Assembly: GCA_030272155.1 (NCBI GenBank)
Contig: CP126194.1
Span: 4,207,501 to 4,271,500 of the forward strand
Source of the DNA: Tetradesmus obliquus
Taxonomy: Eukaryota; Chlorophyta; Chlorophyceae; Sphaeropleales; Scenedesmaceae
Reading direction: 5' to 3'
DNA length: 64,000 nucleotides
Shown here: piece by piece, positions 1-64,000 of the stretch
Layout: the number at the start of each line of letters is the position of its first letter
How positions within the stretch are numbered: position 1 is the stretch's first letter
Notes under the pieces: model-generated
Database searches by the model: none
Seen by the model: the letters and a program-made list of their open reading frames with translations, nothing else
Told to the model about the DNA's origin: nothing
Made by a program: the position numbers and the translations under genes

Positions 1-119
1 GTGTGCCACTGCAAACAGCACAACTCATTCTGAGCACTCCTCGTCATCATGGCAGCCAGCCACAGCAATCAATAATGCCATCATGATGTCACCGTGACTC
101 TGCAATATGTATCTTGCAG

Positions 120-2873
120 GACACGCTGCGCATTTGGGCTGAGCTGGGAGCAAAGGACCCGGAGCAGTTGAAGCAGCTGCTGGTCAAGCGCTCCATGGCG
201 CCGCTCACAGCGCTGGCAGCGCAAAGCGTGCTGGACTTTGTGGCATGTGGAGGTGAGCCAAAAACTGCAAGCCGCACCCTTGGACAGCAGATGACAGATG
301 ACAGCGTGTCTGGCAGCAGCAAGACTCCTCAGTGCGTGTGGTGCCTGGGCTACCGCGCAGCGGACAGCAGTCAGCAACCATGCTGTGCTGCGTATCTCAG
401 GCTCACCTTGCAAGGATAAAACAGCACGAATTGTTTAATGGTCCATCCCATAGCCTGCATGCATCATTTCCTATAAGATAATCAAGCTAAGTGTGAACAC
501 TTGCAATGCGCACTGTGCAGGCGGCTTCTACATTGGCCGCATCTCCAGCCAGGCTGACTTTCCTGGAGCTATCCTCATCAGCCTGGTGGGATACTTCTTC
601 GCGTGCTACTACTTCCTGCAGGTGAGCGCTTGGATGTCAACCTGCCAATTGCACAGACGTTACGCTGCAAGGCATTCTCCATGAGTGTGCTGTACATAGT
701 ACCTGAATCTAGGGTTCGCGTTCATGCTGCCAGTTTGCTGGGTAAAAGCAGTATGCTTGCACATAACCATGCCTAAGCCATACACAGTATTATAAATGCA
801 TGTGTGGTTTGCAGTCAAGCTCTTACAACTGTAATTACAGTGTGTCAGCTGTGCACCTGGCAGCTGTGCACTGCATCACAGCAGCGCCCTGCTGACCACG
901 GCCTGCTTGCACCGCCCTGCAACAGGCTGCATTCCAAATCACTGCTCTCACCAGCCTCAGCATGGCAGCACGCCGCTACTCCACAGATGCTGCCGTGCTG
1001 CTGGAGGCTGTGCGGCAGCTGGCTGGACCGGCCAGTGGGCTGTCTGTGGTCGACTCGGCCACGCTGGTGGTTAACACACTCAAAGTTATCCAAACGCTGG
1101 AGAAGATTGGGGAGCAGCTGCAGGTGCGGCTGCAGGACTGATGGACTGTGGGTGCGCCTACATATTGTGTGGTCAGTGAATCCCAACCGCCAGCAGCGCG
1201 CTTGAGCCTGACGGATTGTGGGGGCTTGGTGATGTCTGTGTGCCTATTGCCGCTTCCCTGGCCGGCGCCGCTACTGAGCTGTGTGTGAGTGACTCGACAA
1301 CGCTGGGGTCAGCACACTCAAAGTTATTCAAACGCTGGAGAAGATTGAAGAGCAGCTGCAGGTGCGGCTGCAAAGCTGTGCATTGTGTTTAGGAATGCTG
1401 CCCCAGGAAGTTGCTTTGCGTGCCTTGACACAGTGTTGTTGAGGACCATCTTTACAGACGCCTTGCACTGGTGCTCACAGGACACCCCATCATCTTACAA
1501 TCAGACTGTTTGGCAGCAGATCATGCAGCAGGAAACCATGATCTGCAGCAGTTCATGTACCCGCTGCTGCCGGTATCCACAAACTGCTTGTAGGACATCA
1601 CGGCCGGCGCCAGCAGCCTGGCCAACCTGTCTGCCTACCTCACGCTGCAGCGGGCAGAGGAGGTGTATGGCTTCCAGCCTGACAAGTACGGCCTGAGCGA
1701 GGCGCAGGCGGCTGACATCGCGGGCGTGTTCAGCCGCTACGATACGAATGAAGATGGCAGGCTGGAGCAGAGCGAGCTGCGGCAGCTGTGGTGAGCAGTA
1801 GAAACAGTGCATGACGTCATGCGCAATGCGTGCTGCACCAGGGCGTGCTACACTGAAGAGTACGGGCGGCTGGGCAGAGCGAGCTGCGGGGGCTGTGGTG
1901 AGCGAGGAATGCGGCTGAGCCAGCCAGGGGCTGGCTTGTGGCGTAATGTCAGCAAAAGTGCTCGGTAGTGCTGGCGGCGTATCCATTTGCATGCTGGTTG
2001 TGCGCAGTGAAGCAGGTGATGTCTCACAAGCGATGGGATGGCGACGCTCTTAACGTTGAAGACTTACTGTGCAATGATGATGCATGCGTGCATGCAACTG
2101 CGCTAGCTGTACTACTTGCTATTCTGTTCAGGACTTGTGCTGTCGACAGCTTCCAGAGTGCTTGCCCGCTGTATTAGCAAGGGCTCACATCAGGGGTGCT
2201 GCTGTTCTTTGCCTGTGTGTGCCTGCGTTGCTTCCCTGCTGCAGCTCGCAGCTGGGCAGTGACATCAGTGAAGCAGAGGCCAAGGAGGCGGTGCGCATCC
2301 TAGACAGCGGCAGCACGGGCTACATACAGGTGCGTGTGGTCCTCTTTGACAGATGTAGTCCAGTCAGTCAGAATCAGCAAGCCCTGGTGCATGTTGTGTT
2401 GTGAGCAGTGGATGGTTGCTGCTTATCTCGATAGGTGTCACGACAGACAGTGTCCGCCACGGTAAGCAGTCTTATCGAATGTGGCCTCAACTGCCCGACC
2501 AGGGCATGGCACTGCTGACAAGGTGCGCAGCGGGACAGAAGGTGCTGGCTCAGCATTTTTGTGCACGACATCATTGATTGACACGCCAATGTTGCTGTAT
2601 CAATACCCCTGACACCAAGCCACATTTTCAAGGCAAGCAAGCATGCATGCGTCCCAGTCCCAGCATAACATTCAGCTTTTCTCCTGCAAGATGCATTCCT
2701 GTCTCCTGCTATGCCACCAACAGACACCATTCACGCAGCAGATGGCTTTGCTCACTTCTCTGCCTGCATGCGCGTTGCTGCTGTGCCTGCAGTTTGGCGA
2801 CTTTGTGGACTGGTACATGGGCAGGCGGCCCAGCAGAGAAGTGAAGGAGGCAGCGGCCAAGTCTTCACAATAG
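120..2873 (+). CDS. EF-hand calcium-binding protein, 3' part of gene
   Basis: Six exons join in phase: 120-252, 521-621, 926-1123, 1594-1790, 2245-2329 and 2793-2873 (stop TAG 2871-2873), giving 264 residues. The gene begins left of the window, because the first visible exon opens at an acceptor and no start is seen. The second exon encodes a hydrophobic stretch (GAILISLVGYFFACYYFLQ) that may be a membrane segment. Near the C-terminus lies a canonical EF-hand loop, DTNEDGRLEQSE, with Asp, Asn, Asp and a closing Glu at the ligand positions. A second, degenerate hand follows (LDSGSTGYIQFGDF), missing several acidic ligands. Ca2+ binding by the first hand is well supported by family knowledge. 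The overall role and compartment are unknown, and I do not recognise the N-terminal part. The intron after exon 3 contains a decayed copy of that exon's 3' end. Confidence 0.8.
1281..1375 (+). repeat. decayed copy of exon 3 end with its donor site
   Basis: This intronic stretch resembles 1045-1136, the last part of exon 3 of the EF-hand gene plus the first bases of the following intron. Both contain the run AAACGCTGGAGAAGATTG and end in GAGCAGCTGCAG followed by GTGCGGCTGCA, so the 5' splice site is duplicated about 238 bp downstream. The copy has substitutions and small length changes, so it is not a recent error. Confidence 0.8.
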
Positions 2874-3191
2874 GGCGGCAGGTTGCAGGAGCTGATGCCA
2901 ACAAGATGGCCTCTGTACATTAGACTCAGCGAGCCATGGCTGTGTTTGCAAGTTAAGACTTATTTTCGTCAAAGTGCGAGGTTCAAACGCGCCTGTCACA
3001 GGATGAGTCCTACCACTGCCAGTGGAGAGTCATGGCTGGCCAACCAACAGGCCCGGCCATCCGTGCATCAAGGCTGTTGCACTTTAAAGTTCTGCTGATC
3101 ACTTGGCGATGATGCCGGTTGCCTGCATGCGAGTGGTGCACAGGTGGACAGCACCTGCACCTCCGGACGATGAGCCCTAGTAGGGCAGGCC

Positions 3192-3196
3192 TGTAA
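3192..3196 (+). terminator. possible TGTAA polyadenylation signal of the EF-hand gene
   Basis: TGTAA is the usual polyadenylation signal in green algae. This copy lies 319 bp after the EF-hand stop, in otherwise gene-free DNA (2874-3366). The motif is short and can occur by chance. Confidence 0.3.
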
Positions 3197-3366
3197 CACC
3201 CTGGTCCAAAACCCTGCCGTGGCCAGCACTACTAGTGCTACTAGTTCTGAGAAGCCTCATTGTATCCAGACTCACCCATCACCGTGGAAACAGTTCAAAC
3301 GTTTTGGAGCGATACTTTGCAAAGACGGCGCAACTGTCTGCCGCAAATTGATCGGCAAACACATCG

Positions 3367-4231
3367 ATGCCGCCCGCACTCTGCTTCCTTACTGAGATCC
3401 CAGACGCAGCATGGGAGAGCCTGCTGCCATAGCTGATCAAGAACAAAGCAGCTGGAGCCGTAGCTCTCTGCTGCAGGCTGCTACGCAACCAGGTGCTGAG
3501 GGGCACAAAAGAGCTGTGCCTGTCCTTCGGAACCAACACAGCAGCAGCAGGATTGGACACGTTGCCAGAGCATTTCCCAGGCTGCAAGAAGCTGCGGATA
3601 ACTGTCAAGCAGCTGGAGCAGATTGCAGTGCTGTCAGCTCTTCCAGTGCTAGCCAGGTGGGTGGCAGGACTGCTGGAGCAGTGTTGGGTTAGTCAAACGC
3701 AGTATGGGCTCCTTGCTTGTACTATGCTTACCAGCATTGCGCTCAGGACGGCTGATGCATGCAGTGCTTCACTGCGTAACTGTTGGCACTGTTCAAAATG
3801 CTGCTTGTAGTGCTGTGTAGTGGTTGGAAGGCCAACATGATGCCTGCGCGCTTGTTTTGAGCCTGCTTCGTTGTGTGTGCTGCATGCAGGCTCCCCACTT
3901 TGTCTGAAGTGGTTCTGTGCCTGCCTCGCCATGACCCAGGCCAGCAAGAAGGTCGTGCTGCAGCCAACAGCTCACACAACGACTTGTTGCTGCTGGGCAT
4001 CGCCCGCGTGCAGCTTACTGCCCTGCGCAGTATTGTCATTCACGCGGACAGCTGGGTTGGCAGTGGAAGCGCCTGGGAAAGTCTTGGCAGGATGACACAG
4101 CTGACAAAGCTGTACGTTCAGTTCAGCCACAGGTTGCAGGAAGCACTCACGCTGCAGCACTTGTCAGCACTGCAACCGCTGGGCAACAGCTTGCAGTCAT
4201 TGGCGATTGTGACAGCCAACGGAACGCAACC

Positions 4232-4267
<36 letters not shown>

Positions 4268-5905
4268 TAGTTTCCTGCAGGCTCTCACCTGCCTCACACA
4301 GCTCGCCATTCCAGTGGCTAATGCTGTGGCCCTTGAGGATGACATCAGTCGAGGTATCTCTCGCTTGACCAAGCTGTCCGTCCTGTCCCTTAATGCAACG
4401 AGCACACGGTGCTGGCAGCCAGCCCGTGCAGCAAGCAACATGCCGCTGGGCCCTGGCATCTGCAATGCTCTTGCGCAACTGACGGGGTTGCAGCTGCTGC
4501 AGGTAAGCTATGTTGGAGCAGCACATGTCAAGCACAGCATTGCATGTCTTGTTGATCTGCTGCCCGGATATCAACCAATGTTGTAGGAATCAAACTCAAG
4601 AGTGTGCACACGACAGCACACTCAGGATGCTGTGACACTGCAGGCGACAGCGCCTGGTGAAATTGTGCTGCTGGTTGCCAGATGGCGTTTTGTGGGCCTC
4701 CAATAACAATTGTTGTGGACATTGTATTGATGTGCATGAGCGATGGCATTTGGTGGTGAGGTGCCTGTGTCGCACAGGGTGCATGGCATGATGGCATGAC
4801 AACAGTTGCTCTGACAAATGTCCCATGGCTTGATGGGTCAGTAAAGCTTTGGTCACGTGTCAAAGCTAGATATGGCCAGCGTGGCAGAATTGCCCATAGG
4901 GAAGCACTTTCCACCATCAACCTTGCTATACTCTTTGAAACCTCGAAGCTCATGACGCTCGTCTGCCCGTATCATTTCCTGCAATCTACCAGGTGCTGCG
5001 CTGCAGCATCACACTGCCGCGGAGCACTGTCCTGACAGCGCTCAAACAGCTCAAAGGCGTGTACCTCAATGGATGGAGTCCTCGATGCTGCCGCTGCTGG
5101 CGCAGTGCACGCAGCTGACTCGGCTCTGTGGCGAGTGGGTGGCAGCAGCAGCAGCAGAAACAGGCAGACCTGCAGATGTGGCGATCACCGAGTGCCCCTC
5201 GGTCATTGCCCTGCATGGTTCAGGCCCAATCCCGTTTGCCGTGTTCAAGCGCGTGCAGCGCATGACGCAGTGGGAGCCCTGGCAGCCAGCTGTGTTCAGC
5301 AGCATTGCTCAGCACTGCCGACAGCTGCGTATTTTGGACTTCCACATGGGCCATGCTGTGTGGGGCACACGCTTCCCTGCTAGCATGCCGGCAGACGCAC
5401 CCGCTGAGCGACGCATGGCAGCCATTCGCAGCCTGGCTGGGCTGCAGCAGCTGCAGTTGCTGAGCCTCTCGTTGGCTCCTGACTGGGGTTCCCACTCCTC
5501 GTTGAGTGGAGCATGTAATGTAATGTAATGTAATGTATGCTGGGCTTTGCGGTGAACGACTCTGCTGAGGTTGCTGCGCTCACAGCCATCACGCAGCTGC
5601 AGCAGTTGCGGCTGAGGGTGCCCGCCAGCAGCAGCTGCAGCATTGCAGGCATCATGCACGTGGTGGCGCTGCGCCAGCTCAAATCCCTGACTTTGGAGTT
5701 GTATGGGCTGCCATTTGTTGCTTCAACAGAAGCTGAGAGCCTGCTAGTGGCGTTGCAGGGTGTGCCATGCGTTGAGATTTTGTGCATAGCAGGCACAACC
5801 CTTAGGGCAGGGTTCAGGGCAGCGGTTGCTGCACTGCGTGCGGCCAGCTTGCTGGCACCAGCTGATGTGAATATCAGGGAGCACAAGTACCGTGACAGTG
5901 TGTAG
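3367..5905 (+). pseudogene. F-box / leucine-rich-repeat protein, degenerate
   Basis: Recognisable pieces are 3367-3656 (from ATG 3367), 3890-4502, 4993 to about 5528, and 5537-5905. The first piece reads like an F-box (LTEIPDAAWESLLP, then LIKNKAAGAVALCCRLLRN). Later pieces carry repeated leucine patterns typical of LRRs (LTKLYVQF, LTQLAIPV, LTKLSVLSLN, LKQLKGVYLN, LQQLQLLSLSL, LKSLTLELYG). The gene looks broken. A TAG at 3430-3432 interrupts the F-box, a change of frame of one base is needed near 5075-5090 between LKGVYLNGW and MLPLLAQCTQLTRL, and a TAATG repeat at about 5513-5537 brings a stop before the last LRR piece. A polyglutamine run (about 4229-4263) sits inside exon 2. F-box proteins are substrate adaptors of SCF ubiquitin ligases, but this copy is probably not functional. 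An assembly error is a less likely explanation for three separate faults. Confidence 0.65.
5513..5537 (+). repeat. TAATG pentamer repeat
   Basis: About four to five head-to-tail copies of TAATG lie in the F-box/LRR pseudogene, in the middle of its LRR region. In the LRR frame the array introduces a TAA stop. Slippage expansion here may have helped inactivate the gene. Confidence 0.8.
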
Positions 5906-6911
5906 CGCAGGTGTGACATTCAAGTAACCCCCAGGCGTTGTTAACATGGAGTTGTCAGCACTGTGGGCTCGTGACACCTGGTGTGATTGACGGCATCAGC
6001 TGGTCAGTATGCCAGCCGATTGATGTGTGTGTCACCAGGTCAATCAGGCAACATGTACATGTAGCAAGCATTATGATCAGTGCAGCTTTCAGGCACGCTT
6101 TTTTTGATACCAGGGGGACGGAATCCTACTGGCTCGCTACCACAGCACAATTGGGCAAGCCCAGTTGTCGGGAGCGGGAGGCAGTGCTTCACAAGCAGAA
6201 CACGTCACAACACCCTATACAGGAGGTGCCCAGCGCCCGGACCAAAATATAAGCGAGGGAGTTGAACCCTCACACCCCCTTCAGGCACGCTTGCGTCATT
6301 AAGTGGATTGGGTGGCCACATTCCAGTATAGGGTTGTTTTAAAGACCCTGATGCCTTTTGACACACAAGTGGCACGCATGTTTGGTTTGGTGTTGGCTCC
6401 CCAGTCGCCTCAGGCTGTCGTCATGTCTAGACGTCTAGACCTGTCGACGGGTCTGGTCCCCTCAGGACCAGCGCGACGTTGGCTATGAGTCAACACAAGC
6501 CATGGCTGTGGTGTCTGTTTTAAAGCTGAATTTGCTGGCCTGGTTCTGCACTTGGTTCTACCAGATGAACAGCAGATAATGGCGCAGGGGCGCTGGATTG
6601 TGCGAAATGTATCTGGGTGAGTGGGGTTCTGGTGGGGAGATGCCACCTCAGCAGGTTTGAGCAAGGCACTGCCAACAGCAGCATTAGGCAGTAAAGCTGC
6701 TTGAAAGTTTACTTTACCGTCAACGTGCTTGTTCGCAAAAGTCGCTTACGTGCCTGTCCACTACGTCCACGCGTCCTTCCGAGAGGTTGCAGTTGCGTAT
6801 AAAAGCGCTGAAGACTGGCTGGAAACCTGCATAACATCTGTCCGTGATTGTTTTTTGTGATATCGGAGCGCCCGGAGTGCGCCCCCGTAGCTGGGGGCAC
6901 AGCAAAGCAAC
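5906..6911. other. intergenic, no gene seen
   Basis: This lies between the F-box/LRR pseudogene and the first BTB-Kelch gene. It must hold the promoter and 5' UTR of the latter, but no clear TATA box or operator-like site stands out. A minus-strand GGTTCAACTCC at about 6257-6272 resembles a pol III B box, but no tRNA fold surrounds it. Confidence 0.5.
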
Positions 6912-9502
6912 ATGCAAATGGCCAGCAGTGCTCGACGAAGCGTGGAGTCGGAGCAGCTGCTTCAGGGATGGATAAAGCTCGAGGCAGATGACTTCTCTGC
7001 AACTGTGTCAGCCAAGTGCTTTCAGGGCGAGAACGCATCTTCTGTACTTGCCAACCTTGTTGAGTTGGAAGCCAAGTGCTCGGGGTCAGACCCTCCTGTA
7101 GTCCGGCTAGACTGCTCACCTGAAGTAGCAAAGGAAGTAGTGGCCGTGCTGAGGCAAGGCAGCAGGTGTGGGCCAAGAGACAGCAGCAGCTATGCTATTG
7201 CCAGCTAGCCCTAGCTGCAGCGGACAATTGCAGCTGACAGTACAGATGCCGACATATACAATGCAGCCAGAGGATATGGAGCACTTTTGTCAACTGCCTA
7301 CACTGAAGCACCCACACAATCTAGTAATCTAGGACATGCTTGCTGATCTTCCTCAGGCTGTCCTTGCATGGTGTCCCAGCTGAGCCCAGCATTTAGGGAG
7401 TAAGCTTCAGGATGCTTGTTACTGCCCCTCTTCTAAACTAGAGAGGGGGGAGGTGGGTTGGTCAAATTGGCAAAGATGGAGATCGTGACTAGCGGCCAAT
7501 TGAAATGCCGCAAATTGTGGCGGCCAACTTCAGGCTGAGGTGCAGGCGCTGCAGCAGGCGCTGTTCGTGTCAAGCAAAATTTTTGCAAAGTGCGAAACAA
7601 TTGTGAATCGCAACTGCAAGCCATTGATTGCAGGCATTGCTCACCAGTGACGTTTGCCACGTCCTGCTTCCGATCTTAGTAGTAAGTAACCGCTTACATG
7701 ACGCCCTGCTGCCGCAGATATGTGCCTCCCGCCGAGCCGCGCCTGCTGCGTGCGCTGCAGCAGCAGGTAGATTACCTCGGCATCTCAGCACCCAGCATCC
7801 CCACAGCCTCCAGCCTAGACAGCCGCGAGGTTTTACTCATACCCTCCTACTGGTACCTAGGGCTTAATGATGAGCTGGACCCCAACGTTGACGTGCTGGA
7901 GGCAGGCTGCCTCATGTACAGCAGCAGCAGCAGGGGCTGGGCCAACTTGACCGGCAAGGCAGACCCGCGGCCGAATGATGTGCGCGGGCAGACGCTGCAC
8001 CCGCACTCGGGAGGCGGCTGCTGGCTGGCGAGCGTGCTGCGTGCAGAGAGCACTGGGGCAGGTGAGCACTGGGGCACTGGGGCAGGTGAGCACAGAGGCA
8101 CTGGGGCAGGTGAGCACAGAGGCACTGGGGCAGGTGAGCACAGAGGCACTGGGGCAGGTGAGCACAGAGGCACTGGGGCAGGTGAGCACAGAGGCACTGG
8201 GGCAGGTGAGCACAGAGGCACTGGGGCAGGTGAGCACAGAGGCACTGGGGCAGGTGAGCACAGAGGCACTGGGGCAGGTGAGCACAGAGGCACTGGGGCA
8301 GGTGAGCACAGAGGCACTGGGGCAGGTGAGCACAGAGGCACTGGGGCAGGTGAGCACAGAGGCACTGGGGCAGGTGAGCACAGAGGCACTGGGGCAGGTG
8401 AGCACAGAGGCACTGGGGCAGGTGAGCACAGAGGCACTGGGGCAGGTGAGCACAGAGGCACTGGGGCAGGTGAGCACAGAGGCACTGGGGCAGGTGAGCA
8501 CAGAGGCACTGGGGCAGGTGAGCACAGAGGCACTGGGGCAGGTGAGCACAGAGGCACTGGGGCAGGTGAGCACAGAGGCACTGGGGCAGGTGAGCACAGA
8601 GGCACTGGGGCAGGTGAGCACAGAGGCACTGGGGCAGGTGAGCACAGAGGCACTGGGGCAGGTGAGCACAGAGGCTTGGCCAAGGTTTAAGCAGTGCTGG
8701 CTTGCAGGAATGCAGAGCAGTGCCCTGCAGCAGGCAGCAGCCAGTAGTAGCAGAGGCAGCAGCAGAAGTTCTGGAGTGTGTGGTGGTGGTTTGGTGCAAG
8801 CCAGCAGAGAGCTGATATCACAGGGGTTGCAGCCGTTATCGTGGTGTGAGATGGGCGTTGCATCAGCGAGCTGACCTGCAGCGCATCAGCAATACACTGG
8901 CATGCACAGGACACTGCATGAGCAGCTGCAGCGCATCAGCAATACACTGGCATGCACAGGACACTGCATGAGCAGCTGCAGCGCATCAGCAATACACTGG
9001 CATGCACAGGACACTGCATGAGCAGCTGCAGCGCATCAGCAATACACTGGCATGCACAGGACACTGCATGAGCAGCTGCAGCGCCGCTCTCTCTTCCGTA
9101 GCAACAGGGCACCCAGCTGTTGCCTGTCTGTGCTGCTATTGTTGCTGCTGCTGCTTGCAGGAGAGGACCTGGTGTTCATGGTGCCCAACAAGATCCAGTC
9201 CTCGCAGCGCTACGGCGACACGGCAGCAGTGCTGCGCGCCAGCCTCAGCAGCAGCCGCATTGCGATGCCGCCGGTGCACAAGCGCATGGGAGTCTCAGAC
9301 AGCGCCATGGCAGCAGCACAGGTGTGGCGCCGCGAGCTCGGCGCTGGTTTCGCAGCAGTGGGAGGCTGGCCTGCTCTGGATGCGTGCCTGCAACAGCGCG
9401 CAGGCGTCCAAGCCATTCGACTTGCATGGAGGAAAGACACGGCTTTTTATAGCTACCAGAGCACTGTTGCCTGGCCAAGGTGCTGTTGAGTATGCTCAAC
9501 CA

Positions 9503-9544
<42 letters not shown>

Positions 9545-11357
9545 GCTGCTGCTGCAGGGCAAGCTGTACCTGCTGGGTGGCAGCTGCCACCTGGAGCTGG
9601 CGCCCTCCACACCACTGGAGGTGTATGACCCACACCTGGACTGCTGGTGAGGGCTGTATGCGACAACAGCCAGCAGCAGCAGCAGCAGCAGCAGCAGCTT
9701 CAGCAGAGCCGTGATGTGTCTGAGCTAGTTGTGGCCGGGCCGGAAGCAAGCAGCAGCAGGTGGCTGGACCTCAATCAAGGCTGGCGGAGCAGCGAACGCT
9801 GACTGGCTGTTGTTATTGCATGAGACTGGGGATGTATGAGCAGTCACCAATGACAGCTGAGAGAAGCAGCAGGAGCAGCTCGTTGGGTGCTGTATTCATC
9901 AGTTTGGCAAGCAGGCACACATGCAAAAAGGCCGTGCAGCGTTACGCTAGCCTTGCAGCTCACTCTTCCTGCTGCTGCCTGTGCTGCTGCGCTGCTGATG
10001 GTGTGTGTGCCCTTGCGCAGGTTCTCTGCGGCGTCGCCCATTGCTGGCCCCGTGTCGTTGTCGGAGCATGCGCTGGTGGCCAACCAGCAGGAGGGGCTAC
10101 TGCTGGCGCTGGGCGGCTGCCTTACCAGCGGTGACAGACGCCACAGGCACAGCCGCATGTTTGACCAGGTGGGCCTGTGCTGCGGCACGGTTAGGCTGCA
10201 GCGCGCGAGCAGCAGCGGCGGCAGCAGCAGCAAGAGCGGCGGCAGCGGTTGAACCCTCCTGCGACAGACATCGGCAAAAAGATTAGTCGTGTCTGCATGG
10301 CGGTGGCCTGCTGGGGCTCAAGCTGCTGCTGCTTTGTGCTAGCGAATCAGCAGTACCTTGTCTCACCTGCTCGCCGTCCTGCTGCCATGCTCCTGTGCAT
10401 TTGCAGGTGGCCATGTATGATGTGAATGGCGGCAAGTGGTCCTTCAACCCCAGCGGCTGCAAGTGGCCTGGCGCTGCCACGTCATACTCCGTGTCTGCTG
10501 TTGCTGCTGATGCCTACACCATCATGGTGCTTTCCATGGACCACAGGTGGGACTGATTTCTACATAGCAGGCCTCCTGTGCTGTACTGTGCAGAACAATG
10601 CTTTGAGACCGCGCACTTTCAGCATGCAGCCAGCAGGTGCACCCTGTTAGACTTGCTCTGAGCAGCACTATGACAGCTGGCATGCAGCAGCATTCGAGTG
10701 CATCATCCGCGCACCAGCTGCCTCGCACACACAATGCCACTGCCTGACTGTTGCTTGCTCTGGGTTGCAATCATGCATGCCTGCAGCCTGAGCGGCCAGG
10801 CGGTGAGCAACGACCTGCTGGACCTGCGCACCTGGCGCTGGCGCAGCGGCGCGCTGCTGCAGCGGCAGCAGCTGGGCGGCGGCGATGATGACGGCTGCCT
10901 GCTCAACATGGGCGTGGTGGCACATGAGGGGCAGGTGCTGGCGGTGGGGGGCCGGCACTACTGGAAGGTGCGGCAGCGTGGCTTGCACTGTTGTTTGCAT
11001 ATCTGGGCTGGGTTTTGGGGATGAGGATCGGGCTGTTGTTGCATGTGCTGTTTGAGGCAAGCAACAGGGCCGAAGCAGCAGCCTCCTTTTCGTCGCTGCA
11101 GCAGCACACGCGGCGTCAGGCACGTCACACACCACGCAGCAATAAGCAGAAGGGCAAGCAACAAGAGCACTTGAGCCTGCTGACGACGCTGTTGTGTTGT
11201 GATGCACTGGTGCCGCTTGCAGGATGGCGAGTGGGCGACACCGCGGGTGCACGCGTATAACATCAAGGCTGACGCATGGAGCGAGCTGCCGCCGCTGCCG
11301 TTCCCCATCTGCCACGCAAGCCCCGTGGTGGTGCGCGTGCCTAGTGTATTGTACTAG
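6912..11357 (+). CDS. BTB (T1-like) and Kelch-repeat protein, tandem copy 1
   Basis: Eight exons join in phase: 6912-7165, 7718-8061, 9161-9321, 9558-9646, 10021-10168, 10407-10546, 10787-10967 and 11223-11357 (TAG), giving 483 residues from ATG 6912. Residues about 20-110 look like a BTB/T1 fold: WIKLEADDFSA, then VRLDCSPEVAKEVVAVLRQG, then YVPPAEPRLLRALQQQVDYL. The C-terminal half has at least three Kelch-like blades, each with a Gly-Gly turn and a later Tyr...Trp: GKLYLLGGS with LEVYDPHLDCW; EGLLLALGGC with YDVNGGKW; GQVLAVGGR with YNIKADAWSELPPLPF. BTB-Kelch proteins often act as CUL3 ubiquitin-ligase adaptors, but here that is only inference from domain layout. Intron 2 (8062-9160) holds a large 24-bp array and a 50-bp array. 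Two paralogues follow on the same strand. Confidence 0.78.
8061..8684 (+). repeat. 24-bp minisatellite, 26 units, each with a 5' splice site
   Basis: The unit is 24 bp and starts GGTGAGCACAGAGGCA, then CTGGGGCA. Units begin every 24 bases from 8061 to 8661. The first differs slightly and the last is truncated, while those between read as identical. The unit closely matches the end of exon 2 (GAGAGCACTGGGGCAG before GTGAGC), so each repeat rebuilds the sequence CAG/GTGAGC. Because 24 is a multiple of three, all reading frames through the array stay open without being protein-coding evidence. Confidence 0.95.
8875..9085 (+). repeat. 50-bp tandem repeat, about four copies
   Basis: The period is 50 bp: GCGCATCAGC recurs at 8881, 8931, 8981 and 9031, with the segments between them reading as identical. 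It lies in intron 2 of BTB-Kelch copy 1, between the 24-bp array and the exon 3 acceptor. The near-perfect identity suggests recent expansion. Confidence 0.93.
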
Positions 11358-14222
11358 GTGGCTGCTGACTTAGCTTGTATATCAGGCGCTGCAGCGTATG
11401 GTGCTGCGTGCGTGAACTGCAGCGCGCGAGTGCTTGTCAGTGCAGACAGACATTGTGGTAGACAATGTGGTAGACATTGTGTTGCTTGCTGGTTTTATCG
11501 CTGTGTAGCTGCGTGGCGAGCAAGCTGTCCCGCTCGCAGGTTCAGCGCTGCAATTCCAAGCGATGCTGCTGCCTGCTGGGCGATTGTCTGAGTTTTGCTG
11601 AGGAGTGAGGGGCCAGGCGTGTTTCTGTATGTGAGTTGGGTGTGACGGCGTGGCTCGTGGACAGCTGGAACTGTTTGGTTGCGTGCTTGAGCGTTTGCTG
11701 CATACTGCAAAGTGTCTGACCTGCAGCCAGTGCATGGGACAAGCGCACGCGACCTTCATCGACCCTGCAAACGTCCTTGTTTATGCCGTGTCGACTGGGC
11801 GCCTTGCACATCTGTGCATGCTCTGGCGGTTGGGACAAATGCTGTGGGTGACACGGTGCGCGGGCTGCTGTTGCTGCGGGCAGAAATGATTGTTTAGAAG
11901 GTTGGGCATCGCCTGCGCATGAGGTCTGCAGGTGGCAATCGTCTAATGTATACTACAGGCCTGTGTTGCAGCTGTTTCAGGTCACCTCAGCATGCTGTTG
12001 TCTGGTGTGTAGGTTTGCTTCCATATGTTTGGCTGAGAGATGCCTGCCTGCCAGCTGTGCGCGCACGTGCAGCTGACGTGCAGTGGGATGCATGTTGGAC
12101 TATGATGTTCGTTGTCTGGGCGTGAAGGAGGGCACTCCACCTGGTGGAAGTGGGAAAGGCAGGCCATCCTTGTGGTACAGCCAGTAGTTTTAGAAATGCA
12201 AACTAGTTGTTGGTTGAAGTGGTTTGCAAGTGAGTTGACCAAGGTGTCTCAGAATAGCGTGGGTTATGCCTGGCAGCTGCCTTCCAGAGAATCTGCAGCT
12301 GCACTGGGCGCTTGTACAATGCCATTTGACGGGTGTGCTGGCGGCGGTATGTGCGCATGTGCCAGGTTTTTGATTTGATGCCTGCATGCTCGCAGCTTGC
12401 AGCTCCGCATGCATTCATGGGTCGAGATCACCTATGGCTGCTGGGCTTGCATGCTCACAGTGGGAAGCCGCTCACCGGCAAACATGTACTATAATCAGCT
12501 GCCATGCAGTGGTCCTGCTGTTCATTGTGTTGCTAGAGACATTGATGCAAGGCTAGTAGTTCAGGAGCCGTGTGGCCAGGCCTTGCACAGTTGCTTGCAG
12601 GTGCGCAGTTGTGCATTCACCATGCCTAAACCTGTCATGTTACAAGCTGGTGGAAGTCTTCAGAAGGGAGAGAAAGCGCAGCGCAGCAGCCCATGCTACG
12701 TGGCTAAGAGGGTATGGATGCTGGCCTTGAGCTCATCATGTTCATTGGCCAGATCCGCTGTTGTGGCTTTATTAAGGTGTGCAATCCTAGGCAGGAGGCT
12801 GGGAGCGGAAGCAGGTCGACAGCAGGTGCGCCCAGCAGTGGCCAGTTCGGCAGTGCTAGTTGATAGATCCATCTTTCCTTCATGTTTTGTTCACTGCAGC
12901 AACGCATCGCCGATCCATTTGTGCAGTGTTGAGCTGGCTCCTGGCTGGCTGGCTGGCTGGCTGACAATGACTCATGCTTTTTCACAAATTGTGCCACGGC
13001 ATGCGTCATGGAGGGGGGGTTGTTGGAGGAGTGTTGCGCCCCTCGTGCTGCGAGTGTGTGCATTGGATGCGCCTGCCACATGCATGTGTGCGGCAGGTGC
13101 GCCGCTAAGCTGCTGGGAGGGCCGGGCATGTGTATTGGCAGCCAACAGCAAGCAGCACAGACAGCGACACACCAGACGTTGTGTCTATGGTCGTGCGCTT
13201 CATGCCAGTATGCATGCACATGGGTGGCCAGCGTGGTCATTGTACACTACATTATCTATTCTTGCGGGTGACCCACTCACCATACCATTTGCCGGCAGTG
13301 TACTGCAGTGTGCCAATGTGTCGCACACGGGAGGGAGTGTTGTCCTGCATCTGTAGGTGTGTGGCAATTCGGACATTTGCATGTTTGGAAGCCAGACTTT
13401 GTGGATGGATGGTGCGTCGCCACAGGCACAGGTGGTGCTGCCTCCTGAAGCAGTGAGAAGGATGCCCAGTTACAATCATGATCAGCATCTGGTGCGTGGA
13501 ATCTTTGATGTGCTGTGCTGCTTGGTTCACTGCGGAGTGCTGCTCCCACCAGTTGTGTTTGGTCATGATCCCAGGCGCTGGAGGTTGAAACAACTCAGCA
13601 GCCTGGCAGGTTGGCAGATCGGTGCCGCATGTTGCCAGTGAGACGTGTGAGTTGTCAAAATTGGTTACAAACTATAATGGGTCTTGTCGCTGCCAGTCGC
13701 TGCGGCAGCTGGCTGTGGAGTGTGGCCGCCATGATTAGCAGCGGGTGCCTGCACCAGCCTGGTGTCACACTGAGTATTACCGGCACACTGCGCCAGCCTG
13801 AGCCAACAACTGCCGGTTGCCAGGTAAGACACGACACGGTCAACGTTGAGGATCACAGTGCGGTGGTGTTCAGCCACAAATCGAGCCCGCATCTTGGCGA
13901 ATTGGGCGAGTGTGACGATGCAAGGGTTCACCAGAACCAAGCACTACCGTGTGCCAGGTCAGCAACTGCCGCCCTAACACGAGGAGGTAACTCCTATTCA
14001 AACTACAACCAGTTGTTCTTGGTTCAAGCGTGGCCGAATTGCATAGACACGCGCACTGCTGTACGACAGGCAGTGCACACAGAGCAAGGCGGGTGCGCTT
14101 GCTGTTGCTACTGCTCACTGGCTGAATTAGTGACCACAGCGCACTTGTAGTCGATCAGCCGGTTAAACTTCACTTAGGCTGCGTTCGCGTCGCTTGCTGC
14201 AGCTGCTTCCAGTAGGGCGCTG
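11358..14222. other. 2.9-kb intergenic stretch, no supported gene
   Basis: This separates BTB-Kelch copies 1 and 2. Open frames exist, including a plus-strand run over 12397-13356, but their composition shows no domain, repeat or splice logic, so I do not call them. A (CTGG)n run lies at 12941-12963. The 3' UTR of copy 1 and the promoter of copy 2 must lie here. Confidence 0.55.
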
Positions 14223-17200
14223 ATGGGCGCTGCACAGTGGGTGACCCTTCAGGCCGACAGCTACGAGGTAAGCGGCAACGCAACGCCTGCACTAGCACAA
14301 TTCAAATAATAGTAACGCCGAGTAACGCAGCTTCGCTCAGCAATCAATGCTGGTAGCGTCCAGGGCAGCTGTGATTTGGAGTGCACAGTGCTGCTGCTGC
14401 TGCTGCTGCTGCTTCTTGGCCGTCAAACTTCAACATACAGACATAACCTCACTGTGGCTTATTTGCACACGTATGCCTGTTCCCGGCGTGCTTGTATGCT
14501 GCTGCGGCTTGCCACTGCAGGCCAAGGTGTCTGTGGCAACGCTATGTGCCTACCCTGATTCATGCCTGGCCAACATGGTAGAAATGGAGCTGGCCAGCTG
14601 TGCAGCAGATCCTGCTGCAACTTATCCATGCATACGGCTTGACTGGTGAGCAAAAGCGCCTCGCCGTCTGCGGCTGCGCAACCTAGTGTGGCAGCGCTGT
14701 ACTGCTCGCCTGGTCCCTTGCAGATGCAGCAACATGAGCACCAGGAACCTCCGCCGACCATCCTGCAAGTGCACACCTGCTGCCTCATTCATGTAGCAAG
14801 CATCCCAGCTGTTTCCTGCAAGCCATGGCACCCCATGCTACCACTCATCCCCAGCACCCACCCGCTGCACACTCTCACAACACTGCGTACACATCTTCAC
14901 ACATGCAGCTGTGAGTCCGTTGCGCGTGAGGTAGTGGCGCTGCTGCGCCAGCGCGACAGCTACAGCCCTCCCACAGATGCCCGGCTGCTGCGCGCGCTGC
15001 AGCAGCAGCTGGACTTTTTGGGGCTGCCTGGCCCCCAGGTGGTGTCTGGCCAGGAGGTGGTGCTGGTGCCTAGTTACAGGCTGGAATCAATGCTGGATGG
15101 AGCGTCCTGGGGTGAGGCAATTGTGCTGTTTAGAAGCAGCTTGGAATAGCTTGAGAAGTATGTTTGCAGGCATTGCTCAGCAGTCGGCAGGGCGATGCCG
15201 CAGCTAGGCAGCACTCAAATCTAAGGCTGGCAGGGGCGAATGCTTGACAATCGTCCAGTGTCACACTGGCAGAAGATGCTGCCTAGGTCTTGTTACATAT
15301 GCATCCTACCAGCACCACCAGCAGCAGCAGCATCAGTGCCTGATAAGTGCGCTGATATTGGCCGCTTTCTGCTGGCGTTTACAGGGCGCCATGGCATGTA
15401 CATATACAGCAGCAGCACGCGGGGCTGGGCCAACATTGCAGGGGACCAGGACTGCAGGCCAGCCAAGATGCAGGCCAACGGCAAAGCAGGCAGTGGGCTG
15501 GTGTGCTGCGCGAGCACGCTACGCGCCGAGCGCACAGGAGCAGGTAACAGCAGCAGCAGCAGCAGCAGAGCTAGCCATGAGCACGCGTTGGCCTTGTGGC
15601 TGCCTCTTGGTGTGGATTGCGCACAGTGCCGCATGGAATGCATGCAGCAACAGGCAACGACCTGCTGTCTGTGCATTGCTTAAATGTAGAATGCTGTGCT
15701 GCCCTGGTTAAGAGAGGAGTAGTCACAAGTGTTTCAAAGTCATTGCCTTGCAGTTGTGCGTTTGCGTGTTGCCAGCCATCATCATCCGCGCTGCGGTGTC
15801 CCGCACTACAACAAGGTAGAACAGCAGCTGCATTGCCTTGCACTGTGCACTCACTAGACTGGCAGCAGTCTAGCACTTGCTGTGCTGTCTCCTTTCTTGC
15901 TTCGTGTCACACTGCGTCACACTTTGTGCCTGGCTTCTTCCTGCACTGCCGACCCGCTGCTGCAGGCCAGGACCTAGCAGTGGTAGTCACAAACAGCTGG
16001 CAGGACAACGCAACAGCGCTCATGATAGACTCTACGCTTGGATGCAAGCAGATCCGCAGCCCTCTGCAGCATACACTGGTAGTTAACAGCGCTATGGCAG
16101 CAGCTGGTGGCAAGCTGTATCTACTGGGTGGGGAGCGGCACCCACATGCTCTGCTTGACGCTGGCACCCCTTTTGAAGTGTACGACCCGCATGTGAGACA
16201 AGCTGCTTGACAAAAGGTGTAGCAAGGTTGCAGGGTTGCATGACAACAGCTTGCATGCTAGAGCACTATATGCAGCGCTGCTACGTGTAAGCTGATCAGC
16301 TGACCTGGGCGGTTGGGTGTGTGTTGTCCCAGCTGGCACCACGTGCAATACCCGTGCAAAGCAACCATATGTTTGACCTACTGCTGCGTGCGTGCTTGAT
16401 CATTGTCATCATATCTGGCGGAAAGCATTGCAGCTCATACCATCTAAGATGGTGCCAGGACCCACATGTAACTATCCTTAACTATCCTTAAGAACAATTG
16501 CAGCTCTTGGTGCTGTCCCTGGCGAGCTTGCCCTGCTGCCGCCGCTGCTCGATACAAAGTGTCAACGATGGCGCTGTTGCGGGTGCTGCCTGCAGGTGAA
16601 TGCGGCGCTGTGCTGGCACTGTCCGATCTGCGCCCCGCTGCTGCTGCTGCTAATGATGATGATGGTGCTGCTGCTGCTGCCTCTGCTGCTGCTGCTGGTG
16701 CTGCCTGCAGGTGAACGCCTGGCACCAAGCGCAGGCGCCGCAGCTGCCAGGCGGCTGCATCAGCAGCCATGCCCTGGTGAGCAACCGCTCGGAGGGGTTA
16801 CTGCTGGCAATCGGTGGTTACAACAGCGACGAGCGCACTGCTCTCGCCAGCGCTTCGTCTCATGTGCTGCTATATGATGTGGCGGGTGGCAGCTGGCGTG
16901 TGGATCCAAGCGGCTGCATGTACCCGGGTGCAGGCAGCGAGACCTGGGCAGCTGCTGCGGTGGACGACCACGCCGTTATGGTGCTGGGCAGCTCCAGTGA
17001 CGGCACATCAGCTAGAAATGATCTGCTGGATTTGAGGATGTGGCGTTGGAGGGACGGCTGCGGCTTGTTAAATGACATGACACATAACATAGGGCTGGTG
17101 ATGTATGAAGGGCGGGCGCTGGCAGTTGGCGGCAGGCAGGCGTACGCTGACTTTGATTCAGAGGGCGTAGCGATGCCGAGTGCCACGCGCAAGGTGCGCG

Positions 17201-17331
17201 CGTATGATGTGGCAAACGATGCATGGAGCGAGCTGCCGCCGCTGCCGTACACAGGGCCCAAGGCGGTGGGTGTGATTGATGCGTGCCCTGTGGCTATGCG
17301 GCTGCGCAACGCACTGAATTGGCTGGCGTGA
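14223..17331 (+). CDS. BTB (T1-like) and Kelch-repeat protein, tandem copy 2
   Basis: Six exons join in phase: 14223-14267, 14521-14645, 14909-15111, 15385-15543, 15966-16192 and 16711-17331 (TGA), giving 459 residues from ATG 14223. The BTB/T1-like part reads WVTLQADSYE, then IRLD, then CESVAREVVALLRQ and PTDARLLRALQQQLDFLGL. Kelch-like blades are GKLYLLGGE with FEVYDPH; EGLLLAIGGYN with YDVAGGSW; LLDLRMWRW; and GRALAVGGRQ with YDVANDAWSELPPLPY. The N-terminus is about 19 residues shorter than in copy 1. The whole second half is one 621-bp exon, where copy 1 has several. Two introns in the BTB part (after DSYE and after IRLD) are absent from copies 1 and 3. The last intron ends in a doubled acceptor. 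Molecular role is inferred only from domain layout. Confidence 0.77.
16580..16720 (+). repeat. duplicated 3' splice site before last exon of copy 2
   Basis: GGTGCTGCCTGCAGGTGAA occurs at about 16580-16598 and again at about 16698-16716, about 119 bp apart, separated by CTG-rich DNA. Only the second acceptor (exon start 16711) leads into the Kelch frame. Use of the first would give a frame of mostly leucine and methionine and lose the Kelch sequence. Confidence 0.75.
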
Positions 17332-19592
17332 GGGTGTAGGCGTGGCGGTGGCAGTAGCGTTGCAAAATGTGAGTCCTATGCATCAGATCCAGGTTCCAGC
17401 ATGTGCTTCTGTGCATAAGTTATAGAAGGCCCAGGGCAGGCCTGACAGAAGATGATAGTTTCTATCAGAAGAGTTAGCAGTAATGCCTTAGCCGGGCAGT
17501 GTGACGCAGCGGTGATGTGATCCAATGGTGACCTGCAGCTGCGCAGTAGTTGAGCGCGTGCTTGCGGCGTGTATGTGCAAGCATGGTCTGTACCAAATGA
17601 TGCTTTGCATAGTCTGCATAGCCTGCACAGGGTGCGGAGGGCAGGTGTGACTGCATGGAGCTTCACAAAACAAGCATAATGATAGTTGATGATGTTGAAG
17701 TATGTGCACTTGCCAGACCTCCTTGGTATCAAAATGAGTGTTGCTGTTGTGGTATTAGTCACCATATAATAGCCCATGGTTCACAATGCATAGCTGCATA
17801 GCGAAAAGCTCATAGGCTTTATCTCATGGCTGCATATGTCAAAGCTCAAAGTTCATTTTTATAGCTGCGTAGCTCATAGCTTATAGTAGAATGAGATTTT
17901 GAAGCTGTGTCATCAGCCAAGATGTTGTGGCTGCGCAGCCTCTGATGATCTAAGCAGTACTTGATCAATCGCCATCAATGTACAGTAGGTGTATATACAG
18001 CTGTTAAGATCATGGTCATTCAGACAACGCGCCTTTGGGGGTTGCGGCTACAGGCTGCATCTCTGTACCACTGCATGTGTGTGTGACCACATGGGCGTTT
18101 GACTTCGGCGCGCGGGCGCGGTTTGCCTGACTTTGCATAGAACCTGGGTGCGGCATCTGCCCAGCTGGCAGGACAAGCCAGCGTATGCTTGCATTTTTCA
18201 AGGCGTGGCGGGTGTCATGGTTTGCAACAGCAAGCGTGACTTGTGAGGTCACACTAATTCTGTGGTACGCTTGGTACGAGTGCATTGCTTGTGTAAGCAT
18301 GTGCAGCATTACAGTGTGCAGCCGCCAGCGCGCTGCACAGTAGCATGCTGGTCAGGACTGCACTTCTGTCAGCAAGAGGCGTGTTTGTTGAAAAGCTGTA
18401 GGCGCGCGTGGCAGAAAGCAGGAGTTAGATAAGCTGTAGGCGTGTGTGGTTCATCGTCATGCGGCACCACTGTAGTACCATGGTGTGTGTGGTTTCAAAC
18501 CTAGATACGTTGGTGCTGCATATGGCTGGCAGCATGAAGCATACTTACACCAGCTAGCTGGTTCACCTGCCAAGGCCTTTTAGCATGTGCAGTAGGAGGC
18601 AACAGGATGTCTGCAATGTGATGTGATGCGACTAGTTTGATGTGCATGCGTATACGTTGCCGTGCACTGTGTGAGTGTTAACATGCACGGCAATGCAGCT
18701 CATGCTGCGCAGTGACGTGTGTGTGCTAGGCAGCAGGTGGTGCTGCACGGCAGCATGGCGGTAGACAACTGCAGTGGAGATTGCCTGCAGTTTATGAGCA
18801 TATAGTTAGAATGGCTGTCACAGTACAACACGGTGTTGTACTGTCAACAGCTAGTAGCTGGCTGGCAGGTGTTGCAGCCAGGTTGTGATATGTACAGATC
18901 ATACATGTATGCAGCTGCGCAGTGGCCACAGTGCACTGGCAGGTTGGCAGCCTTGCGAGGTTGCAGTATGGTTTCGTACAGCTCAACTCACCGAGCTGCT
19001 CACAAGCTGGTGCTGGCAGGAAGGGTAGCAACTTGCTTCGTCAGCGATGCACCACACGCGTGCGCGTGGTGTGTGTAACAGTGTCACACATGTGCCGTTG
19101 CGATCATACCATTGCATGCTGTTGCTGGCAGCCAATCTTGGCAGTACTCACAACGGTTATGCATGTGGTTTGCTGGGCTCCTTTGGTGCGTGGCACTTGC
19201 AAGGCCGGATACACATAGCAGCATCCCCAGTGCTGCCAGAGTGTGTGCAGTGTGTCGGCACCATATCAAATGCGGGTGCTTCTCGGCCTTGCCGTCTGAC
19301 CTGCTGGTGACTTGAGTTGTAATCAAACATCAGCCTTGTATTGTTGTGATGGCAGCGGCAAGAGTTGTAGATTCGCCCGCGGTCTTCGATATGTGACCGG
19401 CCCGGCATCAAACCAAACCGGCTCACTACCGGACAGTGATTACCTTCGCCGAGTACTCGCTGTGCTCGGACCATGCTCGGTAGATACATTCAGCTTGCAA
19501 GGCAGCTGAATTATTCATCATTCTTCCAAATCGCTTACACTTGAGCTTGCTTGCTGGTGACACGCGCAACACACCAGCCTTGCCTTATCACC
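17332..19592. other. 2.3-kb intergenic stretch, no supported gene
   Basis: This lies between BTB-Kelch copies 2 and 3. Local imperfect repeats of TAGCTGCATAG and CTCATAGC occur at about 17785-17885. A segment at about 17370-17445 resembles 25020-25115 and may be a short dispersed repeat. No domain-bearing reading frame was found. Confidence 0.5.
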
Positions 19593-19975
19593 ATGCCCCT
19601 TCACCACTCGCCCTGGGTCAAGCTAGAGGCAGATGACTTCTCAGCTGTAGTATCGAGCAGCAGCATCCTCGCACATGCGAGCTCCGGCTTTCTGGCACAC
19701 CAGGCCGAGTTCGCCCTCGCCCAGGATTCCCGCCATGCAGCAGTGCGGCTTGATTGCAGCTCAGATGTGGCAAAAGAAGTCGTTCAGCTTCTCAGATTGG
19801 GCTCATCGCACTATGTCCCACCGAGCGACACACGGTTGCTGCGTGCTCTGCAGCACCAGCTCGATTACTTGGGCATCTCCTGTGCATGCATAGGCAGCCG
19901 TGAGGTAGCAGATTCACAGGAAGTGCTGCTGCTGCCGTCATACTTTGCCCCAACAATGCCCAGCAGCAGCAGCGA

Positions 19976-20015
<40 letters not shown>

Positions 20016-21726
20016 TCTGGTGGTGGCCCCCTGTTACTGTACAGCAGCGGAGCTGGTGGATGGACGCTGAAGAAAGCAGAGAAGGTGCCACACCTGCAGA
20101 GCTTGGAGGGTGTTGGCAGCTACATTGGCAGCAGCAGTGTGAAGGTTGCAGTACTGCGCGCTGAGAGCATCGGCTCAGGTGAGGTGTCAGCCTGGAAGGG
20201 CATTCAAACTTGATCACTGACAGCTGGGGCTATGCATAGTGCCAGCCTGATAAGCCATCTACCTGCAATGTTGAAGCTGTGAAAACTGTTGGCAGTGCGC
20301 TGCTGCAGTTTAGGGGTGTTCTTCTGCAGCAGCACAAAAGATGCCTCTAAGCTGCTGCCACTGCAATCGCTGCAAGACCGCTCACTGCCTGCTGCCAACG
20401 GTTCTTTCCACTGCTGCAGGTGCGGATGTCGTCTACATGATACCAGAACAGCTGCCAGGCAGCAACAGCAGCAGCTTGAACGCAGTAGTCATGTCGGCCG
20501 CCATGGGTTACAGCCCATTCCCCATGCCACACATACACAAGCACCTGCACGGCAGTGCGCTGGCAGCAGCACGAGGCAGGCTGTACATGTTTGGCGGCTG
20601 GTCAGCAGCAGCAGCGCTGATGCAGTCAGAGCTGGAAGTGTACGATCCTCACATCGACAGCTGGTTCAGCACTGGGGCGATGCTGCCGGGCAAGGGTCAG
20701 CTGCAAGGTGAGCAGCAGGAGCGTCAGATTCAGTGTGTGGGTTTTTGTGCAGTCGCTTCCCTGCTTATGCCATACAGCAAGCGCCCTGCTGGCACATGCA
20801 TGGCACGCTGCACTGCGTTTCTGTGACACCTATTAACAACTTAATATCACGCCATTCCTTATATCACTCGGCAAGCACAGCCTCTGGATGTGCTTAGCTA
20901 TCGTCGCACCAGCAGTTCTTGTCATTCGGGTGTCACATTTACAGCTCAGCTCAGCAGCCCACCACCTCTTCCTCGCTGCTGCGCATGTTGCGCTGCTGCA
21001 GGGCACTGCATGGTGACTAACCAACACGAGGGGTTGCTGCTGGCACTAGGAGGCTACCTGGAGCCTCAGCAGAGTCCCGGCGCCAGCTGGTTTGCGCAGC
21101 AGAGCAGCATCTTTGTCTACGACATACGTGGCGGTAGCTGGGCAGCCAACCCCAGCAGCTGTACGTGGCCGGGTGCTGCAGCTGCTGCAGGCGGCATGTC
21201 AGCCGTGCCGCTGGATCCGTTTACAGTTATGGTGCTGAGCTCAGAGAGCTGCAATGCAGACGACCTGGCTGCAGGCGATGCAGACGCTGCTGCAGATGAA
21301 TATGAGAGTGAGGCTGAGACAGACTCGGAGTACGATGAAGACGAGGACGATGCAGGAGCAGCAGAAGCAGCAGCAGCAGGGCCAGCTCCAGGCACGGCAG
21401 CAAATGTGGACTTGCTGGACCTGCGCATGTGGCGCTGGCGGCAGGGCACGCCGCTGATTAGGCGCAGCGGCTGCATTCAATCCATTGGCCTAGCCATGCA
21501 TGAAGGCAGGGCGGTTGCTGCTGGTGGGGCGCGGCCGGGGTTTGGCACTGGCCAAGCCACTCGGGAGGTAAATGCGTACGATGTGAGCAGAGACGCTTGG
21601 AGTGTGCTGCCGCCGCTGCCGTTTGCGGTGTGCGGCGCCAGCCCGGTGTCTGTGAAGATGCCAAGCGGGCTAAACAGGTATTCGCCGAGGTGGCTAGGAA
21701 TAGCTGCAGGTGATTATGATGAGTAA
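19593..21726 (+). CDS. BTB (T1-like) and Kelch-repeat protein, tandem copy 3
   Basis: Three exons join in phase: 19593-20178, 20420-20707 and 21002-21726 (TAA), giving 532 residues from ATG 19593. The BTB/T1-like part reads WVKLEADDFSAVVS, VRLDCSSDVAKEVVQLL and YVPPSDTRLLRALQHQLDYL. It is followed by a poly-Ser linker encoded by a CAG/AGC tract near 19960-20015. Kelch-like blades are GRLYMFGGW with LEVYDPHIDSW; EGLLLALGGY with YDIRGGSW; LLDLRMWRW; and GRAVAAGGA with YDVSRDAWSVLPPLPF. An acidic insert (ESEAETDSEYDEDEDD) sits between two blades and is not in copies 1 and 2. This copy has the fewest introns of the three. The intron after the AESIGSG motif matches the position used in copies 1 and 2. 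Adaptor function is inference only. Confidence 0.8.
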
Positions 21727-22457
21727 AGTGGGCACGCATGCGCGCTGTCAACGAGCCAGTAGTGTGATTGTCGTGTACTGGTTTCCAGGCGCCGCGATGG
21801 CGTCTGTCAAAGTGTGTGTCTCCTGACCTGCAAACGTCAGCTACTGCAGCAGACGAATGCTGTGTGTGCAGTCTAAGAGCATGGGGTGCTCGCCAGAATT
21901 CAGCATGACTGTGTGTCAGAGTTGCTGGGCTGGTCCTGCTGATGCTGATGGTGGCGCAGATGGAGGAAGTGGTGATGTACCGTACACTGGCGGGTGGATT
22001 ACCTGCTGAAATCTTATGGTAGTGCAGGTCAATTGGGTGGTGCCAGAGCGTGGCACAATTGTAACAAACACAAAACTACCAGCTGCTGGCATTGGAAAAC
22101 GAGGTAGTTGCATCACTATGCACCACATGCTAGCTGACTATGATGTAGCTAAGCCGTTTGCAGTTCTGATGTCAACATTGGCGGGGGGGCTGCTCTTCTA
22201 GAGTCATCATAATTATGGCACCAACTGATATTATGCAATCTGTCACGACAACAGACACCAGAACCCATTACATGGCAATGGAATATCCTTCGACCACCTT
22301 AAAATCAATTGGTAGCACTACTGCCGGTATAGTAAACCGTCACCACCAATGCAACACGAGCTGCATCAAGCCAACCAGATGCACATGTGTGTAACTTTCA
22401 CCGGCTAGCACCGTACGCATTGATACGTATATGCAATATCGCGTACTGAGTATCCCT
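21727..22457. other. intergenic, no gene seen
   Basis: This follows BTB-Kelch copy 3 and precedes the dispersed element. No reading frame with recognisable features was found. A TGTAA at about 22057 could be a polyadenylation signal but is about 330 bp from the stop. Confidence 0.45.
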
Positions 22458-24403
22458 GCACAGCATTCATTTGAATGTGTGCAGTGTGTGCTGTAGCATG
22501 TCAGAGTGGGTGTGGATGTTTGCTGTTGTTGCTCAGCAACAGGCTGTTTGAGTCTGTACACCGTCACCTGGCCGCCTGCTACAGCAGGGCTATTGGGGAC
22601 ATGTAACTAGGACGATTCCAAGCATGGTAAAAGCATAACTGCGCACCTTCAAGCAATGCTGGTCCAGAAGCCCCCCGCCCTAGGGCTCCTGGCGCCACGA
22701 GTGGGCTGAACATGCAGGCACAGCAGTCCAGAACCACGGGTTCTTGCGATAGACATACCTGTAGGCGCAAATAAGGTTTACAGGGAAGCAGCATGTACGT
22801 GCTGGCCGCAGTTGGTGCAACCTTGGTAACCCACACAAACATATTCTGCCACCAGGATGTCACTCACAACTTGTCAAGTGACTTGAACCACCCCTCACTT
22901 GTTCTCTGATTGCATGACATGAGCTACAGCCGTGCAACCAAGGCCGTCATTTAAACAATTTGTAGCTGCATCATGCACGTTCACTGGCAGTGACCAGCTG
23001 CCAACTGCAGCTGCGGCGCAGCGGTGGCAGTCATGAATAGGCCTATTCACCTAGGTGAGGCGGGGCTGCTGCTCAGATTTCGACTGATGTCACAAGGCAG
23101 CTCGGTGCTGGTGCATGGCAAAAGCACAGAGGGTGCACCAAGACACCAGAGCTTTCAGAGTATGCGCAAATTGATTACAACACATAGCACGTGAAATGCA
23201 CTTGGTGCAACAGGGAAAGGACAATCAGCTGCAGGGGCACCTCAGTGATGTGCTGTAGCATGTAGGAAGCAACACAGAAGGTGAATGGTTCTTGAAGTAA
23301 ATCTTTACAACAGATGTGATAAATGCCCGAACAGAAATTGTAAACAACTCGCCTCTTTTGTTTGTGTTTGTTGCACATGGGGGCACGCGCCGATTCACAA
23401 AAAAAATAAACAAATCAAGGTATATAGGCGAAACGTGTGGCAGTCTAGGCATGTGGCAAAACAGCAAGTGTCAATCGGCAAGTACCACAGGGGCTAATGG
23501 CCTGCCACGTGGCACTGGGCACTCATCCCATAGGGTGGGCTACAACTGTGAGAACCCCGGTTCGCATCTGCCCTTTTTTGCCTATGTATCACAATAGAGC
23601 TGCTTTTTTTACTATCGCCCCTGATAACACAGCAGCGCGAACATGGCGAGTGACGATTTTACGATGTCGGTTAGACATACACCGAACATAGCTGTGTGCA
23701 CCGTTGTGGTTATGAATCATGCACAGATCTATCGGTGGTGTGCTGGTGGGCGCTGGCGGGCGTCCAGACAGAAGTACCAGAGCAGCTGATCGAACCGTGA
23801 CTAGACACCGACGTTACCAGAATTAGATTCACGAAATTTATAGTAGCTTTAAAACTTTGGGCCTACGTCAAACTGATCTTGTGGCCGTGTTTCTGTAAGC
23901 AAGCCGGATGACCGCAAGCACGCGCGTCCGATCTCCCTCAACGGTTTTGTGACAGTGATCATCGCGATGAAGACGGTTGCGACGTCAACGGGACTCCTGC
24001 CATGAACCCGACAAGCTGTTAACAAAGATTCAGCGTATCTCAGACACAACACCGCGCCGTGTCAAGCCCTCGATCTGGCAGGTGCACCACTGCCCTGTGA
24101 TCAGCAGTACAGACTGTACTGCCGTGGCTCTTGCAAGCGCCACTCGCTCAGCGAGCAGCGGCTGCTTGCGTTGTGCTGAAGAGAGTTGAAAGTTGGAGTC
24201 TTCTACGCTCTCTTCTTAGAGAGCGGTCCTAACGGAGAGCAGAGGACAGGGCCGTAACTACGTACGTACGGGACTCCCGCTCCCGGGGGCCCCCGGAGGG
24301 TAGGGCCCCTACAATGTGCTGAAGAGCCAAACCGGTAAACTTGAGAAGACACCGCAGCCAAAAATATCAAGAGGTCGGTATGTAGCACCTCTCCCCAGCG
24401 TCA

Positions 24404-24436
<33 letters not shown>
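22458..24436 (+). mobile_element. unclassified dispersed element, copy A
   Basis: About 2 kb that matches the reverse complement of 46284-48178 over nearly its whole length. Paired landmarks are the CTCAGCAACAGGCTGTTTGA region (22530) with 48075-48105; GTTCTCTGATTGCATGACAT (about 22901) with about 47920-47940; GATAACACAGCAGCGCGAAC (about 23622) with about 47035-47055; and a hairpin CGCTCTC-loop-GAGAGCG at 24206-24225 with 46463-46482. Similarity fades on the left near an AAATGAAT motif and stops on the right at a CTG microsatellite. No long protein frame or clear terminal inverted repeats were recognised, so the class is unknown and it may be non-autonomous. Confidence 0.7.
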
Positions 24437-24438
<2 letters not shown>

Positions 24439-26682
24439 CAGACACCACACGGTGTGGTGCCACCCGCCCAGACGATCTGGGCAGCAGCAGCACACATGTG
24501 CAGCTTTGCTTGCATGTGTAGTTTCGCATCCAATGCAGTCCCTGAGGACTCAGTGGATGTGGCAATTCGTTCTTATCCGCATGTGGTGCACTCTTGTCAG
24601 CGAGTGCCTTGCTATCGCTCATGACCAGATTGCAGCAGTGCTGGGCTGAGATGCACCCGCAGCTGCTGCCGCTGCTGTCCCTGCTGCCTGCAGCAAGCCG
24701 GAAAGACGTGCTACTGGACGGCTGTGCCTGCACGACGAGCCCACTCAGAGCGCCAGGAGCCTTTAGGCAAGGGGTCCTGCTCTGGCCTTGCTTGAAGGTG
24801 AGCATTTATGCATTCACCAAGTATGTTTACATCGTGTGATGTTGCAGCAGCACAGCTGCATCGTGGCGGCCTTGCAAACAACAGCAGCAGATCATGTTCT
24901 CTGATCTTTTGCGTGTATGGACACAGGGTACTCAACCCAAGCGTGTCGTTAACATCAGATCCTGGCAGGATACAGTTGTGAAGCGAGCTCAACCCTTCAC
25001 CCAAGTTCTATGACATGCTGTTACAAGTTACAAGTCCTACGCATCAAGCAGGCAAGCCTGCTTGAGCCTATGCTCTTGCGCGCGTACATTAGAGAAGGAC
25101 AAGGACAGGCCTGGTATGGGCCCTGACATGCTGTAAAATGTAAAGTCCAATTTAGCAGCAGCAGCAGCAGCAAATGGCTGCAGGTGCATGCATGCAGGCA
25201 TTTCATGTGCTTCACACTGCCTGCAGGCAACAGAAGTCACACCACCACCCAATATACTATGATTAATCATGGTAGGCAAGTGGTAGGCAGGCAGTGGTGC
25301 CGCCACCAGAACACTTTGAGCAGGCTGTTGGAACAGCAGCGCAACAGCATTCAAAAAGACACATTCAAACAGCCCCTTGACTTCAATCTGCGACCCTGCA
25401 CACGGCTGCCAGGTAGTCCTGTGTGGTTGACTGCGAGATGTGCCATTCCCCGTGTTGTACCTTGAAGGGCACCTAGGTCGCATGTTTGTGTATCATTGCA
25501 TCTGAGCAGAGCTCATCAAGCCATGCCATCACTATGCTTCATCATAACCACCACGCCCCAGACTTGTTGAAAGATCATTTTCATACATGATGAGATGTAC
25601 CTGCCATTTGCCATATGTCATAACACACACATGAAGTCTCCATCAACCTTCTGAGAACTCCTGCTGGTCCACGCAAATCATATACCCAACCCGCCGGGAC
25701 AGCTTGCTCATGATGCCTGCGCATGCCGTCAACCCCCACCCATGTGCACAGCTGCAGCATCGGCTGCCATCAGCTGGCACACTGGGCTGATACACAGAGT
25801 TACATGCATATGTGTATGTGATGAATGCATCGCAGCCCAGCAATGCTGCGCATGTGGCACCGGCTGCGATAGCCGCAGCACTCAAGCCAAAGACAGCGCT
25901 GCTATCACCCATGCATGGCGTGGTGCTAGGCAGCTCACACTTGGTGCTAAGAAACTCCACAGATGGTGCTGCACACTGCTGCGAATGACCCACGCATGGC
26001 TCCAGTGTCGCTCCGTGGCTGCTGCTGCTGCTGCTGCTGCTGCTTCTCTGCGCCCTTCGTTCACGTCATAACCGATTGCTTGCATCAACCCCATGCATCA
26101 GTGCAACCACATAGTCTTCCATGCGGCCCACCCTACGGCCATAAACATGGCAATCACGACATGTCTAGTGTGCAAAACTATGTATTGTGCAGTATGTTGC
26201 ATCTTCATCCAGGGTCCAGCAGGGGTCCCACCTGGCCAGCCGAGTGACCCCCAACCCAGCAACACTGTTCTTGTGGTTGTATGTGCAAGTATGCTGCTAC
26301 TTTCCGGCCACCCTTGGACCCTTGGACCCTTGCTATGAAGCTACCTTCACCCTCTCCATCTTGATCATGTGCTTGGCAAATAACAAATCAAGCGCGTCCA
26401 TCGCAGACCAAAGGCGGCAGTGGCTGTAAATAGAACGGTTCTGCTGCAGGAACACTGACACCTGCACAAAGCAACTGGTGATACATAGTGCTCTCAAGGC
26501 AGGCCACACTGCACTGTGAGGCTTCCACGCTGCTCACAAATTGGTATGTACAACGTGTCCATCTGCTGCCAGCAATGCTTGGTGTCATCCCAGGCTGACC
26601 CCCTGCATGCTGGCTCACACTGGACGATTGCCGCTGCGCATGGCCTCGGCCACTCATTCAACACATCAGCTACTGTTTGTGA
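24437..26682. other. 2.2-kb stretch, no supported gene
   Basis: This begins at the CTG tract bounding dispersed element A. It has several CAG/CTG runs (for example 25155-25172 and 26020-26042) and short frames without domain features. A segment at 25020-25115 resembles 17370-17445. Confidence 0.45.
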
Positions 26683-27060
26683 TCAAGTAGTTCCTGCTGG
26701 GAGCTGCTGCTTGTCTTCCTGTGCCCTTTGCTTGTCACCAGCGGGCTTCGTTGGAGCTGCAGGCCCAGGCCCCTCCTGCTGCTGTTGCAGCTGCTGCTGC
26801 TGCTGCTGCTGCTTCTCCGGGTGCTGGTTGCCGTGTCTGAGGGCATTTGCAGGCTTGATACTGACAATCTTAGCCTTCACCGCAACTTTGTAGTGCAAAT
26901 TTCTGTCTGTAGCAGCGCCGGCAAGCTGCTTGGAAGCTCCGTGCCACACTCGAAACACCAGCATCCCAGCGTCCAGGCAGGCGAAGATCCATACGCATGC
27001 CGCCAGGATAAAGCAACATGTCAAAAGCCTCTGGTTGAGCTTAGAGTTTGATGCAGCCAT
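26683..27060 (-). CDS. candidate small membrane protein, unrecognised
   Basis: A single open frame from ATG 27060 encodes 125 residues. Residues about 10-36 are strongly hydrophobic (LLTCCFILAACVWIFACLDA) and could be a signal anchor or uncleaved signal peptide. The middle is mixed and soluble-looking (NLHYKVAVKAKIVSIKPANA). The C-terminal third is a polyglutamine run followed by a Pro/Lys/Gln-rich tail. The order (hydrophobic N-terminus, ordinary middle, low-complexity tail) is more protein-like than other frames nearby, but there is no homology I can name and no splice context. It may be chance or an exon of a larger gene. Confidence 0.35.
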   Translation of the reverse strand: MAASNSKLNQRLLTCCFILAACVWIFACLDAGMLVFRVWHGASKQLAGAATDRNLHYKVAVKAKIVSIKPANALRHGNQHPEKQQQQQQQLQQQQEGPGPAAPTKPAGDKQRAQEDKQQLPAGTT

Positions 27061-27860
27061 GGGGCTATCACAGCGGTGACACTGATGGCGAACAGGTGCT
27101 GGCTTGCGAAGGCGCTCGCATGCGGTTGTGAAGTTTTAAAGCGAATGTCGTACTAAGAGAAGGCAAGCAGGATGGCGCTGCTGCACCGGTAGCATTAGCA
27201 AAGCTGCATAGCACCCGCATGGCCGAAAACCCCATCCACGGTACCTGACGGGAGTGTTTGTTGCGTTCAGCAGGTTGGCTAACATGTTAAGAAGACAGGC
27301 TCTGATGACAGCAGTAACAAGTGTCTGCACAACACCGAACGCTGAAGCTGCACGCCAAGGTTTACTCCTTGATCAAGCTCATGCAGGCACATGCCGTGAT
27401 GGGCATGTTGAGAACAGGAACGAAGTCGACGAATACGAATGAGACCAAATGAAGGATGTCCTTGCATGAGTAATAATGAAGACAATCGGCATACCATCCA
27501 ATGATCTGCATGCTGGTGCTCTGCAAGTCCTAGAAAAGCGTGCACACACACAGCCACATCACATTGCTGACACAGCAAAGCACAAGTGCCACTGCAGTGC
27601 TTGCTTCATTTCCCAGGGTGCCAATACGTATAAAGTACTCAATCAGCAACGTTACATCTTGTGCACACGCTGCTATGAGCTGGATGCTGACCTACAAGGC
27701 AGATGTCGCCACAACCGCTGCCACACTGACTGGCAACATCCCAACCTCCAATGGCTTGACTGACAACATGACGATGATGATGACCAACCGTCGTATGCCG
27801 TGCCTCCTGCGCACTAAGCGACCTCCCCTTGCCCAACAGGCCGCACGTGCATCGCCCTGC
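27061..27860. other. intergenic, no supported gene
   Basis: A plus-strand frame over about 27476-27763 has a suggestive Cys pattern (CHCSACF and CTRCYEL) but no other support. The right part runs into the repeats downstream of PSME4. Confidence 0.4.
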
Positions 27861-27863
27861 TGC

Positions 27864-28250
27864 ATCACACAAAGTAGCTGGCGCTGCTGGTGACGCACCA
27901 TCACACCAAGTGGCCCATCGTCGCCCAGTACGCCAAGCGTGCGACCACTCGCTCAATGAATGAACCGCCCTCACACGAAGGCCGGCGCTGGCAGCAGCCA
28001 TTCGCCTGCCAGCCAACAGGCCGCACGTACATCAACCCGCTCCATCACACGAAGTAGCTGGTGACACACGAGCAAACCAAGCAGCTGACCCTTCCCCAAT
28101 GCGCCACGCGCATATTGACCACGCCCGCTCACACGTAGTAGCTGGCCCTGCTGGCGACATCCCAACGGCCGGCGCTCACCCAGCAGGCTACGAGCGTGAC
28201 AACCCGCTCCAACGCAGCCCATCGCACGCGCTCACACGAAGTAGCTGGCG
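27864..28250 (-). repeat. degenerate tandem copies of the PSME4 stop-codon region
   Basis: On the plus strand a block beginning TCACAC(G/A)AAGTAGCTGG and often continuing CGCTGCTGGTGAC recurs at about 27864, 27971, 28044, 28129 and 28232. The spacings are 107, 73, 85 and 103 bp. The block at 28232 is the authentic end of PSME4 (read on the minus strand: ...SSASYFV, stop). The others lie downstream and carry diverged copies of the same terminal codons and stop. Confidence 0.75.
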
Positions 28251-28900
28251 CTGCTGGTGACCTGTGCCAGCGCCTCCCAGCGCTCCTCACCCAGCAGCGC
28301 CCGCAGCTGCTCCAGCGCGTCCTCCTCGTGCGTGCGCTTGAACTCGCTCAGGGCCTTGCTCGCATCACGCCGCACCTGAAGCAGCAGACAGGAGACACCA
28401 GCAGACAGCATTTTCAATTCGCAAAAGCACAGAGAGAACGCTCAGCGCCGTGCTGGCGCCACAGCGCACCTGGCAGGCGGTTGTGGACAGCTGTGCAGCA
28501 GCAACCAAAAACATCACCGACAAATAGGCAAGCAGACAGCCAGCGCCCTCACCAATGGGTCCCTGCTGTTGGCAGCCGCAGCCGCAGCTGATGCTCTCAA
28601 CACCCGCCTCCCGGACAACCATCTGCAACCACCACTTACGTACAAGTATAAGTATGCAGGCCGCCCCACCCTGAGAGAAATTTGACCACGCACACAAAGC
28701 ACAGCCAGCGTCTCACCAGCGGGTTCCTGCTGTTGGCTGCCGCCACCAGCGCCAGCAGCACCTCAGGCATCCAGCCTGGCACGTCATACGGGCTGCTCAG
28801 CACAAACGCCTTCAGGCCCTGAACCACAGCCTGCGCCTCCGCCAGAAACACCGGACCCTGCTGCGCTGCAAACGCCGCAGCGCCTGCCGCATCCAGCTGA

Positions 28901-28933
<33 letters not shown>

Positions 28934-30911
28934 ACGACCGGCACGCCACGGCTGCTGCCGCGCTTGTTTCCACGGCTGCCTGGCGGGGGTATGTTGAAGA
29001 GCCGGGTTACATTTGCCAGTATGATGCGGCGCAGGGAGTCCATCTCATGTGCTGGCAGGGCCTTGATGATGCCTGAGAGGGTTGCTGCTGACAGCCCGCG
29101 TACCTCCACCTTGCTGTCCTGCAGCCGGCCCACCACAAAGGCCTGCAGCAGCAGCAGCAGCAGGCATGACACCAAGGTGAGTTTTTTGCAGAGATGACTG
29201 CATGTGATGGGAGCGAACACCAAGCCTGCTGTTTTTGTAGCAACCTGCATGCAGCCTTGAGATCACGAAGCTGCGCTTTTTTTGCAGCAGTCACTCCATC
29301 AACCCTAGCCCAGACAGGCAAGCATCCTTCACTGCCTTGCAAGCTCACACTCATCCTAAGCCATCAATCCTATCCATCGCACACAGATAGAAGCACACAC
29401 AGCAACACACACAGCAGCATCAGCGCCCCACCTGCAGCCGTTCCATGTCATCGCTGCCCAGCTGGTAGCAGTGCCTGAACCAGAACACCTGCAGGAACAC
29501 CATCGCCGCAGCCCTGCTGCTCCACGCCTCACTGCCGCCAGCACCCAGCACAGCGCCCGCCACTCCCTTCACATGCCCTGCGCCAAACAACACATACTTA
29601 TACAGCACAAATGCCGCTTTCGCTTCGCCAGACAGCTGCTGAAAGCCAGGGCCGGAGAGCTCCTGCAGCTGCAGCACACCAGGAAGCATTGCTGCTAGCA
29701 GCGGCCGCAGGGAGCCGCTCTCGCCGCTTTCAATGGCAGCAATCAGCATCTGCAGGCCCACGCCGCAATGCGTCAGGGACTGTGCAAGGCTGTCAGGACT
29801 AGTCGGGCCTGGTCTGCTGCCGTTGCCGCTGCTGCTGCCGCGCTGCTGCTGCTGCTGAGATGCATCCGCAGCCTCCACCATGACAGCATCATCGCTGTTG
29901 TCGCTCGCCCGCTGCTGCTGCTGCAGGTTGCTGCTACTGTTGCTGGCGCTGATATTGCCGCCGCCGCCGCCAGCGCCGCTGTTCTTGAGTAGCTCCAGCT
30001 GCGCGGCATGTACTGCAAAGCGCTGCACCGCCTGCTGCAGCAGCAGCGCAGCCTGCGCCCGCAGGCCTGGCACACTGCTGTTGAGCAGTAGCACCTCGCC
30101 ACCCCCTTCACCCTCCGCAGCACCTGCTGCTGCCTGCACTTCAATCTCAATGGGACTGCTACAGCCACTGCCGCCGCCGCCGCCACTGCTGCGATCGACA
30201 CCAGTGGCCGCATCTGCTGCTGCTGCTGCTGATGCAGGCAGCAGGAGGTCTGCTGGTGCTGCAAACAGCCCTGCAAGGTCACCCAAAAGTGAGCCGAGGC
30301 ACTCCCTGATTGCTGTTGGCTGCTCCACTTCAACTAAGCTGCTGACCTCTTGCATCAGTGCCGCTAGGAACACCCTGCAGGGTTTAGGCAGCCGCCGCTG
30401 GGCCCTAAACACTCCACCTGCTGCCGCCGCCGCTGCTGGCACTGCCTCAACTAGCCCGGGAGCCGCGCTGATCTGCGCTGCCGCCGCTGCTGCTGCCATT
30501 GCTGCATGTCTGCTGCCTTCTGAAGCAGACGCATCTGCCTCGCCTGCTGCTGGCGCTGCAAGGATGCTGCTTAAGTATGCATCACCAAGCGTGCCCTGCC
30601 TTCGAATTGCCGGCAAGCAGTGAATGAGGTACTTGAGGCGCTTCAGATCGCTTGGCAGAGCCCCAGAAGCAGCAGCACCTGACCCTGCAACTGCTATTGC
30701 CGTTGCTGCTGGTGTGTCGCCAGCACCGGCTGCTGCTGCTGCTGCGCCCTGTACAGCTGACATGATTGCGGACACAACTTGCTGCAGCATGACAGCAGCA
30801 GGCGAAGCAGCAGAGCCGCCGGATGCATCCAATGTTTCCACACCTTCTTCCTCCATTGCATCTGCAACAACCACAGCACCGCCGATGCTGCTGTTGCCGC
30901 TGCCGCTGCTG

Positions 30912-30946
<35 letters not shown>

Positions 30947-33900
30947 CAGCACTGTTGACAGCAGGTGGTCCAAGATGTACCTGCGGCAGCACAAAAAAGA
31001 GCAACAGTCATGCAATGAGCCTTGTCAGCTGTGGTCGTTGCAATATTAGTTGTTTCCTGCCGCGCAATGCTCACCTCACCGGCCGTGCATTTGGAGCTGC
31101 AGTACAGGACACGCTGGCTTGCGTTTGGCAACTTGTGAAGGAACAGCAGCAACCATGAAGCACACACATTCATTCAACAGCGCAGCCATGCGCTCTTCCG
31201 GCTAAGATGTAAACCATTCACCGCACACAACCAGCCCCACACAGCTTCCATCTGCTTTACATGCCAAGAACTCTGCAAACCGCCTGTTACCAGCCACCCA
31301 CCACAGCGCAGCGCTCCACGCGTCAGACATCTCCAGACTGGACCCCGCCAGCGCCTCCCGCAGCAGCGGCACAGCCCAGCCAGCAGCACCACCCCCACCC
31401 CCACCACCAGCAGCAGCAGCAGCAGTTGGCGCTGCAGCTGCCAGCAGGCCAGCCAGTGACTCAGCTACTGCTGCCACCTCAGCTTTCTCCTGGGGCCCGC
31501 TAGGGGTGGGGAATGCAGCCAGTCTGCTGCTAAGGGGTTGCTGCAGTGCTGCTGACAGCTCAGCGGGGCAGAGCAGCGCCATGAGGCGGATGAGGCGGGC
31601 ATGGGACACCTCAAAGAGGCCGTCTGTGGTGGCGGTGGGGCGGCCGCCCTCCGCGGGCCAGCGGTCGGCCCTGCCGCAGCAAGCAGAGCACGTGTAGCTG
31701 TGGGAGGACAGGCAGGGCGTGGGCTGGAGCGCATGCAGGAGAAGCTGAATATGTGCAGTGGCCGCAGCAAGTGATACAGTTGCTGTGCAGGAGCAGCAGC
31801 GAATGACGGCGCACCACCCACTGAAGCAACAGCAGACACAGCACACATGACTCACTTTTTGACCACATGACTCACTTTTCAACCGCTGCAGCCACCATGG
31901 CAGCCAGCACCTCCTCAGCGGTCATGCCCAGCAGGCCCGACAGCATGCCGCCGCTGCCGCCCAGGCCGCCGCCGTGGCCCCGGGCGCCCTTGGCAGCCTC
32001 GCTTGCGTCCAGCTTGGCGTGGTCCAGCACCAGCAGCTTGAGCAGCGCCTCGCCAGCACCTGGCTTGGACAGCGCCTGCAAGGTACAGAGTCAAAGGTTG
32101 GCAGCAGCAGTAGCAGCAGTGATAAAACACTTGTTGCAGGGAACAGCTGAGAGCGTGGGCGTGTATGCAAGAGGCACAGCTGCAGCTCGTTGACGCGCAA
32201 GGTGAACTGCCAAGCCTAAACAGGGTCGCAGCAGGACGCCTAGAAACAGCATATACATTATCCCTGTCGTTCTCGTTCTTCGCTTTATGACTCTTCGACA
32301 CTCCACCAGACACAGCCACAGGCAGTGCTCACCTGCTTCAGCTCGCCCAGCAGCGCCTCATTGCCTGCTGCCCCCCCTGCAGCCATCTGCGCCATCAGCA
32401 GCCACAGCCCCGCACCCCCGACCTGCCGCAGCAGCAGCATGTCGCTGTGCAGCAGCGCCAGGCAGTGCCGCAGCAGCGGCACCGAGGAGGTTGCGGCAGC
32501 AGGGGGAGCCGCAAACATGAGCACCATGTTGGACAGCACGCTGTAGCGCCAGTTCACGCGCGCGCCTGCAGCAGCAGCAGCAGCGGCAGCAGGAACAGCA
32601 GCAGCAGCAGCAGCAGCGGCGGCAGGAAGCAGAGGCAGGCGGGATGAGCAGGCCGTCCGGCAGCAGGTGCATCGGTCTGTTGGTGTGACGCCCGTGCGTG
32701 TCGGCCAAGGTCAAGCAATCACTCGACAGAATGCTGCTGCAGGCCCTTTGAGATCATCGTGACAGCAGCAGTCGTTGATGGTGGTGGTGGTGGTGCTACT
32801 GCTGCTGCTACTGTGTCTCACCTGGCTCAGCCAGTGCCATGAGGGAGGCCTGCAGCTGGCCAAAATCGCCTCCCTCAACAGCCAGCAGCGGCGGCAGCTT
32901 GAAGCGGGAGATGACCTGGCGGCGGCAGCAGCAGCAGCAGCAGCGAGGTGAGTGCTTTGCTATGCACCTGCGGCACAGCAATGGCGGCACGCTGCACAAT
33001 TGCAAGCCTTCCGCAGACAAGTGCACCTGCCAAACAGCCGAGAGGCATCTGCTGGCACACTCGTCCACACTGCTGTATCAAATTGCTTGGCATACGCGAC
33101 ACAGCTACAAAGCTGGGCACGGGCCCATCTCAATGCCCTCCACAAGCCACGCAGACTAGCTGACACCCAGCACCCACACCAGCATCAGAACCTGCATGAT
33201 TTGTGCTGACTGCACATATGCCATAAGCAGCACCTCCTCTGACCAATAAAAACGCACCTGCATGATCAGCATCTGGATGCTCTTCAGGCACGTGTTGCTG
33301 CTGTGGCAGCGCGACGCCATCAGCGCATACAGGAAGCCCCGGAATGCATCGGCATCCCTGAAAATGACTCGCCAGGCATCAAGGCAGCCAGTCAGGACAG
33401 TGCATGCGCCAGCCACTCGGCCATCATTCACACTCTCTTGCGCCACACTACGGCCAGCACCTGCTGCTGCAAGCGCGGCAGCAGTGGCAGCAGCCTTGGC
33501 GGCAGCAGCAGTGCTGCCGCTGCCGTCGGCTGCTTTGGCTGCTGCCGCTAGTACAGCTGCTGCTGCTGCGGTTGCCGGCTGCGCTGCGCCTGCTGCTGCA
33601 GGATCCTCTGCTGGAACCGCTGCTGCTGCTGCTGCATCTGCCTGCTGGTTCCGCATTGCATCTAGCAGCGTCACAGTGTAGAACTTCTGAAGCGCCTCTG
33701 GCTGCGGCAGCGTCACCGCCCGCACACTTGCACCTGCACTAGCGCCCGCCCCTGCTGCTGCTGCTGCTGCTGGCAGTGACGAGCCTCCAAGCCCTGCTGC
33801 CTTACCCCCAGCAGCAGCAGCAGCAGCGCCGAGCACAGGTCCAGGCACACCAGCCAATGCCGCCAGCACTTCCGGCACCATCAGCTCCACCAGGCAAGGG

Positions 33901-36900
33901 AAGCGCTTCAAACACGCCAGCAGCGTAGGCACAGCAGACCCCCTCACGCCTGCATTCGGCTGCATCGACAGCGCCAGCAGCTCCACAAACAGCGCCAGGT
34001 ACTCCTTCGGCAGCTGCTGCAGCCGCACAGCGCCAGCTGGCGTTGCAGAGCCAGCAGCAGCCTCGCCAGGTGTCACTGGCTTGCTGCAGGGTGACGCCGG
34101 CGGCGCTGCTTTCGCAGCTGCTTGCGCGCAGCGCCACAGCAGCATGCGGCGCAGCCTGTCCATAACAGCCATAGGGGAGGTGCGGCGCCGCCAGCGCCAC
34201 TCACTACCCCAGCTGCCAGCCGCCGGCCTGCTGCTGCTGCTGCTTGGCTGCATTGCAGCGTTTGCTGACTCATCGTCCTCTGTGCCAGCTGCTGCAGCGG
34301 CCCGTGCTGCTGCTGCTTCTGCATGCACGCGTGCTTCCTCTTTCATCAAGGCCCCTACAAAGCCACCGTCAGATCCATCCCCTGCTGCTGCTGCTGCTGC
34401 TGCTGCTCTGCCAGCCAACACCTCAGCAGCAGCTCCCTCACCGCTGCTGCTGCTGCTGCTGCCCCACGCCAGCAGGTACGCTGTCGCTGCTGCAGGCTCG
34501 TCTGTGATCGCGCCATCATCCTTACCCCCTGACCTGCCCTGCCCGCCAACTGCCTGCTCTAACATCCCAGGTGACATCAGCAGTAGCGAGGTGTAACTCG
34601 CCTGTTCTAGCAACTCCCTGTCCCCTCCCTGCAAGTGCCGAATTGCCAAAGTCAGCGCAGCCGCCACGCGGTTGCGCACACCCGGCTGCCCTATGGGGCT
34701 CGCGCAGCCGCCAACAACCTGCAGCACATTTGCTGCAGCAGCTGCTAGCTCAGCATCATCCTCATCTGCACCACCTGCTGCCGCTGTTGCTGCTGCTGCT
34801 GCTGCCTCTTCGGCTGCTGAGGGTGCCACGAAGCCTTCAAAGTCCCGCAGGCGGCTCATGAGGCCAATCACAACAGCTGCCATGCTGGCCAACAGGCCTC
34901 TGCACTGCGTCCTGAATGCAAGCGCGTCCACCTGCTCTGACCCCTGCCCTCCGCTGCTGCCAGATTCTGCAGCTGCTGCTGTGGCTGAAGGATTCGCGCC
35001 GCTGCTGCTGCTGCTGCAGAGCTGTGTCAGCTGCCGCGCGCCCTCCTCCAGGTACTTGTCAGCGAGGCGCGCAGCGATGGCGGTGTGCTCCTCTGATGGC
35101 AGCGCCCACCTGCAGCATGCATGTAAAATTGAAGTCAGTCTGGGTATAGATGATTCAATGTGACTCGACTACTACTACAGCATGCACGTCCGCGCATGCA
35201 TGTGTGCCAGCGCCAAAACAGGTGGCAACCACAGCGTGAGGCACGACGCAGGTGGCGTCAGCCAGGGGCACCACGAGACACACAACCACCACAAATGCCA
35301 ACACCACCCAGCTCAACCGCCAGTGATACTCGCATAGCATCCGCTTTCGCTCCAACACAATACAGCGCACCCATATCGCCGTTTCAATGAACAATATGTT
35401 GCAGTGTTACCGCTGCAAGGTGTGCTTCCTGCAATTCTTCACACATCGCAGCATGCCGCTCACCCGGGTGCGCTCCAGCCCACGCCCTGCCTGTCCACCC
35501 ACAGCTGCAGCCCGTTTGGCAGCAGCATCCCGCCCGTCTGCGGCCAGGCGCGGTCCGGCACGAACCAGCCGCTGAGCACGCCCAGCAGCGAGGACAGCAC
35601 CATGCTGGCCCAGTTGTGCGCCACGCGGCTCGGCAGCTGCACGGGTTTGGTGAGGCAAGGCAGGAAGGCAGAAGGCAAAGAGCAGGGTAAGTTAGCCACA
35701 AGGGAGCCAGCAGTGTCAGTTGTGCGCCACGCAGCTCGGCAGCTGCGCCGCGATTGGGTGGGGAGAAGCGGTACGGCGACGGGAACCCCGGAAGACAAAC
35801 AGTGTACGCGAGCCACAAGCATGCCACAGTGGTATGTGGCAGGGCACTGAGAAAGGGTATGTGCAGTGCTACTCGAGCAGTTGCTTGAGGGCCTATGCTG
35901 CGCAAACCAGCAAAGCAGCTGCAGACAGTGCATCAGCAGTTTTGTAAAGGCTGAACTGCAGCACCAGACAACTTGATGCCTTGCACCTTGAGTGTGCCGT
36001 CCACCAGCGCCTCCAGGCTGGGCACCAGCAGCCACAAGGCTCCACCAACACATGTAGGCCCCACCGACATATGCATTACGACTCACTGCATAGAATGCAA
36101 CCAGATCTGGCACAGCCCACAGCGTGATGCGTCCTTTGTTGACCAGGAAATGTTTTGAGAATTCACACCTTGAGTGCGTCGTCCACCAGCGCCTCCAGGC
36201 TGGGCACCAGGGGTGCAGCCACGGCCGGCCGCAGCCCGCCCACCGCACTGCCCAGTAGCACCAGGCTCCAGGTGAGGCTGTCCTCAGTCGCCCGGGACAG
36301 GCTGCGCGAGCCTGCGGCATAATGAGTTGAGAGGAATGTGCGTATACATACAGGTTTACTTTCCGCCAGCGGCAAGGCCAAGGCCAAGAATCCAGAGCTT
36401 GCCAGGCAATCCCAGCAGGCCATGCCGACTGCACACGATAGCTGACGGCGCAGCGCAGCAGACACTGGTTTTCAGCGATTGCTGCTCGAGACATGCAAGT
36501 ATGACAAGCACCAGACGGCAAAGTAGAAGGACGAGCAACACAAAAACAGCCGTAGTCGCACCTGTCTCAGGCATTTGTGCGCGTATGCGTGCCACCAGCG
36601 GCTTGACCACCAGCTCCACGGCAGCAGCGGGCCGCGCGATGCTGGCGCTGCGGAACATGCTGGCTGCCTCCAGCGCCACGGTGGGCAGCGCACGCTCTGC
36701 AGGCAGCGCAAGAAGATGGATGAGTAAGCAATGCACAAGAGGCACAACCAAGTCAGCAGTGCCTCACAGCAGGCAGCTCAAATGGACATGCATCATTCTA
36801 CATCTGACGCAACTCTCCAACTTGATGTAATGAAAGGCAGCAGAGCGACGCAAGTCGCGTGCCGCAGGTTTCTGATTCGGCGTGATTTCAAGCCCGCGCA

Positions 36901-39900
36901 CCTGTTGCGAACTGTCCCAGCAGGCCCACCACGTGGTCGGCCAGGCGGGGCGGCAGCCGCAGCAGCAGGTGCTGGAAGAAGCTGTGGTACATGGTGTCCT
37001 GCGGGGCAGGCAGGCAACACATGCAGACACAAACACAATAGCGTTTTGCAAAGTGCTGTGTAGAACCAGTGGAACTAGCATGCAGGTGGGTGGTTGTCAG
37101 TAAAGTTGTGCATCAATGCATGCTTGAAGGGCTGTAGCAACAGGTTGCTCATCCCCACAGCAGACACCCCGATATGGTTGCAGACATCACCTGGCTACAT
37201 GCAACATGCCTAAACCAGTCTTTGCTGTCCGTCCGGGCAAAACACAGCGGCAAACGTAGCGGAGACCTGCCGCACCTTGCCCAGGTGTGTGCTCTGCAGC
37301 AACAGCTCCGGCTTGGCCTGCATGTCTGTGCCCCTGTGGCTGGGCCCAGTGTCAAGGTTGCCCAGCAGCGTGAACAGACGCTCCATCACCTGCACAGCAG
37401 AGGTTGGGAACCACCGCACAAATTGCATTCACGTCATAACAGTGTGCCCCGCAGCATATCTTTGACCCAAGTAGATGCATGTTTGCAGGGCAGGGAGCAG
37501 GGAGAGGAACAGGGAGCCAGCGCAGCGCAGGTTTGCAGGAGCAGCCGAGCAGCAGGGAGCCAGGGACACAGGTGAGGATGGCACTGCAAGCAGGCAGCTG
37601 TTGACAAGTACAGCACATGGCGATGCTCGACAAACGCTTTGCTTGCAGAATAAGCACATTAACTCTTCTATAGCTCATCCTGCTACAGGTTTGAACTTGG
37701 CACGCACCTGGTCGACCCAGTCATCCAGATATAGCGGCAGCCGGTACACAGGTGCATTCCTGCTGCCACTGCTGCCGTTGCTGCCAGCCGCAGCAGCATA
37801 CTCCACGCCATCCATGCTGCTGCCGCCACCCTCTACACTGCCATACACCGGGGCCGCATCGTCTTCCTCCTCTGCTGCTCCGTGCAGTGCAGGAATGGAT
37901 GACAGGACTGCAGTGTAGAACTGGAACACGGCTGCGGTCTTGGCTTCGTCGTTTGCGTCGATGCCTGGCAGCACCGCCATCATAGCCTCAGCGATGACCT
38001 GTTGCAAAACGGGTTTCAAAGATTGTGGAGAAGGGTTGTGGAGAATAAGTTGCATGATTGGGGTCGGGGTTTGAAGGCAGGGTGAGGATGACGTGGTGTT
38101 TGGTGCTTAGAAATGGCAGATCAGGCTGCGGTTAGGCTTCACAACAAGCAGGCAAGAAGGCCGGACAACGGCCAGACAAGCAAGCTACGGGGCAGCCGGC
38201 ACTATCCTCTGCGCTCTCCATGCTAGCAAGGCGACAAAGTTCCGCTCCGACCCAGCCAGAAATGACAGAAATGACTTAACCAAATAGATCAGCAGCTGTG
38301 CGCAGGCCACGCACGCGGCTCAGGAGGCGAGGCACCTGCATAACTAACAATTATTATTGCAATGGTTATACAACGCTGCCCAGCACCTCGCACCTGCTGC
38401 GTGCTCTCCTCCTTGGTGTGCCAGCCCGCCAGCAGCAGCGGCCGCACGCACAGCGCCAGCGTGCTGATGCTGGTGGGCAGCTGGTGCATGGCTGTGGCTG
38501 TGGCCAGCGCAGACTGGAAGCGCCCCAGCACCAGCGGCAGCACGGCACCAGGCCACACATACGACAGGTGGCACAGCGCCTTGCAGCTGGCTGACACGAG
38601 GGCTGCGAGGTGGTGGGTGGGTGGGGGGGGGGGGGGGGGCGCGGGCGGCAGACGAAGGCGGGGCAGAGGCAGCAGCTGATTGAATGTTGTGGTTGAACCT
38701 CAAGGAAGCGAGAGTAGTGCGTCACAGCAGCAAAGAGACAAATTTCACAATCAAGTGCTGAGGTCAAAACCTACGGACAACATGACGACAAGTGCTGGAA
38801 CTGGACGGCTGCCATTGTACATGTCAACGTATCCTGTCCTTATCGAGAGCATAGCCAGTCCAGTTGGCAAACCACGTCTGCTAAATGCACAAATACCACA
38901 GGTCCTGTCACTCACATTCCCGCTTGCTGAACTGCCCGCGTGCCGCCAGCTTCACCGCCGCGCGCACGTAGCGGCGCGATGCCGCAGCCACGATGACCTG
39001 CTCCCCAGGCCAGCCCGCGCTGCCACACTGCCGCCCCAGCACCTGCAGCCAGCCGAAAGCAACGGGTGAGGGCGCACACATATACACACGTTGAGTAGTT
39101 TGTGCATTGAGGTATGCTCAAGGCAGCAACAAGCGCCCAGCAGCTTGGCGCCACCTCGTTCACGCGTGGAGAGACACACAGGCACCTACAAATATACATA
39201 CATACAAATCAAATACACACACATAAAAGCACAGTCAATATCTGCGGCTGCAATTTAGTTATGTTTTGTTTGTTTGTTGTTGTCCCCGCACCTTCATGAA
39301 GTAGTGCACGCCGTGCCTCAGGAACACCGCCAGGTCGCCGCTCCACGGCCCCGTGTTGCTGGGGTGGCAGTACTGCTCCAGCAGCTGCACCAGGCTATCC
39401 AGCGCATCAGCAGCAGCCCCAGCAGCAGCAGACATCGGCACACCGTCCCCAGCTGCCGCACCCTGCTGCTGCTGCTGCTCGTTGGCAAGTGCTGCAGCGA
39501 GGCTGTCTGCTGCTGCTTCGTTTGCTGCTTCTGTAGCTTGCCTGCTGTAGAGGATCCCCTGCACTGACACGCCGCTGCTGCTGCCTGCAGGACCTAGCCC
39601 CAGCGACAATGCACCTTCCAGACTTGCTGCTGTCGCTACTGCTGCTGCTGCCGCACTCGCCGAATCCTGCTGCTGCTGCTGCTGCGGCTGCTTCAGCAGG
39701 TGCACTGCGAGCTTTGCTGCGCTTTTTGGCTGGTCATCCACCTGATCTAGCTTTGTGCCAAACAGTAGGCTGGCCCTGTGTGGTGCGCTGATGCTTGAGG
39801 GGCAGCCTGCTGTGGCTGTGCCCACTGGCACCTTGAAGCAGGCCAGCATGTGTGTGTACAGCTGCGACATGTACGGCGCCCAGTCCACAACGCCTGCAGC

Positions 39901-42171
39901 AGCAGCAGTAGCCAGAGAGCAAGAGAGGTGCTTGTGGGTATGCCGCATGCTGAGGACTTGCATGCGATGTTACGTCTGAAACCTCCAGATTGTGCGGAGT
40001 TGCATGCGAATATGCATCATCCATGGGTTGCACGTGGCTATGCATATAGAGGTTGCAAGGCACAGAAGGGGCAAGCAGAGCCGGCGAGGAAGAAGATTGA
40101 AGTGCAGGCGCTGCATTGACAGCAGTGCGACATCTGGATGCATATGCAACACATGAGCACAAGAGTATTTGGCAAGCTCACCCTTCCAGTCGTCCTTCAC
40201 CGCGCGTGCCAGCAGGTACATCCAGTGCCCGTCCCAATAGCTGCAGCTCACCAGCCGCCCCCACACCCCCAGCCACTCCCCCACCCAGCCCTGCGCCACT
40301 GCAGTCTGCGTCTGCGGGATCTGCTTTGTAGGGAAAAACAGCACCAGCCAGCCTAATGCCAGGTGTGTCTGGGTGCCCATAGGGTCTCCGTACACGAGGT
40401 GGCGCCGCAGCAGGGACCAGATCTCGGTGGCAGCCCCGGGGGCGAAGAAGCGGCGCGCACGCGCCACCAGGGAAAAGAGCGTGCTCTGCTGCACGTGCTC
40501 TAAAAAGGTGCCTGCATATATACAAAATACGAGAAGGGCACGGTAACTATAGTTGAATAGCTCGGCGGCGGGGAGATGAGTGAAGTGCAATAGCCAGGCA
40601 CTGCTGCAGCTGCACGATGCTGCTGCCAAACTGCCAGCCGTGCCCATGCGGCGCTTTCGTCAGCAGCAGCAGCTGCTGCCACTGCCCTGCACAACCAGCT
40701 TCACTGCGTTGGTGATGCCTTGCAAAGACCAGCCTAACACATACATAAACATAGGTCCAATGGGATTAGACCCAAAGGCGGTCAAAACACTGCATGAGGC
40801 GCCGCCTCACCTTTGACCTGCAGCGGCGCTGCGTCGTACAGCCCCCGCAGCATGTCGTACAGCGGCCGCCACGGCAGCGCCAGCCCCAGGTGCTGCGAGT
40901 GCCTGTGGTGGCGCAGCACGTGGCTCAGCAGCTCGCCCGTACGCACCTGACGCAGCAAAAGGCAGCAGCGGCGCCGGTTCGGGGGGCTAGGGTAAGGCTA
41001 GGGTAGGGCTAGGACAATAATACGTGCCACAGGCAGCTGGCAGCAGGCAGCAAGCGCGTGAGAACACATATAGTGTGCATGTGGAGGCTGCTGCTGCTGT
41101 TGTTGTGCATGGAGCCCAGTAACTGCCAAGGTTGCAGAGGTGACTTAAACTCGGTTGAGCTGCACTGCCATTAGCTGCGCCTACCCATCGCCGCAACACT
41201 GCTGCTGCGCGCTGTACAGACAATGCTGCCTGCCTGGCATCATTCCACCCGCGACTGCTGCTGCCTGCAACACCGAGTAACTTTGATCAAACGCGGCAGG
41301 TGCCTCTTCTCCGCCATCCCTCGCAGGAATACGCTGTATCTGCCACGCACGCTAGCCATCAGCAGCAGCAGCAGCGCCGCACCTGCACTTCTATGTCTGC
41401 TGCTGTCGCCAGCACCACATCGTACAGTGTGTACACCAGCGTGCGTATTGCAGCAGGCGCAAAGAGCGTCTTGGTGGACACAAGCCTGCGGCAGCAGCAG
41501 CAGCAGCAAGGCAGCATGTACACAGCCTGCATGACATTGCTGTTGCAGGAATATGTGGTGGCGCAATATGCTGTGCACATTGAGGTGTTTGAATTTTGTT
41601 GTGATGGATGCACCACACTGATGGCGAACACATAAAAATGCAACCACATCAGACCGTGCAAGACAGGGTTGTGCAGCTGCTGCAGGCAACACAACAAACT
41701 GCACCTGGCGGTTAAGAAGTAGCGGCACCTCTAAACAGCATGTGATGCACCAGGCTTGCTCAATGCCTGCCATGCAGCTGCATGAGGTGATGCTGTGTAT
41801 CACGTAATGCCGCTGCCTCAGGTAAGGGCAGTACCATCACCTCACTACCTTGCATGCAACACAGCACGCAACAGCATTGCTGGCCTACTCAGTGCGGCTG
41901 CCATGCAAGACGATTACAGCAGCAGATGCACTACTGTAGCCCCACACATGCATGCATGCTGCATGCATCCAGCAGCTGCTGCTTACGTCTTTATGTCATC
42001 CATCAACTGCCCCAGCACTGCTGCATAGGCATTGGGGTTACCCCGTGCTGCCTCTGCTGCTGCAACTGCTGCAGCCTGCTTGAAGGCAGCCACAGCAGTT
42101 GCGAAACGCTGCTTCTCCTTCTCCTTGGCCTCTTCCACCACCTTGGGTGGTAGCCAGTCACTGTATATCAT
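28232..42171 (-). CDS. PSME4: proteasome activator PA200/Blm10 (PSME4)
   Basis: HEAT-repeat cap of the 20S proteasome that opens its gate and promotes ATP-independent protein breakdown. Twenty-one exons join in phase: 42171-41997 region start with exon 1 at 42171-41987, then 41485-41383, 40946-40811, 40511-40182, 39893-39292, 39042-38916, 38602-38394, 37998-37708, 37389-37276, 36998-36902, 36696-36562, 36311-36169, 35636-35464, 35109-33258, 32915-32822, 32565-32333, 32075-31876, 31697-31281, 30980-29432, 29142-28717, 28375-28232. This gives about 2,519 residues, against about 1,840 in animals. Landmarks of the family are LPWRPLYDM near residue 120, VVDWAPYMSQLY near 255, LPGIDANDEAK near 575, the VEVRGLSAATLSG block near 2345, SSPYDVPGWMPE near 2450, and LSEFKRTHEED near the end. 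The excess length is Ala/Ser/Gln-rich inserts, mostly in the two giant exons 14 and 19. The chain ends YFV, a variant of the C-terminal HbYX motif. The exon 18 donor is uncertain (GTTTGC, or GC 3 bp earlier). Confidence 0.93.
28538..28580 (-). repeat. decayed copy of PSME4 exon 20 end with donor
   Basis: This resembles 28699-28742, which covers the end of exon 20 and its 5' splice site. Both include the plus-strand core CCTGCTGTTGGC(A/T)GCCGC and a CTCACCA that is the donor on the minus strand. It lies in intron 20, about 161 bp downstream of the true donor. Confidence 0.8.
35717..35747 (-). repeat. decayed copy of PSME4 exon 13 start with acceptor
   Basis: The plus-strand run AGTTGTGCGCCACGCAGCTC, then GGCAGCTGC, repeats 35610-35640 with one clear substitution. 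That segment contains the exon 13 start and its 3' splice site. The copy sits in intron 12, about 107 bp upstream of the acceptor actually used. Confidence 0.8.
35982..36028 (-). repeat. decayed copy of PSME4 exon 12 end with donor
   Basis: About 47 bp nearly match 36165-36210, the last part of exon 12 plus its donor. The shared plus-strand core is GTCCACCAGCGCCTCCAGGC, then TGGGCACCAG. The minus-strand donor is kept as CTCAAG/GTGCAA. It is in the same intron 12 that also holds a copy of the exon 13 start. Confidence 0.85.
38612..38640 (+). repeat. poly-G run in PSME4 intron 6
   Basis: GGTGGGTGGGTGGG leads directly into an uninterrupted G run of about 19 bases, then CGCGGG. It lies just upstream (in the sense of transcription) of the exon 7 acceptor, so the transcript carries a C-rich tract. 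The DNA strand shown could form a G-quadruplex. Exact run length may be unreliable in any assembly. Confidence 0.85.
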
Positions 42172-42593
42172 GCTGCACGTTCACAGCTAACGATCTACGA
42201 GTTTGACGCTGCTAATATGCAGTCAAGCTTTTAATCAGCAAAACGGTTGCTAAAGCAAGCCGCTTGGTCCGTTCTTGCTGCTGCGGTGAGTGAACTACAG
42301 TTCAGCGATAATGATGTTGCCAGCAAGCAGAAGTCCCCCACGACCCTTACCAGATGATCCGAGTGCATCCGAATGGCCAAGGCCACCTGTTAATCAGGCA
42401 AACATGCCATAACGCTACGCCATGTGGTGCAGGTCTTCACACTTTTCCAAAGTTTCACGCACTGATGCCACTGCCGGCTTGGTATGGTGCATAAGATGAG
42501 TGTCTGTTGATCAGCATAACAATTGCTCACAATCCGCGCTGCCCTAGAGCCCGAGGTCGCTTCAACTCACAACTGCCGTGCACGTCAGTTCCG
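42172..42593. promoter_or_regulatory. shared divergent promoter of PSME4 and ETFA
   Basis: Only 422 bp separate the start codons of PSME4 (minus, 42171) and ETFA (plus, 42594). Both 5' UTRs and both promoters must fit here unless one gene has an unseen upstream non-coding exon. No clear TATA box is seen. One inverted CCAAT-like ATTG occurs at about 42521. Confidence 0.6.
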
Positions 42594-45500
42594 ATGCAGC
42601 AGCTTGTAAGCAGATCAACTCTGCTACTACAAAGTTCTTTTAGTCTGCTGCATGGAAACTACGCCCGCTCGGTGAGCCGTAGCCTGGAACTTGGAGGGCT
42701 GTCCTCCTCAGCTGCCCAGTCAGCAACCCTGCTGCTGATGATGCCACTAAATGCCTCTGCAGCAGCTTTAGCACCCACCGCAGTTGTTTTCGTTCCTGCA
42801 GGTCAGCACTCTTGTAGTGGTGGAGCACACCTCAGGCAAGGTTGCTGCTCCAACCTTGAACACAGTGTTAGCAGCTTCGCAGCTAGGAGGCGATGTGACA
42901 GCGCTCGTGGGCGGCAGTGGGGTGCAGGCTGTGGCAGAGCAGGCATCAAACATCCCGGGCGTATCCAAGGCAAGTTGGGAAGGCTGCAAAGGAACATCTG
43001 CTCCTGTAGCTGTGTTCATCAAGCAAGTTGTGCGGAGTCCTCAGAGACCCAGCATAACCATTGGCCAGCAAGGCTGAAGCATAGCTCTGCATACTACTGC
43101 GCCGTCAATGGTTGCGCAACCCACTGATTCAACCACCTGACATGTGCTCACAATGCACGCGCCTGGCGTGTGTGCTGCAGGTCCTCATGGCTGACACTAA
43201 ACCCCTAGAGCACCAGCTGGCAGAACCCTACTCGCAGCTGCTGGCAGCGCTGCAGCAGGCGCACAGCTTCAGCCACATCATCGCGCCTGCCTCCACATTC
43301 GGCAAGAACCTGCTGCCCCGGGCTGCAGCGCTGCTGGATGTGCAGCCTGTAGCTGACGTTGTGCAGGTAGTGGGAGGCAGCATAGCGGAAGTAAGTGGCG
43401 GCAGCCACCAGCAGCAGCAGCAACAGCTGTGCAGTTGGGAGCAGCGCATTGCGGTTGGCTAGGGTGCAGGCTAGGTGTCAGGCGGCAGGCATTACTGCGC
43501 GCGCTGCTGCTGCCGCTGTGTGCGCAAGCCGTACTGTACTGCACCGATGCACGTGCATGCCACCAACGAGCATTTTGCGATGCACAACATGACCTCATCT
43601 ACATCTCATCGGCTGAAGAATCCAGCACTGCCGAAGCGCTACCCGCTCAGCCTGTGCTGTGTGCGTGACTCCCGCGCAGATGGTGGACAGGCGCACGTTT
43701 GTGCGACCCATCTACGCAGGCAATGGCATGGCCACAGTAGCGGTGGAGCCTGGCCAAAAGCTCATCATGGCAACAGTAAGCCTGCTGCTGGAGCAGCATC
43801 ATCAAGGCCTGTTGAAAATGAGCGTAGGATCATCATACACGGCAGTGACAGCTGTTTTATGGCTGGTTTCTTTCTAGTACAGCATGCCCGCACCTCAACG
43901 CACATCAGAGGGCAGTGCACAAGTGTTGCTAGGTCCTGGCGTGTGCAGATGTGTCAGCCAGGGTTGCTGTTCACGAGAGCTGCTGGAATGTATGGCACTG
44001 CCCCAACCCAGGGTGTGCCTAAGCACTCACCATGCACAGCCACGGCAACAGTTTGTTCGCTGCATGCATGCTGAAGTGTGCTGGGCTGCTGCAATTGCTT
44101 GCAGGTGCGGCCGACTGCATTCGCTCGCGCCGAGGGGGCGCGCAGCGGCGGGGAGGCACCTGTGGAGGCAGTGCCTGAGCAGGTGCTGGCAGCAGCAGCA
44201 GCGCCAGACACGCCCAAGACCACTTGGCTAGGTGGGAATTGCCGCGATATGCCAGTCTCTTTCAACAGTGCATGGTCAGGTTCTGAGTCACTCCCGCTTG
44301 CTCACAGCCACAACCAGCAGAGTTGCACAGCTTGCATGACTGCAGTCCGAGCAAGTGCCTGCGGAAACCCGTTTAGTGGTACACACGGATCTTCCAAGGC
44401 CCACAAAGCAAGCTGACACTGCCTGTCCATGCATTCGTGTCTGCAAGCAAGCAAGAGGCCTAGGCAGAGCCCTGGTTAACGCTGCGGAGCCCCATCCAGC
44501 CATGCAGCTCTTTCTCGTGTGGCCATACTGCTGATTGTCATCTGCCTGTCCATGCGCACGTGGCTGCAGGCAAGCACGAGGCCAAGTCAGAACACCGTTC
44601 AAGCATTGGGAACCCCATCCAGCCATGCCGTTCCTTGTGATGTGGTTTTGAATTGCCAGCTGCCTGTTGTTGCGTCTGCAGGCAAGCACGAGGCCAAGGC
44701 GGAGCGCCCCGACTTAGGCTCTGCGCGTGTGGTGGTGTCGGGCGGTCGCGCGCTCAAGTCTGCGGAGGGCTTCCAGCACCTGGAGCGGCTGGCTGACCTG
44801 CTTGGGGGCGCAGTAGGGGCCTCACGCGCAGCAGTGGATGCTGGATACGTGCCAAATGACCTGCAGGTAGGTGTGCTGATTTTGTCGAGTGATTTGATGA
44901 AGAGTTGCGGTCGGTGAGTGTTGAGCAGGGTGAAACAAAATGGCGGAGGTTGTGTGTGGCGCTGGCTGTACTGGTACGCTTGAGCAGTACTGCCAGGGTT
45001 ACGAACGGCGCTGGTGAGTTGCGTGCCCTGTTGGCAAAAGCCTGCAAAGGCCATGCCCCACCCACTCCTGCCACCACAGATGAGTTGTAGCCTGTGTAAC
45101 CCATGCAGCCTATGTAGCTCATCCTGCTGGCTGTTGTAACCAACATAACATGACATAATCTTGTGCTGCCTGCCTCCCCACTTTGCACCCCAGGTGGGCC
45201 AGACGGGCAAGGTGGTGGCCCCGCAGCTGTACATTGCTGTGGGCATCAGCGGCGCCATCCAGCACGTGGCTGGCATGAAGGACAGCAAAGTGATCGTGGC
45301 CATCAACAGCGACCCTGATGCGCCCATCTTCCAGGTGAGGTCAAAGGCATTGTGGTGATTTTGTTGTTGCGTGCATGCATTCACACTGCAAGTGTGTTGG
45401 AGTGCCGCTCGTGCAGCTATGCTGGTGTGCAGACTCAGGTTGGCTTTGCTGCTGAACCGGCATGCCAGATGCGGGGTTGAGGCATCACCATGGCCATCAA

Positions 45501-45780
45501 CAGCGACTCCGACACGCCCATCTTCCAGGTGAAAAAGCTGCACGGCGCGTTACTTTGTCTGTCATCGGTTGGTGTTCTTGCTTTGATCTGCTGTGATGGA
45601 CGCATTGAATTGCTTCAACTGCAGCTTTGTTGAAGTGCACCATGACATGCCTTGCTGCTGCTGCTGCTGCTGCTGCTGCAGCTGGCTGACTATGGCCTGG
45701 TGGGTGACCTGTTCAAGATCCTGCCGGAGCTGGAGGCAGCCGTCCGGGAGATCAAGGCACAGTCAGCAGCAGCACCTTGA
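42594..45780 (+). CDS. ETFA: electron transfer flavoprotein alpha subunit
   Basis: Mitochondrial FAD protein that, with the beta subunit, passes electrons from acyl-CoA and amino-acid dehydrogenases to ETF-ubiquinone oxidoreductase. Eight exons join in phase: 42594-42671, 42802-42969, 43181-43390, 43680-43775, 44105-44231, 44682-44866, 45194-45334 and 45682-45780 (TGA), giving 367 residues. The first exon gives a Ser/Arg/Leu-rich N-terminus ([16 protein letters not shown]) typical of a mitochondrial transit peptide. The mature N-terminal domain begins [18 protein letters not shown] and contains [10 protein letters not shown]. The C-terminal FAD-binding domain has the family signature [13 protein letters not shown] and [19 protein letters not shown], ending [15 protein letters not shown]. 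Intron 2 (42970-43180) has a GC donor (AAG/GCAAGT). Introns 5 and 7 hold decayed copies of neighbouring exon edges. Confidence 0.95.
44421..44700 (+). repeat. three tandem copies across the ETFA exon 6 acceptor
   Basis: Units of about 120 bp begin TGCCTGTCCATGC at about 44420 and 44542, and TGCCTGTTGTTGC at about 44661. The last contains the true acceptor (exon start 44682). The second has the same junction, CTGCAG then GCAAGCACGAGGCCAAG, at about 44570. The first copy is more decayed. Shared filler (AACCCCATCCAGCCATGC) confirms tandem origin. Confidence 0.85.
45480..45537 (+). repeat. decayed copy of ETFA exon 7 end with donor
   Basis: ATGGCCATCAACAGCGAC followed shortly by CGCCCATCTTCCAGGTGA repeats the end of exon 7 (about 45293-45340) and its donor, about 195 bp downstream in intron 7. 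The codons still read [15 protein letters not shown], so the copy stays open through the duplicated part. Confidence 0.88.
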
Positions 45781-46283
45781 AAACCTTGGACAGAGTAGTT
45801 GCAGGGTATCCCGTTACTTGTGCCCCTGTAGCAGCTGATTAACGTCGAGCTGGGTTGTGTGGGGCAGCAAGCTTTTGGCCACGGCTGTGTGTCTAGTAGT
45901 AACATGTTGTGGTGTACACCCTACGGTGCACAAGGTCTAGTTGCGTTATGCTGGCATGTGCCAGGGTTTCTGCCGTTGCTCATTGTATCATATTGTACAT
46001 TATCAAGCTATGTATCATCGTGCCGGCATCAGCACCCCTGTGTGCTGGCCAGCAGCTTGCCGCTGCAATGTATCTGTTTACCAGGACTTTCAGGCTGGCG
46101 CCAGCGGCAGTGGTAAATTACACGGTACGCAATACGCAAGTTGGGGAGTACTCATACGTGTCCAAATACGCGCCAATATGTGTTTGTGCTGTAGCGCCAA
46201 CGCTGTGTTGCAGCACGTGCTGCAGTGCACTGCAGTGGCGGCAGTGCGGCTGTCGGCCTGCATGCCTAGAGTGCTCCTGATTT
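45781..46283. other. ETFA 3' flank, no gene seen
   Basis: About 500 bp between the ETFA stop and dispersed element B. It should hold the ETFA 3' UTR. No TGTAA signal stands out. Confidence 0.45.
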
Positions 46284-48178
46284 TTGCAGCAGCAGCAGCA
46301 GCAGCAGGAGTGGCGCTGGTGGAGAGGTGCTACGTACCGACCTCTTGCTCTTTTTGGCTGCGGTGTCTTCTCAAGTTTACCGGCTTGGCTCTTCAGCACA
46401 TTGTAGGGGAGGGGCAGGAGTAGTACGTAATCACGGCCCTGTCCTCTGCTCTTCGTTAGGTCCGCTCTCTAAGAAGAGAGCGTAGACGACTCGAAATTTC
46501 AACTTTCTTCAGCACAAAGCAAGCAGCGACTGGCGCTTGCGAGAGCCACGGCAGTACAGTCTGCTGATCACAGGGCAGTGGTGCACTGCAGGTGACCTGC
46601 CAGACCGAGGACTTCACACGGCGCGATGTTGTGTCTGAGATACCCTGTACACTGTGTTAAGAGCTTTTAATGTACATGGCAGGATTCCCGTTGACGTCGC
46701 AATCGTCTTCATCGCGATGATCACTGTCACAGAACCGTTGAGGGAGATTGCCCGCACGTGCGGTCATCCGGCGTACTTACAGAAACATAGCCACAAGATC
46801 AGTTTGACGTGATACAAAGCATTTACAGCTGTTATACATGTTATGAATTTGTTACTGATTACGTCGGTGTCTAGCCACGGTTCGATCAGCTGCACTGGTA
46901 CTTCTGTCTGGACGCCCGCCAGCGCCCACCAGCACAAAAACGATAGATCTGTGCATGATTTATCACCACATCTGTTCACATAGCTATGTTCTGCATATTT
47001 CTAACCGAAATCGTAAAATCGTTATTCGCCATGTTCGCGCTGCTGTGTTATCAGGGGCGATAGCAAAAAAAGCAGCGCTATTGGGATACATAAGCAAAAA
47101 GGCAGATGTGAAGCGGGGTTCTCACAGTTGCAGCCCACCCTGTGGGATGAGTGCCCAGTGGCAGGCCATTAGCCCCTGTGGTACTTGCCAATTCACACTT
47201 GCTTTTTTGCCCACATGCTCAAGCTGCCACACGTGTCTCATATGTACCTTGATTTGTTAATTTTCAAAGTATCTCGGCGCGTGCCATGTGCAACATACAC
47301 TAGCGCATGCCGAGTTACTGGTTTCTCTGGGGTTAAAACCTCAGAGTGACAGCCCGAGCTGAGCTGCTTGCAGCTTCCTATTTTACCAGGTGTCTGTGGT
47401 GGCGTATGCCGCATGAACACACCGTGTTACCCCTCTATCTATCTATCGGCGCGTGCCCCCATGTGTAACAAACACAAACGAAAGAGGCGACTTGGTCAAC
47501 TTGGAGTTGTTTACATTTTCTGCTCGGGCATTTATCACATCTTGCTACATCTGTTGTAAGATTTACATCAAATTCATTCATTTTCTGTCCTGCTTCCTAC
47601 ATGCTACAGCACATCACTGAGTTGCCCCTGGTTGTCCCTTTCCCTGTTGCACCAAGTGCATTTCGTGTGCTATGTGTTATCAATTTGCTTTGAAAGCTCT
47701 GGTGTCTTGGTGCATGCCTCTGTGCTGTTGCCATGCGCCAGCACCGAGCTGCCTTGTGACATCAGTAGATATCTGAGAAGCAGCCCCGCCTCACCTATTC
47801 ATGACTGCTGCCGCTGCGCCGCAGCTGCAGTTGGCAGCTGGTCACTGCCAGTGAACGTGCATGGTACAGCTACATGTGTAGTGTGTTGAAAGGACGGCAA
47901 GCTTCAAGGCTGCAGCTCATGTCATGCAATCAGAGAACAAGTGAGGAGTTGTTTGTGAGTGACATCCTGGTGGCAGAATTTGTTTATGTGGGTTACCAAG
48001 GTTGCAACGACTGCGGCCGGCAGGGACATGTCCCACAATAACCCTGCTGTAGCAGGTGGCCAGGTGACAATGTACAGACTCAAACAACCTTTTGCTGAGC
48101 AACAGCAGCAAACATCCACACCATCTTTTGGCAGACTACAGCACACACCACACACACACACACCCAAATGAATCTGTC
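46284..48178 (-). mobile_element. unclassified dispersed element, copy B (inverted)
   Basis: Reverse-complement copy of 22458-24436, clearly diverged from it by substitutions and small gaps. The left boundary here is a CAG tract (about 46287-46307), equivalent to the CTG tract of copy A. Relative to copy A it carries about 172 extra bases between two copies of CGGCGCGTGCC (47275-47285 and 47447-47457). No long protein frame was recognised. The repeat has no family I can name. Confidence 0.7.
47275..47457. repeat. extra segment in element B flanked by 11-bp direct repeats
   Basis: CGGCGCGTGCC occurs at both edges, and copy A has only one equivalent (read in reverse near 23382-23393). The inserted DNA includes a short (TATC)n run at about 47435-47446. 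It could be a nested insertion with target duplication, or a tandem duplication followed by decay. Confidence 0.6.
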
Positions 48179-48365
48179 AGCTGCATCCGGATGCGGATCC
48201 TTTCATGACAGCTGTGTTGACTTCACATCTTGGATGAGAGTTACAACACACTTGAGACCTACAACCACACGCGCAGAGGTCACACCAGCCAGAGATTGCT
48301 AGGCGTCATGCTAGGATGGTCCTACATGACCATGCCATGTCACACCACACGTATGCATCTGTTCC

Positions 48366-48401
<36 letters not shown>

Positions 48402-49638
48402 GAGAAGTCCTGGAAAGCTAGCAGCATGGTTGGACATGCAGTCCCGCTGTGGCAGCGTGCTTGCTGCATGCATTGACACGAACAAAGGGCGACATGAACG
48501 GTGACAGGCTCATATGTGCTGTGCAGCATGTAGCGAGGCCAGCCTTGCAGGCGCGTCCCCACTCAGCATGGTCTAGCTGTTGTTTGCCTTCAGCAACTTT
48601 TTGGTGGGCGCCAGTGTAGCAACAGGGGCTGCCAGGCTTCTTGATTGTGTTGTGCATAGTGTGCTGCTATGCTGTGGCCTTCATACAGACTCCTACGTTT
48701 ATGCACACAGGCGCAAATGCCATGTGCCCTTTTTCACATGTCACAGGCGCTTTCGCTGGTGACTTGTGTGCATAAAATTCAATCAATGCGCGTTTCTCTC
48801 TGTCTGCCCGCACACACCCTGCTTTGTTGGCGTGTACATGCGCGCGCCTTGCGTGCGTGGTGCAGTGTTTGTGTTGCGTCGCGAAGGCCGTCTGTTGTTA
48901 AAAGAGATCGCAATTCGTTGTATGCAAGCAGGCTATCAACAGATCCTACTAAGTTCAAGTCCAGGTTGACATCGTTTTGTGTGATGCGCGCGTGTTGTAC
49001 CCTTCGCTTGTGTGAAGGAAAACTCGAATCAATAGGAGTAGGCATGTTGTCTTATCCACACGCATCAGATGTGCGTGGTTTGCCTGTTTGCATGCGCACT
49101 TTGATGTGGTGGTGTGTGCACATGCGCATGCCTTGATGTCAGGATGTGTGCACGGCCTTGCTGGACGGCTGGTGCGCTTGACATGGGTTGGGAGTGTGTC
49201 CTTGCCTGTCTCAGCTACAGCTTATGTGCACGAGGGTCGGTTGGCATGAGCTGTTGGGGGCTGTATGTATCACGTGTTGGAAGAGTGCATGCAGGTGTCC
49301 TGATGCTCGTACGCCGTGACATGAGATGCCAAGCATTTCCAGCTGCTTGTCTTTCAATGAAATGCATTATACGACATGCATGCAAGATCATGGAGTGTTT
49401 GATGAGCATGCTGCGATGGATTCTTGGGTGCACTAGTAATTGTATGAAGTAAGAGTGTGCCTCATCTTGAGCCTGCTCTTGGTGAGGTGCACGTCAAGAG
49501 CTGGCTGCTGCATTGCTGCTTCTTGGCTGCTGGTTGAAACATGTGCCTCCTCCTCTGAACTGCCTGACACAGTAACTGCTGCTGCGGCTGCTGCTGCTGC
49601 CAGTTTTCCAGAAGATACGGAAAGTGCAGAACTTACCT

Positions 49639-49674
<36 letters not shown>

Positions 49675-52152
49675 TGCTCTGCTGTAGGTAACCTCCAGCT
49701 CATTCAGTCACGGCTGCCAGCCCACGAAGGTCGCAATGAGCTGAAGATGCTGCAGTTTGGCTGCTGGCAGCGGATTCAGAAGCAGACTTGGGCGCGTCAC
49801 TAAGAGCAGAGGCGGCTGTCCCTGCAGCTCTGCGCGTCCGCGCCCAAACACAAGCCCATTGCATGTGCATTCAGCGCAGATGCAGATGCACAGCTGGCAG
49901 GGGCAGCAGCAGGCACGGGAGCAGCAAGTGATGCTGCGGAGAGGAGCACCACAACGGCTGAGGTCGCTCAGCATGTAGCCTGACTATGTTGTATGGCCGT
50001 GGGGCTGTGAGTGAGCTCAATGCCGCCATGGCATGCAGGCGAGCGTGATTGTCAGTACGCCAGCAGTGCTGCATCCTCTGCACGAACATGAAGGTTTTCA
50101 AGTGGCTTCTTTGCGGCAAGCAGCCTGCATGCGGTTGCTGGGTGTTGGGCGGCATGTCTTCAGTGCTCAACGATGGAAGCACAGCCATTATACATGCCTG
50201 TGACAGCCTGATTGGGCTCTTTGGGCGCCGCGCTGATGAGTGGTTCTCCTGCTGCGCTTCAATCACCACTCAAAGGTTCTATCACCGTTGTGTGACCGAT
50301 CAAGCAGCCAACGTTCAAAATCTCGAATACGCACCAACTTGTGCTTAGCACCAGATCGACCAATGTGTTCTATATTCTGCTTTGCTGTGAGAAGTGGGAC
50401 ATCACAGAGTATTGGAGCAGCTAGCAGGTATGCATCATTGTGCATGAGGCGTTTGCGGTCATTGCAACCATTGTTCATACAGACTGCAGCGTCAGCGTTG
50501 ATCAGTGCCTGCTAGCAGGCCTGAAAACGGCAGGCATGATGACAAAGGGGTTGCATTTTCGTGCACGCAGGCAGCCTTTGGCTAGCAACGGTTACTACAG
50601 TTGGTGTGTCTGACACGAATAACATATGGGATACTGTGACATATGCTGGTGTGGCCTCAATTGAGTTGCAAGCGCTTGACTGACGAGCGCTCGCTGAGAC
50701 CTAGCTGCAACCCATGATACACTGTGCGGTGCCATAGCGGCTGACCACAGTGAACACAGCGACGTTGCTGTGGCGCAGAGTCCCACTGGAGCAAGAGAGG
50801 GTGGAGGCACGCTGACGCTTGGGAGCATTCTGGTTATGCACGGCAGCCAGTACTCAGCTATCCTGCAAGTCCCAGATGTCATCAGAAACATTGCCGGCAA
50901 GCTTGGAAGCTTATCTATTCAAAGTGACTTCGTGACACGGCCCGCAAGAGGATGACAGGCTGACACTGCCTGGAAGGGGTGACTGGGTGGCACTGCCTGC
51001 AAAGAGCGACTGGGTGACAACAGAGATACGATCACAAATGCAGTGTCCTTGTTACGGTATCCAAGGTAATGGTTGTGTATTGGCTGTGAAGGCACATTGG
51101 TCCAGCTCATGCCGTATATACACATGTATATCTGTGTCGTTCACGCATGCTGTTCACCGCCTTACGTGTACTTCAAAGCACACGTTACCAGCACAGAGTC
51201 TACCTGCCTGCCGGTCACCACAAGCTCACCAGACGACCCAAGGCAGCTGCCTTACACAGCAGAAATCAAGCACATCCCTAGCTGCCTAGCAGCCACTGCA
51301 GCCATCACAGCAAGACTCTGCGAACTTTTTGTTGACAGCGAGTGCAACACCAAGGCCCAGGCACATGTCCAAGGCGACCTGACATACCTGCCGCTACCAC
51401 CACGCATGCGTTTGTGTAGAACCCCAGGAACACCCACTGGAACGGGAACGACGCAGAGCCTCACTGCCACCTGTGGCCAGAGTACTGCAGTTGACAGCAG
51501 TCACTCCAGTACAGGTCACTAGCGACTTGAGGCAGCCAACAGCTCAAGGCGGCACACCACTAGCTATCTGTACAACTAAACCAGCGACATCCATGATTGC
51601 AGCGCATAGATTGTTGTGCAACAATGTGCTACCAGCAGCAAATCAGCGGCTATTGCTGCAATACCACAGAAGCACAACATGCTGTTGCGTAACTTATTTG
51701 GTCGAAAACTGCGCAGTTTAACACCAAGTGTATGCACATGCTTTCCAAACATTGTCTTGATCGTAACTGATGATGCCGATGGTCTTTCAAACAGGGGGAC
51801 CAGCCGCACGCTGTCGTTTGTTGGGCGCCAATGCAAGCACCCCGCAGCACAGAGGACCATTAATGCTGACCCACCAGCATCACACGACACTCATTTCATT
51901 TGCAAACCATGCATTACAACTGTGCAGCAATGCTTGTTGACTTGCCGTTTTCACGGGCTGTAGACTGATGCGTACAAGGTCGTATGATGTTTTGAGAAGC
52001 CTCAGCATGGCATCCCTTGCTCATGCACCTGCATGCGCTGTACATGCTACTGCTGCTGCTGTTGACCGTGCCAGCTGACCATGGGAAAATCACAACTGGC
52101 AGTCGCTGCTTCTACTCATACTCGGCCTTCCAGTTCAAAGGCTTCTCTAGCC
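48179..52152. other. 4-kb stretch, no supported gene
   Basis: Several open frames exist but none has convincing domain or splice support. CTG/CAG tracts lie at about 48370-48402 and 49648-49675. Minus-strand frames near 50263-50478 look protein-like but cannot be joined to anything. A plus-strand frame at 51073-51522 is Thr/Ser-rich and unrecognised. This may contain old mobile DNA or an unrecognised gene. Confidence 0.4.
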
Positions 52153-53756
52153 CTAGCGCCGCTTGCGTGCAGCTGCTCTGCTGCTGCTTGGCTCCGAGCG
52201 TCCAAGGGCAAACTCTGGCGCCCTGTAAGCCCCTGCTGCTGCAGCTGCATCGTGCTCAGCGCAGCTGCGGTGCCGCTTGGCTGCTGGCTCGTCTGCTGCC
52301 TCTGCCACCTCTGCTGTGTACGCTTCCTCTGCTTTCCTGGATTTGTTCTGGGCCTGCGCTACCTGGCGCTGCCGGTTGATCTTCTCTTGGCCGAACAGGC
52401 GCTGCGCGTCATCCTGCGCCTTCTGCCACCATGCTTGCCACATGTCCCGCATGCCAGCCTTCTCCTGCTGCTCAACACCAGCTGCCAGCTTGCGCAGCCC
52501 CTGCTTTGTGTCAGCCCAGGCCATGCTGAGCAGTTCCTCATCATCGCGGCAGTTGTGCACGGCAGAGAGCTCCCCTTGCAGGTCGGTCACCTGCGTCATC
52601 TGCAGCCGCAGCAGCGCGTTGACCTCTCGCAGCTCCGCCACCACCTGCACAAACTCCTCAAAACTCGCGATGTCTGTGTGTGGCTGGGGGCCGCTGTCTG
52701 CGCCTTGCTTCGTGCAAGCTTGCCAGAACTGTAGGTCATAGAGCCTGTCGCCAAAGCTGGTCAGTAAGGTTGTCAGCGCCTGGGCTAGCAGCACTTGGCC
52801 ATCCTCCAATGTCTGAACCAGCTGCATCTTGGAGCATAACTCCATGTTCGCATATGGGCTGCTGTACTCGCTGCCAGGGTGAGGTGCCTGCTGCGCATTC
52901 GCTGCATACGCCTCCGTGTCCTGCAGGGGAGCTTTGAGCTGCTCCATACGAGCCCTTATGATTTGCAGCAGCTCCCGCACGTTGACTGGCTGCACTGTAG
53001 CTGCGGTGCGCTGCCAGTAACCAAATCTGCCCAGGATGCAGAACCGCTATGCAATGCTGGCGAAGCCGACAATTTCCAGTAGCTGTGCACGTGGTGAAAG
53101 TTGGGTCGAACAGACCAGAGAGGTTAAGTGCAGATTCTGCTTGCTGCTGGCAACACTCGCAGGACAGCCCTCAACTGGCAGGTGGTTCAGTACTGCAGCT
53201 GTACAGATGCGCCAAAGGTGAACAAGCTGCTTGGCTGCATACCTTGTTGCTGAAGCTTGACTCAGCAGGAGTAGATGTAAATCACATCTAGCTCAAATGA
53301 GCCTTTGAGGCTGAGAATGCAGCTTGCAAGCACTGCTGTCATGTTGTGACAGCGGCAGCCTGGTCCTGCTGCAGCCCCAACAGTACTGCTGCGGGTTTCT
53401 GCCTACTGCCACATACGCACCCAGTCCTCCTTATAGTTGACGTCTCTTGGCTTGACAAAAACTTCTCCATCAAAAGCCTGCCGTCCGTCATCTCCTAAGC
53501 TGCCACCTATGGCTTCGCTTTCAGCGAATGTGCTTCTTCCATGCCACGGCACGTGCGGTGCAGCTAGCCTATCTCCGAATTGAAACATTGCACTCATTTC
53601 AGTAGTTTCAACTATTGTATAAAAGCTCTGGCTGCTGTGCCCGTTTTTAACTGTACGAAAGGCTCCAGACATCTCAGTGACATTGACCCTGCGGTCTGTG
53701 CTACTACATTTGAACGTGGCACGCTGAATTGTTTGCCATGCTGAAATTGAACGCAT
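52153..53756 (-). CDS. unrecognised protein, predicted two exons
   Basis: Exon 1 runs from ATG 53756 to 53421, giving 112 codons and ending DVNYKEDW at a GTGCGT donor. Exon 2 runs from about 53010 (acceptor CTGGCAG) to the stop TAG at 52155-52153, giving 285 codons, and is in phase with exon 1. An alternative acceptor at 52989 is also in phase. Exon 1 is ordinary in composition (FYTIVETTEMSAMFQFGDRL). Exon 2 is long, Gln/Leu/Glu-rich and probably alpha-helical with coiled-coil character (LLQIIRARMEQLKAPLQ; ELREVNALLRLQMTQVTDLQ). It ends in a basic tail, AARKRR, that could be a nuclear signal. I do not recognise the family. It is read convergently with nothing nearby and is 1.2 kb from the GH79 gene on the same strand. 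Confidence 0.55.
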
Positions 53757-55005
53757 TCAAGTCGCGGTTGTACAGCTTCCTGCTTCAAGTCACTTTGTTG
53801 GTTACTGTGGGGGTTCAAAACACGATTCTGCACTAGGATAGCTGGCACAATGAGTTTGTGTTCGCCAGCACGTTGAGAACAAGACGGACATGCGCTGGAG
53901 CTAAAGCAGCATGTTTATCACAAGCTTCTGCACTGCGTACACACAGTTTGTCAGCTTGCTTGGGCGGTGCCAGAAATATGCAGTGGGCAAACACAAATGA
54001 CAACAGCTGTTGCTGCCATCATGCGCTGCTGTCATTGTGGCGTGCTGACATGCACGCGCACGTTCATGATAGCACTGCATGGCTAACACCCTCACCTTGT
54101 CAGTGTGCATCTGGTGCAGCCGCACTGTGCCGCTACAATCGAATGTGGTAAGCAACATAAGATGCCTGCGCAAAGCACGTGCAGTGCACTGGTGCAATGG
54201 TGCACGTGCGGCACCAAAGGTGCACTGATGTCGCAAATACAGGCAACATGCAGATGCTGCAGGGTGATCTATATCAGATTCAGGAAGCTTTCAGTGAGTG
54301 TTGCAACTATTGGGTTCAGCATGACAGCCTCCAAAGGGTGAGGCGCACCTCAGCAGAGTGTCACAGGTGAATTCAGAGCACGTTACCAACGTAACATGCT
54401 GTTTTCACTGCTGTGAAGCAAATGACAATACCCATGCACGTGGCTGCTTGGCAGTTGTGCCACCAACATGTTTCCACCACGGCTGCGGCCTCCAACTTGG
54501 ACCATTGCTGCTTGTATTGCATACCACATTTTGCAACACTGCCCAGGCTGCGCCTACAGCAAACCATCACCTTGACAGATACCATATAGTGTACACAGTG
54601 CTCACTTTGCAGCAGCCTCAAAACGCATCATCATCACTTCATCATATCGAGTGCCCACTCCGTGCAACAACAAATCTTGGTGCAGTCAAAACACCTATTT
54701 CCATGCCCCTCCACAGGGGGGCATGAACTTGTACAGTAGCTGAGCCACCTGCCAAACATCTTGTTGCGGCACAGCAGGTGTCAACCATGCGAATTTGCCC
54801 TGCCATATGCGGCACAGGCACCTGTTTCAGTGCAGACACCACCCCCACCCCTCTACAACGCCATTTTACCTTGCCTTTACACCCCCGCTTCTTTGATGCT
54901 GTGTACAGATCAGCTCACGACGCCTGATGCCGATGCTGCTGTGAAGAAACAGAGAGCACAGCCACCAAGCAACAGCAGCAGTCACTGCTGATGAAGGTCT
55001 GCTGC
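53757..55005. other. intergenic, no gene seen
   Basis: This lies between the GH79-like gene and the unrecognised gene, both on the minus strand. It should contain the GH79 3' UTR and the promoter of the downstream gene. No reading frame with recognisable features was found. Confidence 0.45.
54877..54881 (-). terminator. possible TGTAA polyadenylation signal of the GH79 gene
   Basis: Minus-strand TGTAA lies about 125 bp after the GH79 stop, a reasonable 3' UTR length for a green alga. The motif is short and the assignment is positional. Confidence 0.4.
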
Positions 55006-57194
55006 TCACTCTGTCAGCGCCTCATCCGGTGACACCACCAGCAGCGCAGCAGACGCAGCCGGCAGTCCAATGTTGTAACTGCAAGGCTTCCCGGCAAACA
55101 GCTGCGGCCGCACCGCAACCTGCTCCACGGCATTCTGCAGCTTGCCGGTGAAGCCGGAGTTCTCGTAAGTCTGGCCCTGCCACGTGATCCCGCCCTTGCT
55201 GAAGATGCCGAGCCGGCCCGGCAGCATGCGCGAGAGCGAGGCCTTGTTCGAGCAGAACTTGGAATCGACACGCACGTCGACGTTGCAGGGCTTGTCGACG
55301 TCCTTGTTGATGAGCGCGATGCGCACGTCACCGCCATCCGACTTGAGGGCATACACCTGCGTGAAGCGCAGGGACGCAAATAAGTTGCAGAGGCGTTGCC
55401 GCAGCTTCAACAGCATGTGGGTGGACAGCAAGCTGACTCACCCGCCAGCGTCTGTAGAGCATTTTGAACTGCTGACATGCCTGTCACAAACACCTGATGC
55501 ACAGCCGCTGCCCCACAGCACCCAGCCACGCCTGCCCGCCTGCCCACCTTGATGTTGGCAGCGCACTTGTCCCAGCGCTCCACGTTGGCAGCCACAAAGC
55601 TTGTGTCTGCCGCCTTGCCGTAGCCGCCCGCGCTGGCCAGCGTCCAGAACAGGTAGCCGTACCAGGGGGCATGCACGCTGGGGTAGGGCCACGGGTCCTG
55701 ACCAGCCTGCAGCAGATACAGGTGGTTGAGGCAGGTGGTTTTGGCAGCAGATACGGGTTGTGAGACAGCAAAGCAGATGCGAGCCAGGGGCAGGACATCA
55801 GACGTGGATTTGGTGGGCATTGGAGCGCCACTGGCAGCACCACAGGATGTGCTTGCCTACCAGCAAGTGCAGTGCAAGCAGTATACGCCAAGCAGGCCTG
55901 CTGGTGGTTGCCAATGCACACACAAGAGGTGCCCGCGTTAGCGTTACGCCATGCATTGGCCAACCCTGCATAGCTCCTTGCAGTGTTGAGAATAGGCTCA
56001 TGAGTTGCAAGGAAGCTCACCTTCAAGATGAAGTTGGTCTGCACGCCCACGCTGGGCGGGTTGTCGCCATTGGGCTGGCCGCCGTTGCCCCAGTGCAGGT
56101 GGAAGGACAGCGCGCCGGCATTGGCAAACGCAAACAGCGCGTCAATCGTCCAGAAGGCACCTACCATGGTGTCACTCAGCCCCACGCGGCCGCCGCCATA
56201 CCTGCAACATCATAGAAACACAGGTATGCTTGTGACAATGCACTGGGATCTAGCTCGGCTGCATTCCTGTTGCAGTATCATTGAGTGAGTGCAGCTGCAA
56301 CAGCTGTAGAAGCTACACCTTGACCTGAAAAGAGAGCCCCATTCTGCCATGGCACTGACTGCAATGGGCAGCATTCAGTACAGCTGCCAGATGCAGTGAA
56401 GCTGCAAACATCAACTTGCTGCACGTACACTGCGCGCTGGCGGTACATGCCGACCTAGGGCACTAGACACAGGCAGCTGATGCTGTCTGTCACTGCTGCT
56501 GCTGCTGCTGCTGCTGCTTCACACAGCACTGCGTCTCACATGGAGTTGTCTCGCTGATGCACACAGGCAGGCAGGCCTGCTTGCCTTGACGTACAGCAGT
56601 ACACCCCAATCCTGGGCACACTGCACAAGCTGCCGCTCCTGCTGCTGCCGCTGCTGCTGCTACTGCTGCTGCTGCTACTACTTACATGGAGTTTGTCTCG
56701 CTGATGCGCACAGGCAGCCCTGCCTTCTTTGCAATGCCCACGTAGGCCTTGAACTTGTCGAGCGCAAAGTCCTGCAGCCACTGGCTCAGCAGCTCAGGCG
56801 CAGTCACGGTCTCGTTGTTGATGTAGGGGCTGCAGGGGTCGGCAGCAGCAGCAACAGCAGCGAGAGCAACAGCAACATAGCCGTTAGTGTGAAGGTTGGC
56901 AGCAGCGTCGCGCCCTGGTGGCGCACAACATATTGCATGGCAGCGACCTGTGGCTGCTGCTAGCTCCATGAGAGGATATGAGAGGATATGCATGCTGCGT
57001 TTGTTGTGTCTCGCGCTGCTGCTGCAAACCGCAGAGAGGCCTCGCAGCTGCTGCAGCCGCTGCATGTGCTGCTGGTGTTGCTGCTGGCAGAGCTGTCCAC
57101 TCACTAGTAGTGTGTGTTGGCCTCCCACAGGTAGCACTTGCCAGCACCCAGCACCTTGGCAAACCAGCTGGGGTCCTGAGTGTTCACGTTGCCT

Positions 57195-57226
<32 letters not shown>

Positions 57227-57658
57227 CGGGTTCGGGCAGTCAGGATGACACTTGACCAGTAAGCATGCAGTTTATGGTTTTGCAAAAGGCTGCTTTGCAC
57301 ATGGCAGAACTGTTTGACGAGCGCTGCCATGCACATGCCGCCGCCGTCATTCATCATGTCAGCGGCCTGCCTACGCCGGTGGCAACAACAACAAACATAC
57401 CGCCTCACTGCATGTGGTTGCGCAGGGCTATATGTATGATTTTACTGTCATGGACTTGAATTCCATGCAAATTGCTGCAGTACTGCTGCTGGCCCCTCAC
57501 CCCATCCAGGCCCTGACAGTATGGGCTTGCCGTCAGAGCAGGGGTTGAGCGCGGTGGCCACGCGGTGGAAGTAGGCGGCATACGCCTCAAAGCCAGACTG
57601 CCACTGCCCCTTCTCATCATAGCCGCCCAGGCCAGTGGGCCAGAACTCCGGCTACGGC

Positions 57659-57691
<33 letters not shown>

Positions 57692-58236
57692 GATGTAGTC
57701 AAAGATGCAGAAGCATGTGCAGAGCCTGCCACTGGCCCTTCTCATCATAGCCGCCCAGGCCAGTCGGCCAGAACTTCTACTACGGCAGCAGCAGCAGCAG
57801 CAGCAGAGCGTAGTGCCGGGTGAAGGAATGTTGTGTGATCTCTGCAGATTGACTAGGAATAGGAGCTGTAGCTGCCCCAGCTACCGCCTTACAGCTGATC
57901 TCAAGTGATTTCAGGGGCCTTGTGCTTTGTAGTGGAGTTTCTGTTGTTTTTGCTGCTGCTCCTGCTGCTGCTGCTGCTGCTGCTGCTACAAGGTGGTGCT
58001 GAAATCCAGCTGCAAGTGCTCCTGGCAAGAGTTTCACAACTGCTGGTGTTCCTGCTCCTGCTGTGGCTGCTGCTGCTGCTGCTGCTGCTGCTGACCCCGC
58101 GCTCACCTCATTGCCCAGCTCGAAGCCCATGAGCGAGTCCCCGAGGTGCTTCTGCGCCTGATCAATGATGTGCCTGCCCATCTCCGCTGCATTCTTCTGC
58201 CAGAGCGGCAGCCCAATGATGAACCTGCAGCAGATA

Positions 58237-58268
<32 letters not shown>

Positions 58269-59209
58269 CATCACCAGCAGCAACAGCAGCTGTGAGTAAC
58301 TACTATCACATGAGGCGATCCCACATGCTGCCCATGCTGCGGCTGAAGCAGGGCTGCCAGATTGCATGGTAATGCGTTGCTCGCCCCCTCCGCATTGCAC
58401 ACATGCTTGCACATGCCGCACATATCTTGTCAGATCCATCCAGCAGTTGCTTCCTGCTGCCTTACACACCTGCAGTTAGTGGCGCGCTGCAGCTTCTCCA
58501 GTGACACCCAGGTCTCAGGCCCAGGCACCTCTGTCATTGCATCCTGGCTAGCTCCCCCAATGCGGATGATTGGCGAAGGCCCCAGCTTCTTGAAAATGCC
58601 TGCCCACGCCTCAAAAGTAGGGCCGGTATAGTCCGTTATCCTCTTCCATTCATGCGAAGTTGCCAGGAATTGCTCGGGGATCTGTACGCCGGTGTTAGCT
58701 GGCCAAACGGAAGCGATGGCGGTGGGCCAAGTTGTGTTGGGCCCAGCTGGCATCAGGGTTGAGGGTTTTGGGCCGTCGGCTGCTGCTGAGTCAGCGTCTG
58801 GCTTGGGGGTGGTGGGCTTGCCTGGCAGTGGCGCCTTGCTGCTGCTGGTGCTGGCGTCTGTGCTGGATGCGCCTGCATATGCAAACAAGAGCGAAAGGGA
58901 GGGGTTTTGTTAGCGCTTGTGCTTAAACACTGCACGGCAGCCTGACTTGCGGGAGGGTGCGACCCACAATCAAGCAGCTGACAGGAAATTGATCATTAAC
59001 AGCTGCACGTTATGGTGACAACGACAGAGCACTTGGGCTGCAATCAAAGCATGTCGCACCTCCACACACGCCAGACATGCAGCGCTGCTTATCGCCGCAA
59101 GCTGCGCCCTCCTGCAGGGGCCTGCACACTGTACCAGCTGCGTTGCTCTGCAGATCAGCGTTCAGGCAGTCTGCATCAATGCCGGAGCAGTCGTCTGCAG
59201 GCAGCAGGC

Positions 59210-59250
<41 letters not shown>

Positions 59251-59751
59251 CAAGTGCATGTCAGCGCATGCAGGTAGATAAATAACCACTTATAAGCGGC
59301 TGTGAAGACAGAGGCTCCTTAGACACTGCCAAGCATCCTGCAACACCGCACGTGCAGTCAACAGTATACTACAGCGCTGCTCTGCCCTGCACTCACATGA
59401 GGCCTGGTTGTAATGCCGCCAGTCAGCTGCTGCCGTGAACTTTTCGCCTCCTTGGGACACGAAGTAGTTGTGGCAGTGCTGTCTCGAGCTGTCCGGAAGG
59501 TGGCTGCAATAGCTCTCGCTCAGCAGCTCGCCGGGCTGCTGGCTCTTAGGCTTTGACATGCTCACGCCCACTGCCACCGCAACACCGACCACGAGCAGAA
59601 CTGCGCCTGCTGCGATCGCCCATTTCTGCACTTTTGTGAGCTTTGGGCGGCGTGTGCTGTCAGAGGTGATGGAAAAGCTGTCGACAGAGTCACCATCGTT
59701 GCACAGGTGCTGTGCCCGATCACCCGCACAGCTGGGGCTTCCAGGCTTCAT
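55006..59751 (-). CDS. GH79-like glycosidase with N-terminal membrane anchor
   Basis: Ten exons join in phase: 59751-59397, 59194-59060, 58872-58470, 58224-58107, 57651-57501, 57192-57105, 56829-56686, 56201-56021, 55706-55548 and 55356-55006, giving 694 residues. Residues 44-65 form one hydrophobic helix (WAIAAGAVLLVVGVAVAVGV) after a short polar N-terminus, as in a type II membrane protein. Residues about 85-163 are Cys-rich (CSGIDADCLNAD, CRPLQEGAACGDKQRCMSGV). A Ser/Pro-rich linker then leads to a TIM-barrel glycosidase. GFELGNE plus PEFW holds the likely acid/base Glu337, with the codon immediately before a splice junction. RISETNSM holds the likely nucleophile Glu461. The final exon looks like the C-terminal beta domain. 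GH79 includes beta-glucuronidases and heparanase, so the substrate is probably a uronic-acid polysaccharide, perhaps of the cell wall, but this is inference. Confidence 0.85.
56533..56583 (-). repeat. decayed copy of GH79 exon 7 end with donor
   Basis: Plus-strand CTCACATGGAGTTGTCTCGC followed by TGATGCACACAGGCAG mirrors 56681-56731, which spans the exon 7 end (ETNSM) and its donor. The copy lies about 150 bp downstream in intron 7 and still has a usable-looking GTGAGA. It encodes a diverged version of the nucleophile motif region. Confidence 0.85.
57721..57790 (-). repeat. decayed copy of GH79 exon 5 start with acceptor
   Basis: CCTTCTCATCATAGCCGCCC then AGGCCAGT(C/G)GGCCAGAACT repeats about 57597-57660, the first part of exon 5 with its acceptor (GCCGTAG). 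It lies about 120 bp upstream in intron 4. Both copies are followed by a CAG tract on the plus strand, so tract and exon edge were duplicated together. Confidence 0.88.
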
Positions 59752-60464
59752 ACTTGCAAACGCCAAGAAACCAAAGAATAGACGTATGTAGGCGTTCAGC
59801 TATTGGATCGCTGCGCACCGTTTCCGGGGTACCAGAAGCACCCGCCAAAACTTGCGCGCTAGCTTGATCGTGCGATCTGCGTGCTTAAATAGTTCTAGCA
59901 TGCACTTCACAACAATACAGTGTCACAGATGGTCCGAAGCAGCCTGGCCACTGTTTGCAACAATGAGCACGGGAAATGACATGCTCGGCTGCGAGGAGAG
60001 TGCCATGTTCACGCGCCTGCTTCGAGCCCGATGCACGCAATAGTATCAACTGCTTCATATGACTTATTACGCTTTGCATCACAGACACTCGTGATGTTCC
60101 TGAACATCGCGGTTCAAACCGACCCAACGATCACGAAGAATGACCCACGCGTGTCGAGAGTGAGCGCGGCCATGCCCACTTTGCCAATTGGTTGACAAGA
60201 GGTCATCAATAGGCTTCAATTCTAGGCGACATCATAACAACGGTGCTGTACTGCACCAGCTGTCTCTACAAGGACCCAGCACAGCACTGCATGCATGCAT
60301 CATCGGGGCCTAAAGAGCGCAAGCAACCCTAGCAGTGCACTGACACCCCAACACCGCACACTGAACAATAGCAGGTCGATCTCGACTACAACTTTCTCCC
60401 TCACTGAGCGATTTGCCGGCCAGCAGCAGAATGCTGCGGCTTGTCGTTATCGCTGCTGCTGCTG
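59752..60464. other. intergenic between lipase 3' end and GH79 start
   Basis: About 710 bp separate two minus-strand genes. It should contain the lipase 3' UTR and the GH79 promoter. No TATA box or gene is evident. Confidence 0.5.
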
Positions 60465-63400
60465 CTACTGCTGCTGTCTCTGCCCGACAACCTGCTGCTT
60501 CACTCCTCGCAATGCTGCTGCCTCTAGCTCCTGCGCATAGCTGCCATGATGATGATCCAGCCAGTACTGAGCATACTTCAGCGGACTCACAAGTTTAGAC
60601 AAGGCAGCTCCGAAGCCTCCTGCCACACTGCTGCTGCTGCCTGCATCACTGGTAGCAGCAGCATCCATGAAGCTGCCTGCAGTGCTGCTGCTGCCGTCTG
60701 CTTTCCGGCTTTCACCAGGCTTGGGTGCCAGGAAGCTGAGCTCGGTCTCAATCTCGTGCGAGTCGAGGGGCACCACCTCTGAGCCACCTGCAGCATGGCA
60801 GACAGCAAGACTGTTAGGCGCATGCTTAGGTTGCAGCTTGCCTGAAAGGTGCTTCTGATGAATGACAGACGCGATATGACATGCAGCAAACGGCAACAAC
60901 GTATACATTTCATTTCCATGTTGCAGGAGCGCAGCGCATTGCAGAAAGAGCTGCCGCACCTCATATACTGGCATAACGCAGCCCAAACGCTGCATCAACA
61001 CACTCCAACAGCACCATAAACCATGATGCAGATGACTGCAAATAACCGCAGCGCCTCACCCTCTGGCGTCCACTTGATCAGGTGCACCTGCCCCACGCTC
61101 TCAAACAGGAAGCGCCCGGGGCTTAGCGGGCTGCCCTGCCCAGCCAGCAGCTGCCGCAGCTGCAGCAGGCCCTGCACCGCGCCCCAGCTGCTGAGCAGCT
61201 CAAAGGTGGGGTCCACAGACAGCAGCGCACGCGGCACGCTGCGGCAGCAGCAGCAGACAACAGTGTTAATTGCGGGTTTATGCAATACATGCAGCTCAAA
61301 GGTGGGGTCCACAGACAGCAGCGCACGGGGGACACTGCGGCAGCAGCAGATTTTAGTACAGAATGCAGCGACACAGTGACATCATGTCACTGTCATGTGG
61401 TGCTCCGTACAAACTCAGCATCGCGCCATCATCAATGTTTGTCATTAGTATGGAGCCATGTGCTGGTTCTTACTACACACAGCGGACAGGATTGCTGCTG
61501 CTTCAAACCAGCTCCAGCTGTAGCTGGTGCCCCTGCAGCAGCAGTCGGTCGTGCGTGTCGACATCAACTCAACCATGTGGCAGTGCCACACTCGCCAGCG
61601 CACCCAGACACACTCACGGGTCGTTTTCCAGCACAAAGTTCTTCACGCAGTCACTTGGCAGCCGCAGCGCCTGCAGCACGCGGTGGCCGCCACCACCCTG
61701 CAGGGCAGCAGACATCAAGGTCAAGCCAATATATAGCAGCACTGAAGCAACAGCAGCAAACTGGCCAATCTGTGTCTCGTGGCAGCAGGTTCATACGAGG
61801 GTGCAGGAGCGTGTGCAGCAGAGTGTGCTCGGTACTTCTGACAGGCTGGCAGCGCAACAAGACGTGCTCACACCATGGCAGTGCAACATGATTATAGTTG
61901 TCAGTTGTCAGCAGCTGCATCAACATTGACTGACTTATGTCCAGGCAGAGCCGCATGCGCTGCAGCTGCTGCCCACCTGCTCATGGGCCAGCACTGGTGG
62001 CGAGCCAAATGTGTAACAGCTGGGGCTGCTGCTGTGACGCCTGCACGCGGCAGCAACACAAATGAGCTTTGCCTAATTCAGCTGACATGGTTCAACGCAA
62101 CCAATAATCTGCCATGGCTGCAGGCCTCGCAGCATGTTTGCTGGTAGCGGAGGCTTGAATTGTGTTGGTCGACTGCTGATGATGTGGCGCAGGTGATGAT
62201 CTGCTACAGTTGCTGGTACTGCTGCTGCTGCTGCTGCTGCAGTTGCTGTGCTGGGAGCCTGCCACTCACCGCCTGCTCTGCAGCTGGTACTGCACCATGG
62301 TCAGCATTGCAAGCGATCCACCTGCGCAGTCAAGTCAAGTTTGTTTTCAAATCCTTGGCTGGCGAGCCATTGAGCAAATTTCAAACAGTGTGGCGTCCTG
62401 CGAACTTGCAAACACAGTAATGATGGGCAGTAACAGCTGCCAAGCATGACAACGTGCATTGCCTGCATGTGACATCTAGCTGTAGCACAGGCCCGGGTCA
62501 TACAGCAGCAGATGCAGCAGATGCAGCAGCAATAACTGCCCACCCACATCCCTACTATCACTATCTACACGCACCCAGGCTGTGTCCTGCGAAGCAAATG
62601 GGCATGCCCACGTCATCGGCTTGGTCAAAGTATGGCCGCAGCTGGTCAAACATTGACTCCGCCAGCTCAGCCACCCCGTCATGTGCCACAAGCGGCACAG
62701 CCCCAGCTGCTACTGCTGCTGTCCCTGCTGTGCCCTTGCCATTGCTGCTGCTGCTGCTGCTGCCAGGTGTTGCTGCAGCACTTGACGTGGCTGCATTGCG
62801 GGTCTTGGGCTGTATGCGTGGGAAGTGTGCGGGCCACAAGCGCATGAGCGCCTGAGACAGCTTTGTCTGCAGTGGCATTGACACGGGCAGGCGGGCAGCA
62901 ACAGTGCAGCAGACACGGGCAGCAGCTGCTCAGCGCACGACACTCTGGCAGCCAGGGTCATTTGAAGGCAGCTTTGCCATGCAGCCTATCCATGAGAAAG
63001 CACTAAACCCAACAGCTGGTCTGAAACCAGATGCGCAGTACAAAACGAGTCAAACAGCATGTTCAACCAACACTTGCTGCAAACCGCGTGCATTGTGCGC
63101 ATGTCAGGTGTGCTGCGGCACAATCTCTGTTTCCTTGCTGCAGCGCCACACCCACCGAGTCAACGTCCTGCGCAGACCACTGCACGCCCCGCATGAAGAT
63201 GAAGCGCTCGCGCCTGCCGCCAGGCACCGCACACGCATCAGCATCATCATCCGAGATGTGCCCGCCTCTGCTGCCGCCGTTGCTGCTGCTCCTGCTGCCA
63301 GCTGCTGTGCGCTGCCTGACTGTTGAGCAGAAGTGTGCATGGGGCACAACACCATCCACAATGAACCTGCAGAACACAAAACAACAGCAGCAGCAGCAGC

Positions 63401-64000
63401 AGCAGCAGCATACTAGCAGTGCAGATCAAGCGACAGCTGCTGTGCAATGTATGCGGTCCGCTCTTGCATTTTGGGTTTACTGGCACAAGCATGGCCGGAT
63501 GCCTGCAGCGCTGCTGCACTGCTGTTTGTATGCAGATCACTGTAATTGCTGCTTCCCTTTGAAACTGCTACTGCTGCTGCTGCTGCTGCAGTGCCTGCCG
63601 CTCTTCGCACATCCACATCATGCCTAACCAACAGCTTGTGCACCAAACACTGCACCCACCAGCCGGTGAACGCGTTGCGCCCATGCGCCACCAGCGTCAG
63701 CTGCGCGTGCTGCTGCTGTATGCGGGCTTGCAGCTCATCAGGCATCACATAGCACAGGCCAGACCACGCGGCTATCTGTGCAGCTCGATGCAGCTCCTGC
63801 CAGCTCAGAGCCTGCTTCTGCATGGTGGAAACCTGCTGCTGCTGCTGCTGCTGCTGCTGCGCCTGCTGCTGCTCCCTGCGCTCTTGCTGCAGTGGCTGCT
63901 CGTGGGTTCGGCCTGCTGGGTCAGACTGCTGCTGGTATCCCTGCAGGCGTGTAGTGGCAGGTAGCAGCATGTCAATCAGGAAGTGAGGACGGTATCTCTG
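60465..64000 (-). CDS. class 3 lipase, PLIP-like (plastid phospholipase A1 type), 3' part
   Basis: Eight exons are seen: 64000-63660 (open at the window edge), 63366-63156, 62866-62575, 62321-62270, 62040-61977, 61697-61618, 61238-61060 and 60787-60465 (TAG). All join in phase. Family landmarks in order are WSGLCYVMPDEL, RFIFMRGVQWSAQDVDS, LMRLWPAHFPR, GVAELAESMFDQLRPYFDQA, the nucleophile elbow CFAGHSLGGSLAML (Ser in GHSLG), SCYTFGSPPVLA, VLENDPVPRAL (likely catalytic Asp) and YWLDHHHGSYAQEL (likely catalytic His). This order matches plant plastid lipases that release fatty acids from membrane glycerolipids. The plastid location cannot be tested because the N-terminus is outside the window. 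Introns are rich in CTG tracts, and intron 6 carries a copy of the exon 7 start. Confidence 0.88.
61264..61345 (-). repeat. decayed copy of lipase exon (61238-61060) start with acceptor
   Basis: Plus-strand GCTCAAAGGTGGGGTCCACA, then GACAGCAGCGCACG, and CTGCGGCAGCAGCAG occurs at 61197-61250 and again at about 61295-61345. The second occurrence lies upstream of the exon in transcription, inside the preceding intron, and still has a CCGCAG acceptor. Confidence 0.88.

Follow-up and report, generated by a model that had tools for sequence, protein, structure and literature searches.

Lengthening of introns is usually credited to mobile elements. Small tandem duplications have been presented, in the account drawn on here, as short (<100 bp) insertions that possibly originate at breaks with overhanging ends (PMC8355091). 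Vertebrate proximal duplications attributed to repair lie about 1.2 kb apart on average, and 4 of 824 donors were partial exon/intron in the part of that study cited here (PMC2671141). In the potato RdRp gene, a tandem duplication across an intron-exon boundary is described as having formed a new intron (PMC4974935).

The sample analyzed comprised 314 kb of Tetradesmus obliquus DNA: a stretch of 64 kb (the window) and 250 kb from two other contigs (200 kb of C1 and 50 kb of C9). Exon and intron models were built from sequence alone, without RNA support. Both edges of 292 introns (292 donors and 292 acceptors, 584 edges) were compared with their own intron at a threshold score of at least 18. 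Own-intron copies were matched by 56 exon edges in 48 of the 292 introns (16%), a count that includes edges from both ends of 8 introns, at least one pair of which (C1 38411 and 38090, common period 217) may be a single event. Donors accounted for 26 of the matches and acceptors for 30 (of 292 each), and all 56 were direct. No inverted match was found for any of the 584 edges, comparison with other introns (five draws) gave 0.0 matches per 292, and exon segments taken 60–132 bp away from the junction matched their own intron in 0 of 160 and 0 of 169 cases. Within the sampled part of the genome, about one intron in six holds an additional, slightly decayed copy of an exon edge that borders it.

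A preliminary description of the window had claimed at least eleven exon-edge repeats, stressed their high frequency and proposed a comparison with control pairs. All eleven repeats are present; nine were also recovered by the own-intron test, which was positive for 12 edges within the window. The frequency is borne out by the 16% of introns and by recurrence of the pattern beyond the window, in the 200 kb of C1 and the 50 kb of C9, and such a comparison within the sample gave 56 matches against 0 in the inverted and other-intron controls. Five shuffled versions of the window contained 0 local repeats at a score of at least 17, compared to 42 matches in the real window, many of them out of two arrays. 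An assembly artifact is unlikely to lie behind the diverged copies, which differ by 8% on average, but may lie behind two near-perfect arrays at 8044–8675 and 8876–9084.

On the forward strand, an exon end of the EF-hand gene (1036..1134; junction 1123/1124, exon part 88, intron part 11) is duplicated with a period of 239, the intronic copy at 1275..1372 having the donor GTGCGG. The next donor edge of the same gene (1767..1796, junction 1790/1791), missing from the earlier list, recurs with a period of 107–108 at 1874..1903 with GTGAGC intact. The donor edge of BTB-Kelch 1 takes the form of an array at 8044..8675 (26.3 copies of 24 bp according to TRF) whose unit holds CAG/GTGAGCA. As we read the comparison with the paralogue (VLRAES..G, with EDLVFMVP in the exon that follows), the donor probably sits in the first array unit. 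The gene finder wrongly took this array for an exon. The BTB-Kelch 2 acceptor region (16573..16718, acceptor 16710) has a copy 115 bp upstream (16573–16603 and 16688–16718, 90% over 31 bp) that includes only about 8 exon bases. These two BTB-Kelch cases stand outside the own-intron test. In the ETFA gene, also on the forward strand, the acceptor region consists of three tandem units (44419..44708, periods 123 and 112, true acceptor 44681), and the exon end at 45297..45338 (donor 45334) has an intronic copy at 45491..45532 with GTGAAA.

The remaining cases are on the reverse strand. In the PSME4-like gene, an acceptor edge (35636) has a copy 106 bp upstream (35611..35746), a donor edge (36168) has a copy 182 bp downstream (35984..36210), and the donor edge 28716 with its intronic copy (28536..28743) is the weakest case, with a score of 18. 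Downstream of the last sure exon, copies of the coding end, ending in SYF/YV and a stop, occupy 27833..28261 (at 28229, 28126, 28045 and 27865) and were not on the earlier list; at the edges scored there, 28235 and 27859, the gene model is doubtful and the duplicated edge holds a stop codon, not a sure splice site. Searched against the PDB, a PSME4 exon gave two weak matches, both unrelated. The GH79 gene has a donor edge (56685) copied 147 bp downstream (56538..56710) and an acceptor edge (57651) copied 128 bp upstream (57595..57806), the latter copy beginning with TAG. In the lipase-like gene, whose protein had no match in a Pfam search, the acceptor edge 61238 is copied 96 bp upstream (61195..61349).

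The period of the repeats was 90–152 bp for 39 of the 56 edges (mean 123, sd 16) and about 214 bp for 15, and none was below 90 bp. At periods of 80–160 bp the spacer drops with longer match (rho −0.50) while the period climbs weakly (rho 0.35); the period is, therefore, the steadier quantity. No breakpoint motif was found among the 56 aligned edges, whose boundaries are blurred by decay. Introns with a copy are longer (median 449.5 bp compared to 270 bp, p 6e-12), in agreement with the earlier view that the copies lengthen introns. Tallied as clusters rather than sub-hits, duplicate pairs were intron-intron in 12 cases and purely intergenic in 2, about tenfold fewer intergenic pairs than the 21 predicted by uniform placement.

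Copying specifically at exon edges, our first reading and that of the preliminary description, is not supported in that form; it was weakened once intron flanks past the copy proved homologous. Their anchored extension was 15.4, compared to 2.95 for permuted pairs (p 2e-12), and 23 of 39 exceeded the 95th percentile. Taken one by one, 31 of 54 cases retain a recognizable intronic half; in the other 23, the flanks taken together still scored higher than permuted pairs (anchored test, p 8e-4; local score, p 0.05). Matched edges differ by 8.2% (228/2781) and clearly recognized flanks by 17.6% (389/2204, from alignable flanks only), which is near the 2:1 ratio predicted for neutral duplication. 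Differences at codon positions 1, 2 and 3 (37/498, 28/501 and 74/497 over 39 edges) fit free decay of the intronic copy. Gaps per mismatch were 0.44 in flanks and 0.08 in matched edges, a contrast that is perhaps, or perhaps not, a scoring effect.

Intron-only duplications of similar size also exist. Edge and intron-only duplications were observed at 38:12, and neutral simulations gave 1.4–2.7:1, superseding an earlier simulation that held the indel rate of intron-only pairs constant and gave a ratio near or below 1.5. A preference for edges beyond geometry is possible but modest. Part of the prominence of edges comes from selection on the exon partner, whereas both members of an intron-only pair decay.

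We consider it probable that tandem duplications of about 90–260 bp, with a mode of about 120 bp, occur, by origin or by retention, chiefly in gene bodies and that those spanning a junction are tolerated. They may originate when staggered or nicked DNA ends are repaired, or through replication slippage. A unit duplicated across a splice junction would make the intron longer by one unit and, as long as the outer splice site is used, leave the mRNA unchanged; the intronic copy of the exon edge would then decay neutrally and stay visible longer than intron-intron pairs, its exon partner being under selection. Use of the outer site, presumed throughout, was checked by protein alignment for ETFA only, where comparison with solved ETFA structures revealed no gap or insertion at the affected donor and the alignment runs through the affected acceptor. 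This explanation leaves the narrow size of the duplications unexplained. Neither does it account for an excess of copies without recognizable intronic half (14–21% predicted by neutral simulation, 23 of 54, or 43%, observed) and a shortage of exon parts longer than 70 bases (33–45% predicted, 9% observed). Also at odds with it are the near-identical copies that lack flank homology, the contrast in gaps per mismatch, the scarcity of weakly decayed copies and the absence of a breakpoint motif.

Narrow size and intergenic scarcity point to a specific process. There is perhaps one chance in several that a mutational process confined to gene bodies, and possibly coupled with transcription or splicing, produces tandem duplications that are nearly fixed in size (about 120 bp, or roughly double) and centered near junctions, with conversion from the exon in addition; introns in this lineage would then lengthen in increments of about 120 bp. 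The lengths of 257 introns showed no clear periodicity in such steps.

Conversion of old tandem duplications, by which the exon would keep the edge copy similar while the intronic halves diverge, is somewhat less likely still. The 23 of 54 cases with a similar exon part, a flank not significant singly and weak pooled flank similarity speak for it, as does a hand count in the EF-hand copy, which gave about 92% identity close to the junction against about 75% at a distance. So does the small number of weakly decayed copies: below the threshold there were 25 in about 121,000 offsets, compared to 12 in about 95,000 in the control, and with so little excess the idea of a large hidden reservoir of older copies was dropped. 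However, near and far halves of the copies barely differ when pooled (7.4% and 9.0%), and loss of the flank could equally come from later large deletions.

Short templated insertions, in which repair synthesis at a break in the intron copies the neighboring exon edge and pastes it nearby, appear unlikely. They would explain copies of 94–97% identity with no significant flank homology (C1 10885 and, in the window, 36168 and 1790), and repair-mediated proximal duplication has a vertebrate precedent (PMC2671141). Against them stand the steadier period, the many homologous flanks and the lack of inverted copies, an inverted exon copy being reported in the cited part of the vertebrate work.

That the copies are under selection because the spliceosome uses them as reserve splice sites or as alternative ends of exons is quite improbable. 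As the preliminary description had stated, GT or AG usually stays intact (GT in 20 of 26 copies, AG in 26 of 30), and an acceptor copy on C1 (69755) differs nearly only at third positions (0, 1, 6). However, the survival of 46 of 56 is near the roughly 47 of 56 that we estimate for 8% decay, the codon positions of 39 edges show a neutral pattern, several copies have stops or indels, and decoy scores have medians near or above the neutral-mutated expectation and means below it. Mutually exclusive or duplicated exons are not supported: the matched copies are partial, several contain stops or indels, and the codon pattern is neutral overall.

Introner-type mobile elements and the gain of introns when exon segments with AGGT are duplicated in tandem, known mechanisms involving tandem repeats and splice sites (PMC3443670, PMC4974935), were dropped as very improbable: in agreement with the distinction drawn earlier, the junctions recurred at a distance matching the length of their own intron in 0 of 294 introns at a score of at least 14 (at score 12, 1 match compared to 0 in the control), and the 56 inserts hold no element common to different loci. 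Comparison of the inserts with each other gave 15 rows, of which 11 involve C1_162635_D (17–25 bp, judged to be a CAG repeat) and 4 join two edges of one intron.

One-sixth of the sampled introns record a step of growth in which no common element is involved. With the exon as an unchanging standard, it can be measured directly how large local duplications are and whether they decay neutrally. The set also contains many naturally occurring introns that carry a splice site in two almost identical versions, which is useful for asking how the correct site is chosen.

With AGGT intron gain the pattern shares a tandem duplication carrying splice-site sequence; there, as we infer from the part of the account cited, the stretch between the AGGT copies is the intron and its length equals the period (PMC3443670), a coincidence not seen here. 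As in the potato RdRp case, the duplication spans a splice junction, but here a pre-existing intron seems to have grown, with no new one seen (PMC4974935). As with repair-mediated proximal duplication in vertebrates, introns can receive partial exons along with splice sites; that study excluded pairs within 50 bp, against tandem duplications, so its rates are not directly comparable with ours (PMC2671141). The head-to-tail, local and closely spaced copies resemble the small tandem duplications of PMC8355091, presented there as shorter than 100 bp, whereas periods here start at 90 bp with a mode of about 120 bp and affect 16% of sampled introns. The class of duplication is already known; its number and narrow size here look unusual.

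Exon-edge copies were sought in 314 kb from three contigs, or 0.3% of the genome (104,662,953 bases, 17 contigs), comprising the window, a 200-kb sample of a second contig (C1) and a 50-kb sample of a third (C9); C1 and C9 coordinates were picked blind, before any look at the sequence. The window itself spans 4207501-4271500 of contig C4, plus strand. Gene models were built with a purpose-written gene finder self-trained on the sample sequence. It predicted 65 genes with 294 introns (median 288 bp, CAG/GTGAG-like donors, TGCAG acceptors). Hand-read junctions matched the models except in the stretch beyond the PSME4 end and at the BTB-Kelch 1 array, which was miscalled as an exon. The joined ETFA protein aligned with solved-structure ETFA (which, from the entry codes, we take to be the human and Paracoccus proteins) over both affected junctions, with zero insertion at the donor; in this gene, therefore, it is the outer splice sites that are conserved, and the copies are intronic. 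Among the gene names proposed in the preliminary description, EF-hand and Kelch were backed by Pfam matches, GH79 obtained only a match under the cut-off, and Pfam matches were absent for the "lipase" and for the first 320 residues of "PSME4", leaving these last two names unconfirmed.

All eleven edge repeats listed in that description were found in the window, together with extra cases. In a scan for local direct repeats at a score of at least 20, the window contained 11 clusters and C1 contained 41; five shuffled windows scanned at a score of at least 17 yielded zero matches. Edge-by-edge alignment revealed own-intron copies at 39 edges (34 of 254 introns) in the window and C1, and at 56 edges (48 of 292 introns) with C9 included, two of the 294 introns lying beyond the length limits. 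These 56 (12 in the window, 26 in C1, 18 in C9) count edges, and paired edges of one intron are possibly a single event; window edges 28235 and 27859 depend on a doubtful gene model. Comparison with mismatched intron-exon pairs, proposed earlier as a check, gave 0.0 matches per 292 over the 314 kb at score 18 when edges were aligned to other introns, against 56 edges for own introns. Inverted introns gave no matches in the same edge test (292 introns), and neither did exon-interior segments tested against introns (0/160 and 0/169). Edge copies were densest in C9, with 18 edges for 46 predicted introns; C1 had 26 for 192 and the window 12 for 56. Their density may vary regionally.

Across the 56 edges the period, i.e. 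the offset of the two copies, was less variable than the spacer. Periods of 80-160 bp were found at 39 edges (mean 122.7, sd 16.0) and of 160-300 bp at 15 (mean 213.9, sd 27.3), with two larger and none below 90 bp. No motif was seen at the unit edges of this set. The exon part of a copy mostly exceeds the intron part in length, which first suggested copying of exon edges alone; this is countered by the intron flanks of copy and original, whose similarity far exceeds that of permuted pairs. Taken singly, 31 of the 54 testable cases showed significant flank homology; the other 23 did so solely when pooled. The exon-edge repeats are real, but their earlier description as partial edge copies finds no support in the form given, flanking intron frequently being homologous too. 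Clearly recognisable flanks differ by 17.6% and matched edges by 8.2%, in keeping with two copies drifting in the flank and one in the edge. Differences at codon positions 1, 2 and 3 point the same way and amount to 7.4%, 5.6% and 14.9% (39 edges). Together, flank homology, the flank and edge differences and the codon positions argue for tandem duplication of the exon edge with intron. Most simply, the sequences would reflect a unit of exon edge plus intron, tandemly duplicated, whose intronic copy drifts freely. The claim that introns are lengthened was borne out, introns with a copy being ~180 bp longer at the median. Very young copies (difference <3%, long match) are few among the 56 edges compared with those differing by 5-10%; duplication may formerly have been more active.

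Several features do not fit neutral tandem duplication. Cases without a recognisable flank make up 43%, versus 14-21% in simulations, and cases with >70 exon bases 9%, versus 33-45%. A few copies are 94-97% identical yet lack significant flank homology, and gaps per mismatch are 0.08 in matched edges and 0.44 in flanks. Gene conversion from the exon, later deletions or templated insertion are possible sources of these misfits. We conjecture that selection may limit long exon parts, since a decoy with such a part would be stronger as an exon end. The size preference is a further misfit.

At score 18 and periods of 80-300 bp, 67 clusters were obtained: 38 edge/intron, 12 intron/intron, 8 edge/intergenic, 7 exon/exon and 2 intergenic/intergenic; score 16 gave 65 (37, 12, 7, 7 and 2). 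Compared with uniform placement of 65 clusters (13.9, 11.5, 3.3, 14.8 and 21.1 in the same order), edges are over-represented and intergenic pairs strongly under-represented, "intergenic" meaning outside predicted genes and so taking in untranslated regions and missed genes. The ratio of edge to intron-only clusters was 3.2, versus 1.4 to 2.7 in neutral simulations of intron-touching duplications, and the within-gene edge excess may reflect geometry and slower loss, with little beyond. The simulations do not account for the intergenic shortage. In five duplications one partner lies in a predicted terminal exon and the other outside the gene (starts in sampled pieces L010:7351, L013:6728, L015:3901, L018:2130 and L020:4461); each marks either the end of a gene or an intron absent from the model. 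Downstream of the PSME4-like gene (window 27833-28261, minus strand) are diverged copies of its final codons and stop codon, so duplications may affect gene ends besides splice junctions.

As had been claimed, the spare splice sites are mostly intact: 20 of the 26 donor copies retain GT, and 26 of the 30 acceptor copies retain AG. Donor decoys scored 3.07 on average (median 5.39; neutral-mutated expectation 5.11; real donors 7.10) and acceptor decoys 3.67 (median 5.62; expectation 4.21; real acceptors 6.33). Medians are near or above the neutral-mutated expectation and means under it; scored in this way, decoys gave no clear sign of retention, and their scores hint, at most, that some were lost. 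One acceptor-edge copy, in sampled piece L008 near 9755 (joined C1 coordinate 69755), differs at six third and one second codon positions and terminates in a donor-like GTAAGC; judged by sequence, it may be a genuine small exon.

The BTB-Kelch 1 intron that holds the 24-bp array also contains a perfect 50-bp repeat of 4.2 copies (window 8876-9084), and both arrays look very recent. CAG/CTG triplet runs are common all through the window.

Among the titles and abstract openings that searches of open-licence full texts brought up, none gave a genome-wide account of such duplications at a comparable frequency, nor of a size peak at ~120 bp, which is not proof of absence; in our judgement, frequency and size are unusual. 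In human repair-mediated proximal duplications, exon edges are reported to be seldom spanned (4 of 824 donors), close tandem pairs having been screened out there. In potato, a tandem duplication over a junction is reported to have given rise to a new intron.
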